A DNA stretch of 64,000 nt from Sphaerolaimus hirsutus (lineage: Eukaryota; Nematoda; Chromadorea; Monhysterida; Sphaerolaimidae): positions 6,885,504 through 6,949,503 of the forward strand of contig OZ038460.1 of the NCBI GenBank assembly GCA_964036195.1. Direction: 5' to 3'. Below the pieces are notes generated by a model. The model was not told where the DNA came from. It saw only the letters and a list, made by a program, of their open reading frames with translations, and did not search any database. This document shows, in pieces, positions 1-64,000 of this stretch. The number at the start of each line of letters is the position of its first letter. Position 1 is the stretch's first letter. Both the position numbers and the translations under genes were made by a program.

Positions 1-806
1 CTCGTCACATCAGTGTTAAAACTGTGTGTATTGTGATTCGTATTTTACTTGTCCGGAGAGTCCAACCGCTTTTGGGTTCTGCGTGTGTGAACCTAAGTTT
101 TGATCGGGGGTTCAGTGGGGTAGGGCAACCCCCCCCCCCCCCCCGATTCCAGCAGGTGTCCTGCATGCTGACATGCAGGCAGTTGTTAATGGTACTTGGA
201 TTTTGCTCGCGTGCACAGAAGGCCTAGAAATACTACGGCATGAATATTGCTGACTATAAAGTAGCAATAATCATGCACTCCTATAATCAACCGCTTTTTA
301 TGCGCATTTTACCGTCAGCACACTATTTAAATACAGCAACGTCACAGGCCGGGGCTGTGAGCAATGCAAAACAAAATATCTCTCTTATCTAATGAAATTC
401 GAATAAAATTAACTGTTCATTAACACTAGCATGTTAATATCCCACCTATCAATTGGACGAAAGTCAGTGTGACGAGTGTGAAGCGCACTAAATTCAAATA
501 GACATCACACATTGTGCGGCTGCACACTTGGCGGGTGATAAGACGCGGCGCCAGTTGCGGGTGCTCCTTGTTGGGCTCGCTGAGCTGCGGCAGCCATTGC
601 GTGCGCGTGTGCCGCCGCGCCGCCGCCTGTGTAAAGTTTTTACTTTTGTTAAGTTTAGTTTTTTGCCGCCAAATTTCCCTTTTGCGCTAACTTTTGGCTT
701 ATTGCCAGACAGTTATAAAAGGTTCTTATTTTCAGTTTAAAGCTGTCAATTCAGGCCTTTTTGCGTAAAGATCTGGCAGGTTGCCAGACAGTCACGCGGA
801 ATTGTT
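1..806. other. Gene-free flank downstream of the GPCR
   Basis: No gene is supported here. There is a poly-C run near 128-143 and a GC-rich patch near 525-625 whose open frames match no family I know. The DNA lies 3' of the GPCR stop codon, so its part nearest 806 may be 3' untranslated sequence, but I see no clear AATAAA on the minus strand. Confidence 0.4.
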
Positions 807-2335
807 TTAGGCATGCTTTTTTGAAAGGAATGCGTTTTCACCTGGTCTTATCAAACATTGGCCACTTATGGGGCATTGGGCACTTTGCCAGCTCGCTTCA
901 ATGCAACAAGGCAATGTGCCTGCACCGTGGGAGGGGGGCGGACCTTTGTAGGGCCCGTGCGCGGTGGGCGGTCTAGCCTGCACGGCCATGTCCTCCTCCT
1001 TCATGATGAACAAACTCAAGCCGTACACCACGGGCGTGATGATCGACTGGAAGTGCGCCATGAAGAACGATATCTCGTAGGCGAACAGAGTGAGCGACGT
1101 GTGCACGCGGGCGATTAGAAATGGTAGTTGGCATAGCGGCCTGCGTGGGATTTGTTATTAGAATTAGAATTCTTATTAGAATTCTAATTGCGTGGGGGAT
1201 TTCAATCGAGCGTGGGTAACTCACAGGAGCATGAAGAAGTAGACTAGCCAGCGGGATTTGTATAGGCCGAGCGCTTCGAAAACTATTGGGCTGTGAAAAA
1301 GTATTCCGAGTACCCGGGCGTAGGCGTACCTGTGAACAAAAGTAGGGATTTGGGGTTTTTTTAGCCGATCGCTGCTACTAAGCTGCTTTGCAGCAATTTA
1401 ACCACATCAAAAAGTTATAACGGAACCAATTGTTTGACCCACCATGTCAATATGGTCGGCAGTAGAACTCCTAGCAACACCAAATACGTCAGGAACTTGT
1501 ATCCGCTGACAGTCAGACCCCAAATGCAGTAATGGAAGCTCTTGTCATACTTCACGATGTCGCCGTTCGTGATGCACGGCAAGCCGAGCGTGAAGCCTAT
1601 CACCCAGCTCACGGCGCAGATCACACTTGGCCGCAAGCCAAATAACTGCTCGTAGTGGATCCTGGCGAATGTGAGCAGGTGCACGCCGGCGATGCACGTG
1701 CACATTAGTTGTGTGACCGACCATACGGTGCTCGTGATGAATGCCTGCGGTTTGGGGGATTTGGGTGTTTGGTTTTGGAAGGACAATGACACCTAAATGT
1801 ACTCGGTGGACATCTAACTTATGGAAACCTACCATAATACATCTGAATAACGAACCAACAATTATACAGTTTCTAATATAATATTTCATGTTTACTATAA
1901 AATAATTAAATTTATCACAAGATTTTATTCATAAATTTATGGTAGGTTTCTGCACATGCTTTGCGGTCCGCCGAGTATACTAGTTTTCTCAGCGTCAAAA
2001 TTCACCTGAAACCTGCACATGAAATTGCTGCTCTCCCACAAATTCTCGTTGATTCTAGCGTCGTGTATGAACACCGGCAAAACCACTGTCAACGTGAGCA
2101 AATTGGTCAGCATCAGGTGCGCTATGAACCTGGAGCTGACGAAATTGCGCCACAGCTTTTTTATCAGTATATAGACTAGAACTGTGACATTTAGGGAGAT
2201 GCCCAGGGCTGTCAGGCCGGCGTAGGCTGCGATAATGGCGCCATCGGTAGGCTTATCCACGGTCGCGTTTGACGACACGTTGGCGTACATGGCGGACATG
2301 TCGCCGACGTCGCTCATGTTGGACGTTTTTGCCAT
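807..2335 (-). CDS. Orphan rhodopsin-class (class A) GPCR, complete, 4 exons
   Basis: Exons on the minus strand: 2335-2006, 1744-1443, 1329-1225 and 1140-807. They have GT/AG introns and matching phases, and sum to 1071 nt (356 residues). A short N-terminus with N-x-S/T sites leads into TM1 (about residues 34-56, with the conserved Asn), TM2, TM3, TM4, TM5, TM6 and TM7. Cys residues before TM3 (MCRF) and before TM5 (HYCIW) can form the usual disulfide. Several class A signatures are altered. The TM2 Asp is Asn (LTNLL), DRY is A-R-I, CWxP is CQLP and NPxxY is TPVVY. The tail has a CC pair that could be palmitoylated. It should act in the plasma membrane; the ligand is unknown. The altered motifs recall divergent invertebrate orphan receptors, but I cannot name a subfamily. 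The last exon could instead be spliced after EEDMAVQ, which would change the tail. Confidence 0.85.
1802..1975. mobile_element. TA-flanked MITE in GPCR intron 1
   Basis: Imperfect inverted ends of about 40 bp: CTCGGTGGACATCTAACTTA at the left against the complement of a right end finishing GGTCCGCCGAG. Each side is flanked by TA, as for Tc1/mariner-like or similar elements. At 174 bp it fills most of the 261-bp intron 1 of the GPCR. A related copy starts at 62143, and a lone right end lies near 42800-42821. Confidence 0.75.
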
Positions 2336-2900
2336 CTGAAATGGGTTCTGTGATGCGGCTGGTCGGCCAGAAATGATTGAAAATAACGAAACTATTTAGC
2401 TAGTTCAGCGGCAATGCGTCAGCTTTCCACGCTGAATGCGCGTTTTAGCAGCGATCGATGCGCAAAAGCGTGCGTTATCACGAAATTGCGACCGCGTCTC
2501 ACCGTCTCAGAGTGTGGGGCCGCGGTCGACGGTGATGCGTCTGAAATCAGTGCCGCAATGAGCGCTCCTATTCAAGCCCGGCCTGCCGCGGCGGCGGCGC
2601 TCTTTTGCAGCGGCGGCAGCGAGCGGGCGGTCAGCTGCGGCCGCCGGCGCAGGGGCGCCGCGTGTCTATCGATCGCCTCGCCGCTACATAAGCATTGCAC
2701 TGCACTTGGCCGTAAGTGCGCCGAGCCGTATGCGTGTGCGTGTGCATGTGCGCATGCGGGCCGCGCTTAGCTACTGCTGCCCCACCCCGGGTGATTACTT
2801 GGGGGGAGGCCCGCGCTGCTTAGAATATGCATGCGCTCGTCGCGCGACTGCTTTAGAGCGTGCGCTCGCCGGGTTCCGGCGGCCACGTGAAAATGGCCGG
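2336..2900. promoter_or_regulatory. GC-rich upstream region of the GPCR
   Basis: This is directly 5' of the GPCR start codon (the gene runs leftwards). About 2500-2780 is rich in CpG and GGC runs, which contrasts with the AT-rich surroundings and suggests a promoter or 5' untranslated region. No TATA box or defined site could be assigned with confidence. Confidence 0.3.
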
Positions 2901-4230
2901 ATATTTATAGAATTCCCGGTGTTTCTGGGTAAAACTGGGTAAAATTGCCTACGATTATATGGATTAACGGCGCGAACGATTGTGAAAAATGACGGGTTCG
3001 TAGGGCTGTCTGGCGGACATTATGCATTGCGCAGCGAGGCTGCCTGCCGCGCATTTGGCATTGCACTTTGATGTCGCTCTGACGCAAGAAGGCCTTCTGT
3101 TTCACACGTGCGGCGGCCGCTTGGCGCCCGGGCGAAGTTTCTTAGTGCAGCAGTTGAGGCAATGGGTTCGGGGGATCTTAGTGTCGAGGATTTATCGCTG
3201 GGAATTTTTCAGTTCAATGTCAATTGTTCGATTTTTCAAACATTCGTGGTGTGTTGACACTTATTTCGATGAGTTCATTTTATCCAAGGGGCCCTCTGTG
3301 CGTGTTTATGTTTATATTCACAAAATTAATTGGCTTGTGCGCAGACGTATATTATGATTTTTATGGAGAGTGTCTCATTTTACATGCAACGAAACTAATT
3401 TGACGCGTTAATTGGCATTGAGAAAGTAAAAGTAATATCGCACTCTACAGAACAGCATGGAAAACGTGAGCGTGTGAAGCGTGCTCCAGTGCGATACGGG
3501 GAGTGGTGCCCTTTTTCTTGAACTTTCTGTTTCGGCGAAGCATGACTTCGATATGAATTTTTTTTTCTACGAAAGACCCCCCCCCCTCGAAAAACCCACC
3601 TTAGAAAAACACCTACCCGAAGTAATAGGAGTGGAAAAAAAGTCTAGCTAAATGATAAATCCCCTCGAATTTCACCCCAAGAAATTTGCACTCAATGAAA
3701 AATACCCTCCCCCTGCGCGTATTTCGAGGAAAAGCGGTACATACATATGCCAATACACCAGTGTTGTTAAAAGTACTGAACTTTTTTCAAAGTATACGTA
3801 AACGTTAAGTATTTTTTTACTCACCCCCTGAGTACAGAAAACGTAAAGTAAATTTTTTTACTTTTGCTCATGAGTAAAATACTTTTCACTCTAGAAAACG
3901 TATTTTTGGAAAATTTTAGCCCAGTTTTCACTCAAAATCAAACAATTTCGTACCTTTTTGACAATTTTGACCTTCAAATTCACAAGTACATGTGTTATGT
4001 GCCTATTTTTAACAATTTTTTCCCTATTTTTTCTATCTATGCCTTGAAAAAGCCTATAAAAAGCCTATCTGAAATACGTATTGAGTACTTTCAAAAAGTA
4101 TACGTAAAAGCGAGTACAGCTACTTTTACTACCGGGGTGAGACCAGAAAGTGGCGGAAAATGGCACTTTTTTAACGTCAGAGTAAAAAAATTTTGCGCGC
4201 AAGCACGCATTTTTCACCAGACATCATGTA
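2901..4230. other. Intergenic DNA with degraded repeats
   Basis: No gene is supported. 3575-3735 is a decayed member of the poly-C, TA-flanked family (ends like TTTCGAGGAAA). 3760-4145 is a decayed foldback element built on the words AGTAC and ACGTAAA, starting near GTTGTTAAAAGTAC and closing near GTACAGCTACTTTTAC. It resembles the intact element at 18659. Confidence 0.45.
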
Positions 4231-4667
4231 TTGGGTTGTAGGGAAAGTTCTTTCCGTTTCATGATCATCTCGTGTTGGATCGTCCTGGACGAGCAGTGGG
4301 GTTTCAGCCGGGGGGTATAAGCTGGAATCTGTTCGATCATAAAATTTAACCATGAAATTGATTACTTATTAGTGTATATAGTAGTAATCTATCTCTTTAA
4401 AATATCAAAAACTCAATGTGCATGGTCCACCATTTTTAGAGTTTCGATTTTTCAATAAAATTTCACTATAAAATCACTTGGAAACATAAATTTAGAGGCA
4501 TGTATAATCCATGCACTTTATGTAATCAATTTTGCAATAAACTTATATTCTTGAATTTTTGGTGGAGCTGTAATTCCAGCTTATGTAGACCCGACGGAAC
4601 CTTCACAATCGAGGACTATCCAAGATGAGACGACCTAGAAGCGGAAGAAACTTTCCCTACAAGCCAA
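4231..4667. mobile_element. Foldback element with TA flanks
   Basis: Inverted ends of about 50 bp, starting TTGGGTTGTAGGGAAAG at the left and finishing CTTTCCCTACAAGCCAA at the right, are directly flanked by TA on both sides. The 437-bp interior is AT-rich without a transposase frame, so this is a non-autonomous element. Confidence 0.7.
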
Positions 4668-4900
4668 TATTATCGGCAGATTTGCTCCCTGTGGCCGAAA
4701 TCGTTATAAATATACTCAATTGTGTGCTGTTTGCTGTATTTGTATGTATATTTACATACATATATACTCGGCAGACATGATACTCTACAAATAGATATGA
4801 TTTATGTTTTCGGCTGGCAGACGGCCAACCGCAAACTTATGGACCGATTCCCCAGAAAAAAAAGAAGATTTACACGTACGCTGACTGTTTCGGGTATGAC

Positions 4901-5312
4901 CAGGGACGTACGCAGGATTTTTGAGCGGGGGGGGCGGATTGTATACGGAGCCCGACGAACGGGGGGGGGGGGCGCCCCCCCCCCTTAAAATTTGGCCCTA
5001 TAGTAAAGGAATGGAGCCATGGCGCTGGCGCCATTTGTAGGCGCCAGCGCCATGGCAGTATTGGCGTTGGCGCTGGCGCCAACGTATACCATATAGGCAC
5101 CTATTAAGACCTAGATATAGTTACTATGACCACGTGGGGCACTTTTATAATGCTGTTCGGACTCCTGAAATTATACATTTAACAACGGGGTGGGGTTAGC
5201 GCGTTTGCGCGCAAAATTTTTTCAAAGTAGCTACAAAATAGCTTTACAAAAGTGCCATTCCTGGCAAATTTTTATGACCGGCCCGGGAACGGCCCCCCTG
5301 CGTACGTCCTTG
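4901..5312. mobile_element. hAT-type MITE with GGCGCC words, TSD GGTATGAC
   Basis: It starts CAGGGACGTACGCAGG and ends CTGCGTACGTCCTTG, flanked by perfect 8-bp duplications GGTATGAC (4893-4900 and 5313-5320). CAGGG-type ends plus 8-bp duplications are the hAT hallmark. The interior has poly-G/poly-C tracts and GCGCCATGGCGCTGGCGCC words. A second, related right end (5484, reading CAGGGACGTATCC on the other strand) lies in 5400-5484. Confidence 0.8.
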
Positions 5313-5950
5313 GGTATGACGTCATGATGGAGTGTTTCCTCCGGAAAAATGTACGGCGTAATGTCATCCGAGTATACAATGTTCCATGGCGCCATGGCGT
5401 TGCGCCAACTAGTGCCCCCCCCCCGTTCGCTGGCTTCCGTAAACAAGCAGCCCCCCCCGCTCAAAAATCCTGGATACGTCCCTGCACGCAAGTATAATGT
5501 CGCGCTGGCATATCTACTTCGTAGCAACGCGCGTACGATCTGCTGGCTTCCACCGAGAATTGCGTCTGCGAGTTGGCATCTGTGGCTGCTGCCTGATGTG
5601 CATACAAATCCATGTAAACAGATGTATTTGCATACCTCGCGGGTAATTTATGTATCGTATTTATGGCTAATTTGCTCGACAAATTGAGCGTCGAGCGTAC
5701 AACGCCTTCGGAATTTCTAATGGGAATTAAGCCGGGTTGAAAACGTTGTGTAGTTGATTAATTATCAATTGTAAAAGTTTGAAACTATGGTTGGTGAATA
5801 GGACGATGTGTCAGGGCAAAGTTGGTGTGGAAATGTGATACTTAATGAAAAAGCTTCTTGCTGCGATCTAAAAATAACTGCCCTGCGCTTGGGGTGGGCT
5901 TGGTTTTCAAAAATAGATTTCTTTTTGTGCTCTAAAGACAGTTTCTTTGG

Positions 5951-6868
5951 TGCCACACAGACTGGATGTCCACTGAAGTCACCTATGTCTAGGGTTGGCA
6001 TGCGATTTTTTTTAGCGATTTTTTTTTTATTCCGATTTTTTTAAATCGCAGCCCCTGCACCGATTTAAAAACTAATCGCTGGGGAAAAAATTTGGTGCTC
6101 ATGCACTAGGTAAAATGCAAAAAAATTTGCGCGCATGCGCGCAGTTTAATGCAAGCAATCAACCAGTTGCCTTTTTCATGGCTTTTACAAGCAATTTGGT
6201 GGTGTAGCACCCATTTCTGTGTGCTTTTAAGCATTTAAGGTAGGCTGTGAATCATTGGGGAGAAGTATAAATTGTTTTGCTGTGTTTTTATATCAAACAT
6301 GAATAGAAATGCATCCATGTTCACTTCAAAAATTATTTTTATTGTGTTGTTGGCAAAAACATGCAGTTTCTGCAAACACAATTGCAAATGGTCGATGAAA
6401 TTTTATTCACGCAGCAAATACAACAATTTTATTACTTTTAAACTTCACATACGACAACTTTTAAGCTTTTCCACAGCTCTACAGTGCTTATATTCCCACA
6501 GAAAGAATAACTGTACAATGCCTATCAATCGACATGCGTTTTATCACCCTCAGAGGCGATTTTCGAGAGAAATGGGACTAATTTTGGTCCCAGCGAGTTT
6601 TATTTAAAAAAAAGGTAGGGTTGGAAAAAACCGATTTTTTTAACGACCCCGATTTAAAAAAATCGGTTTTTTCCAACCCTACCTATGTCAGCTAAATATT
6701 GGTATATTATGTGATTTCAACCTTCCTAACTGATAGAGCATAGTTGATTTTTTACACCATGAATTGTAATTGTTTTTGTTAAGTGTAATGCTTTGAAAAG
6801 TATTGCGTTATTTAGTTGACATTGAGTTGACACGAATTCGCGATGTCAACTAGCGTGTGTTGGTCCAT
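5951..6868. mobile_element. Palindromic 'TTGACA' element split by a younger hAT MITE
   Basis: The left part (CCACACAGACTGGATGTCC) and right part (GATGTCAACTAGCGTGTGTT) match the ends of intact relatives at 15134, 22203 and 40373. The younger element 5990-6681 sits between them. The family resembles GGGCCCACACACTAGTTGACA and carries repeated GTTGACA/TGTCAAC words. Confidence 0.6.
5990..6681. mobile_element. hAT-type MITE, CGATTTTTT word, TSD CCTATGTC
   Basis: Ends TAGGGTTGG...CCAACCCTA are flanked by perfect 8-bp duplications CCTATGTC (5982-5989 and 6682-6689). The subterminal DNA iterates GCGATTTTTTT at the left and its complement AAAAAAATCGG at the right. The middle, about 6100-6600, is not repetitive, and its 111-codon frame shows no transposase motif. 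Confidence 0.88.
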
Positions 6869-7993
6869 CGATCCCATCAATCTCAAACTTCCAGAAGTTA
6901 CCTGCCTATCACCGTGTTGACGGCGTACTAATTTTTATGGCGGTATGCTGCTAAAGTTGATCATTAAAATTAGAACGACACGTTTTTTAGGCAACCCTGC
7001 GAAACTTTTAGGCGGCTAGCTTACGCTGCAGCAGTTTAATGTGGATGCTTTGAGCGCAATTGAGTCCTGGCACGCGAGGGCAATCTTCCACGACATGTGT
7101 CAATTTATACTTATGTACAGAATATATTCATAGTGGTAAATATCTTGGGGGGCTTGTATAGTAAACCTCTTTTTCAAGATTTGTGCAAAAAGATTGATTT
7201 TGATCGACCCGGCGTTGTCTGCGGTGCTGAAATTTTACCACTGATTATTTAGGTAACATATTTTTATTGCAGTCTCAGCGTTCGGCAAATACAATACATA
7301 AATACTATTCGTATTTTGACAAAAGAAATCAATCGCTAAGAAAAACAATTTCACGCCTCAAAAAATTCCTTTGGTGTTGCATAAATACTTTGCCAGGGGC
7401 GAAGGCTATCCAAAAAGCCATTAAAAATTATTCTGAGCAGATACGCATGCTTTTGTTTCCATGTTGGGGGTAATGTTTCAATCGTAAAAGAAATTTGGGA
7501 CAATGCATTCCTAATTTCATTCATTTCATCCTTCAATTGCCACACAATTGCGCGATAATTCCATATAAAGGCCATGCAACCTCCGAAATGTGTATGAACC
7601 CATGAACGTATTCATGAACGAAACTTCCATAATTTGCTTTGTTCCTGTGAATTTGAAAAAAATGATCATGACCCAATCCATATCAACAACGAGCGTAATC
7701 TGGCTGACATTGTCAATTTCATACACAAAACAAAGTCAATATAAGTTAGGCTACTTCACCTCCTTGAATACTTTTGGACACTTTTAAATATTATGAAGTT
7801 GCAGTTCATAAATAAGTCATGCTATCGTTGTAACCTTGACTGCATAAATATTGGGGGGAAAAATTGGTTCACGTGAAGATCACTTTGAAAACGGCTTTAG
7901 CAGCTGAAAGTGAAAAGAATTGTTTGTGACTAGAAATGAAATGAAAACAAGCTAGCGACATTAATGATAAGCCCAGTGGCACAATCTACCTGA
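6690..7993. other. Intergenic DNA, no gene seen
   Basis: Beyond the right arm of the 5951-6868 element I see AT-rich sequence with short open frames on both strands and no recognisable protein motif. I looked for the missing N-terminal (MIT) exons of VPS4 here and did not find them. Confidence 0.4.
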
Positions 7994-8001
7994 CAATCAC
8001 A

Positions 8002-8538
8002 CAGGGGTATCTTGAATTTTGACCCTCCGAGTGGTTGGATAGATAGCAAATCGCTCCTCCGGAGGGATAGATAGCTGAAAAATTTTCTGGGGGGGGTTGG
8101 GGGGGGGGGTTTGGGGGGGGGGGTTGTGGTGGTTCAATATATAGGCTTTTTCGGGGCATAGAAGGAAGAAAAGGGAGAAAAATCGCTAAAAGTAGGTGTA
8201 AAATAGCTCAAAATGGGTATACAAGAGCATATAGTACTTAAAATAGCTGAAAATAGGCAGTTAGACGCATGAACCAGTGATTTTGGAGGTGAAAATCTAT
8301 ATATAGGTATGAAAAATAGCGATTTTGAGCGAAAATTGGGGTATAGTTTCTGAAAAATCGCTCCAGATAGGTAGATAGCTGAGCGATTTGGGGGGGGGGG
8401 TTTAGGGGGTAGTAGCCCAAAATTTTGCCTCCGGGATAGATAGATAGCTGAGCGGCCTCCGGGATAGATAGATAGCTGGGCGGTTTGGGGGGGGGGGGGT
8501 AACCCCCCCCCCCAACCCCCCCCCATTCGAGACCCCTG
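8002..8538. mobile_element. hAT-type MITE with GATAGATAGCTG and poly-G words, TSD CAATCACA
   Basis: Ends CAGGGGTATC...GACCCCTG have perfect 8-bp duplications CAATCACA (7994-8001 and 8539-8546). The interior repeats GGATAGATAGCTGAGCGG and long G runs. It ends only a few bases past the secreted-peptide exon. Relatives lie at 11414-11939, about 16720-16900, 23011-23201, about 25690-25830 and about 44420-44535. Confidence 0.85.
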
Positions 8539-8548
8539 CAATCACATC

Positions 8549-8869
8549 TCACGGTGTCCATCCTTTGAACAATAGCATCTGTTTGGCGCGCTTCCCCTCT
8601 TTATTCATCATATTCAAATATTTATCATTTTTAATTTTATCTTTCTGATCGGTCGTGTCACGTTTCATTTTCCTCCGCACTTCACTTTCTGCCCTCAGAT
8701 CTGCTGCCGTTCTACTCGCTAAGGCGGAGCCTTTTGTCGGCGATATAATCCTATCAAATGCGTGGTTGGGGAGACTGTTTGCTGGCAACAGTGTTGGATG
8801 TTTGCCATCCGCAGCTGGCACGCTGCATAGGGCCAATAGCGCCAGAAGTGCACACATCATGTTATGCAT
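8549..8869 (-). CDS. Small secreted, dibasic-rich prohormone-like protein (exon)
   Basis: The reading frame from the Met at 8869 gives 106 residues. A classical signal peptide (MHNMMCALLALLALCSVPAADG) is followed by a Lys/Arg-rich region with dibasic sites RRKMKR and GKR, and a tail KQMLLFKGWTP. There is no cysteine. The exon is bounded by a good acceptor (CCATTGTACAG just before the ATG) and a GTGAGA donor at 8555, so it may continue into an exon I did not find; otherwise it stops at 8549. The signal peptide and dibasic cleavage sites fit a neuropeptide or peptide-hormone precursor, but I recognise no known peptide. An upstream in-frame Met at 8920 reads through a poly-G-derived proline run and is a less likely start. 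Confidence 0.5.
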   Translation of the reverse strand: MHNMMCALLALLALCSVPAADGKHPTLLPANSLPNHAFDRIISPTKGSALASRTAADLRAESEVRRKMKRDTTDQKDKIKNDKYLNMMNKEGKRAKQMLLFKGWTP

Positions 8870-8871
8870 CC

Positions 8872-9688
8872 TGTACAATGGGGGGGGGTTATTGAGGTAA
8901 ATCCAGCCATTTTTAGGCATTTGTAAAAAAATTGCACCAAAATAGCTTCTTATTCTAGCAAATTACAGCTGCAACTGTAAATATGATTTTTAAAATAAAA
9001 AATAATGGATTTAGTTTGAAATGGCATCGCCATACTGTTTGGAGGTGGTCTAGGAGGCAGTTGTTAGCTATCTATAGGATAAATACTACTGCTTGATATA
9101 TTCTTGGATATTTCTCATCAAAAATCTCCTTGCTTATACTGCTTTATACTTTTCTAACTAGTGTGTGGGTTGGAAAATAAAGTCCGTTGTTCTCACTGAT
9201 TTTGGAATCTTTCACACTTTTAAACTGAAAATGCAGTGGGTGTGCTTAACAGAAATAGCCCGGAAAGATCTAATAACCGTTCAATTTCTCTGCCTTTCTA
9301 ATCAGTGTGCCGGAGTTTAGGGATGAAGTACAACATTGTAATTGTTGGGATATAATTGTCTGAAACGGTGGGAGTGAGAATGTTTGTTTGGAGTGTATGG
9401 CTCCCACACACTAGTTGAGATCAAAGTCCGTGTCAACTAAATTTTGGTTAATGTGATTTAAGTGGATCGGTACCCGCAGGCACAAATCGCTGGATATGTA
9501 CGTGTATTTACGTACATATATAGTGGTTTCTGGCGCTAGCGCCAGCGCCAATGGCGCCATGGCGTGGCGTTTACGAATGGCGCTCACTGTATAGCCAAAA
9601 TTTTAGGGGGTGTGGGGTGAGCCCCTCCCCCCGCTCGCCGAGCTCCGTAAACAAACATCCCCCCCCCTTCCCTGTGTGATACAGCATA
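8872..9688. other. AT-rich intergenic DNA with repeat fragments
   Basis: No gene was found. Near 9398-9455 is the left end of a TTGACA-type palindromic element (CTCCCACACACTAGTTGA) whose right part resumes after 10697. 9530-9680 holds GGCGCCATGGCG words and a poly-C fragment like that at 5400-5480. Confidence 0.4.
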
Positions 9689-10695
9689 CCGTATATCCTC
9701 GAATAAGACCCCCCTTGAATAACTCCCCACCCTTGAATAACTCCCCCCTCAAAAGCACTGACGAAAAAATAACTCCCCCCTTGAATAACTCCCCACCCTT
9801 GAATAACTCCCCCTCTATGATGAGTGGAGAAGATACTGCAACAAGTGAAAAAAAAACGAAATGCAAATGCAGTGTAGTGTGTGAGACAAAAAATACAAAA
9901 GAATGTTAGCCTACAGCAGCGAAAGCAGATACACAGTGCGTATTTTACGCAGTGTATACACACATACCTACCTGCAGTTAGGGTTCAAACGGGATTGACT
10001 TTTCGGGATCGGGATCGGGATTCACTTTTTGAGATTTCGGGATCGGGATCGGGATCGGGATTGGGGTTTCGGGATCGGGATTGGTTTTTTGAGATTTCGG
10101 GATCGGGATCGGGATTGGCCGGGATTGGGGTCACGGGATCGGGATCGGGATTGGGATAGGCATTTTTCCGGGATCGGGATTGGGTTCTAGGGATAGAGAT
10201 TTTGGCCATTTTTCTGGCATTCACAGTTGTTCATAAAGGTCTCAAAACACTGTTGGATGCCAGAAAAGTGGCATAAAATTGACGCTGGGGGTTTGCATCC
10301 ACTTTTTGCATGCAAAAACGTCATTATTTCACTTTCTATAATTTCCACTAATTTTTCCGGGATCGGGATCCCGGACTTGGGAGTTTCTCGGGATCGGGAT
10401 CGGGATTTGAAAACTTTCGGGATCGGGATCGGGATTGGTATTTTTGAGATTTCGGGATCGGGATCGGGATTGGGGTTTCGGGATCGGGATCGGGATCGGG
10501 ACTGGTAAATCCCGGAATTTCACGGGATCCGGGATCGGGATCGGGATCCCGTTTGAACCCTACCTGCAGTTTTCCTAAAAGTTATGAGGAAAAAATAACT
10601 CCCCCCTTGAATAACTCCCCACCCTTGAAAAACTCCCCCCTCAAAAACTCTGACGAAAAAATAACTCCCCGGGGGACTTATTCGAGGATATACGG
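9689..10695. mobile_element. TA-flanked CCGTATATCC element, poly-C rich, with nested insertion
   Basis: Ends CCGTATATCCTCGAATAAG...CTTATTCGAGGATATACGG are each flanked by TA. The subterminal word TTGAATAACTCCCC is repeated. It is interrupted by the 9979-10562 element. A related, uninterrupted stretch at 31398-31760 shows the empty site. Confidence 0.75.
9979..10562. mobile_element. hAT-type MITE built of GGGATC words, TSD CCTGCAGT
   Basis: Ends TAGGGTTCAAACGGGAT...ATCCCGTTTGAACCCTA have perfect 8-bp duplications CCTGCAGT (9971-9978 and 10563-10570). Both arms are arrays of GGGATC and GGGATTGG. A central unit (about 10200-10350) with TTTTTCTGGCATTCACAG recurs in the copies at 16287-16693 and 20411-20983. 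The same host sequence without the insertion is at about 31676-31700. Confidence 0.92.
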
Positions 10696-13926
<3,231 letters not shown>

Positions 13927-14061
13927 GTAGATGGATTTTATATACTTACAATGCTGACTAGTATTTTTATGCCGTAAGAATGTGATGGAAATCCTTTTTT
14001 GAAATTTATATTTGCGTGGCATGTCTTTGTACGGTGCCAAGATTCGTGTGTTTTATGAAGC

Positions 14062-14881
14062 GGCGCCAGACCGGTGCACAAGTAAAACCGGTGCCCAAGT
14101 AGGGCCGGTGCACAAGTTATAATACCCGGTGCCCAAGTAGGGCCGGTGCCCAAGTAAAGTGCACCGGCCCTGGCATTGACTTGGGCACCGGGCAGCTGTT
14201 TACTTGTGCACTGGGCAGGTGCAAGCGCCCCGCCCGGTGCACAAGAATGGGTGCCATACTTGTGCACTGGGTGGTGCCGATCACAGAAACGTCAAGCATT
14301 GCTATTCTCATACAACTAGTGATGAAAAAGCGCCAGAAAAATAGGCACCATTCAAAATAATGGCGCCGTGCGCCAGATGGTGCCAGAGAAAAGGGCGCCA
14401 GTAACAATGGTGCCAGGAGCCAAAATGGCGCCAACAATTAAACGCCACTATTTCATATGTTTATCTATACTGAACTGTTTATGCAGCAGCAACGGTATGC
14501 ATTACATTTCTTTGATAGTGAATGGCCAAATACACTGCATCTATCCATTAAAAAAAATCTGAAAAACATGGCGCTCGCGCCCTTTGGCGCCTTTGGGCGC
14601 CAGCGCCATGGCGCCATTCCATCACTACATACAATGCTGCGGGGGTGAGCAAATCCTGGATGCTCAAGTAATCCCGGCCTGACGCAAGGTGCACAAGTGC
14701 TGCCGAAGTAATGCACAAGTGGTGCCCAAGCAATGCACGTGTATGCTCAAGTAAAAAGCCGCCCGGTGCCCAAGTACGGGCACTTTACTTGGGCACCGGG
14801 CCTACTTGGGCACCGGGTATTACAACTTGTGCACCGGCCCTACTTGGGCACCGGGTTTACTTGTGCACCGACCCGGCCCCT
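14062..14881. mobile_element. GGTGCACAAGTA word element, just 3' of VPS4
   Basis: The left arm repeats CCGGTGCACAAGTA and GGTGCCCAAGTAGGGCCG; the right arm is its complement, ending TTGTGCACCGACCCGG. The flanks TATGAAGC and TGTGAAGC match at 7 of 8 positions. A different element (14317-14627) lies inside. A fragment of the same family is at about 25545-25920. Confidence 0.7.
14317..14627. mobile_element. TAGTGATG/GGCGCC element nested in 14062-14881
   Basis: It runs from TAGTGATGAAAAAGCGCC to GGCGCCATTCCATCACTA. The flanks CATACAAC and CATACAAT match at 7 of 8 bases. The GGCGCC words extend inwards from both ends. Confidence 0.75.
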
Positions 14882-15133
14882 TGTGAAGCTACATCGGCTT
14901 TTTTGCTTTTTTGAAGTTGTCGAATTCGGAGAAAATGTTTATTTCTTGAAGTAAAAAGAAGTTTAACACTTTTGCGCGAGGTCGGCAACATTCAACGAGA
15001 TATTTTTGTTTAATATTTTTTTTGTTTTTAATAAATACAATAATAACCTTTGTCAATTCTGTGATCATTCTGTAAGCGAAATTCGTGTAAAAAAATCGTA
15101 TTTGGTAGTGTTATTTATTGTAGTCCCATACAT

Positions 15134-15357
15134 AGGGCCCACATGCTAGTTGACATCGCAAATTCGTGTCAACTCAATGTCAAGTAAATAACACAAAAAT
15201 GTTTTTAAAAGCATCACACTTAACAGAGACAGTGAAAATCAAGTGTCATGTTATGTCAAGTAAACTAGGTATGCTCTATCAGATGGGAAAGTTGAAATAA
15301 CATCATTCACTGTATTTTAATTGACACACATTCAGTTGACATCCAGCGTGTTTGGCG
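15134..15357. mobile_element. TTGACA-type palindromic element
   Basis: It starts AGGGCCCACATGCTAGTTGA and ends CAGTTGACATCCAGCGTGTT. The flanks CCATACAT and CCATACAA match at 7 of 8. The conserved interior includes TAAATAACACAAAAATG and TGATGTTATTTCAACTT-like strings shared with the 22203 and 40373 copies. The rest of 14890-16083 shows no gene. Confidence 0.65.
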
Positions 15358-16083
15358 CCATACAATCCTATTTGTGAACACTGGTATTTAAATATCTAAC
15401 AAGGACGTGAAAACTGAAATGGCTTTTTATGCTTGGACGATATTGACTTCGGATGTCAACATTCAATATTATAAATGCTGTAGGCGAAACGAAATCTGTT
15501 GAGAGTAAAAAGTCGATTCTACATGCGAATTGCTTAAAGGAATAGAAATTCAAAATTTAAATAAAAAATATAAAGCCAAAATTTACATTCGATATATCGC
15601 CGAAATCTAAATAGCTATCCGCATGGCTTTGTTAATTTGATCCTTCAGTCAGTAATTATTAACATTTCCATTTCGTTTTCGCAACAATGGGTATTCCCTG
15701 TACAGTTCTGTGCTGATGGATTTTCTCTCAGATATCTCTAACGAACCAATGAAGCATGCAAACGGACCCCAATCGTTTCACTTTGAATTTGTAGCAGTCG
15801 TTTTTGATCGGCTGCAATACTTATTTGTATTTCTTGTGCTATTCCAAGCGGGACAAACGTCCTGTTTACGTCACTGGTAAACTTGGTGGTTACTGTGTTA
15901 TGTTTAGCTGGTGGTAGCCTCGTGCAGTCTGATGGCATGCTCTTACATTTTACATTTACATATCATAACATGAATAATTTGCACTGCTTTCATGACATGA
16001 ATAATTTGCACTCGACATTTCATCAAACAAAAAAGTCCATTTCAAAATCAATTCCTCTTGTTCTACAGTAGCGGCAACCAGCT

Positions 16084-19000
16084 ATGCGTCGCGGCGTGTT
16101 GTATGCGGCACGAGCGGCGCCCAGACTGCTCGATGCCAATGCGGCTGCAGTCAGTAGTGCCCACGTTGTGCCCAGCGTGTGCCAACGTCGGGTGAGTGCT
16201 TGTTCTGATGGATATTATTTGAAATGTGAAAAACGGGCGAAAAGGCGCGTGCAATAGTGATTGTGAGGGCGAAAATAGGTAGGAAGTAGGGTTCAAACGG
16301 GATCCCGATCCCGGATCCCGTGAAATTCCGGGATTTGCAGTCCCGAAAATTTTCAAATCCGATCCCAGAAACTCCAAAGTCCGGGATCCCGATCCCGGAA
16401 AAATTAGAGGAAATTATCATAAGTGAAAAAATGACGTTTTTGCATGCAAAAATGTGAACGCAAGCCCCCAGCGTTCATTTTATGCCATTTTTCTGGCATC
16501 CAACAGTGTTTTGAAACTTTTATGAACAACTGTAAATGCCAGAACATTGGCCAAATACTCTATCCCAAGACCCCAATCCCGATCCCGAAAAAATGCCAAT
16601 CCCGATTCCGTGACCCCAATACCGGCCAATCCCGATCCCGAAATCTCAAAAAACCAATCCCGATCCCGAAAAGTCAACCCCGTTTGAACCCTAGTAGGAA
16701 GGGATGAAAAGTAGCCAATTTGAGCAAGTCTGGTAGAATTTCTTAGATAGCTGGCCAGGTATTTCAGATAGACAGCTGACCGATTTTTTGGGAGTGGTCT
16801 AGAAAAGAGAGGCCGAAAATAGATGAATATCTAAGCGGCCTCCGCGAAAAATATTTTGCTGGAGCGTTTGATGGTAACCCCCCCCCCCCCCTACTAGACA
16901 CGTGACTCTCTTGAACTTTTCGTCATAGACATTGCCCTCAGTTCCGTCACCGTTACCGCAAAATAATTTCACTCTGCCTCTGTTTCAGTCGGCAGCGCCT
17001 TTAAACCGCCTTCCATACGCCCTCCATTTGCACCGACGGATACCCACTTCGCAAGTGCGCGGTTTCGCAAGCTCCGCTGACAACGCCAAGCGGGAAGATG
17101 AGCGACAAAAACATGAACAACCATACAAGCAGGCTCCCGTGTCGAAAAACTTTTTGCAGAACTTGGCTGATAATATTAAGGCTGAGATTAGGCATAACAA
17201 GGAGTTGGAGGTAGGCTTTTGGCTCTACACACGAGTTGACATTAACATCCTTGTCAACTGGGTAAACTGGTTTCCATTCAAATTTTAGTTGACGAGTCAA
17301 AGAACTATGCATGTTCGTATACACAGGGTTCAAACGATATGACTTTTCGATATCGATATTCGATATTCGGTATTTTTTCAAAATTTTCGATATCGATATT
17401 TGATATTTTTTCTGAAACTCGATATTCGATATCGATACGATATGGAACCTCGATATCGATATTCGATATTCGATATTGAAAAATGGTCGATATTTCGATA
17501 TTTTCGATATTTGATATTGCGATATGCTTTTGGTATAGCAAGGCATATTTCAAGTGGCATATTGTATTTTCATGTGGTTGCACACATGTTTAATCATCTC
17601 TTTACTGAAATCTGAATGGTACAAGTGATTTTAACAAGCTTTACATCACTCAATGGTAGAAAATAGAAGAAAAACATGATGAATCAAAGTGTATCAGACA
17701 AATAACAATTGGTAGATATTACAGTTCATCCTTATAACCTAATTGCTTAAGGGCATGTTGCAAAAAAGTATATCAGCGTTTTCTGGCTTCAAATTTAGCA
17801 CTCCAACAACAATGACATTATAAATACTGTACTTTTACTCATTAAATACAATACTATAAGCACATCAGATCAACCATAAACATCTCAAAATGAAAATGAA
17901 AAGTACATTTCGAGACACAATACAGGTTCGATAGATCGAAAAAAATGGTCGATATTCGATATTTTTTCAAAATTTTCGATATCGATATTCGATATTAAAA
18001 AATGGTCGATATCCGATATTCGATATTCGATACGATATATCGTTTGAACCCTATATACACATACCATTACCAATATTAAGTCCTTTTCGACACACAAGCT
18101 CTTGAAAATTGTCCTGTCCGCGACCCGTCAACTGAAATCTAAATTGGCTTGGAGACCGGTTAGGTAGTTGACACACAATGTGTGCGTGTGTGTGTGCCGC
18201 GCCATTATGCTACTATTTATAATGTTAATTTAATTTCACCGTGGAATTTGCAGGAGAATCGCAAGCGTTTGAGGAATGAAATGAGCAAGCTGAACGAGTC
18301 GGATACGCTGAAAGAAGCTCGCCGGAAATATGTTCGTTTTGCACTGTTCAAATTTCGTTAAATCGCAGTCATCAAAATCAATTTGGCTCTACACCCACCA
18401 ACCGAAATTTTGAAAACTTACATAAGTTTACCGGAATGAATTGTATGTCTAGGGTTGGCCGATGTTTTTTAAAACGTTTTTTTTTTTTAAACATCGGCCG
18501 AGATTTTTAGTACTAAGCACTAGGTGTTTTGCAAAATTTTTGCGCGCAAGCGCGCAATTTCGCACACAAATTGACAATCCATTTCTATGTGCTACCATGG
18601 GTTAATAAGCCGTCAAATGTTGCTGTAGTATATAATTTTGAGGTAATGTGCTTCCATGCAGAGTTGTTAAAATACCGGTATTTTTGGAAAGCGTAAGCGT
18701 AAGCGTAAATACACTTTCCAAATTATGGGTATGGATACTAAAAGCGTAAGGTATTTTTAAAATACCTAGGAAAGCGTAAGAAAAAGCGTAAGCGTAAATT
18801 TTTTCTTACAAAGTGCTCTTGCTGCTGAACATACGATTATCGAATTACCGTATTTCCTCAAAATACCCCCTTGAAATACCCCCACCCTAAATGTGTCTAA
18901 AAATGTCCAAAAACTGTAGTTTGGTATCTGTGCAATGCGGAACACACGTTAAAAGGAATACCGAGCTATATTAGGACAGGGCTTATACAAACTAGGTAAA

Positions 19001-22000
19001 TACGTACCTATTTAAGTTTATAGACACTTATATTTTGCGCGTTGAGAAAAACCCTACGTGTATTTCTAGAAAATACGGTATCCATTATCTGACCCGAAAT
19101 TTCTAATCCTAAGCCACGATATTGCTAGACGACACAATTTGCACATGTGCCGCTATTTCACTCCGTTAGAGAACACACGCTGTTATTTTTTGATATTTTA
19201 CGCATTCTCAATCTGGGTTGGGTGAAAAAATTTTACGCTTTTAGTACCCGGGTATTTCCGCCGGGAAAGCGTAATAAAGCGTACGGGTATTTTACGAAAG
19301 CGTAAACGTAAGCGTAAGTATAAATACCCATTTACCCGGGTATTTCGGGTAAGCGTAAATACGCTTTTGCAACTCTGCTTCCATGTACCTCCACAGTGTG
19401 TAACTTCACTCCCAAAGTAACAACCTCCTTTTATAACCTTGTTCCATCACTATTCCGTGCCAAACTTTACCTGAAGTCACGAACATTCGACTATAAGGCG
19501 ATATACGAACGGATTGTCGACGAAAAATGGATATTTTTGACACAAATCACCACTTATAATGTTATCCCATGGCTCCACAGACATTATATGGTTATATATA
19601 ACATCACAGAGTATTGCCACTGCCTGATATACCTATATATGTTGACACAAGGTCATATCTGGGAGCTTTTAAAAAAAAAAAACATCGAGTTAAAAAAAAC
19701 GTTTTTTTCCAACCCTATGTATGTCAACTGCAGTTGATGGGGATTAGTGATGGAATGGCGCCATGGCGCTGGCGCCATTTGAGGGCGCCAAAGGGCGTCG
19801 CGCCATGGCGCCATTGGCGCTTGGCGCCCTTTTTCTGTGGCGCCCCTGGCGCCTGGCGCCCACTTTCTCAAAGGCGCCATGGCGCCCTTGGCGCTTGGCG
19901 CCCTTTTTCTGCGGCGCCTTTGGCGCCTGGCGCCCTGCCTTAAAAGGGCGCCAAAATGGCGGCAGCAGGGTTTCAAGGTGACTGCCGCATAAATGAAAAA
20001 ATAATAATAAAACGTGTCCGCGGATAATCAAAATTTGCAAGATAAATGGACAGTGTGTGAGTGGATGAAAATATTGCATCATAAGATGCGTCTGACTAAT
20101 CAGAAGCTGAGAATGATGAACCGTCAAACCTGCAAACTCGCAAATCGACGGATTCAAATCGTCGCAATTCCCTTTTCATTGACTTCAAGAAAACATCATT
20201 TGTGTTATTTGAAGTGGATGAATTTTTCGTCGAATGACAATTTTCATTGTGTTTGAATTGAATGCCATGTGGGGTAATATTTAGTACACATTTTTTTTGT
20301 TTACTAGCTAGTTTCGTTTTTCTTGATTACATCCTTGAAAACGTGAATTAAGAAGTGTATGTAAGCAATGCAGTGCTGGAGAAATATTTTTAGCACACAC
20401 AGGGTACTGTTAGGGTTCAAACGGGATTGACTTTTCGGGATCGGGATCGGGATCGGGATTCACTTTTTGAGATTTCGGGATCGGGATCGGGATTGGGGTT
20501 TCGGGATCGGGATCGGGATTGGTAATTTGAGATTTCGGGATCGGGATTGGCCGGGATTGGGGTCACGGGATCGGGATCGGGATTGGGATAGGCATTTTTC
20601 CGGGATCGGGATTGGGTTCTAGGGATAGAGATTTTGGCCATTTTTCTGGCATTCACAGTTGTTCATAAAGGTCTCAAAACACTGTTGGATGCCAGAAAAG
20701 TGGCATAAAAGTGACGCTGGGGGTTTGCATCCACTTTTTTGCATGCAAAAACGTCATTATTTCACTTTTTATAATTTCCACTAATTTTTCCGGGATCGGG
20801 ATCCCGGACTTGGGAGTTTCTCGGGATCGGGATCGGGATTTGAAAACTTTCGGGATCGGGATCGGGATTGGTATTTTTGAGATTTCGGGATCGGGATCGG
20901 GATTGGGGTTTCGGGATCGGGACTGGTAAATCCCGGAATTTCACGGGATCCGGGATCGGGATCGGGATCCCGTTTTAACCCTAGGTACTGTACAGACTAA
21001 TTTAGCCTGGCGCCCTTGGCGCCTGGCGCCCTATTTTTCAAATGGCGCCATGGCGCCCTTGGCGCTTGGCGCCCTTTTTCCGTGGCGCCCTTGGCGCCTG
21101 GCGCCCACTTTCTGAATGGCGCCATGGCGCCCTTGGCGCCTGGCGCCCTTTTTCTGTGGCGCCCTTGGCGCTTGGCGCCCAGTTTCCCAATGGCGCCATG
21201 GCGCCATTGGCGCCTGGCGCCCTTTTTTCTGGCGCTTTTCCATCACTAATGGGGATTGAAAATAACTCATCTCTGAAAACCAGCAATGCTGGGGGCAATC
21301 CCAAGCCCTGTAAAGTGTAAAGTAAAGTGTCAAACGTAAAGTCAAATGCAAAGTAAAGTGTCAATCAAAACAAAAAGATTTTTTTACTGACCTTTGCATG
21401 ACAATTGACAGTTTACTTTGCATTTGACTTTACATTTGACACTTTACTTTACACTTTACAGGGCTTGGGACTGGCACCAGATTTATGAGTTTCTGAAAAT
21501 TTGGTTGAAAACTAGTGTGTCGGCAGACAATTAATCACTTTTCACAGACAATGGTCGAAAAAGAGACGCTCAAATCAACAGAACGTCTGCGCCGCCAATT
21601 GTCCGACTATCAGACGCAAATCGCTCGCGTTGTCGATGACGTAAGATCGACGGAATACGGTAAAAAGTTGTCGGATGCCGGTGAAAAGTTGTTGAAGGTG
21701 TCTAGAGACACTGCGGAACAGCTCGGCAAAGCGGCAGAGGTTGTGGGAGACGCGCCTGGAGTCAGGTGGGTTTTTTTCTGTATTTTGATGGGGGTCTGGT
21801 CCATTTATTAACATACAATCACTATTGTTCTGCTATTTTAACATCCGAAGGTGCTGTATATTATTATTTTGATGAATCTTGGACATACTGAATCTGCAAA
21901 TTTTGTAGACGTTGAAACCCACGTTCATAACTTTCAAATCTCAAAAGTTCATAGGTGACAAGAAAAGAAAATAGTACATCTTATGCAAGTCAAATATAAG

Positions 22001-24757
22001 TGAAGGTGAAATTTACAATTTTTCTTATCACTTTGAAATCACTTGAAGTGTCGAAATTGACACCAACGATCCTATTTATATAGCCACTTAATTCATGTTT
22101 AGTGGCTAGTCAACCACGCTTTGGTGCCGGTCATTGTAAACCCTGCGCATAAAATGACTGACGCGCCCAAAGTGCTAATACTTACCCTCTAGGCGGGTTA
22201 TTGGGCCCCCACACACTGGATGTCAACTGAATTCGTGTCAACTGAATTTAAGTGATACTGTGATTTCAACTTATCTATCTGACAGAGCATAGTTAATTTT
22301 ACATCATGACACTTCATTTTCATTGTTCCTGTTAAGTGTGATGCTTTTTACAAACTTGTTGTTTTATTCAATTGACACTGAGTTGACGCGAATTTGCGAT
22401 GTCAACTAGTGTGTGTGGGCCCATTGACACTCAGTGCTAATAATCTAAAAAAAACTCCTTTTTCTCGCTTGCAGACACGTGACAGCCACAGTGAAACTGG
22501 TGCAGACTGAAATCGCTGAAGTGACTCTGGGTGAAGCGCGCATGTACAGGGCACCCGAAACGCTCAGAATGCGCTCAGATATAGCTGGTTTTGAGTCTGA
22601 GTACATGCAGCGCACTGTGGAAGTGAATGAGTGAGTTGACGCTACTTTTTTTGTTGGTTATTTTCTCGATCTGACTTGTCATTTGTCATTTTTTAATGTT
22701 TTTATGTTTATTGTTGTCGAAACATGTTGATCTTAGATGACTGGGTACAGAAACCCGTCTAGGACCGCATGCAACGACTTAACAAACGACAGTTAAATTC
22801 CTAGCTGTCCATTTACAATAAGTAAAATTTCGGCTCATTTCTGTAGATTTTCACAGAAACTGCAATTTTTTGCACAGTGCGTGAATCCCTTTCAGAACTG
22901 CGCGCGGCCTGGAACTCCACAAGGATTCACGCTGGTATGAAAGCTGGCGCAGCTTCGCAGACAAAAATCCCCTTTACAACAGTGAGTAGCGAATTCTGAT
23001 TTCTCGCGCCCAGGGGTAGAAAGGGGGGGTACCCCCCCCCAAATCGCCCTGCTATCTATCTATCCCGGAGGCAAATTTGGTGGCTTCTGTCCCCTGAACC
23101 CCCCCCCCACCCCCCAATTCGGTCAGCAATTTATCTAGGGCGACTTTTCAGAAATTTCACCCCAATTCCCACCCGGAGGGTCAAAATCTGGAATACCTCT
23201 GCTCGCACAATTTGACACTCATATTTTTTATTCTGTATCCTTTAGACAAAAATTCGCCAATTCCACGTTGACACTCAGAAATGCTAGACTGGAAGATTCG
23301 ATTTGACGAATCTGAAAACCCGCTCGCGCGCATCGCGAAAGGTTTGACCGATCGAGTGCAATCTTTGTTGGGACACCGGTCAGAGGTGTCTCAGGCGCTT
23401 ACTGAAATCGCTAAAGCAGATCCCAGTTTTGATAAGGATGAATTTTTGAAGTATATGGAGACAGATATGATACCCAACGTGTTGGAGGTGAGTGTCTGAA
23501 TGCATGCGTAGAGTAGCCACAAAACATTATTACATGACCACCGGGTATACATGATGGCCGGGTTTACATGACTAGCAGGCCTATGTCCCTCCTGCGGGGC
23601 CATACCGTGTACTGGAATTTTCATTCTGTATGATCTTCCAATGAAAATATAAATAGAATTGTTTTGATTATTCATGCCCATTAACAACCCACTTACCGGG
23701 AACTCTGTTTGGTGACAATAAAATATTTGATTGCACTCAAAAACTCCTGCCGGAATCGTTCAAAATTGAAAATTTATGTATTCGCTTCTGATTTCATGTG
23801 AAAAGAATAAATAAATCGTATCGCACGCCGCAGGCGATCGTCAGGGCTGATTTGGCCGTGCTCAAAGATTGGTGCCACGAGCGTGTTGGTTTAGCTCTCT
23901 ATTTCATTGTGAAAATTAAGCTTAACTGCTCTAAATTATCTCAGGCTTACATGCAAGTGTCGGCTCCATTGACGGAGTCAATCAAGTTGGGATATCGCTA
24001 TGATTCGAGGACTTTGGACACTACTAGATGTGAACTGATCACTGCCAAAATGATGGAGCAGGTAAATACGCATGTTCCATCGGTTGTTCTATAGCTCGTT
24101 TCCGTGTGCAAAACCTACTGTCCAAAGCCAAATGTCTACTCGTCTACTGACCGCGCATATTACCCTCTGGGTGTATTTCATGGGATATATTTATATATTA
24201 TATTTAGGGTCTATATTTTTCTCATCATGAAACATTTAGCATCGATTTCACTTGGTTGAATTTAGTGTAGAATTTCTAACGTAAGATTATTATCAAAATG
24301 CAGCAACATTTTTTCACCCAACTTTCAATCCAGTCAGTATACCGTATTTCTTCTAGTAGAACGGCATCCTCCAAAAGAAGGGCATGTGTAAAATGTGTGA
24401 AATATATAACGGCACCTCCAAAAGTGCACCAAGTGTACCTCCGAACGGCAGGTACAAAAAGTTGACGAAAAAATAGAACGGCGCCCTTCTATTAGAAAAA
24501 TACGGTAAGTACGAATTTGCACTTTGCAAACGAAAATAAAAAATCACACAATCACAACCCCCCAGGGTCCCGTCCTAGTAGTCTCGTTCTCGGCGCACGC
24601 GTTGATGTGCCTCCGCAACCGGTCGGGCAAGGTGATCGACGGGTCGCCCGACACGCCCGTCAGGCTGCAGCACGTGTGGGCCGTGTGCAGGGACATGGGC
24701 GAGCTCGACCCCAGGGCCGCTTGGAAGGTTCTGGAGGTGCATTGGAGCCAGCAGTAG
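16084..24757 (+). CDS. TIMM44: TIMM44, mitochondrial inner-membrane import subunit, complete
   Basis: Ten exons: 16084-16191, 16989-17210, 18254-18331, 21548-21765, 22475-22630, 22896-22981, 23279-23487, 23834-23884, 23945-24061 and 24566-24757. All phases agree; 1437 nt gives 478 residues. The Arg/Ala-rich start (MRRGVLYAARAARLL) is a typical matrix-targeting presequence. Next come a Lys/Glu-rich helical region (SKNFLQNLADNIKAEI, LKEARRKY), the DSRWYESWRSFADKNPLYN segment and the Tim44-like domain (IPNVLEAIVRADLAVLKDWC, MMEQGPVLVVSF, VWAVCRDMGELDPRAAWKVL). Tim44 tethers mtHsp70 to the TIM23 channel on the matrix side. Length and order match animal Tim44. In exon 7 the acceptor CACTCAG at 23278 is required; an earlier AG gives a stop. 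Introns are crowded with nested MITEs, most of all the 3.2-kb intron 3. An AATAAA lies at 25223. Confidence 0.95.
16287..16693. mobile_element. hAT-type MITE of GGGATC words, TSD GTAGGAAG, TIMM44 intron 1
   Basis: Ends TAGGGTTCAAACGGGATCCC...CGTTTGAACCCTA are flanked by perfect duplications GTAGGAAG (16279-16286 and 16694-16701). Word arrays are shorter than in the 9979 and 20411 copies, and the central CTGGCATCCAACAGTG unit is in reverse order. Confidence 0.9.
17326..18053. mobile_element. hAT-type MITE of CGATAT words, TIMM44 intron 2
   Basis: The ends are those of the GGGATC family (GGGTTCAAACG...CGTTTGAACCCTA), but the word is CGATAT/TCGATATTCGATAT in both arms. The flanks share TATACACA (17318-17325 and 18054-18061); the left end has lost its first bases. 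The centre, about 17560-17900, is unique AT-rich DNA. Confidence 0.85.
18450..19717. mobile_element. hAT-type MITE, TSD TGTATGTC, TIMM44 intron 3, holding a nested element
   Basis: Ends TAGGGTTGGCCGATG...CCAACCCTA have perfect duplications TGTATGTC (18442-18449 and 19718-19725). Subterminal AAACGTTTTTTT words face each other. The 18659-19377 element is inserted inside. Confidence 0.88.
18659..19377. mobile_element. hAT-type MITE of GCGTAAATAC words, TSD CTTCCATG (nested)
   Basis: Ends CAGAGTTGTTAAAATACCGG...AAATACGCTTTTGCAACTCTG are flanked by perfect duplications CTTCCATG (18651-18658 and 19378-19385). The arms iterate AAAGCGTAAGCGTAAATAC. A short TA-flanked CCGTATTTCC element (about 18848-19078) seems to sit inside, making three levels. 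Fragments of this family lie at 3760-4145, 12400-12520, about 47160 and 56430-56600. Confidence 0.88.
19745..21248. mobile_element. hAT-type MITE of GGCGCC words, TSD ATGGGGAT, TIMM44 intron 3
   Basis: Ends TAGTGATGGAATGGCGCC...CTGGCGCTTTTCCATCACTA have perfect duplications ATGGGGAT (19737-19744 and 21249-21256). Both arms are dense arrays of GGCGCC, GGCGCCATGGCGCC and TTGGCGCCTGGCGCC. The GGGATC element 20411-20983 is inserted inside. Confidence 0.92.
20411..20983. mobile_element. hAT-type MITE of GGGATC words, TSD GGTACTGT (nested)
   Basis: Ends TAGGGTTCAAACGGGAT...ATCCCGTTTTAACCCTA have perfect duplications GGTACTGT (20403-20410 and 20984-20991). It is nearly the same as the 9979-10562 copy, including the central unit, so one or both inserted recently. 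Confidence 0.92.
21289..21478. mobile_element. Hairpin element of GTAAAGT words, TIMM44 intron 3
   Basis: A near-perfect palindrome: GGGGGCAATCCCAAGCCCTG and GTAAAGTGTAAAGTAAAGTG at the left, CACTTTACTTTACACTTTAC and AGGGCTTGGGACTGGCACC at the right. A near-identical copy is at 41725-41922. The element carries GTAAAGT near one end and TTTACAG near the other, on either strand. Confidence 0.8.
22203..22432. mobile_element. TTGACA-type palindromic element, TIMM44 intron 4
   Basis: It starts GGGCCCCCACACACTGGATG and ends GTCAACTAGTGTGTGTGGGC, with GAATTCGTGTCAACTGAATT inside. Same family as 15134 and 40373. I could not fix a target duplication. Confidence 0.65.
23011..23201. mobile_element. GATAGATA/poly-C element, TIMM44 intron 6
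   Basis: It starts CAGGGGTAGAAAGG and ends TGGAATACCTCTG. The flanks CTCGCGCC and CTCGCACA match at 6 of 8. Inside are poly-C tracts and CTATCTATCTATCCCGGAGG, the complement of words in the 8002 element. Confidence 0.7.
24340..24507. mobile_element. Short TA-flanked CCGTATTTC element, TIMM44 intron 9
   Basis: Ends TACCGTATTTCTTCTAGTAG...TATTAGAAAAATACGGTA form a small foldback. Internal words are AACGGCATCCTCC and AACGGCGCCCTTC. It is a divergent member of the TA-flanked family at 31840 and 54943. Confidence 0.6.
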
Positions 24758-27700
24758 GGTGTGGAGAGCTTGAGATGTTGAACCTTGGAGGTTTTTTGCA
24801 GGTGTTCTTGAGCCCTTTGGAGGGTGGGAACCTGTTAGGTTTTTATTGAAAAGTGTCCGCTGTTTTGTGATATGTTTTCGTGTCCATTTCGAAATATACA
24901 TCTTAGAACGCTGGCGAATTTTTTATGATTTTAGCAATCGGTCGCTCACTAGGAGTGCCGTGAAAATTAAATATTTATGAAGCCTCTAGCTTATTGCATT
25001 AGAAAGTTGTTGGCAGCAGAAATTTTGTCATTTATTGTGGACACTCGAGTTTTTCTGAGTGGAATTCATGTTGTTGTGCATGTTATTTACATATTTAGTT
25101 TGTTATATTCAAGTGCTCAACTGAATCGAAATATAAATATTATTTGAAATGATAAGTGCTCAGTAGTGACTTTAAATCATAACAACGGTTAAATGTAAAC
25201 TTTTGCATCATTCGATGAAGCTAATAAAAATATAACTGGCCTTGATTTTCTGTCAACAATATCACAACGAACAAAAACACTAAGCAATATTCACGGCCCA
25301 CACACTAGTTAGCAAGTAATACGTTCAGTTGCGTACTAAAAATGTTGTATTTGGTGCTGGCGCCATAGCTAACACCGTGCCACAGCAAAATGGCACAAGC
25401 ACTGGAAACGCCACGACACTGCTTTGGCGCTAGAAACAAATGCAAAATTTTGCGCAACAACGCAGTATGCGATTTGTCAGCTAGTGCCCGGCTCGCCATC
25501 GGTATTTACATGCTTAGTTTGTTCTGTAATCACCGATATGGGACTACCCTGTACCGGTGGACAAGTTTACCCGATGCACAAGTAGCAAAAGTAGTAAACG
25601 GGCGCCATGGCGCGGCGTACTTTGGTGCCCTCAAATGGCGCCATTACATCACTAATAATGTGTATACTGTATACTTGTTGTTTTTGGAGGAGGGGTTCAA
25701 TAGATAGGGTTTTTCAAGCTTTAGATGGAAAAAGAGAAAAAAATATCTACCTAGATAGATATGTAGATAGCTGGAGCGTTTTGGGGGTACCCCCCCCCCC
25801 CCACCTGGAGCGCCCATGAAGAACCAGTGCTCAAGTACGGGGTCGTAGTACGTAAGCACCGGGTCTGCATTGGCACCGGATATTGCTACTTGTGCACCGG
25901 GTAAACATGTGCATCGGGTTCTAGCCTGTAGGGCATGTTGCGGCAAACATTGCCGATGCCCTGTAACCATTATCCTCTCGATTTCAAATTTTCCCACCCT
26001 ACCTGTGGTTAAACGGATTAACGTATCTTGATAACGGTTGGAGATAAGATTCCTTACATCGTGTTTGTGCTCATTTGCAACTCTACATTACTAAATACGG
26101 AAATGTGACGCATTTTTGACATGCCAAATGGCACTTGTATCTGAAATTGCGTAAAGTCGGTGGGTGGTCAAAGTTAAATTCAGCTTTTACTGGGAGATGA
26201 AACCGCCTTTGGTGGCAACGGTCCAACGTAAATATGAATAATAATTTTTTTGACACATTGCCATGCAGTGCTTGGCAGTTGCTATCGATGGCAAATGGCA
26301 AATGTCCAGTGCTGTCCCCTCGTAGACCAACTGTGGTAAAACTAGTAACCTTACAGCTATACCTATATATATATATATATATATGATCTCATGAAGCTTG
26401 AGTTGACACTTCCGGAATAAATCAAGCACGGCCAAAACATTTAGCCATAATTAATTATGAAATTCCATACCATAAATCAAAAACTGGCAGCCAAAATCGC
26501 CGATAGTCTGCTTTCGCTTTGGTCGTCCAGCTTTATGAGGTGGCGTTTTTAAAACGCCATTTATTCCAGTCATACAGCTAGATAACCAAAGAAAACGCAC
26601 TGACTATAAACTCGTCGCTTAGGTTCCAGCCAGGTAGGGCTAGACCTCACATAGCTCAGAAATTTGGTTGGCTCCATTTTCGACGTAAATCCATTGGACA
26701 TCCGCGACAATCAATCATTAGTTTCCCGCAGTAATTATTCGACGATAGACATGTTAGCACATTCAAGTCTCTATCAATAGCCAATTAATTGCCGCCGACA
26801 CTTTAGCGATTAAATAAATAGTAGCTGCAATTCATCACAATCAGTTTTGATTTACAAATTAACAATGGGCGCCGCCCGCCACTTTTTATAAGCAAGGTAA
26901 ATAGCGTCCCAGCCAACTTTGTCATTTCCCAATGGGGCCGCGCAATTTACCTGGCGCGGAGGAATGATAAAAATGCTCGTCATTTAGACTGTGCGGTCGG
27001 GGGGTTTTTGTAGTGTGGGAGACCGCACATAGAGCGCTGGGCATCTGCCTTTTTGCTGGGCGCCTTTCGGCCCACTGATAAGGCTGCGGCTCGGTCTGCG
27101 CGGGCCCGTTGCTGTCTGTGGTGGCAACAATGTCTGAATGTGAATGGTGGACATTTTTATGCTGGTGGTACATTTTGGGGGGTGGGGGGGGGTTGATTGA
27201 AGGTCATTTTGGCTAATGTGGCTCAGGTTGTTTATGTAAAGGGGTTGAAAATCTAGTTCAAATGGCTCGAAAATCCCTTGTGTTTATATTTATTGAGGTG
27301 CTGTTACATTGTTTACAAGTATAAATATGACAGTATTTCTAAAAATTTGTGTGATTCATTATTGTAACAATTTATTTGCCAAAATATACACATGCACATA
27401 GATAGATTTTTCCATTTGGTTGTAAAGATGTTCAAACTATGCCCATTTGTCATGAAAATCATAGGTATAAGAAATTGTATGGATGTAATTTATTGACAAA
27501 AATGTCAGAAAGGTGTGTCAAAGCACTGGTATAACTGCATAGATAAACATTCCTGAGTTTTAAAATTATTGAAATTTCATAATTATTATTGATATTTTTT
27601 ATCAACAAATTGCTCGTTATCATATGTAAATTTGGAGTAAAATATGTGAAGAATGCTTATCATGCTAATTCAATCACACAGGTTGTAGCCAGATAATCAA

Positions 27701-28300
27701 TGCACATATTGACATAAATACATGTGAACTCAGTTTGTGTCTAAAATGTGTTATGTTCTAAAACTTATTTTAATAATGAAATTGATTCAAGTCAGATTGT
27801 TTTTGTAGTTCATCTCTGACGAATTTTTGAGAATAGACTAAACAAATGTTATGTCAATTATATTTTCCAAAAGAATCCTGAAAACCGGCGGCTAATTCCT
27901 AGTATAAAAAATAACAAAAAATGAAGGGTGCCAGTGACTTAATTCAGGTATTTGCTATCACTACAGCATGGGTAACGGGGCTGAAATGTGTGCTACAACT
28001 GCTTATCGGGCGGGCATAAAAACGAAAACAATGAATAAATATTTCTAGCCAAATGTCTCGCTGAAGCCTGTGAATGGTGGCCGCTGCGCTCAATGTAATT
28101 AGTGCAAAACTGAAGTTCCTGGATTGATTTCTCGTCAGATTTAAATATATTTTGACTTTTAACTCTTCAATAAGCACTGTGGGCGATATGTTAACAGCAA
28201 AAAACACGGCTACCTATTCTACAGTTCGAAAACGATGTTCAATACATCAATTGAGACATAAAACGTTTTAAAAAAGGTGACGTCTGTCGGTGCCGCTCCT
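24758..28300. other. Downstream and intergenic DNA after TIMM44
   Basis: A possible TIMM44 poly(A) signal AATAAA is at 25223-25228. 25290-25505 has a TTGACA-family end and unique DNA. 25540-25930 mixes GGTGCACAAGT and GGCGCC words with a GATAGATA/poly-C fragment. 26360-26382 is a (TA)n run. 26400-28300 is AT-rich; frames on both strands show no known protein. Confidence 0.45.
26360..26382. repeat. (TA)n microsatellite
   Basis: About eleven uninterrupted TA units. Confidence 0.9.
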
Positions 28301-28399
28301 ACTAATGCAATTACTACCGATTCAACGTGCCGTCCATCGGCTGTCCCAGTTTTGTCTGGCGCTATCAGTATTCGCCTGATTTGAATGTAAAGTCATATA

Positions 28400-29960
28400 C
28401 AACGATTATAGGCATCCGTCTACGCAAAAAGGAGGATTCTATCTTATCAAACGGATCTTATCAAAGCCCAAACTCCTCAAATTTGATGTCTCTCTATTCA
28501 AACGAAAACGGTAGGGGGGCTTCGCGAATGCCGGCGCGCATAAGCCGGGTCGGCCGTTTTTATTTACGATCCGATCCCTCCGGCCGCTACAACGCTGCGG
28601 TAGCGTCGTGTAAAATGCCACTGGCATTTTATCTTCGGCCCGAAAGTTTATGCTGCTGGACCGATTGGAGGCGCTAAACTGTTTTTCTCGCGCGCGCAGA
28701 TAGTGGGGGGCTCCGGGGCCAGTTCTAGATGTTGTCAAGTGACTGGATGAGCGCCAGAAAAAGTGTTGTCAATTGCGCTTCTGGTGTCAAAGAACACTTC
28801 AAATAGCAGTAAATGGATATACCTAGAATGATTTTACACATCGGCACCTATAACAAAGCGAATAAATTTACATTACATTTACAACTAAATAATCAATATA
28901 GGCTTCATATAGTGTGAACATAAACTGAACTCATGTTCTGGCAATAATTAAAATGTCATCTTCCCTAAATCTTCACAGCCGCTAATAAATTTTCCACAAA
29001 AAACCCGGCCTGTAGTCAGTGACTTCCCCGTCACTCAACCAATAACTTGCCAGCCGGCCGCATTTGAAATAGTCCCCTGGATTCTAGCGGCGGCGCGGGC
29101 ACGCGCCCGGCCCCACCTATCCTCCCCCTGTGTAAAATGCCGCGCCGTCGCCACCCAGTAGTTTAGTTAGTAAGCGTAAACTTGGACTTTTAACTTGGAA
29201 AATACTAAATATGCGGCGCGGCGGCCGGCCGCCGCTGCGCGCTGCGAGCAAATAACCTGCCGTCGCGGCGCCGGAATGTGGGGTGGCCCTCTTTGGGTGA
29301 AGCACAAAGGCACTTTTTTCCCATGGATAGCGAAGGGGGCAAAATCACACCCTAATTCGTCACATAGTTGCTGTGAGCTATACATTGGTGTGCTCTGCGC
29401 GTTGCACTGTCTCAGGTTGCAGTGCAATGCAGCTACTGAAGCTGCCGCGTCGACATTCCTGAGCATGCTGCGGAGTGCAGAGCGGCCAGATCAACCACCG
29501 TGCAACGGCCAAATGCCGTTGATAGGCGTCGCGGCGGCGGCGGCCCGGCCTCAGTTTGCAACCAGTCAATAATAAGCCAGTGGCTCTGAGCGCACATCCT
29601 ACACAATGTTCCGTGCGTCGTCGGGTCCTTGGCTGGTTATACGGAAGTTTCTACGTACGCGCGAGTAGCGTATCAAACGTACTGCACCTGCGCGCTACTT
29701 TGCGCCGCGCGGCACAAACTCGCAGGTAAACGGGCGGGCTGTCTGGATGCGTTTTGGGGATGCGCGCGGCGGCGGCGAGATGGCCGACGCCCGCATTGTA
29801 TACTTTAGTGTCGCGCGGCGGCGGCGGCACGATTTTCTTTGTGTCTTCTCTAATGGGATGACGGGGCCGCGGCGGATGTCTCCCGGGGCTCGCATTCCCA
29901 CACCGGGTGCCCGTCTGTCGCCCCCGGTGCGGGCCCGCCCTGCTTGAACACCTTGGGTGC
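28400..29960. promoter_or_regulatory. CpG-rich island without an identified gene
   Basis: 28500-28700 and especially 29090-29950 are rich in CG and GGC runs (for example GCGGCGCGGCGGCCGGCCG near 29213), unlike the AT-rich flanks. Long frames exist on both strands, as expected from high GC, and none matches a family I know. It may be a promoter or first-exon region of a transcript whose other exons I did not find. Weak call. Confidence 0.3.
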
Positions 29961-31222
29961 CACCGTGTTTGAGTGGCCGATTTGGGTGATCGTCACGGAT
30001 TACTGTTTTGATCTGGGTGCTTTCTAAATACAAACAGATCTAAAGCTGAAGCCTTTCAATTACGAGGTCGCGTTGTTGTGTTTTTTTTGGGAAAACACTG
30101 AACCTTCTGACTAAAAAACGCTATTCCACAGAGCCATTGTTCTTGGTACCAATTAATGCGGATGAAAATTTCAGATCCAATTTTCAAATACCCTGTTTAT
30201 TTACAAATTAAACAAAGTTTCAAGTTCCCTGTCAGGTGACTGAACTGTACTGACAAGCACATGGTGCCAAATGCCTTGTAAAAAGTTTATTGCAGATTAA
30301 ATCGTCACTTCACAGAGAATTTCAAAATTTATCTAAAAATTAATCACTTTGTCGTTGCCTGACGTTCTCCGATGAACCCCCCCCCCCAAAGACATGTCTG
30401 CATGCCTAACTGTATAGAAAGGAAATCGTCGGGCACAGAAATCGACAAAATCTGCAACTGCGCGCCGCAGGGCCATGTGCCGCGGCGCGGCGGACCTTTC
30501 CATTTTTCCAAGCGGCAAAAACTGCTCAAATGGCCATGGGATAATTGGTGACTGGCTGTTATCGCGGATTTTGAGCGTGTGCCGTTTTTATGAAGGACCA
30601 TTTTGAAAGTTGCACTTTACAGTTGTGGCTGATGGTCGACTGCCTCGATATCTTGATTGAATAATTCAAGGACATAATGTTGTATTTTTTGGCGGCCTGA
30701 GTAAAATCGAGTCTGTGCAGTTCGCAGTAGAATGACTTAAGTTTGTGAAACACTGATCAGAGACACTTCAGATCTTGACAAATGTGGACTACAACCTAAT
30801 TGCTAGTGATGGAAAAGGCACCGGGGGGAAGTATGCCACCTCACCACACCAGCACCGGTTATATTTTGAAAAGCATGGCACCGGCGTCAGAACGGCACCT
30901 CTGAAAATTGCGAGGGCACCGTACCAGAGTTGTTGGTGCTTTTCGGTGCCTTTGAGCCTCGGTGCACCGGTGCCTTTCCATCACTACCAATTGCAGCTGC
31001 TCGAATAATTTGTAGTTTCTGACGCTTAACTGGGGGGCATCAATAAATAAATTTGGAGGCAGTCGTTTCGTTGTTCCTTCAAAATCAATCTTGTTCAATG
31101 TTTTGCGTTTTACAATTTATGAATTTTGTGGGAACATATTTACAGATTAAACACGTGTTGTCAAACATCGACTATCGACTAGTGAGAAATTTAATTATAG
31201 TTCGGCCACGTTGCACTACATT
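29961..31222. other. Intergenic DNA with one short MITE
   Basis: No gene is supported. Apart from the 30804-30986 element, this is unique-looking sequence with a short poly-C run at 30379. Confidence 0.4.
30804..30986. mobile_element. TAGTGATG element with GGCACCGG words
   Basis: It starts TAGTGATGGAAAAGGCACCG and ends GGTGCCTTTCCATCACTA. The flanks CTAATTGC and CCAATTGC match at 7 of 8. The ends equal those of the GGCGCC elements, but the repeated word is GGCACCGG/GGTGCC. Confidence 0.82.
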
Positions 31223-32369
31223 TAGCACTGCAAAAATATCTGGGAGATTTATATTTAAAAAATCTCAGAAAATATAAGATTTGCAGATATTTATTTTTTT
31301 CACGATTTCCTAGAGAGATTTATATTTTCGTTTTGAGAGATTTTCTGAGATTTTTTAAAATATTAGAAAATCTCTCAAATTCGGATATTCATATTTACCG
31401 TATATCCTCGAATAAGACCCCCCCTTGAATAACTCCCCACCCTTGAATAACTCCCCCCTCAAAAGCACTGACGAAAAAATAACTCCCCCCCTTGAATAAC
31501 TCCCCACCCTTGAATAACTCCCCCTCTCTGATGAGTGGAGAAGATACTGCAACAAGTGAAAAAAACGAAATGCAAATGCAGTGTAGTGTGTGAGACAAAA
31601 AATACAAAAGAATGTTAGCCTACAGCAGCGAAAGCAGATACACAGTGCGTATTTTACGCAGTGTATACACACATACCTACCTGCAAGTTTTCCTAAAAGT
31701 TATGAGGTAAAAATAACTCCCCCCCCCTTGAATAACTCCCCACCCTTGAATAACTCCCAGCTTTTTTTGTTTGTTAATTTGTTTGTTTATTATTATAAAC
31801 GCAGCTTTTTTCCAGCTTTTTTTGAGAGAGATTTAATTACCGTATTTCCTCGAAATACCCCCCCCCCCTCGAAATACCCCCCCCTCGTTTGACCCCCCCC
31901 CCCCTCTCGAGACCACTATGAAACAATCACCCCCCCCTCGAAATACCTCCCCCCAGATTGAGTGTAAAGAGAACGTACATGACAAATACTGCAGTTTGTG
32001 TTCTGCGTAGTGCAGAAAACACGTTAAAACAATGTCGGAATCACGTTAGAACAGTGTTTATACCATCTACGTACTAATATTAGTGTACATGACCTTATAA
32101 ATGGCGGTTTTTGTCGTATTTTTCGACGTCTGCGTACGTTTCAGACGACCATTTCGTACTGGGATTTAAAAAAATCTCTTGTGAAATAATAACCCCCCCC
32201 CCCTCGAAATACCCCCCCCCCCTCGTTTAACCCCCCCTCTCGGGACCACTATGAAACAATCACCCCCCGGGGGGTATTTCGAGGAAATACGGTATATATT
32301 TTTCATGAGAGATTTTCTGAGATAATATTTAATTATATTTTCGAAAAATTGATGATTTTTTCAATGCTA
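31223..32369. mobile_element. hAT-type element, TSD ACTACATT, with TA-flanked elements inside
   Basis: Ends TAGCACTGCAAAAATATC...GATTTTTTCAATGCTA are flanked by perfect duplications ACTACATT (31215-31222 and 32370-32377). The subterminal word is GAGAGATTTATATTTT/CTGAGATTTT. A CCGTATATCC element (from 31398) and the 31840-32292 element lie inside. A decayed relative is at about 60360-60665. Confidence 0.82.
31840..32292. mobile_element. TA-flanked CCGTATTTCC element with poly-C arms
   Basis: Ends CCGTATTTCCTCGAAATACC...GGTATTTCGAGGAAATACGG, each next to TA. Arms repeat CCCCCCTCGAAATACC. The unique middle (TGCAGTTTGTGTTCTGCGTA onward) recurs, inverted, in 54943-55393 and in part at 50554-50988. 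Confidence 0.82.
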
Positions 32370-32664
32370 ACTACATTGAGTCAAGTAGCGTAAAGTTTCA
32401 GACGCAATAAATCTGGATACTCAAAAACGTGTTTGGTCACATTTATTTCGACTGCGGTGCGAATCGATTATTTACTGTTGATTTATTTTTTACAATAAAA
32501 TAGCAGTTACCTAACTCGGCACGGCGGTGAAAGTTATCAATAACAATAACAGTCGTCAGGGTGCAAGTGTTAAAATCGGGCGTAAATAGCTTTTTTAGTT
32601 TTACATATTTAGTTAGGTAAATATACGTCTGTATTTATATTTACCTATTTATAACAGTTTTACT

Positions 32665-32670
32665 TTTATT
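32665..32670 (-). terminator. Candidate poly(A) signal of the thioredoxin-like gene
   Basis: AATAAA on the minus strand, about 140 bases past the stop codon at 32812. Confidence 0.5.
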
Positions 32671-32811
32671 TACAAAAAGGCCAATAGAATATTGTGAGCA
32701 AAATTAATAGGTAGAACTGGCAAAGTTGGGCGTTATTTTGGGATAAATAAATAATAAAATTCTTACAAAAAAATATACAGAAAAGATTTTGACTGAACAC
32801 AGCCTAAAATA

Positions 32812-35800
32812 TCAAGCCTTCTTTTGTTTAGCAGATGTATAAACTCTATAGAAAAACATGATAACAATCAGTGACACGCCAGCCGCCAGCCCAGTGAACA
32901 ACACTGGTCTCTCTGTCTGAAATCATAAGATAAAATCCTGGAAACGGTCGCCATCAAGAAATCAACGAAACAATTTGTTCACTCACCATGGTCTCTACAA
33001 AGTCCTCCTTGAATTCCTCCACCATTTCCTCGCTGAATTGGGGGTAAAGTGGTTTAAGTAAATAAATAGTTGGTCTGTTTCGGAGTTATGGGATTATCCT
33101 TTCCCTGCTTTGGGTTAAATATTGAACGAATGAAGATTAAATTTATTCGCATGTCCCGGAATTGATGTTTTCATTTTGGACCAAAGTTTTGGCCAGGTTT
33201 ATTGCCTATAACTGGCAACAAAATTCGCCCAGCAGTTTTCATCGAAGATGTAAAACACCGCATTCACGCGTCCGTTTTTTTGCTTCCCAACACAGAGAAT
33301 TCACTGACCAGTAATTAAATACCTAATGTCGATACGATAAAAAAATACATGCCCCAGCCCTCAACAGACAAAACTACAAAATCCACCAACTCACAGGTCA
33401 GTGGGCGCGGGCGGCACCTTCTGTCCGCGCTGTTCCCTGTACCTGTGCAGCGCGAACGCGACCAGCTGGTTCACGTCGGACACCGAGCCGGGGTAGCGGT
33501 GCATGCGCCCGTCGCGGAAACTGCAATGGCAGACAAATGCCCGATTTACAGTGATGTCCTAGTAAATTGGCGCTATCGGCCCATTTCTTTTGATGCATGT
33601 GTTGTTGAAGACACCCGCCTGCCTCGTAAAACTCGATCATGTAAGCCAAACGAAAACTGAATGTCATGTAGAAAGCAATAAAAATAATTCCCTCAAATTA
33701 AAAATAATAAAAACCGATCAAGAATGATTCTCGCTGACGTACAAATTACAAAACAACACGCTTCACCCATTTAGGTAGTCCATTCCCCAAAGCCGGCCGC
33801 AACTCACAGCAAGACCATGGGGCACTGGTCATCATCATCGTCCATGCCGAACCTGTCAGCAACGTCATCATTGTCGTCCACGTTCACCTTGCCCACGTTG
33901 TTCAAGCCGCGCAGTTTGTGCGCCGCCAGTTCCCAGCGAGCTTCCAACTTTGAACACGAGGGGTCGGATTCGGAGTAGCTGTTTGAAGGGTGCGGGTGTT
34001 TGGCTGGAGGATCTTGTGTATTTTTTTTATGGTGGTTGATATGTGAACGCATTTCACCGCTAAAAGTGTTGGTGATAAATACAAATGCCGAGCTGATACC
34101 ACGTGAATTTGTGATGCATTTGCATTTGCGTGAAGTTGTACTTGTAGCGAAATGCGAGACCATTGGACGAAAGAAAGCATTGGAGCATCCGTAATCCAAT
34201 GAAAATCAAATCGTTTTTACTTTATACTCCAATAACCTTGCAGGCGAGGTGCACGCTGGAACCGTGCCAACGATATTTAATGCAGGCTATTTTCAAAAAA
34301 ATTTGCGGAAATCGTATGCTTCAATTATTATTGGCACGCTTCCAACGTGAGACATAAATAACTGCGCGTGCAGTGTCATTTCACTGGTGTAGATATTTAA
34401 AAGTGATTTAACCACAGCAAATGAACCTACAACATGACGAGCCAATCGAGGTCTCTCTCATCGGGGTCGGATGCCTGGGTGACATCCTCAAACGTTTCGT
34501 CATCCAGAACAACAGTGGCCACTTCATCGTGGGCACGCAGCCAGCGGAGAATTTCTTCCGCACTGTCGAATTCACCTGCATATTTTAGTGTAAATAGGTA
34601 GTTGTTTAGTTTGTATATAAATATGTTTAGTTCATCAGGCACTGTGTGACACAGAGTGATGTGTGTCTGGAATTTTTTCGATGAAAACGTTTTCGAATTT
34701 TCATATTTTCTTTGAGTTTTCGAATTTTTATTCCATGGGAGAAAAACACTTAAAAAGTCAATTTTTACAACAAAAAATCCGCCCTTTTCAAAATCTGCCA
34801 TTGTCGCCAGCGGTCAATTTAAAAAGGCATTTTTCCACCACCAAAGTAAACCGAATATTCACCAACCATCATACAAAACTGGATTATCCCTCCTATAATA
34901 TACAATTGCAGGGAACTGCTCCACGCCGGCCTGGTGCCACTCTCAAACACTGTAAAATAATACCCTGTGAAATGTTAAATGTCATGCAAAGTGTCAAAAG
35001 TCATGTAAAATGGCCTGGAAAATGGCAAACTACCGTTTGCCATTTACCAGGGCATTTTACATGACTTTTGACACCTTCCAGGACATTTTCTTTTTCACAT
35101 GTCACTTCACAATGTCCGGGAGTGCCCCCTGTTCTGCAGCGTCCTTGTCGTCAGTCTTGACAACCTCGATCAGTCCCTCCTCTTCTAGATCGTCGTCTAT
35201 CTGCTCCATTACGCGCAGGGCAGGGGGGCATGTAGGGCACCGGTGCACTGAACGGTCGACTGGGGGGGGGGGGTTGGTGGTGTGATTGTTTGTCCTGTTG
35301 TTTAAGAGAGTTTGCGAGGGTGGTTGAAAGTTTATAATGAAAGAATGGATCCAAATTAGCTCTCAAAATTTAGCTCCAAATTTAACTTTTTCAACTGGTT
35401 TCAGTTAACTGTCAATTTTTTTTAATTTAAAAGCGAGGAGATAAACTGAAGGAGCTGGTCAAGGAAAATATTTATCCATGTGTATCAAAATTCCAGGCAT
35501 AATTCCACACTCCGCGAAGTGAAGTATTTTACAAGTAAATAGCTTGAAATTCCCGAATACCAAAGCCGCCGTGCAAAAATTTTCCAAAATACCACCGCTT
35601 TTTCATGTCAAGTAATTAAAAACATTTCACATTGGCGATAAGGATTTGGATCCGAAACTTTGTTAAAAACAGGCACTTAACAGGCTTGGAAGGCCTCATA
35701 ATAGGCAAACTAACAGAAAAACACGACCACAAAGCGTTCATCATCATCCACTATATCATCAATCTGCGAATCGCTAGCAAATTCAATTGTTTCTTCCGTC

Positions 35801-35946
35801 TCCTCAACAGAATAATTGTCATTGCCATTATCTTCAATGGTTTTTGGCGCTTTTTTGCCATTCTGCCGCTTGCATTCACTGATTTGAATCGTTGTATAGA
35901 TTTGGCAAAGGAATAATAGGTAAAGTGACATTGACCGCAGCTCCAT
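32812..35946 (-). CDS. ER type I membrane protein with two thioredoxin-like modules
   Basis: Eight exons: 35946-35715, 35259-35111, 34930-34867, 34575-34431, 33978-33808, 33520-33395, 33032-32987 and 32916-32812. Phases all agree; 1038 nt gives 345 residues. Order: signal peptide (MELRSMSLYLLFLCQIYTTI), acidic linker, module 1 starting ERFVVVFFF with a CPTC motif and continuing GLIEVVKTDD, then FPAIVYYRRDNPVLYDGEF; module 2 with DDETFEDVTQ, LVMFYSESDPSCSKLEARW, GKVNVDDNDDVADRFGMDD and CPMVLLFRDGRMHRYPGSV; an acidic stalk; one membrane segment (VLFTGLAAGVSLIVIMFFY); and a cytosolic end KQKKA that fits the K-x-K-x-x ER retrieval signal. The fold and sequence match PDI-type thioredoxin domains. 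Only module 1 keeps CxxC; module 2 has a single Cys, so it is probably a binding module. Intron 2 is a hairpin element. The exact orthologue is not known to me. Confidence 0.85.
34931..35110 (-). repeat. Hairpin (introner-like) intron 2 of the thioredoxin-like gene
   Basis: This whole 180-bp intron is dominated by a palindrome. About 34973-35026 holds GTCATGCAAAGTGTCAAAAG and TCATGTAAAATGGCCTGG; about 35032-35098 is the near-complement, with AGGGCATTTTACATGACTTT. On the minus strand the intron starts GTGAAGTGAC and ends GGCACCAG. The words are those of the hairpins at 61724-61885 and 43306-43472. Confidence 0.75.
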
Positions 35947-36075
35947 CCTTATAAATAGTTATTGTCACCAAAATATAATTTTGAAAATTCGCTTAAGAGC
36001 GGTCGTATTTGAAATTTCCCCGCGCCGTCTGCTGTACTGTTTCAAGTAGCTATTGATTTTCTTTTAGTTCAGAAG
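35947..36075. promoter_or_regulatory. Immediate 5' flank of the thioredoxin-like gene
   Basis: This short unique stretch separates the start codon at 35946 from the large 36076-37126 element, so the proximal promoter must lie here or in the element. No defined motif was seen. Confidence 0.25.
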
Positions 36076-37126
36076 CAGGGTTGGTTTTATAAAAATTCAT
36101 TTTAGTAAAATTATATAAAAATTTTATAAAAATTTTATTTTATTTTTATTTTATTCTTGTTTCATTTTATTTTATTTTATTCCCAAAAGTCATTAATAAA
36201 ATAAAATGACACATTTTACAAAAATTTTACAAAAATTGTACAAAAATTTTACAAAAATTCAGAAACATGCATGCAAGGCCAGAAAAATGTTATAATTAGA
36301 CCTTCACATGAAAAACCTGTGACAAATTTTTCCCTTACTTTTCAAAAGTTGCATGCAGTATGTATTGTTAGCTAGCTGCAAGTGTAAAGTTACAATTATT
36401 GATAAGAACGGTTAGCATTTTCAGTAGAAGGACTACTGGAGTGTGCTGGGCACATTTGTAAAATGTCATGCAGTGTCAATTGTCATGACAAATGTAAAGT
36501 AAAGTATCAATTGTCATGCAAAATGTCAAGTGTCATGTAAAATTTCAAGCAAAGTGGCGATTGTCATGACAAATGTTATGCAAAGTGTAAATTGGGTATC
36601 CAAATCTTGTGTTTTTGTATCCATAGTATGTTTTATATCCAAATCTTATGTTTTTGTATCCAAATGTTCACATAAGATTTGGAGTCAACAACAACATAAT
36701 TTGGATACAAAACATAAGATTTTGAAATAAAACATGAGATTTGAACACAATTTGCTTGACAATTGATACTTTAATTTTTACATGTAACAACAATTTACAC
36801 TTTACTTTACATTTGTCATGACAATTGACACTTTGCATGACATTTTACATGACATTTGACACCTTACAATGATTGGGACTGCCCCCAGATCCATGAATAA
36901 ACAGGTAGAGACTCAAGCAATGAGATAAAAGTTTACAAAAAATATGAATTTTTATACAATTTTACAAAAAAGCGAATTTTTATACAATTTTACAAAAATT
37001 CGAATTTTTATACAATTTTTATTTTTATTCTTAAATTTTCCATTTTATTTTATTTTATTTTATTCTTGAATATTCCATTTTATTTTTATTTTATTTTTAT
37101 TTTTTTCTGAGATTTTGCCAACCCTG
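36076..37126. mobile_element. hAT-type MITE of ATAAAAT words, TSD TTCAGAAG
   Basis: Ends CAGGGTTGGTTTTATAAAAA...GATTTTGCCAACCCTG have perfect duplications TTCAGAAG (36068-36075 and 37127-37134). Arms iterate TTTTATTTTATT and TTTTACAAAAATT. A GTCATGACAAATGTAAAG hairpin fills the middle. Same family as 43503-45397 and 58104-59142, in the opposite orientation. Confidence 0.9.
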
Positions 37127-37134
37127 TTCAGAAG

Positions 37135-38301
37135 TGAAATTATCCAACAGTGGTACTCACTCGGAGCATTTGTTTTACTATAAACAGAATAAACCGACTA
37201 GTGCCAAGTTTCATCTTATTTACTCACTTAACGCTCAAATACAAGCTTCAAAGTTACGTTAGCGGCATTATGTCGCCGGGTACATCGTACCACGGGTCTA
37301 CATCAATAAATTATAATAAATACAAAATGGCCTCATGCACACTTGCTTATGCCGAAATTACGGAAACCGATACACCAGCTTTGAATACAATTGAGTTTAC
37401 CGGTTCAACGAGCCGTCAACTACTGTTGACGGAGATCTTAGATGATTCTGGTGAATTCAAATGTGTTTGAAAGAGATTTATCAGTTTCCGAAGTTTCGGC
37501 CGTAAACTTGTGTTGACGCACATAACATAGCATTGACGTCGAAGCTACAAATTATTCAAGTACCTAAATACATTTACATACGGGGTACTTATATTGTATA
37601 ACGATACGTGTACACACATAACTAGGTAAATATAAATATAAATAATATGGAATATTAAAAAGTGTTCAACGAGACAGCTAAATTTTTTCTACAAGATTTT
37701 ACGTGTGAAATTTGGGTGAGCACTGCCGTCTTGGCAGACTAAGTGCGTGCGTTCATTCATATGTGCACAATCGAATTTGCAAAATAATAACAGTGTTTTC
37801 CTTACCATAATGATGGTAATGATGTTATCTATCGGGATGCTGAGCTCAGAATGGCACATTTAACTACCTAGTTGCCTCTGATAGTTTTAGGTGTAAGGTC
37901 TTTTTGCGCACTTGTGATTTTGCATAGCTGTTTTTACAAGTGTTGGAACTAAGAACTTATAATGCCTATAAACAGAAGCATTGTTATTTAGGTATGTATA
38001 GGCTAACTTGCATATGAATAAGTTTTATGACCTATAGCTGTGATGAAGTGTATTTTTTTATAGGTTTTTTGAAGCGTGAGAAATTATGGCAAGTCGAAGA
38101 CAAATTGTTCACCAGTAAATTGTGAACGACAAACCTGCTCAATTATAGAAATATTACACATGTTTGAAGAAAATCGACGACTACAAGAAAAAAACGCGAA
38201 GAATCGTGATTTTCAAAATAAAAAAAATAATATGGCAATAGAGAAATACTGCAAAAATACAAAGTCTCAGAAATCACATCCAACTGCAGCTCCAAACATA
38301 C
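37135..38301. other. Unassigned DNA between the MITE and the MAM-like gene
   Basis: There are 106- and 93-codon frames on the plus strand (37150-37470 and 38076-38357) with no family features. I do not call them genes. Part of this may be 3' untranslated sequence of the minus-strand MAM-like gene. Confidence 0.35.
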
Positions 38302-41300
38302 TCAAAATCTGCTTTTACTCGGCAAAAGCCACTGTCGTTTTCTCTCAATCGGCGTAAATACGTGCACTCTCCTATCCAGAGAACTTTCTTCCCTAGTGTT
38401 CACACTCACAGTATTTTTCGCCTGTCTGAAAGAAGCCAATTCACTGGTCAATAGACATCCTACATTGCTTTCTGGGATGCCCAGCGACCGGAGGTCTGGG
38501 ATGTCCAGCTGGATGTTGTCCACAGCGACAAAGTTGTGCTTGCGCAGGCCGCGCGCTATGAAACGGATCTGTGGGGGAGGGTGAAACATGATTGTTGGAG
38601 ACAGAGACGGGGGTATTACCAGGGTTTTTTTCCTCAGGTCGCTCAGACATGGGGGTATTTCGAGGGGGTCAATTCAAGGGGGGATAATTCGAGGAAATAC
38701 GGTTTTCCTCATATTTTCATCCCTGTAGGCTGAAAAAATTCGACTTTTTATTTTATTTATTAGTACATTCGATTAGCAACGATGAAATATCAATCTTCGA
38801 TTATAAAGATTTCGTTTCCCATCGTCAATAATCACCCAGCACAATAACAAACCTTTTTATCGGTGCCCGGCTCAATCCTGACTTTTTCACTTTCCCAAAA
38901 TTGTTTCGGCTGGCGCAGCGTGCCCATGAAAGTGCAGTCGAACTCGTCAGAACAAACCTGTCAAAAATAGGTAAACACTTATTTTTCTTATAAAAAAAAA
39001 ATTTAAAAAACGGTCAACCTCGAGTGTGGGGCCGGCACTTCTAGTATAGTAGTCAAATCTCAAGTCTGCGGGATGGGTTAGATCGAATGTGGGCGATTCG
39101 AGTACATAAATTGAATCGGCTGGCGGCTGGTCGTCGCGCCCGACGAACGCGTAGCCGGCTGCGAGCGAGTTAGATTTAATGAGAATTTTTACAGGTTGAC
39201 CAAAAATCCTGAAATATACAAATAAAAATGAAATTGCAGTAAGTTTGAAAGCAGTTTATTTCATTATTCACCTCAATTCCTCAACCCCATTTTAGTAGAA
39301 AGAGCAATATAATTAGAAATTTTGTATTCTGGTTTCATCCCATTTTAATTGTTACAGAATTTGATTGTTGTATTTTGTTCTACATTTGAAATTTGAATTT
39401 TTTTCGAAAAAGTTCCATATTTGCCGACAGTAGTCTTTGAACACGTGCGAAAATTGTTCCAAAGAACCCACTCAGAACCCAACTTAACCCACAACAACCC
39501 ACCAGTAGGCGCCAAGTCATCCTCCGGATTATTCACCTTAATCCCAGTGTGCACGTTTCCCACCCTCCCACTAGCCACATTCCACTGTCCATTGACCGAC
39601 CCGTCCCCCCTCGAATCGTACAGGCACGTGTCGCCGTTGTTGAACGTGCACTCAAGAGCGGAGCACTGCGCCAATGAGGGTTGGGTACCCCCGTTGCGGG
39701 TGGTCGTGATGGGTGGGAGAGGCGTAGGTGTGAGTGGGTTCTGAGTGGGTGTTTGGGGGGGGGGGGGTTGAGTGGGTTTGATTTGAGGCTATGAGTTCTA
39801 TTAGAACGAAGGGAAAAAGTTAGCTGTAGGACACGACGCCGCTAATGCTGCGATTACAGCTCGGGCGTAAAATTGACCGGGCGTAAAATTGATTTTGGGC
39901 GTAAAATTAATTACAGATGAATGGATAAAGATACGACATTGTTTTTTCAGTCAAAGAAAGCTTAGATTGAGACGTTTCTTGTGTCCAAAGCTCATGAGTT
40001 TTTTTTAATCGTACTGGGAGTTATGAATTTTAGCACAATTTTTCCAATTATGCGCTGTAACTGGCATAAAATTAGGGCGTAAGATTAAAAAAATTTGCGC
40101 CAAATTTCATAACTTCTAGTACAATTAAAATAAACTGATGAGCTTTGGAAACAAGCAACATCTGCATGTGCACTTTCTTCGACTGAAATTACAACGCCAT
40201 ATCTTTATCCACCTGTTATTCACCTGTAATTAATTGTACGCCCAAAAATCAATTTTACGCCCGAGCTGTAATCGCAGCATAAGCGCATGAAATTGTGCGC
40301 GTGACACCGGGTTTCGGGCACTGTCTACGCGGAAATTGTGGGCGTATTCGACACGTTGTCATTGGGCCCAAACACACACACCAGTTGACATCGCAAATAA
40401 ATGTCAACTAAATAACACAAAAATACTTTTAAAACATCACACATAGCAGAAACTATGAAAATAAAGTGTCGTGATATAAAATAAACTATGCTCTATCAAA
40501 TACGAAAGTTGAAATCACAAAATTAGCCAAAATTTAGTTGACATGAAATTTTATGTCAACTAGTGTGTGGGGGCTCATTGGCAGAAATGGAACATTCACA
40601 AAACTCACTATCACTAGGATTCACTAGGACAGTCAGTTCAGTAGGTTTTGCACATTTAGGTAGTAATTTTTTACTCAGTCTGTCACAAAAGGCACATGAA
40701 ATAACGTGAACCCGCACGAGACCAATTTTTATCACAGGAAATGGGAAAGCTAGAATGTAGCAAATAAAATCTGTAAACCCTGTAAACAAGTAAATGATGT
40801 ACCCTGTAAAAATTATATGAACAATATGTTCTAAATATATATAATGAAAAATAGTAATAATAACCTTTTACACAGAACCAAGTAAAAACTAGACATTCAC
40901 ACTCTCACACAACACCGGGCACTTTCTCCACCCCACACGAGGCTCCACTCTCTTCAACGCAACCCAGCGCACCCAAAGAATCCCTATTACTAGCTAAAAA
41001 GCTATCATTAAGTGAGCCACCCGATCTCAAAACCACATCATGCAATACATGCGCGTAAACGGGAGAATCGACAAGAAGTGATGTTTGAAGTTGCACTTTC
41101 ACCGGCCGCGGCGATCGCAAATTCGACGCGTGGTGGCACTCGCATAGAACGGCCACTATCTGCGAGGGGTAAAGGGAGGTGTCAGGTGGTCGAGCGTGCG
41201 TCACTTTGAAATGTGCCAGGTGTTACGTTTCTTTGTTGGAAGTGTGCCAAAATAGGAATCTTATAAACGTGACTTATGCTCGTTTTATCACACCACCACC

Positions 41301-44300
41301 TCCCTTTACCTCTCGCAACCTACAAACAAACAAACAAAGTGTCTAGGGGACTCACGCTGGGACATATTGTTGCCGTGTATCTGATGTTGTCCAAGAGCAC
41401 CACGTCGGGCTGGTTGAACTGGAATGAGCGCACCTGCAGCAGGAAAGGCTCCCGCCTTTCGGGTACCCGAAATGTGTGCGGGTTCGGGCCACGTGGTGAC
41501 TCCGCCTGTCATGTTGATGCGATGACGTTTTTATATTATTATTAGGACTTCATGTACCTATTTTAGCAGAGATGAATGAGGAAAACTGAAAACTCTTCTG
41601 AAAACGCCACATTGGGCTCACGCACACTAGTTGTTGTGAAATGTGAAAATTAGTGTCAGCTAAATTTTGGTTAATTATGTGATTACAACTTCCCTATGTG
41701 CTAGAGCATAATTAATTTTATACTGGGGGCAGTCCCAAGCCCTGTAAAGTGTAAAGTAAAGTGTCAAATGTAAAGTCAAATGCAAAGTCAAGTGTCAATC
41801 AAAACAAAAAAGAAAAGATTTTATTACTGAAATTTGCATGACAATTGACACTTTACTTTGCATTTGACTTTACATTTGACACTTTACTTTACACTTTACA
41901 GGGCTTGGGATTGGCACCAGTTATAATTAATTTTTATTTGTTTCTGTTAAGTGGTGTTGATGCTTCACTGCAGTAAAAAGAATTTTTTGTGTTATTTATT
42001 TGACATACAGTCGGCATTTATTTGCGTTTTCAACTAGTTTGTGTGGGCCCATAAAAACTTCATCAACTCCTCAACACACTCAAATTCCACAACCCCCAAA
42101 ATACCCCCCACAAACCCTATCACAAAACACGTCATTGCCACTGCCAGCATCCACCTGGCACACCTGCAACCTGGGCACCAGAGTGGCGCTCCACGCGTCC
42201 AGCGCCAAGGTGCCGTCGCCAGATTGGCATGGGATCGATGCTTGTAGAATGGCAGAGTCGGTGCTGGGGCGGTTGCCCGTGCCGTCGCCGGTGAACACGA
42301 ACCACGAGCCTTTGTGGGGGGTTGAGTTTGAAATTGGTTGATGAGTTGTTGTTTTTTGAGGGCAATTTGATACATATTGAAAAATTTGTGTTTTTGAAAC
42401 GCTAAAATATTGACTCGTTGTGTATTAATTTGTATACCCCGCGGAACGCACGCTATGCATCTTTCGGAAAGAAACGCTTCATCATGACGTCATCGTCATC
42501 GTAAAAATCAAAGTTATTCCAAAAAAGAAAAGAAAAAGCGTTTCAGGAAAAAGTAGTGTCGTCATTTGTACGCGACACCGCTTTTTTCTTTGTTAAATTT
42601 TTTGTTTTTTTGTGAAAGTGTGTGCGTAAGTACCCTGCACCCGCATTATCGACTAAGACATAAGGTCAGGAAAAAGTAGTGTCGTCATTTGTACGCGACA
42701 CCGCGTTATTCTTTGTTAAATATTTTTCTTTTTTTTGTGAAAGTGTGTGCGCAAGTACCCTGCACCCGAATTATCGACTAAGACATAAGGAATTTTGATG
42801 CATACATTGCGGTCCACCGAGTATATGAAATTATGACTCGTCGATTTGTGGTGGCTTTTCATTGACAGCCAATAAACAAAGCTACCAGAAATCTGGGCTA
42901 ATCAAATGGGGTTACAATGCAAATGACAGTTGACAAACTCAACTCACCGGGTACATCTCGCTCCCCAGTAAACCTATAGAAGAGGTTGCTATCCACCCTG
43001 CTCTTGAATCTGCCCAACATCCAAATCAACGGCCCATTTACGGCCTGCCAACTGTAAATTGTTCAAATAGTGACGTCATTGTAAAAGTTGTAAGAAAAAA
43101 TCACTTTTCACAGTGCACACTCACTGGCAAATTTCCGAGTCGTGATCGAAGGCGCAATTTAGAAATCGATCGTCCGTGACTATAGGCCCGCCTATCATGT
43201 TTCCGTGCAGCGGGCGGATATCCGTGAATCTTACGAAGTCTGTGAGCGGTATCGTTCTCGTTTAAGAAAATTGAGCTTATAAGCAAAACGTAGCAATCTT
43301 GTGTATTAGGGCACTCCTAGATCCTGCAAAACGCTATGTGAAATGTCAAATGTCATAGTGTCAAAAGTCATGTAAACTTCCCTGTAAAATGGCAAACTTG
43401 TTTTTAATTTTACTGGGCATTTTACATGACTTTGACCCCTTGCATGACATGAAACTTTACACATTTTACAGTATCTGTAAAAACCACACTCCACACCACA
43501 ACCAGGGTTGGCAAAATCTCGGAAAAAAATAAAAATAAAATAAAAATAAAATGGAAAATTTAAGAATAAAATAAAATAAAATAAAATGGAAAATTTTAGA
43601 ATAAAAATAAAAATTGTATAAAAATTCGAATTTTTGTAAAATTTTTGTAAAATTGTATAAAAATTCATATTTTTGTAAAATTGTGTAAAAATTCATATTT
43701 TTTGTAAAATTTTATATCATTGCTTGAGTCTATACCTGTTTATTCATAAATCTGGGAACAGTCCCAAAGTTTGTTAAGTGTCAAATGTCACATAATATGT
43801 CATGGAAAGTGTCAATTGTCATGACAATTGTAAAGTAAACAGTCAATTGGCATGACAAATATAAACTAAATTGTCAATTGTCAAGCAAATTGTATCCAAA
43901 TCTTATGTTTTATTTTTAAAACTTATGTTTTGTATCCAAATTATGTTGTTGTTGAATCCAAATCTTATGTGAACATTTGGAAACAAAAACATAAGATTTG
44001 GATACAAGAGACACCATGGATACAAAAACACAAGATACGGATACACAATTTACACTTTGCATGACATTTGTCATAACAATTGCCACTTTGCTAGAAATTT
44101 GTCATGACTAGTGATGTGAAAAGCGCCAGACTTTTGGCGCCAAGCGCCAAAAGCGCCATGGCGCTTTTCAAACTTTAGCGCCAAGCGCCAAAGGCGCCAC
44201 AGCAAATTGGCGCCAAGCGCCAAAAGCGCCATGGCGCTTTCCCGAACCTTAGCGCCAAGCGCCAAAGGCGCAAGGAGCCCATGGCGCCAAGCGCCAATGG

Positions 44301-45563
44301 CGCCAGCGCCAAAATGATTTTGCTTTTAATGGTACAGATGAGACACACAGTACCATTTTCTTCAATTTCGATAACTTGTGTTGCCGTGTGTCAATAACTT
44401 GTGCACCAGGTGACAGTAGCCGAAAAAAATTCGCCTCAAGATAGATGGATAGCTTAGCTGGTCTGTGTTAGATAGCTGGTCGATTGGGGTGGTAGTACCA
44501 GCCCAGCCCCCCCCCCCCCATTGGAGACCCTGCACACCTGCAGTTCCATGAGAAAAGTGAGCACACCTTACTGTGATATTCAATATACCACATCAATAAC
44601 AAAACAAGACAATTTTAAATCATGATGCATAATTTATCGCATCACATTGTTGTAACATTCTTTGTACAAAGCAAGCAGTGAAAATACCAATCACTATAAA
44701 CAATTAGAAGTGGGAATGCAGAATGTAGATTTTAGAATGTAAATGTTTTGCAAAATTGCATTTTACACACATCTTTCTGCATCAATTAATGCAGAAAATT
44801 GTTAACTATGTGGCGCTTTTTTGGCGCTTTTAAAAACACTAGCGCCAAGCGCCAATGGCGCCACGGCACTATAGCGCCAAGCGCCAAAAGCGCCATGGCG
44901 CTTTTCAAAAGTCCAGCGCCAAGCGCCAATGGCGCCACAGCAAAATGGCGCCAAGCGCCAAAAGCGCCATGGCGCTTTTAGCTGGCGCTTTCACATCACT
45001 AGTCATGACACTTGATATTTTGCATGACAATTGACACTTTGCATGACATTTTACAAATGTGCCCAGCTCACTCCAGTAGTCCTATTGACAATAATTGCAG
45101 TAGCACTTGCAGCTAGCTAACAATACCTACTGCATGCAACTTTTGAAAAGTAATGGAAAAATTTGCCACAGGTTTTTCATGTACAGGTCTAATTATAACA
45201 TTTGTTTGGCCTTGCATGCATGATTTCGATTTTTTGTAAAATTTTTGCACAATTTTTGTAAAAATTTTGTAAAATGGTGTCATTTTATTTTATTAATGAC
45301 TTTTGGGAATAAAATAAAATGAAACAAGAATAAAATATAAAAAAAATAAAATTTTTATACAATTTTACTAAAATGAATTTTTATAAAACCAACCCTGACC
45401 ACAACCATTTGAATCTACAAACCCCACCCATCCACCCCCAAACCTGCTGCAGTAAACCTGGGCGTGGGCGGCAGGGGGGGCACATTGGTGTCGATGATGC
45501 CGTTGGTGCCGTCGCCGTTGGGCACCAGGGGGCGCGATGTGCCGAAGCCAGCACACGCCATAC
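38302..45563 (-). CDS. Extracellular protein with two tandem MAM-like domains (10 exons)
   Basis: Exons in transcript order: 45563-45444, 43239-43125, 43051-42948, 42309-42155, 41505-41356, 41159-40911, 39665-39499, 39208-39021 (end approximate), 38957-38853 and 38568-38302. All junction phases agree. Domain 1: FLNCAFDHDSEICHWQAVNG, SWFVFTGDGTGNRPS, LALDAWSATLVPRLQVC and PDVVLLDNIRYTATICPS. Domain 2: LECTFNNGDTCLYDSRGDG, IFGQPVKILIKSNSLAAGYA, ADLRFDYYTRSAGPTLEVC and KHNFVAVDNIQLDIP. The Cys-x-F opening, jelly-roll strands, L-x-V-C and the closing V-x-D-N-I strand fit the MAM fold used in cell-surface adhesion. The first exon starts mid-codon, so a 5' part is missing. The last exon reads to a stop at 38302, but a GTGAGT donor (after FRQAKNT) would allow further exons. 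The D-to-C exon join uses a weak donor. Introns hold many MITEs. Confidence 0.65.
39841..40282. mobile_element. Foldback element of GGGCGTAAAATTGA words
   Basis: Left: ATGCTGCGATTACAGCTCGG then GGGCGTAAAATTGA three times in variant forms. Right: the complement, ending GAGCTGTAATCGCAGCAT. No clear target duplication. It lies in an intron of the MAM-like gene. Confidence 0.7.
40373..40575. mobile_element. TTGACA-type palindromic element (MAM-like gene intron)
   Basis: It starts TGGGCCCAAACACACACACC and ends GTCAACTAGTGTGTGGGGGC, with the AAATAACACAAAAATAC core of the family. Confidence 0.65.
41614..42050. mobile_element. TTGACA-type element with nested GTAAAGT hairpin
   Basis: It starts GGGCTCACGCACACTAGTTG and ends CAACTAGTTTGTGTGGGCCC. 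The hairpin 41725-41922 (GGGGGCAGTCCCAAGCCCTG...CAGGGCTTGGGATTGGCACC) is inserted in the middle. It occupies most of the intron between two MAM exons. Confidence 0.7.
42544..42789. repeat. Two-copy tandem repeat, 123-bp unit
   Basis: Unit 1 (42544-42666) and unit 2 (42667-42789) both read CAGGAAAAAGTAGTGTCGTC ... TTATCGACTAAGACATAAGG, with a few substitutions. A lone TA-MITE right end follows at about 42800-42821. Confidence 0.9.
43306..43472. repeat. GTCATG/GTAAAATG hairpin element
   Basis: Left arm GTCAAATGTCATAGTGTCAA and AAGTCATGTAAAC; right arm GGGCATTTTACATGACTTTG and TTTACACATTTTACAG. Same words as the hairpin introns at 34931 and 61724. It lies in the intron between the first two MAM-like exons, next to the 43503 element. 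Confidence 0.65.
43503..45397. mobile_element. hAT-type MITE of ATAAAAT words, TSD ACCACAAC, with a nested element
   Basis: Ends CAGGGTTGGCAAAATC...TTATAAAACCAACCCTG have perfect duplications ACCACAAC (43495-43502 and 45398-45405). The middle has the GTCATGAC and ATCCAAATCTTATG hairpin seen in 36076 and 58104. The GGCGCC element 44109-45001 is inserted in it. Confidence 0.92.
44109..45001. mobile_element. hAT-type MITE of GGCGCC words, TSD GTCATGAC (nested)
   Basis: Ends TAGTGATGTGAAAAGCGCC...GGCGCTTTCACATCACTA have perfect duplications GTCATGAC (44101-44108 and 45002-45009). The empty site is present in the sister element near 58670-58690. Within it, about 44390-44535 is a GATAGATA/poly-C insertion. 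Confidence 0.92.
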
Positions 45564-45619
45564 CTGTTGTTGTTTTTATTGGTGTTAAAGGTAGAGAAAT
45601 TGGAGTGAACATTGATGTG

Positions 45620-45733
45620 CCGTAAATCCTCGAATAAGTCCCCCCTCTCGAATAACTACACCTCGATTAACTCCCCCTCAAAATATTCTGAGGAAAAAAT
45701 AACTCCCCCGGGGACTTTTTCGACAATTTACGG
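45620..45733. mobile_element. Short CCGTAAATCC/CTCGAATAA element
   Basis: Foldback with GCCGTAAATCCTCGAATAAG at the left and CGACAATTTACGG at the right; CCCCCT words inside. Family of the 9689 element. Confidence 0.6.
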
Positions 45734-47518
45734 TATTTACAAAAGCAACTGATGATAAGCAGCAAAATACTGTTTACACAAGTGGCATAAAAAGGGTCTC
45801 TCCGATGTGCAGAGGTGTTTATGACGTTTTGATTTTAAAATCAGTCGAACCTTTGGAGATCAGAGAGATTATGGTAGTGAAGAATAGTAGCATAATGTGT
45901 ATTGATAAACTTCTGTCCATGCTGACGATAGTCATTGTGGCTGCAAACGAATTGATACGAAAAATTATTTGATCCAACTACTTGATTCAAAATTATCAGA
46001 GATTCAGAAAGACCAACAGTTATAATGGAATATATTCCAAACCAAACCAAGAATTCAACAAAATGAACTGAACCGGCGGACCCTATCAGAACACAGGAAA
46101 TTCCTAAACTCCACCGAAGCTCAAAGAATTCACACAAGGCGAGGTCAATTCCTCAAACAATTTCTACATAATTTCTGCATCACTTGGAAAATGACCTACT
46201 ACCAAACGTCTGTAGGTCAAAACGGGGTTGAAAAGGGCGAAAATGTGTCGATTTCGAGCGATTTAGGCCGCGTGCAACTGGAAAATAGCCGATCCGTGAG
46301 ATGGAGGCGATGGGCCGTGAAACGTTTGGCATCTACAAAGCCGATTGCGCAGTCACAGTACGCAACGCATAGCCGGGGAATTGAAAGTTGGGCCACAGCG
46401 ACAGCGACATCAATGGCGACCCACAGACCAGTTGACACACGTGTGTCAACTGGTCTGTGTCAACTCCGCTGCGGCTTCAAGTGTCGCAGGGCGATTACCA
46501 AATGCACTGTTGAAGGCAATGTTGAAAAATAAATAGTATTTGTTAATAGAACTGTCAAGTGCATTTGGACATGTGAAGCCGAAATCTGAGTTGACACAGA
46601 CCAGTTGTCACACGTGTGTCAACTAGTGTGTGGGCCGTCAATAACGTTTTCGAATGAGTGTGAGTTCCTTGGACTTATTTGAAGGTGGACTTATTGGAGG
46701 TGACACGATACCTACCGATTTTCCGCCGACGCGCGAAAGTCGAAAATGTGACGCAACTCGATGCGGTTTGTGATTTTGATCCATGCGCAATCCGATGACA
46801 AAGTGTGAAGGAATGAAGACGTGTCATTTATGTCATCGTGATGTCCACTTGCTGAACTGCCCCGTTTAAAGTTGGACAAAGTGTCTACACTACAAATTGC
46901 TGACTGGCGTGGACAAAGCTACATGAAAAAAGCGCACAATACTAATATTTCGAATGAAATGTATGAGATGCATTAAATATCCATACTTTTCATACAAACT
47001 GACCAGATCTTGCCGCTTTTGTTCAACTATGCGGTGAAATCGATAGTGGAAATAACCATTTTACACGAATTCCAATTCCAGAACACAATTACTTAAATGT
47101 AAATGACACAATGTAAATCATGCGGCAATCATTTTGCAGGATTAATGCACGGTTGTGAAACCGTATTTACTTTTACTTGGAAAGTAAATACCTAGAATAC
47201 TTTTATTGAGTAAATAAATAAATTTATGTTTCCTCCCAATAAGAAGTATCTGTTCACTTTAAAAACATCGAGTACTGAAAACTTAATTCCCACTTTATTT
47301 GGAGTATACATTTAGGAGCACTTTGAGAAAGGTATTGCACTTTTAACAACTCAGGATGATTGCAGTATTTTCATCTTAGTCACACGACGACTTTTAAGGT
47401 AAAAAACGGAAATACCTACCCACCGAAAAATGGCGAAGTTGTAGTTAGTAATCAATTAATAATAGATGTAATGTGATGTTTGTTTGTATGACAGTTATAA
47501 ATACTGTGATATTGCATG
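45734..47518. other. Intron or intergenic DNA with one palindromic element
   Basis: 46416-46632 is a TTGACA-type palindrome (CCCACAGACCAGTTGACACA ... GTCAACTAGTGTGTGGGCC). Other frames, such as the hydrophobic minus frame 45841-46137, lack support. No exon joining the type II exons to the first MAM exon was found. Confidence 0.4.
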
Positions 47519-50157
47519 TAAACACCTTCCCGGACAAGTTCACCACCCATTTTTTTATTTCACTTCAAATGCAATATCTCCGTCCATGGGGGTGTTATAA
47601 AGCTGAAACTTTGTAAATATAAAGTTGTAAGACCCCTCTACTTCCCAACAATGGGGGAGGTGCGGCGACTCACTACAGGGTGGGTCGCCCTATATGCAAC
47701 ATTTTTTTTGGCGTTTTTGGTGTCCCAATCAAGTTCACCACCCACTTGATTGGCTACACTACAAGAGCCATATCTCCAGCTGTGATGGCGGTATAAAGCT
47801 GAAATTTGGGGGATGTCTTGCCAACAACCCCCCTCACAATACACCAGTGGTAACGATGGCAAACCCCCGAGAAAAAAGTATTTAAATTTTTAAGTGTTTT
47901 TTCTAAAACTAATTTTCGAATTTTCGAATTTTTCCCCAAATTAATTTTCGAATTTCGAATTTAATTTTCGAATTTTCGAATTTTCGAATCTTTTTTAGCA
48001 ATTTTCGAATTTTTTTGGCCAGTTTTCGAATTTTTTCAAATAATTTTAGAATTTTTTGGAAAAATATCGAATCTGAAGCTTTAAACACATTATTTGGACT
48101 GTTTTCATATTCTCCTCAGTTTTTATAACCTTAAAACGTCCCATAATTTAGCATTAAAAATGGTGGAAGGAGTTATACGGACCAGTGTCCTGCTTCTTCA
48201 TTTAATTCACACATTGACACATTCAATTCACCAACGCAGCAAAGGCAATAAAAACAACAATTTAAAAATCGGTGTCAAAAAAAATATTGGCATCAAATAG
48301 AATATTGGCATCAAATAAAATATTGGCATCAAATACCATATTTCCTTGAATTAACCCCCCCCCCCTGGGGGTCTATTACTTTGCAAGAAATTTTTCGAAA
48401 TCCCAGTGCTAAATTGTTTTTTTTTGTAAGTAACACAAATGTAAAAAATGCAACAAAAACCGCCATTTATAAGACTCTATAGACTTAATATAAGTACGTA
48501 GACTGTACAAACCCTGTTCTAACGCAACACAGTCATTTTTTTCACGTGTTTCCCAGATAACAAACCGCACAAACGTTCTCTATACACCAACATTGGGCGC
48601 GGTATTTCGGGGGGGGGGGGGGTTATAAATTCATAGGGCAAATATTGAGGGGGGTATTTTGAGGGGGGAGGATATTTCAAGGAAATATGGTATAAAAACG
48701 GATGTGTCGAAGTCCGCCTCTTCCGCCGCGGATGACATTTCAATGTTTTTTTTTGTTACGTTTCGCTTTTTCATACGCGCCGCATATCAATTGTCGCTTT
48801 ATTTAGCACGTTGAACTTAAGAATGCGTTTTGTTGCCTTGAAATGCCTGAAAAATTCGAAAACTATTTTCGAATTTTTGAATTTTCGAATTTTCGAATTT
48901 TTTGAAAAATAAATCGATTTTTAAGTGTTTTTTCTAGGGGTGAAATAAAAATTCGAAAATTCCGGAAAAATTCGAAAATTCGAAAATGTTTTCGAATTTT
49001 CGAATCTTTTTTGGCCATCGTTAACCAGTGGGGCAGCTGCCGACGACCCACTAAAGCAAGGGTCACTGCATATAAAGTTGACCATTTTCTAAAAACAGCC
49101 CAAGTGTCCCAAAACAAGTTCATCGCCCAACTGCATTTAAAAAAATGTTGCAACAACATACCTAACATAAAACTGAATCGGGTTGGAACCCTAGTTCAGC
49201 CACCAAAATTTTTTTTCAGTAGGGCACCCACCCTGCCCCATAAACGGTAGACCGAAAATTTCACTTTAAACCAAATTTTTGTTTCACACTTAAAAAGTTG
49301 GTTTACAAAGTTCACTAGAGAATGGTCTAAGGTTCAAAGTTATGTAAACAACATAACCTCTAATATGCCCCCATAAGGAAATTTACTTGGGGTGAATTCT
49401 ATGATGTCAAAATGATGTCATTGCAGGAACAAAATTTGACAAAATTTTCATATTTTCATTCACCCCAAATAAATTTCCTTATGGAAGCATTTTAGAGGAT
49501 ATGTTGTTTACATAACTTTGAACCTTAGACCATTCTCTTAGTGAACTTTGTAAACCAACTTTGAAAGTGTGAAACAAAAAATTGGTTTAAAGTGAAACTT
49601 TCAGTCTGCCATTTATGATGGGGGTGGCTAAACAAAGGAAAAAAATTTTATTAGTAGAAGTAGGGTTAAAACCTGATTCAGTTTTTATATAAGGTATGTT
49701 CTCAAAAAATTTTTTAATTCGTTTAGGTGGTGAACTTGCTTGGGACACTTGGGTCGGTTTTTTAAAAAACAACAATTTTATATACAGCGGCACAAACTGT
49801 AGTGGGTCTTCGGGAGCTGCCCCACTCGCATTTAGTAGGGGTGGGTGTTGCCAAAATACCCCAAAAATTTTAGCTTTCTACCACCCCCGCAACTGGAGAT
49901 ACAGCTCCTTTAGTGTAGCTAATCAAGGGGGTGGTGTACTTGTTTGGGACACGGAAAACCCGGCAAAATTTTTTTGCTTATAGGGCGACCCACCCTGTAG
50001 TTAGTCGCCATGTCTCCCCCCACTGATACAGAGTAGAGGGATGTTACAAGTATATATTCACAAAGTTTCAGCTCTATAACCCCACCATAGCCATAGATAT
50101 AGCTTCCGAAGTGAAATAAAAAAATGGGTGGCGAACTTGTCTGGGAAGGTGTTTATT
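47519..50157. mobile_element. 2.6-kb foldback element with several nested repeats
   Basis: Long inverted arms: TAAACACCTTCCCGGACAAG at the left, CTTGTCTGGGAAGGTGTTTA at the right, continuing with CACCACCCATTTTTTTATTT and GACCCACCCTGTAG motifs for several hundred bases. TTCGAATTTTCGAA word arrays lie at 47880-48070 and 48860-49010. A TA-flanked poly-C element (48336-48690) and an inner palindrome (about 49190-49660) are inside. No transposase was seen. Confidence 0.75.
48336..48690. mobile_element. TA-flanked poly-C/poly-G element (nested)
   Basis: It starts CCATATTTCCTTGAATTAAC and ends GGATATTTCAAGGAAATATGG, each next to TA. The middle shares AAATGCAACAAAAACCGCCA with 54943-55393. Confidence 0.75.
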
Positions 50158-50553
50158 TAGGTATGTAAATTCACGTGAGATATTCCTATCATAAATACTT
50201 AGCTGGTTCTCATGAATTTGAGAACGCAATATGCACGCGTTTTGCGTGTTACGAATCCAACAAAATTGTCCCTCGGCGCGAACTTTGACCTAAATGCTCG
50301 GTTTGCATGAAAATTGCATGTTATAAATATGTAGGTATGGTTTGTCTAGGAACATTTTCTTTCCCGTTTCTTTTTTGCGTTCTTTCTTCTCGCGTCAGAG
50401 ACAACGGGAGCGCAATGAATAGAAAAATGAGTTGCAATAAGAACTTCCGAAGAAAATGGTTATCGAAAAGCGACAGTATTTTTGGCGTCGCTGAATTTTT
50501 CGCTGTGCGCCTGGCCCGCTTCCAAGTAGCATCAGGGGTGAGCATAACAAATA

Positions 50554-50988
50554 CCGTATTACCTCAAAATACCCCCAGGGGGTTTATTATTTCGCCAGCA
50601 AAATTTGAGGGGGGGGATAATTCGAGGGGGGGGGGGGTTTATTCGAGGGGGGTCTATTATTTCGCCAGAAATTTTCGGAAATTCCCCATACGCAGACGTA
50701 GAAAAATCGAACAATCACATAGATTTATATGTGTTTGTAGGCATATATTACTGTATATACACAGAAACCCTTCCCTAACGTCACTTAATCATCAGTTTTA
50801 ACGTGTGTTCTGCATAGTACAGATCACAAACTGCTGTATTTGTCATGTACGTTCACGTTACACTCAATTTTAGGGGGGGGTATTTCAAGGGGGGGGGGTT
50901 TATTATTTCCTCAGCCGAAATTTAGGGGGGGTATTTCGAGGGGGGGGGGTTTAATTCAAGGGGGGGGGGATAATTCGAGGTAATACGG
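50554..50988. mobile_element. TA-flanked CCGTATTACC element with poly-G arms
   Basis: Ends CCGTATTACCTCAAAATACC...GATAATTCGAGGTAATACGG. It shares the CAAACTGCTGTATTTGTCAT core with 54943. The rest of 50158-51941 shows no gene. Confidence 0.75.
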
Positions 50989-51941
50989 TATGTAGGTATT
51001 TTACCTATGTTCTCGTTTTTCAAATCAACAATTTTACGCTTACGGAGCCAGTGGGGTTGGCTCAGAGTGGGAGTGAGATATTGGAAACTAGAATTTTGAG
51101 ATGTATAAATTTTATTGACTCGATAAATGTGTTTCCACACAGTAGGTATTTTATAAAGGAAACAATTATAAACAAAAAACGTGATGATCATTTTATCGAT
51201 ATACCTATTTATCTGTAGACGCGGTTGCAAAAGAATTGGGAAAATAGATTCAAGCCCACATAAAATTATCGCATACGAATGAACTTAAAATATTTACCAG
51301 TGACCACCGCAATTACCCGCCTGCAACACTCACATCTGATGAAAAGTGATACTTTGTACAGATAACAAATTACAAATCATTATCAAAACCATTTTGTTTT
51401 TAGAATAAACATCATTTAGGTGTTGTCATCCCCTGATGTTGCCCATTGCTGAAAGCACTACTCGATTCATAGTGCTATCACAAAATATTTATTTCTTCCA
51501 ATAAAATGTTCTATTTTTGGGGCTTTTGGTATTTCAGCTTTTTATTAAACATTTCTACATCCCTATTGATCGACAGATACACAAATAATTGGATCCGAAT
51601 CGTTTTGACCAAATAAAACATTTTACTGTGGGAGCGGAAAATATGGACCCAAATTGTACTGACCCGAACCATATTGGAACCGAATGAAATGTCAGCCGAA
51701 ACAACCATATTTTAGTATTGGACATTGGAGGCGTCGCGTCATTACTGTCAGGGTTTGCCGTTCTATTAGAAGAAATAAAAAATATGCTGTATTTAGAAAG
51801 TAAATACCTAGATAATAAGTATGTAAAAAATGTATTTACATGGCAGATATGTATAAATAGGTACTCAAGCCAGATCACGTATTTATTTTACCTACATCCA
51901 AAGTGTATCACAAATGAGGTTTACACCTTGCATCAGTTGAC

Positions 51942-54426
51942 CAGCCCAACATCTCCATCTCTGGTTACATTCCATCCAAATTTCTCTTTTAATTTCAGCT
52001 CCAACTCTTGCTCTTTGACCCAAAAATAGATCAAGCCAGAAAAAAGCACAAAGAGCACAAAGAATAGCACAATTGGCGTAGTGCATCTAAATCTTGCCAC
52101 TAAACTATGCTGGTTTTCTTCGCTGTTCCACGGGCCGAATGCTAATTGTCTGGTCATTCCGAGTTTCTTGGTGGGGGGGGGGGGGTTGTAAAATTATATG
52201 GTGTCAAGTTAGAAGAATTTTATTTGTGCAATTGATATATTTTCAATACGAGACTTTATTTAACATTTACAAAGCACAATACTGTTTCCCGTCAGTTTCT
52301 TTATTTTCATATACCTATGTTCAGATGGATCCCCATAATCATGTTAACCCCCTCGAACACCCGAGTACAACACATCATAATAACCCCCCGCCTCGTTTAA
52401 CCCCCCCCCCTCAAAATTTAACCCCCCCCCCCCCCCGAAGCAATCACCCCAGGGGGCATTTCGATGATATACGGTAAATACGATTTAAATCGAGTCCAAT
52501 ACAATCACACTTTTTTGGGATCTTTCAATGAGCGTAAACCAACCAAAATGTCCCTTTCCACATTATATGGTCGGCTGGGGCTAGAATTATGCGAATTCCA
52601 TGCATTATTCATCGATACTGAACTGAGTCTACTCTGTCTCGATGTGGCTCGAATGAACGTTGGACTAGTCAGCGGTGACTTTTGAATGAATAGTCCCTTT
52701 ATGCTGGTGCCTGAGGACTGGGGACCACCTCTGCTTTTTGAAGTGTTGCTCTCGCGGCGGATTTTAACCTGTGGTATTTTAAATTGAGAATTTGGCTTAT
52801 TTCATTTTATTTTCACTGTATTGGCGAAAAATATTGGCATTGATTTGCTTATATTTGAATCACAATACAAAATTATTTTATGTTAATATTTAATACAAAT
52901 TAACTGATGTTTGATCCAAAATGAATTATCGATGAAGAAAATGTTCAATCCAAACTAGTCACTAAGCTATGGATTGGCTAGTTTCACTAATCTTCAAGAA
53001 TGCTAAAGTTATGGTCCATAACTTTAGCATTCTTGAAGATGAGTGAAACTAGCCAATCCATAGCTTAGTGACTAGTTTGGATTGAACATTTTCTTCTAGG
53101 GTGTCAAATTTACGTTCTCCCTTTTCCGAAGGCAAAATTTTTCCATTTCCGTTTCCTGTAAAAACTTTTTGACACACTAGTCACTGTTGATGACATTTAG
53201 CTATGCCAGATGATAGATACGGACGTCATTTGCCAAAAAGAGTCCTTAAGTTTCAAGTGTTTTCTTCAAACTTCAAATTTATGTCACAACATTTTTTCAA
53301 AAAGTTCCAACTTCCAACCAACCTTAGCTTTAAGTTTGAAAATGAACAAGTTAATGTAAGCCAGAACGCCCCACTTGTGGTCGCTGCTCATTTCGCTGTC
53401 TTGATGCGGCAGTTTTTGCTTTGTTTGATTTTGTCTGCTCGATTTTCGACTACGGGAGGATCGATCGCTATTTGTAGCCGAATTTCTGAAGTTTTGGGAG
53501 TTTTTGAAGATTTTGAGTTAAAGAAACTGTAAAACTCATAAGACAGAAAAATAGCGAATTTACGGCGAATTCTCTTTCTATCTGCCCCAGATGATAAATT
53601 ACCAGAATTCGACAAATCGCAGCGATAAATCAAAGTTAACAGTAGATAATGAAAGCTAACCAAGACCCGGGCTACTGATGTAAAAAGCGCCAGAACTTTG
53701 GCGCCAAGCGCCAAAAGCGGCATGGCACTTTTCCGACCTCTAGCGCCAAGCGCCAATGGCGCCAGAGCCAAATGGCGCCAAGCGCCAGGCATTTTGTTCC
53801 TGGCGCCGGGTAAAAATAGCGCAAGCGCCAAAAGCGCCATGACGCCTTTTGCTTTGGCGCTAGCGCCATTTCGCTTTTACATAACTAACCCGGCAAAATC
53901 TCACTACCCAAAGCCAATTTTTTTCTGTCAATTTGACACACAGAGTCAAAATATCATTTAAAATGACCAGTATGCAGGAAAAAAATTGTCGGGGCACTTA
54001 AATCGCGTCACTTCGAAAAGCCCGGACTCACATGGTGATTTTCACGGGCACCGGTGCGCACACGGCACAATCCATCAATGTCTCGGCGCTATTAGTTTCT
54101 GACTCATTGAAAGGCGGCCTATTTTTATGGCTGGCCATTGCGCCATTATAATATCTCGACCTGACATTTTTATCCTCGCTAGCCTTCCTTTGTAGAAATC
54201 TCTGATCGATAGACGGGCTGGCGCCGGACGTTGACGTCATGGCTATGGAGCCCTTTTTTGTCGGATAATTAGAATTGGGAGAATGATAATTTCCGTTCGC
54301 ATTTGATTGTTCATGGTACTGGTGGTAGGACTCGCCGCTGTCGTGGTGGTTTGGTTGCATATTGCCGAATTGTTCCTTGTGCACGTCGTGCAGCCGCCGG
54401 GCGTTGCTCAAGTAGATTTGATGCAT
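51942..54426 (-). CDS. Type II membrane protein, cytoplasmic head and membrane segment (3 exons)
   Basis: Exons: 54426 to about 54032, 52768-52544 and 52166 to about 51942. Exon 1 starts MHQIYLSNARRLHDVHKEQF and is polar and rich in Asn, His and Ser. Exon 2 is Ser/Arg-rich (VKIRRESNTSKSRGG, SPTFIRATSRQSRLSS), like a phosphorylated cytoplasmic region. Exon 3 has basic residues (HSLVARFRC) before one membrane span (TTPIVLFFVLFVLFSGLIYF) followed by a charged helix (KEQELELKLKEKF), so N-in/C-out. The exon 1-2 junction is unsettled: the best donor (GTGAGT at 54031) is out of phase, while weaker in-phase donors exist just upstream. No stop-ending exon follows, and the next coding exons on this strand are the MAM-like ones starting at 45563. 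One gene (type II anchor plus MAM ectodomain) is therefore plausible, but a linking exon is missing. Confidence 0.5.
52934..53096. repeat. Near-perfect 163-bp hairpin
   Basis: The left arm GAAGAAAATGTTCAATCCAA...AATGCTAAAGTTATGG and the right arm are complements over about 80 bp with one or two mismatches and almost no loop (centre near 53015). It lies between exons 1 and 2 of the type II gene. Confidence 0.9.
53673..53887. mobile_element. Small GGCGCC-word element
   Basis: It starts TACTGATGTAAAAAGCGCC and ends GCGCCATTTCGCTTTTACAT then AACTA. The flanks ACCCGGGC and ACCCGGCA agree at 6 of 8. A decayed member of the TAGTGATG family. Confidence 0.75.
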
Positions 54427-54942
54427 CGCTGCGATGCAATTTTGTTATATGAGCTAGTGTAACCGCCTACACACTATTTTACTGAGTTTACCATAATGAA
54501 ATGCACGACCACTTTTGGTAAACTGGTTTACAAAACTGTACGAAACACTGTAAAACTCTGTACAGTGTTTCGAACTATTCTGTGCAAACAATTTCCCAAA
54601 ATGGCCGAGCATTTCATAATGGTCATGGTCAACTGATAGGCACACATGGAATTTTGCAAACTCCCCCCCCCCCGAACACGATGACTGATATTTTTATTGA
54701 TTTGATTTATTGAGAGTGTCCTTTATATAACCCCACACGGCTTTGCACATAACTTTATAGATACTCTTGTTGAGGGTAGTATAAAGTAAAAAATGTGCAC
54801 ATGTGTTCTTAACAAGTCGAAGTCACAAGGGGACACCTTTTCAACAAAGGACATCTCAAGCCGCGCTCAATTACATATCCACTCAACACACGGTTTGAAG
54901 TAATCATCAGAGTAGGTATTTATATACATTGTTTCATATGTA

Positions 54943-55393
54943 CCGTATTTCCTCGAAATACCCCCCGGGGGGTGATTGTTTCATAGTGGTCCCGAGAGGG
55001 GGGGGGGGTTAAACGAGGGGGGGTATTTAGAGGGGGGGGTATTATTTCACAAGAAAATTTTTGAAAACCAAGTACGAAATGGTCGTCTGAAACGTACGCA
55101 GACGTCAAAAAATGCAACAAAAACTGCCATTTATAAGGTTCTGTAGACTAATATTAGTACGTAGATGGTATAAACACTGTTCTAACGTGATTCCGACATT
55201 GTTTTAACGTGTGTTCTGCACTACGCAGAACATAAACTGCCGTATTTGTCATGTACGTTCTCTTTACACTCAATTTGGGGGGGGGGGTATTTCGAGGGGG
55301 GGGGGGTGATTGTTTCATAGTGGTCTCGAGAGGGGGGGTCAAACGAGGGGGGGGGGTATTTCAAGGGGGGGGGGGTATTTCGAGGAAATACGG
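54943..55393. mobile_element. TA-flanked CCGTATTTCC element with poly-G arms
   Basis: Ends CCGTATTTCCTCGAAATACC...GGTATTTCGAGGAAATACGG sit between TA dinucleotides. It is an inverted, highly similar copy of 31840-32292, including the unique core. Confidence 0.85.
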
Positions 55394-57339
55394 TAGTTAA
55401 GTTTCTAAGGTTCAAACGGGACCATAAATTTTTAATCGATACCGGAACCGGAGCTGGAGCATCGGGACAGTGACCGGAACTGCCTCAGTCCCGGAAAATA
55501 TCCCGAACCAGGTAACGGGATCATGGTCCCGCATGAAACTTAGTTTGAACTATCACTGCTGTAGACAGACTAATAAGTGCACTGCGTTCGTGCCATACAA
55601 TGAAAACGTGTGTTGAGTTCTACGTCAAATCATAGATATTATCCAATATTGAAATTATGACGTATCGTCTCAAAAGAATTTACATGTGTTCTAGAAAAGA
55701 TAATTTTCAATTTGCATTACTAAATATCGGTAATAAAACATTTCACACTCATGCAAAAGTAAAGTAAACTGTTTAAATTTCGCGTAATCAAAAGCGGCGC
55801 AGTTTAGAATCATCCAGAAGGTAAAAGTGTTATTCATTTAAATAAATTACAGATTGGCAAGACAAGCTGCAAGTCTGGTCATACGACAGAAAGTGAATAT
55901 TCAACATTCAGTGTACAAGAATCGAAGCGTGTAAGTAAAATAATAAAATGCACGCTTGATGGGATTTATAAATCGAAACATCGACAATGTCAGCAGTGTA
56001 CGAGATAAGGCTGGAAATTGTAGCTACATCAACGTTTTTTATTTTACCAACAGAACACAGTTGTTAGAACACCAGCCAGGTTGGGTGAATTCGTCGTCCC
56101 AGAGGGGGGGGGGCTATTTGAAAAGATAAGGTAGCAGTCGCACGCGACAAATCCACATCACTCTGATTGGATTGGATAGCGTGACCAAACAGAACTTGCA
56201 CATTTCGAACTCAAATAAATAACACACACACATCCACAGCACATGTAATTTATAACGCTTTGCTGCACACTTGAATTTATGGGGATATGAATCATTAACT
56301 TTCTCAATACCACGGAATAAATGAAGAAATAAATGGCCAGCCACGGCTTAGATATAATGAAAAGTGAAGAGAAACTGAGTGATTTTGATGCTAACACTAC
56401 TCCATGTTCAATGGAAGTGCACCGCAAATGAAGAGTTGTTAAAAATACTTAACTTTTCAAAGTATAGTACATGAATGAGTTTACTTTGACCTTTTCTCCC
56501 CTGAGGCCTGAGTACAGAAAACGTATTTTTTACTTTTATTCATGAGTAAACGTGGGTAAAATATTTTTTCTCCAGAAAACGTAAAAGTGAGTAAATTTGA
56601 GAAATTTTGCACCAATTTCCATCACAAGACTCTTATAAACACATATAAAGCGCAAATGTCGCTGCGCACTTGTAAACATGATATGGTAGTCCTTTGAGCG
56701 CTGGCACACAATCAGTGATTTCTGGCACTGGCACCCAGTATTATACCGCGCCCTGTCGTCACGGCCACTGGCAAACGTGAGAGGCCAGAAAACGTGGCAA
56801 ATTTTCCACCTCTAACGTGCGCTCGTTCAACCACAATAACACGGCACGGCGAGACACAAGCGTCGGGCTACCCGTATGTATTTACTAGTATCTTTAAAAG
56901 ATTCAAGCACACCTACCTACCGACCAGCGAGGTATATTGCTCACACTTAAACGCGATTATAGCGGCAGTGGAATGAAATATATTGCCCAGTGCCACAGAA
57001 TAGGTACCTACCGTTTTTACAACAATAATTCCCCTGGGAATTTTCATTTTCGTGGAACCTTTTTGAAGGGGGGGGGGTATTTATTTTTTCATCAAATTTT
57101 TTTCACATGTTTCTATTACACTACATACACATGTAAGTGTGCTTTCTCTATTGCACATTCAATTGCATCCACGCACACGATCCATCAAACCAGACACAGC
57201 TCTTTTGTTTCGTCTGACGTCAACGATTGTTTTTTTAAAGATAAATATGCATTATCTTTCTTCCATCATTGAGGACGGGGGGATCATTCAAGTGGGAAAA
57301 ATATTTTTCCTCACTCGTCTAAGAGGGGGGATTTATATT
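55394..57339. other. Intergenic DNA with decayed repeats
   Basis: 55408-55548 looks like a worn TAGGGTTCAAACG-type element with CCGGAAC/GTTCCGG words. 56430-56600 is a worn GTTGTTAAAAATAC element. 57060-57080 has poly-G. No gene is supported. Confidence 0.45.
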
Positions 57340-59590
57340 AGGCTGTAAACTAAGTTTCTTATATTTTTTGAAATCTCATAGAAATGCACATTCCTGCATC
57401 CCATTTTGTTGTACATTGACCAATTTTGATGCCCTTCGAGTATGTTGGGGTTTTGGGTCTGGGCTATGCCGAACTGTCTTGGTTTGCTCGAATAATCCCC
57501 CAGTCCCGAGATAAGGGGGACTATAAAATGGTGGTCATTTTGCACGGATGATCTGCACATTGACTTTCAAGCTTAATAACTTGCCCATTTATTTGCCGAT
57601 TTGGATCATTCGACACTTAAAATTATCGGGACAACCTGAAGATTCCATTTTGGCGGTCGGATTAGTGATGCCTGAATTCCGTATGTCGATTTGACCCGGT
57701 TTTTGAACACGAAAAAAATAATTTTTTTAACATGCTATCATATACTTTAGGCAACGAGAATTCATCTAAAACAAAAATGAATTCAATATCTCTTTCCAAT
57801 CAAAAGTTATAGCACTTTGAACTTTCACCTACCGCTCATAAAATAACCGCATGAAGAACAGTGCATACAGATAATCAGAACATAAAAATAAATTCTACAG
57901 GTCATTGTGATCATTTTAAGCATTCATAGGTGAAAATCGGCAGAGAAATGGCCGAGATATAGAGTTTTGAATTTGCATGCTTTGTTCTTCATGCAGTAAT
58001 TTATATTTATGGTTTGGGCGTGCAAGTTTAAAGTCCTGTAACTTTTGACTGGATCGAGATATTGAAACAATTTTTGGGCCAGATTTATTCTTTTTGTCTA
58101 AAGCAGGGTTGGCAAAATCTCAGGAAAAAAATAAAATAAAAATAAAAATAAAATGGAATATTGAAGAATAAAATAAAATAAAATAAAATGGAAAATTTAA
58201 GAATAAAAATAAAAATTGTATAAAAATTCGAATTTTTGTAAAATTTTTGTAAAATTGTATAAAAATTCGTATTTTTGTAAAATTGTATAAAAATTCATAT
58301 TTTTTGTAAAATTTTGTCTCATTGCTCGAGTCTCTACCTGTTTATTCATGGATCTGGGGGCAGTCCCAAGCATTGTAAAGTGTCAAATGTCATGTCAAAT
58401 GTCATGCAAAGTGTCAATTGTTGGGACATGTAAAATGTAAAGTATCAATTGTCAAGCAAATTGTGTTCAAATCTCATGTTTTATTTCGAAATCTTTTGTT
58501 TTGTATCCAAATTTTGTTGTTGTTGACTCCAAAATATTATGTGAACATTTGGATACAAAAACATAAGATTTGGATATAAAACATACTATGGATACAAAAA
58601 CACAAGATTTGGATACACAATTTACACTTTGCATGACATTTGTCATGACAATTGCCACTTTGCTTGAAATTTTACATGACACTTGACATTTTGCACGACA
58701 ATTGATACTTTACTTTACATTTGTCATGACAATTGACACTTTGCATGACATTTTACAAATGTGCCCAACACACTCCAGTAGTCCTTCTACTGAAAATGCA
58801 AACCATTCTTATCAATAATTGTAACTTTACACTTGCAGCTAGCTAACAATACATATTGCATGCAACTTTTGAAAAGTAAGGGTAAAATTTGTCACAGGTT
58901 TTTCATGTAAGGTCTAATTATAACATTTTTCTGGCCTTGCATGCATGTTTCTGATTTTTTGTAAAATTTTTGTACAATTTTTGTAAAAATTTTGTAAAAT
59001 GAGTCATTTTATTTTATTAATGACTTTTGGGAATAAAATAAAATAAAATAAAATGAAACAAGAATATAATAAAAATAAAATAAAATTTTTATACAATTTT
59101 TATACAATTTTACTAAAATGAATTTTTATAAAACCAACCCTGGTCTAAAGTATATGATAGCATGTTCAAAACAACCGTCTTTAAAAAGTATTATTACGAC
59201 TATTTTTCATGTTTTAAAACTGGTTCAAATCGGCATACGGAATTTAGACATCACTAATCCGACCGCAAAAATGGAATCTTCAGGTTGTTTCGATCATTTT
59301 AATTGTTGAATGATATAAATCGACCCAGAAATGGCCAAGTTATTAAGCTTCAAACTCAATGTACAGATAATCTGTGCAAAATGACCACCATTTTATAGAC
59401 CCCCCTTATCTCGGGACTGGGGGATCATACGAGCAAACCAAAACAATTCGGCATAGCGCAGACCCCAAACCCCAACATACTCGAAGGGCATCAAAATCGG
59501 CCAATGTATAATACAACAGAATGGGACGCAGGAATGTGCATCTCTATGAGATCGTAAAAAATATAAGAAACTTAGTTTACACCCTAATAC
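57340..59590. mobile_element. Large foldback element interrupted by a younger MITE
   Basis: The left arm (from about 57343, GTAAACTAAGTTTCTTATAT) is complemented by the right arm (to about 59578). They share GCCCTTCGAGTATGTTGGGG and CCCAGTCCCGAGATAAGGGG. Element 58104-59142 is inserted near the loop. Confidence 0.75.
58104..59142. mobile_element. hAT-type MITE of ATAAAAT words, TSD GTCTAAAG (nested)
   Basis: Ends CAGGGTTGGCAAAATC...TTATAAAACCAACCCTG have perfect duplications GTCTAAAG (58096-58103 and 59143-59150). This copy lacks the GGCGCC insertion found in 43503-45397. Confidence 0.92.
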
Positions 59591-61627
59591 AAGTGGGGGG
59601 GGGTATTCAAGTGGGGGAATTATTTTTCCTCACTCGTCTAAGAGGGGGGATTTATTCAAGTGGGGGGGTTATTCGACCAAATACAGCGTGTGCGTAGCGT
59701 AGAGATCTCATTTACATCCGCGTAGAATGTACCCGCGTAAATCTACGCGAATACCTAAACAAAAATGAGCACGCGCACCTGAAGGAATTGGAGAGAAAAC
59801 ATTGATTAGAAAATAGTAGGGAGGGAGTGACGTGCGTGCCAATTTATCTACGATTGGCTTGTTTAATAAAGCTTTGTAAAACAGTAAAATAATTAATTGC
59901 GATGACAAAGCCCTGGTCAATTACTTACGATGACTAGCTATTTATATGTACCTAATTATCTCAAGCATCGTGTTCGATTTTGCTATAGGTCACGTCACCT
60001 CGACGTTGATGATACGTAATATGGTTGTCTTAATGATGTCATGATGTCATAAATATATGACACTTGACAAATTTGCATGTTATTTTCAATAGTGCGCGGC
60101 TCAGCCCAGTCAAGTGAAAAGCAAAGTTTCAAGTGCCATGTCAACACTTGGAACTATTACGTAGCTAATATTTGTCGGTTAAGTGAATGTCCGCTTGACA
60201 ACATGCTGGATAACTGCACAAACTAGGTAAATATATTACGCAATTCGACTGAAAACCACTACTTTTAAAGCAACGTTTCTGTAGCAGCATTTATCACATT
60301 GTAAAAGGATACCTTCATTAGACAGGTGCATTGGCAGTCATGTCGGTGTCACGTCTCTTGTATGTAGTACGGCTAGCGTTCAAAAAATCGTGGAAGATTT
60401 ATATTTTTTAAACAAGGAAAATCAAATAATAATAAAATTAAAAATTATTTATATTTTCTCCCATTTTTTACAGAGAGATCTAAATATATTTATTTTATGA
60501 GAAGCAAAATAAAAAAGTCTCATTCATATTTTTTATATTTATTTAGGTATATTTTCTCTGCATTTTTTCCAGAGAGATTCAAATTATTATATTTTATTGT
60601 TTTGTGAGTTTTTCTGAGATACTATTTCATTTTCTGAAAAACACCCATTTTTCAAATGCTAACTGCGCACAGTAGCCATTTCAGTTATAGAAATGTATCT
60701 AATCGCTTTTTCAGGTTGCTAGTGACGTAAATAGTTTAGGTTGATTTGTTGTTAAACTTGTCTGTGACTTGTCAGTGACATGAAAAATCTGACTAAAATA
60801 GCAATAAATTTGAGCGGGGGATTGTTTTGTTTTGAGCAGGGAATTGGGAATTTGAATTTGAGCAGTCATTGACGACGCGAGCTTAAGGCAAAATAAAATA
60901 CCTCAATAGGTAATACAAACTCGGAGAAAACAATTACCTACGGGTCCTCTCTGAAATGTGTGACGTGTGAAGTGCCTTAGAAGCGTGAGGAATTTTTGTA
61001 ATTTCAACACAATTATAGACCTCACTCACATAGGAACTTAATCTAATGAGACAGACACGGGAGCTAAACTTCCTAATTAAGTACTTCTAAATATACATGT
61101 AGATCCCTTTACGCCTTTATTGCCAAGACACCGGAGTTCCAATGATTTAGTATACTTTCAGTTTAGATCATTCGAAAGCTATCACAATTCACCTGTCACA
61201 ACAACGCGCTGACGTTCACATTTGACAAAATTGAAAATTATCACAAAACAGCGTTTCTTTGACAATGGTTGGTGGCACTTGCAAAACAGAAAAAAACGTT
61301 TGACAGTTATTGACATGTCGCTAAATTTTTGCGTGTCATAAAACGGTCATACCTATTTACTCTGCAAAAGTGACATTATATGTAGCGAAGCCATATCCAT
61401 TTAACATTGCGACAATTACTGCATGAAATATCCACACTGGAACACGGGGCATTCTGCGAAAGCGGAACCGGTTTCCAATTTTCCTTTACAAATTTAGTTA
61501 CATAAATACGTAAACCAAACAAACGAAGGACCAAATTTTCCCGCACACTTTCAAAAAGTCCACAACTCCAACAACCACAACTCACTCAAAACTTCTCCTG
61601 CCATAGCCCATCTCCAGTATTTACAGT
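59591..61627. other. AT-rich intergenic DNA
   Basis: No gene is supported. 60360-60665 is a worn relative of the 31223-32369 element (TTTATATTTT and AGAGAGATTC words). The rest looks unique. Confidence 0.4.
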
Positions 61628-62111
61628 CTACTGCAGTCTAGCATGTTGTCCAAGCTGCATGTGCTCAACGCGCTGCGCCAGGGCGGCCACAGTGACGCCG
61701 GCGCCCTGGGGCAGTCCCGCACCCTGTTAAGAGCCCTGGAAGATGGAAAATGTCAAGCAAAGCGTCAAAAGTCACGTAAAATGCCCAGGAAAATGGCAAA
61801 CGTAAATACGTTTGTCACTTTCCAGTGCATTTTACGTGACTTTTGACGCTTTGCTTGACATTTTCCATCTTCCAGAGCTCTTCACAGTGACCAGGACCAG
61901 CACCTGGGTGTCGACCTTGTCGTTGCCCTTGTCGTTGAGCACGAGCGCCGCGGCTGAGTCCAGCTGCGAGTGGTCGTCCGCGCTGGCGGTCGCGTTCAAT
62001 GGCGCTATGGCCAACGTTCCACCTCCCGTTGCCATTGGTGGCTCGGTGGCTGCCGGCTGCGGGTGCCACGCCAGTAGGTCACACAGGGGGTTGCACGCAG
62101 ATTCGGTCCAT
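61628..62111 (-). CDS. Unrecognised gene, two GC-rich exons split by a hairpin intron
   Basis: Exons 62111-61886 and 61723-61628 on the minus strand. The first starts mid-codon after TTATCCCAG and reads WTESACNPLCDLLAWHPQP, then GGGTLAIAPLNATASADDH and LNDKGNDKVDTQVLVLVT. The second reads GAGLPQGAGVTVAALAQRV and ends HARLQ-stop. G/C third positions and codon choice favour this strand. The plus strand is also open and can splice (GTTAAG/TTCACAG), so the strand is not certain. About 106 codons are visible; an upstream exon is required and was not found. I recognise no family. Confidence 0.4.
61724..61885 (-). repeat. Hairpin (introner-like) intron
   Basis: The whole 162-bp intron is a near-perfect palindrome. 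Left: AAGAGCCCTGGAAGATGGAA and AATGTCAAGCAAAGCGTC; right: GACGCTTTGCTTGACATTTT and CCATCTTCCAGAGCTCTT. On the minus strand it begins GTGAAGAGC and ends GCTCTTAACAG, so the element's own ends are the splice sites. Confidence 0.8.
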
Positions 62112-62140
62112 CTGGGATAATTTCGCTCAATCGGTTTGTA

Positions 62141-62300
62141 TACTCGGCGGGCGTCATACTTAGTATGGAAACCTACCATAACCCATCTGAATGATGAACC
62201 AATAATTATACAGGATTTCCCTCATGGAATAATTAATTTTGAAATTTATCGCAAGATTTTTTTCATTGAATTATAGTATGATTCTGCGCATATGTAAGAG
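62141..62300. mobile_element. Partial TA-flanked MITE
   Basis: It starts TACTCGGCGGGCGTCATACT and shares ATGGAAACCTACCATAA and CAATAATTATACAG with the 1802-1975 element. The right end diverges after TTCTGCGCATATG. Confidence 0.6.
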
Positions 62301-62419
62301 CGCTTTTTACGATGGGAAAGACACCACCCCACAAAATTTTAGACAACCAAATGCAATAATAATTCACGGAACGTAAACTGTTATGTGTTTTGTAAATTAA
62401 ATTTAAATAAATCTTTTCA

Positions 62420-62560
62420 GGTATTTTGGCGGTTTTTCGACGCCTACAGGGACTGCGCGGCATGCGCGGCCACGTAGTGGGCTGCGCAGTACCCCGGCAG
62501 AGCACTGCATCGCGAGATCGACGCCGCTACACTGGCAGACCGAGTTCGCCATGTTTATAG
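62420..62560. other. GC-rich patch with ambiguous coding signal
   Basis: On the plus strand a good acceptor (AAATCTTTTCAG) is followed by an in-frame VFWRFFDAYRDCAACAAT-stop, which could be a last exon. The minus strand has a start (MANSVCQCSGVDLAMQC) and a GTAGGC donor, which could be a first exon of the 61628-62111 gene. Neither could be confirmed. Confidence 0.25.
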
Positions 62561-64000
62561 TGGTTGTAGTGCCCTGCACAATTTCGTTCCCTTATCCCCC
62601 ATTTTAATTGCTATTTTTGTGCGCCAATTCTATTTAAGTAAAGTTAGCTAAGTTATGTCTAACCTAGGTGTAAACTACATTCCACGTGGCACAAGGTGAG
62701 AAAGGAATTTCACATTTCTCACTTTAAAATGCCGCGGCGCGGCGTGTGGACGCCTTTGAGGTTGCCGGCACACTGTTGTGACTTACTGGGCAGTCTAATG
62801 CACATTCCAACCTTTACTTATCTTTGGGCAGAGGCGGAGACTGACAACTGATAGGTAGGTGGCGACCGGAAGCCAGGAACAATGAATTTCACTCAAAAAA
62901 TACCAAAATAAATACTGTTCCGCGTTCCTCCCCATGTTGACTAGATTGTCGTGCGTCATCTAGTATCGGTGGGTGGTAGGAACAGCTTCTGATAACGCCC
63001 CAAGTGACAAGTCGCAGTCTAAAAAATACTTTTCCACCGCCCCAGCATAAATATCCCATCGCGCTCGAAAGGGTGTGGCCATCGGGCTGAAACCTTTCTC
63101 ACGAGCGCTAGCTGACTGGATAGTCACAATAGTGGGTCGCGGGGTTGGGGGTGATAAGCATTTCGCACCTGCGAGCATTCTGCTAGCTACCGTAATTTAT
63201 GAATACAAACCCCCGCGCAAAGTCTCCACGTGACATGTAGAAATTATTGTACATATTGTTTCACACCAGTGTTTTTCATTTCCACGAGCTTAATTAATCG
63301 CCTCTGTATTCTAATTAATTAGCATTACTTGTAAGCTTATATTAATTGTCTAATCACTTGTTTGTTTAATTGCTTGTAATAGTTTATGACGTCGTATTTG
63401 TTTTTAGCCATATTTCATTCATTCCCATTCTTTGTCAAGATGCATTGCACTGCGTTGTTATTCATTTTAGATTGTATTGAATTAAGTAGGGATTTGTAGG
63501 TAATTATGGAAGTCAGTAATTGTTGTACTAAGTAAGCCAGTGATTAATGTATTAAGCTCCATGTTGCACGAAGCTTTTAATTATCATTTATAAGCTAATC
63601 TTAATTGTTACCGCCCATTTTGTTAGCTTAATTAGTTACGCTTCTCATGAGTAGTTGTACGTTAAGATTTTACTAAGTATTTGCATCAGAGCTTATGTGA
63701 TTTGAAAGTGATTATGTACCCTTATAATATTGTGACTTTTTTAGCTTTTTATTCTTGTCAATTATGGTAGTTCCATTTGCCTTATAAGTAGCTGAAATTG
63801 TTGTTTTTCAGCCCAATTCTTTGATTCAGCGAAAATTGATTTTGCTTCTACTCTGCCGCTACTGTTCTTCCATCGCCCTAAAAAATAAAGTCTCTTCTCA
63901 ACCCAACTCGGACCCCCTTTTGTATTGGTACTAAGTACTAACTGTTTTCCCTAAGTTTGCTAATTAACAACTGCTCTAATTACTGCGCTGCTTGTGCTAA
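62561..64000. other. AT-rich flank, no gene seen
   Basis: Repeated TTAATTA and short AT runs dominate after about 63240. An AATAAA at 63884 could be a plus-strand poly(A) signal, but no coding exon was tied to it. The minus frame 62960-63178 lacks family features. Confidence 0.35.

Follow-up and report, generated by a model that had tools for sequence, protein, structure and literature searches.

Concerted word differences between sister families of hAT-like miniature elements in a nematode genome

We analysed a window of 64,000 nucleotides from the genome of Sphaerolaimus hirsutus, together with copies of its elements elsewhere in the assembly. The strongest result is a concerted difference in the short word repeated along the arms of sister families that share one skeleton, which would fit subterminal transposase-binding sites of shifted specificity. 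We consider it probable (about 0.75) that these elements, which are very abundant, descend as non-autonomous forms from several hAT lineages, with arms that are arrays of a BED-recognised subterminal motif whose word shifts in concert.

Elements and target-site duplications

Seventeen window candidates were chosen by eye, with boundaries set to score well for duplication. The target-site duplication is perfect (8/8) in 13 of the 17, 7/8 in two, 6/8 in one and 5/8 in one, and none of 272 wrongly paired window ends reached 7/8 or better. The preliminary description had counted at least nine elements with perfect 8-bp duplications, and this is borne out.

GGGATC elements lie at 9979-10562 (plus strand; ends TAGGGTTCAAACGGGAT, duplication CCTGCAGT, 28 exact words), itself inside an element at 9692-10697 with CCTTGAATAACTCCCC words; at 16287-16693 (minus strand; 11 minus-strand words, duplication GTAGGAAG); and at 20411-20983 (plus strand; duplication GGTACTGT, 26 words), nested in 19745-21248. 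The CGATAT element at 17324-18053 (plus strand; ends [C/T]AGGGTTCAAACGATAT, 32 words) has a 7/8 duplication only after both boundaries are moved 2 bp inward (17326-18051). A GCGTAA element at 18659-19377 (plus strand; ends CAGAGTTG, duplication CTTCCATG, 13 words) is nested in an outer element at 18450-19717 with ends TAGGGTTGG and duplication TGTATGTC. GGCGCC elements lie at 19745-21248 (plus strand; ends TAGTGATGGAA, duplication ATGGGGAT, 34 words), 14317-14627 (ends TAGTGATG, duplication 7/8, 6 words) and 53673-53887 (degenerate ends, duplication 6/8, 4 words), and a GGCGCC/AGCGCC element of weak word polarity at 44109-45001 (minus strand; ends TAGTGATGTGAA, duplication GTCATGAC, 8 words) is nested in 43503-45397. 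The ATAAAAT elements all have ends CAGGGTTGG and are found at 36076-37126 (minus strand; duplication TTCAGAAG, 15 words), 43503-45397 (plus strand; ACCACAAC, 13 words) and 58104-59142 (plus strand; GTCTAAAG, 14 words). The TTCGAA element at 47851-49023 (plus strand; ends TAACGATGGC, duplication ACCAGTGG, 19 words) shares its family with the hAT-remnant copies L021, L022, L024-L026, L032 and L034. A CGATTT element at 5990-6681 (ends TAGGGTTGG, duplication CCTATGTC) has a weak array of 9 words; the arms of the element at 4901-5312 (ends CAGGGACGTACG, 8-bp duplication GGTATGAC) are covered to 3% by one tested word; and a ACCGGTGCCCAAGTA-armed candidate at 14053-14892 is the one with a duplication of only 5/8.

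Because the window boundaries were picked to score well, samples from the genome provide a fairer test of duplication. These cover the initial 6.7 Mb of contig C1, among the matches listed. The GGGATC sample, consisting of 31 adjacent facing end pairs among the matches listed with single ends left out, has 24 duplications at 8/8 and three more at 7/8. The CGATAT sample comprises 12 pairs, obtained from the first 14 facing ones by skipping a pair of 188 bp and one of 1,089 bp; nine are at 8/8 and one more at 7/8. For the CAGAGTTG families 48 of 100 listed places were sampled, 20 of them chosen as end-variant representatives, and the right end was taken as the best match to CAACT[CT]TG; 28 are at 8/8 and one at 7/8, and the remaining 19 comprise 14 whose fetched stretch shows no recognised right end, plus five that have one and no matching duplication. 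The lack of 8-bp duplications among genome copies had been named as grounds for abandoning the idea; they are present in all three samples. The AAACGG and TTCGAA copies came from a scan demanding an 8/8 duplication. A genome search gave 3,273 to 18,758 exact end matches per family (about 5,000 for the CAGAGTTG family), with 0 to 22 for reversed controls.

hAT remnants and an autonomous-type element

Four to five of the word families are of hAT ancestry. Remnants of the hAT C-terminal dimerisation domain (PF05699, cut-off 21.4 bits) lie inside word-armed AAACGG (65.3 bits), CGATAT (43.5 bits), TTCGAA (33.4 bits) and ACGTAA elements (49.1 and 47.1 bits for copies L012 and L015). The remnant in the CGATAT element of the window, at 17722-17795 on the minus strand, consists of two adjoining pieces in differing frames (tblastn E 0.003 for each piece). 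Among the 28 PF05699 places, L011 is the element L078. Related words occur near L013, L020, L023 and L027, for which no enclosing ends were resolved; L017 is flanked by CGATAT words on a single side, and no such words lie near L031 or L035. None of the 28 was assigned to a GGGATC element; this family shares an end of about 24 bp with the CGATAT elements, which carry hAT remnants.

L078 is an autonomous-type hAT of 6,006 bp with ends CAGAGTTGTTA, duplication CGCCAAGG, and BED and dimerisation exons. The BED finger matches PF02892 at 24.2 bits (cut-off 20.6) when two joined exon halves are used as the query. The dimerisation exon scores 61.9 bits with PF05699 and has Hermes as its best PDB match (7.8e-13). 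Counted on both strands, the left 160 bp hold 16 copies of CGTA and the right 170 bp seven, a density of 70/kb at the ends versus 1.76/kb inside. D-x-W-like exons were noted by eye in L078 and L119, with no Pfam match for the RNase-H-like DDE catalytic domain. A fragment of L119 is 37% identical to L078's putative catalytic exon (E 3.3e-6); one of three further matches to that exon, L119 proved to be a GCGTAA derivative of 829 bp with duplication GTTTATAC. L120 and L121 also match the exon, and no ends were found for them.

The preliminary description had looked to matching autonomous hAT elements, and one BED lineage was recovered, comprising the complete-looking L078 and L142, a rearranged second copy that shares its left arm. 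L143, considered as a further element of this type, appears to be a host gene that contains BED exons and lacks such ends. Ten zf-BED places were located, six of them in one C1 cluster, and within the 3-kb loci considered none was shown inside a word-armed element. The PF14372 search for a catalytic domain was empty, as were its controls, and a search with a typed 63-aa hAT block, which had no working positive control, gave no catalytic domain. In these PF14372, hAT-block and zf-BED searches no autonomous partner was found for most families. The hAT origin proposed earlier stands on the 8-bp duplications, the dimerisation remnants in four word families and the BED-hAT L078; the GGCGCC and ATAAAAT families may belong here too, judged by their 8-bp duplications.

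Word arrays and word-switched sister families

Word counts, run on 15 of the 17 window candidates, are far above those of shuffles (for example, 28 GGGATC in 9979-10562 versus a mean of 0.24). The excess is weaker for ATAAAAT, with 13-15 words against a shuffle mean of about 2 and a maximum of 7. The arms had been described as almost entirely one word and its complement, and both parts of this need revision. In 12 of the 15 window elements exact words account for 16-43% of the outer quarters, and in three for less; with one mismatch allowed the cover is 26-62% in 14 of the 15. The words lie mainly on one strand, and the majority strand is identical in both arms of all 80 elements with polar words. 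The polarity comparison drew on 24 GGGATC elements (those sampled with lengths of 380-700 bp, and three from the window), 30 CAGAGTTG elements in which both ends are present and, for the GGCGCC family, only 19745-21248 (E7) and 44109-45001 (E8). Eight AAACGG elements, with 157 counted words and ends TAGGGTGTCAA, each have all their words on one strand, and the near-palindromic TTCGAA family has no clear polarity (three same, one opposite, three undetermined).

Such same-strand arrays might matter by promoting internal deletion through annealing between the arms, thereby making MITEs. We regard this as possible, though less likely than not: among five copies of 58-169 bp in the sample, four (L053, L054, L061 and L076) show a perfect duplication and, on inspection by eye, junctions that join word to word, but the fifth, L070 (58 bp), lacks a duplication, deletion may be a mere by-product of the layout, and word conservation and coordinated switching are left unexplained.

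The arrays gain and lose whole units as microsatellites do. Among indels of at least 3 bp, the length is a multiple of 6 for 627 of 958 within word clusters versus 90 of 791 elsewhere, counted over 136 non-independent pairs among 17 elements. This pattern favours the idea that the arrays are functionless by-products of slippage which hAT ends merely nucleate, an idea that we nevertheless find distinctly improbable. In sampled CAGAGTTG copies the words stand in separate clusters at constant positions with unique spacers between them, substitutions are rarer in words (2.5% versus 6.2%), the autonomous-type L078 carries its word at each end and seldom elsewhere, and the change of word is coordinated across the two arms. 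Freely varying arrays absent from autonomous elements had been set as counter-evidence; whole units do vary, but substitutions are fewer and the words are present in L078.

That the word changes between families sharing ends is supported. An end TAGGGTTCAAACG is common to two families and continues as GGAT or ATAT; the GGGATC and CGATAT arms were considered as colinear throughout, and the alignment shows this for the outermost 24 bp or so only. Three CAGAGTTG sub-families have colinear arms of about 145 bp with the words ACGTAA, GCGTAA or GTGTAA (classes A, G and T), and the word GCGTAAATAC is better read as GCGTAA within this longer conserved skeleton. Between classes A and G the distinguishing base differs at 15 of 15 sites, the spacers at 27 of 212 (13%) and the other word columns at 0 of 60; between G and T the values are 13 of 13, 14 of 212 (7%) and 1 of 61, a contrast partly built in because the majority word defined the classes. 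What does not depend on this definition is the uniformity of the words and the tree built from spacers alone. The word is fully uniform in 34 of 43 classed CAGAGTTG elements, six mixed elements having been removed beforehand, and, judged by spacers only, an element and its nearest neighbour agree in their word in 29 of 30 cases. The six mixed or nearly wordless elements omitted from both the uniformity count and the arm comparison are L096, L101, L102, L105, L106 and L128, of which L128 has seven GCG and four GTG words and L102 two and three; the arm comparison also omitted L098 (the L097 insertion again) and L133 (few words). Only two switches are visible on the CAGAGTTG skeleton.

Neutral concerted evolution, with gene conversion or template switching spreading a variant across the clusters, is in our judgement an unlikely source of these switches. 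Tandem units clearly expand and contract, and some class-A elements keep GCGTA at right-arm site 73 (3 of 14) or 94 (2 of 14), as partial spread predicts. Against this, single words amid unrelated spacers have switched too, in either arm of elements whose length is mostly 0.5-0.9 kb, and the other word columns are fixed between A and G though the spacers have diverged. It is very improbable that GTGTAA is simply GCGTAA decayed by methylation. The change from GCG to GTG is a CpG transition, and L141, assigned to T by majority, looks decayed in this way (nine GTG, four GCA, two GCG) and was set aside as a separate source of that word; the remaining six T elements, however, have 60 GTG, no GCA and no GCG, with a few other readings or gaps, T retains five of the seven non-word CpGs of the G consensus, and ACGTAA versus GCGTAA is left unexplained.

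Transposase recognition and known systems

In the explanation that we favour, the arms would be arrays of a short subterminal motif on which N-terminal BED fingers gather several transposase protomers per end, with cleavage at the TIR tip. Repeating a short site many times could give cooperative, specific end recognition, and words mainly on one strand across the element would make the two ends unlike, as in Hermes. If transposase recognition changed by a base, elements with a whole array matching the new preference would be mobilised; word identity would then shift in concert across sites, with skeleton and spacers inherited. We infer that BED fingers bind the word and that changed specificity drove the switch; with one BED lineage recovered, the recognition 'code' is a proposal. 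A bolder version, which we think rather doubtful, is a self-isolating code: a hAT lineage would escape its own MITEs by a one-base BED shift, and the MITEs would follow by replacing all of some 15 sites in concert, leaving in one genome a fossil series (GCGTAA to ACGTAA, GCGTAA to GTGTAA, CGGGAT and CGATAT) of an arms race between transposase and parasite. For the question of how a transposase can change a site repeated about 15 times in each element, sister families with one skeleton and three words offer a natural series for studying BED specificity, site number and cross-mobilisation, and could help to predict which transposase moves which MITE.

Subterminal repeats are already known in hAT elements, and sea urchin TU foldback elements have 8-bp duplications and tandem short repeats in their arms. 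Our searches among open-licence PMC papers gave no description of concerted word switching, which is not proof of absence. The TIR of maize Ac begins with TAGGG, and the AAACGG family here combines TAGGG ends with Ac-type AAACGG subterminal hexamers; internally deleted derivatives with other filler are a further likeness to Ac/Ds. The differences are several words per genome, often more copies, and word-switched sister families on one skeleton. According to the portion of the maize account available, Ac transposase binds AAACGG, which is repeated near both ends, some Ds1 elements lacking it still move, and certain Ds-like elements that carry it did not transpose (PMC3260210); the words alone are therefore neither strictly needed nor sufficient in maize.

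The house fly hAT Hermes resembles our elements in the dimerisation match of L078, the BED finger and several short subterminal repeats, apparently on one strand through the element: its BED domains bind the repeats cooperatively, with STR2-7 of the left end antisense and STR1-5 of the right end sense (PMC10368747). It differs in its motif, AAG(T/C), with 17 and 14 copies, and no word-switched MITE series is described in the accessible part of that account (PMC10368747). A short subterminal motif is critical for transposase binding in Herves and has been suggested to matter in Kat1 (PMC3143072, PMC4763223), but these have, in the parts of the reports at hand, one motif each in few copies. Galileo, a Foldback-like member of the P superfamily, has long, internally repetitive ends that likewise hold several sites for the transposase domain, with binding that is partly subfamily-specific (PMC3688188); there, as far as the available text of that report extends, the domain is THAP, not BED, and the repeats are long tandem units, not 6-mers.

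Duplications and copy number of word-armed elements

We delimited 17 candidate elements in the 64 kb window. Perfect 8 bp duplications flank 13 of these and a further two have duplications matching at seven of eight positions; wrongly paired ends, used as a control, gave 0 of 272. Among the 15 window elements tested against shuffles, the excess of exact copies of the short repeated motif (word) is strong for GGGATC, CGATAT, GCGTAA, TTCGAA and the larger GGCGCC elements and more modest for ATAAAAT elements. Nesting is common (20411–20983 inside 19745–21248, 44109–45001 inside 43503–45397 and 18659–19377 inside 18450–19717), and the 13 intervals that do not overlap together span about 11.3 kb, or 18% of the window.

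Outside the window, the duplication matches at 8/8 positions in 24 of 31 GGGATC, 9 of 12 CGATAT and 28 of 48 CAGAGTTG-ended elements, and at 7/8 in three, one and one more, respectively. The other 19 CAGAGTTG elements comprise 14 without a recognized right end and five with a right end but without a matching duplication. The hAT MITEs proposed in the preliminary description can therefore not be dismissed for want of duplications elsewhere. Exact end patterns across the 348 Mb genome, with reversed patterns as controls, gave 18,758 matches for TAGTGATGN{4,7}GCGCC (control 22), 11,362 for TAGGGTGTCAAMWWW (7), 8,798 for AGGGTTCAAACGGGAT (0), 4,988 for CAGAGTTGNNMAAATAC (1) and 3,273 for AGGGTTCAAACGATAT (0). 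Together, these suggest a total in the region of 26,000 elements if each contributes two matches, or one in the case of the one-sided CAGAGTTG pattern, an estimate that would rise with solo ends, misses mutated ends and leaves out the ATAAAAT and TTCGAA families.

Several further structures were noted. Units of 38–44 bp (around 1482–1525; loci L002, L003, L004 and L007) comprise two facing GGGATC TIRs separated by a few words; they lie at unrelated places and 0 of 4 have a target-site duplication. Perfect duplications flank four of five 58–169 bp versions. Two inverted-repeat elements (12812–13035 and 46424–46630) have ends resembling TGTCAACTGGTCTGTG and are flanked by palindromic CACATGTG or ACACGTGT, and a larger inverted repeat (57333–59592; arms up to 202 bp, 87% complementarity) surrounds the element at 58104–59142. 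Another family, at 9692–10697, has TACCGTATTTCCTCGAAATACCCCC or TACCGTATATCCTCGAATAAG at its ends and carries C-rich words, for example CCTTGAATAACTCCCC; by eye, 18848–19080, 45620–45735, 48335–48695 and 54943–55395 resemble it. It is apparently flanked by TA rather than by an 8 bp duplication, so elements outside hAT may also have word-rich arms.

hAT ancestry and an autonomous-type element

Several of the word-armed families are hAT derivatives. A genome search for the hAT dimerization family gave 28 places, 20 of which fall, by coordinates and words, inside word-armed elements: eight AAACGG elements with ends TAGGGTGTCAA (L009, L010, L014, L028, L029, L030, L033 and L036), three CGATAT elements (L016, L018 and L019), two ACGTAA elements with ends CAGAGTTG (L012 and L015) and seven TTCGAA elements whose ends are TAACGATGGC or a close variant (L021, L022, L024, L025, L026, L032 and L034, of which L024 and L025 are near-identical neighbours). 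A perfect 8 bp duplication, also scanned for, was found in 17 of the 20, the exceptions being the three CGATAT elements, and Pfam confirmed the domain in representative elements. The window CGATAT element carries two short pieces of a hAT C-terminus (17722–17795, minus strand) in different frames.

Locus L078 (C3:40500–50499, reversed) holds a 6,006 bp autonomous-type element with ends CAGAGTTGTTA and duplication CGCCAAGG. It contains an intron-interrupted BED finger and a dimerization exon matching Hermes transposase in the PDB (7.8e-13), together with a putative catalytic exon, to which a fragment retained in the GCGTAA element L119 corresponds. Counting both strands, the left 160 bp contain 16 copies of its word core CGTA and the right 170 bp seven; the density is 1.76/kb inside the element and 2.5/kb in the flanks, and the two ends are the densest CGTA windows. 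Words are thus not absent from autonomous-type elements, in keeping with the preliminary description. A rearranged second copy has a left arm nearly identical to that of L078.

BED fingers also occur elsewhere in the genome. Six BED-finger exons cluster at C1:7466186–7488648 (L037–L039, L041, L042 and L044), possibly in a host gene; L042 also contains a CGATAT element. L143 (C1:12779900–12788899) resembles a host gene; it has two sets of BED exons, 47–58% identical to the L078 finger, contains GGGATC-rich insertions and is a possible domesticated hAT.

Array dynamics and concerted word switching

The word arrays are both dynamic and conserved. Among 17 GGGATC elements, compared in 136 pairs, indels of at least 3 bp were multiples of 6 in 627 of 958 cases within word clusters and in 90 of 791 elsewhere, and substitutions numbered 436/17,678 in words (a position counting as word when intact in either copy) versus 3,145/51,044 elsewhere; since the pairs are non-independent and alignment is forgiving in arrays, these rates are descriptive.

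The CAGAGTTG elements align readily over arms of about 145 bp at each end, and the cores differ among many of them. For 52 elements (48 sampled, E6b at 18659–19377, L012, L015 and L119), the majority word is ACGTA in 19 (class A), GCGTA in 20 (G) and GTGTA in seven (T), with six mixed or nearly wordless. Class consensuses were drawn from 18, 19 and 7 left arms and 14, 12 and 4 right arms of A, G and T, respectively. A and G differ in the distinguishing base at 15/15 sites, in 0/60 other word columns and in 27/212 spacer columns; the corresponding values for G and T are 13/13, 1/61 and 14/212. Words are completely uniform in 34 of the 43 classed elements with at least six readable words. In a spacer-only tree class A forms one clade (support 1.0) inside G, L099, L100 and L140 form another (0.93), and in 29 of 30 cases an element shares its word with its nearest neighbour by spacers.

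CpG decay might be invoked as the source of GTGTAA words, and L141, assigned to T by its majority word, resembles a G element that has decayed (9 GTG, 4 GCA and 2 GCG). Among the remaining six T elements there are 60 GTG words but no GCA or GCG, which argues against such decay as the cause. L128 (7 GCG and 4 GTG) and the few class-A copies with GCGTA at right-arm sites 73 and 94 may represent switching intermediates.

Word strand and comparison with known transposons

The arms had been described as word plus complement. This does not hold: the majority word strand is identical in both arms in 80 of 80 elements with polar words (24 GGGAT, 13 TTCGATA, 8 AAACGG, 30 [AG][CT]GTAA, 3 AATAAAAT and 2 GGCGC[CT]T). 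Words on that strand number 679/722, 237/246, 157/157, 355/411, 34/40 and 25/32, respectively. The near-palindromic TTTTCGAAT family gave three same, one opposite and three without a call. The Hermes repeats, numbered from each tip, are described as antisense at the left end (STR2–7) and sense at the right (STR1–5), and symmetrized LE/LE elements as inactive (PMC10368747); with both ends read inward, we take these repeats also to lie on one strand through the element.

The words are best explained as putative transposase-binding sites, their identity changing with transposase lineage. Transposase-bound subterminal motifs are reported as established for Ac (AAACGG; PMC3260210), Hermes (PMC10368747) and Herves and as suggested for Kat1 (PMC3143072, PMC4763223). 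In Galileo, several sites can sit in internally repetitive ends and binding can be subfamily-specific (PMC3688188). Some maize Ds1 elements without the hexamer are described as still mobile, so the requirement for it is not absolute (PMC3260210). One family here repeats the Ac hexamer AAACGG itself, and with about eight words examined a match by chance appears unlikely.
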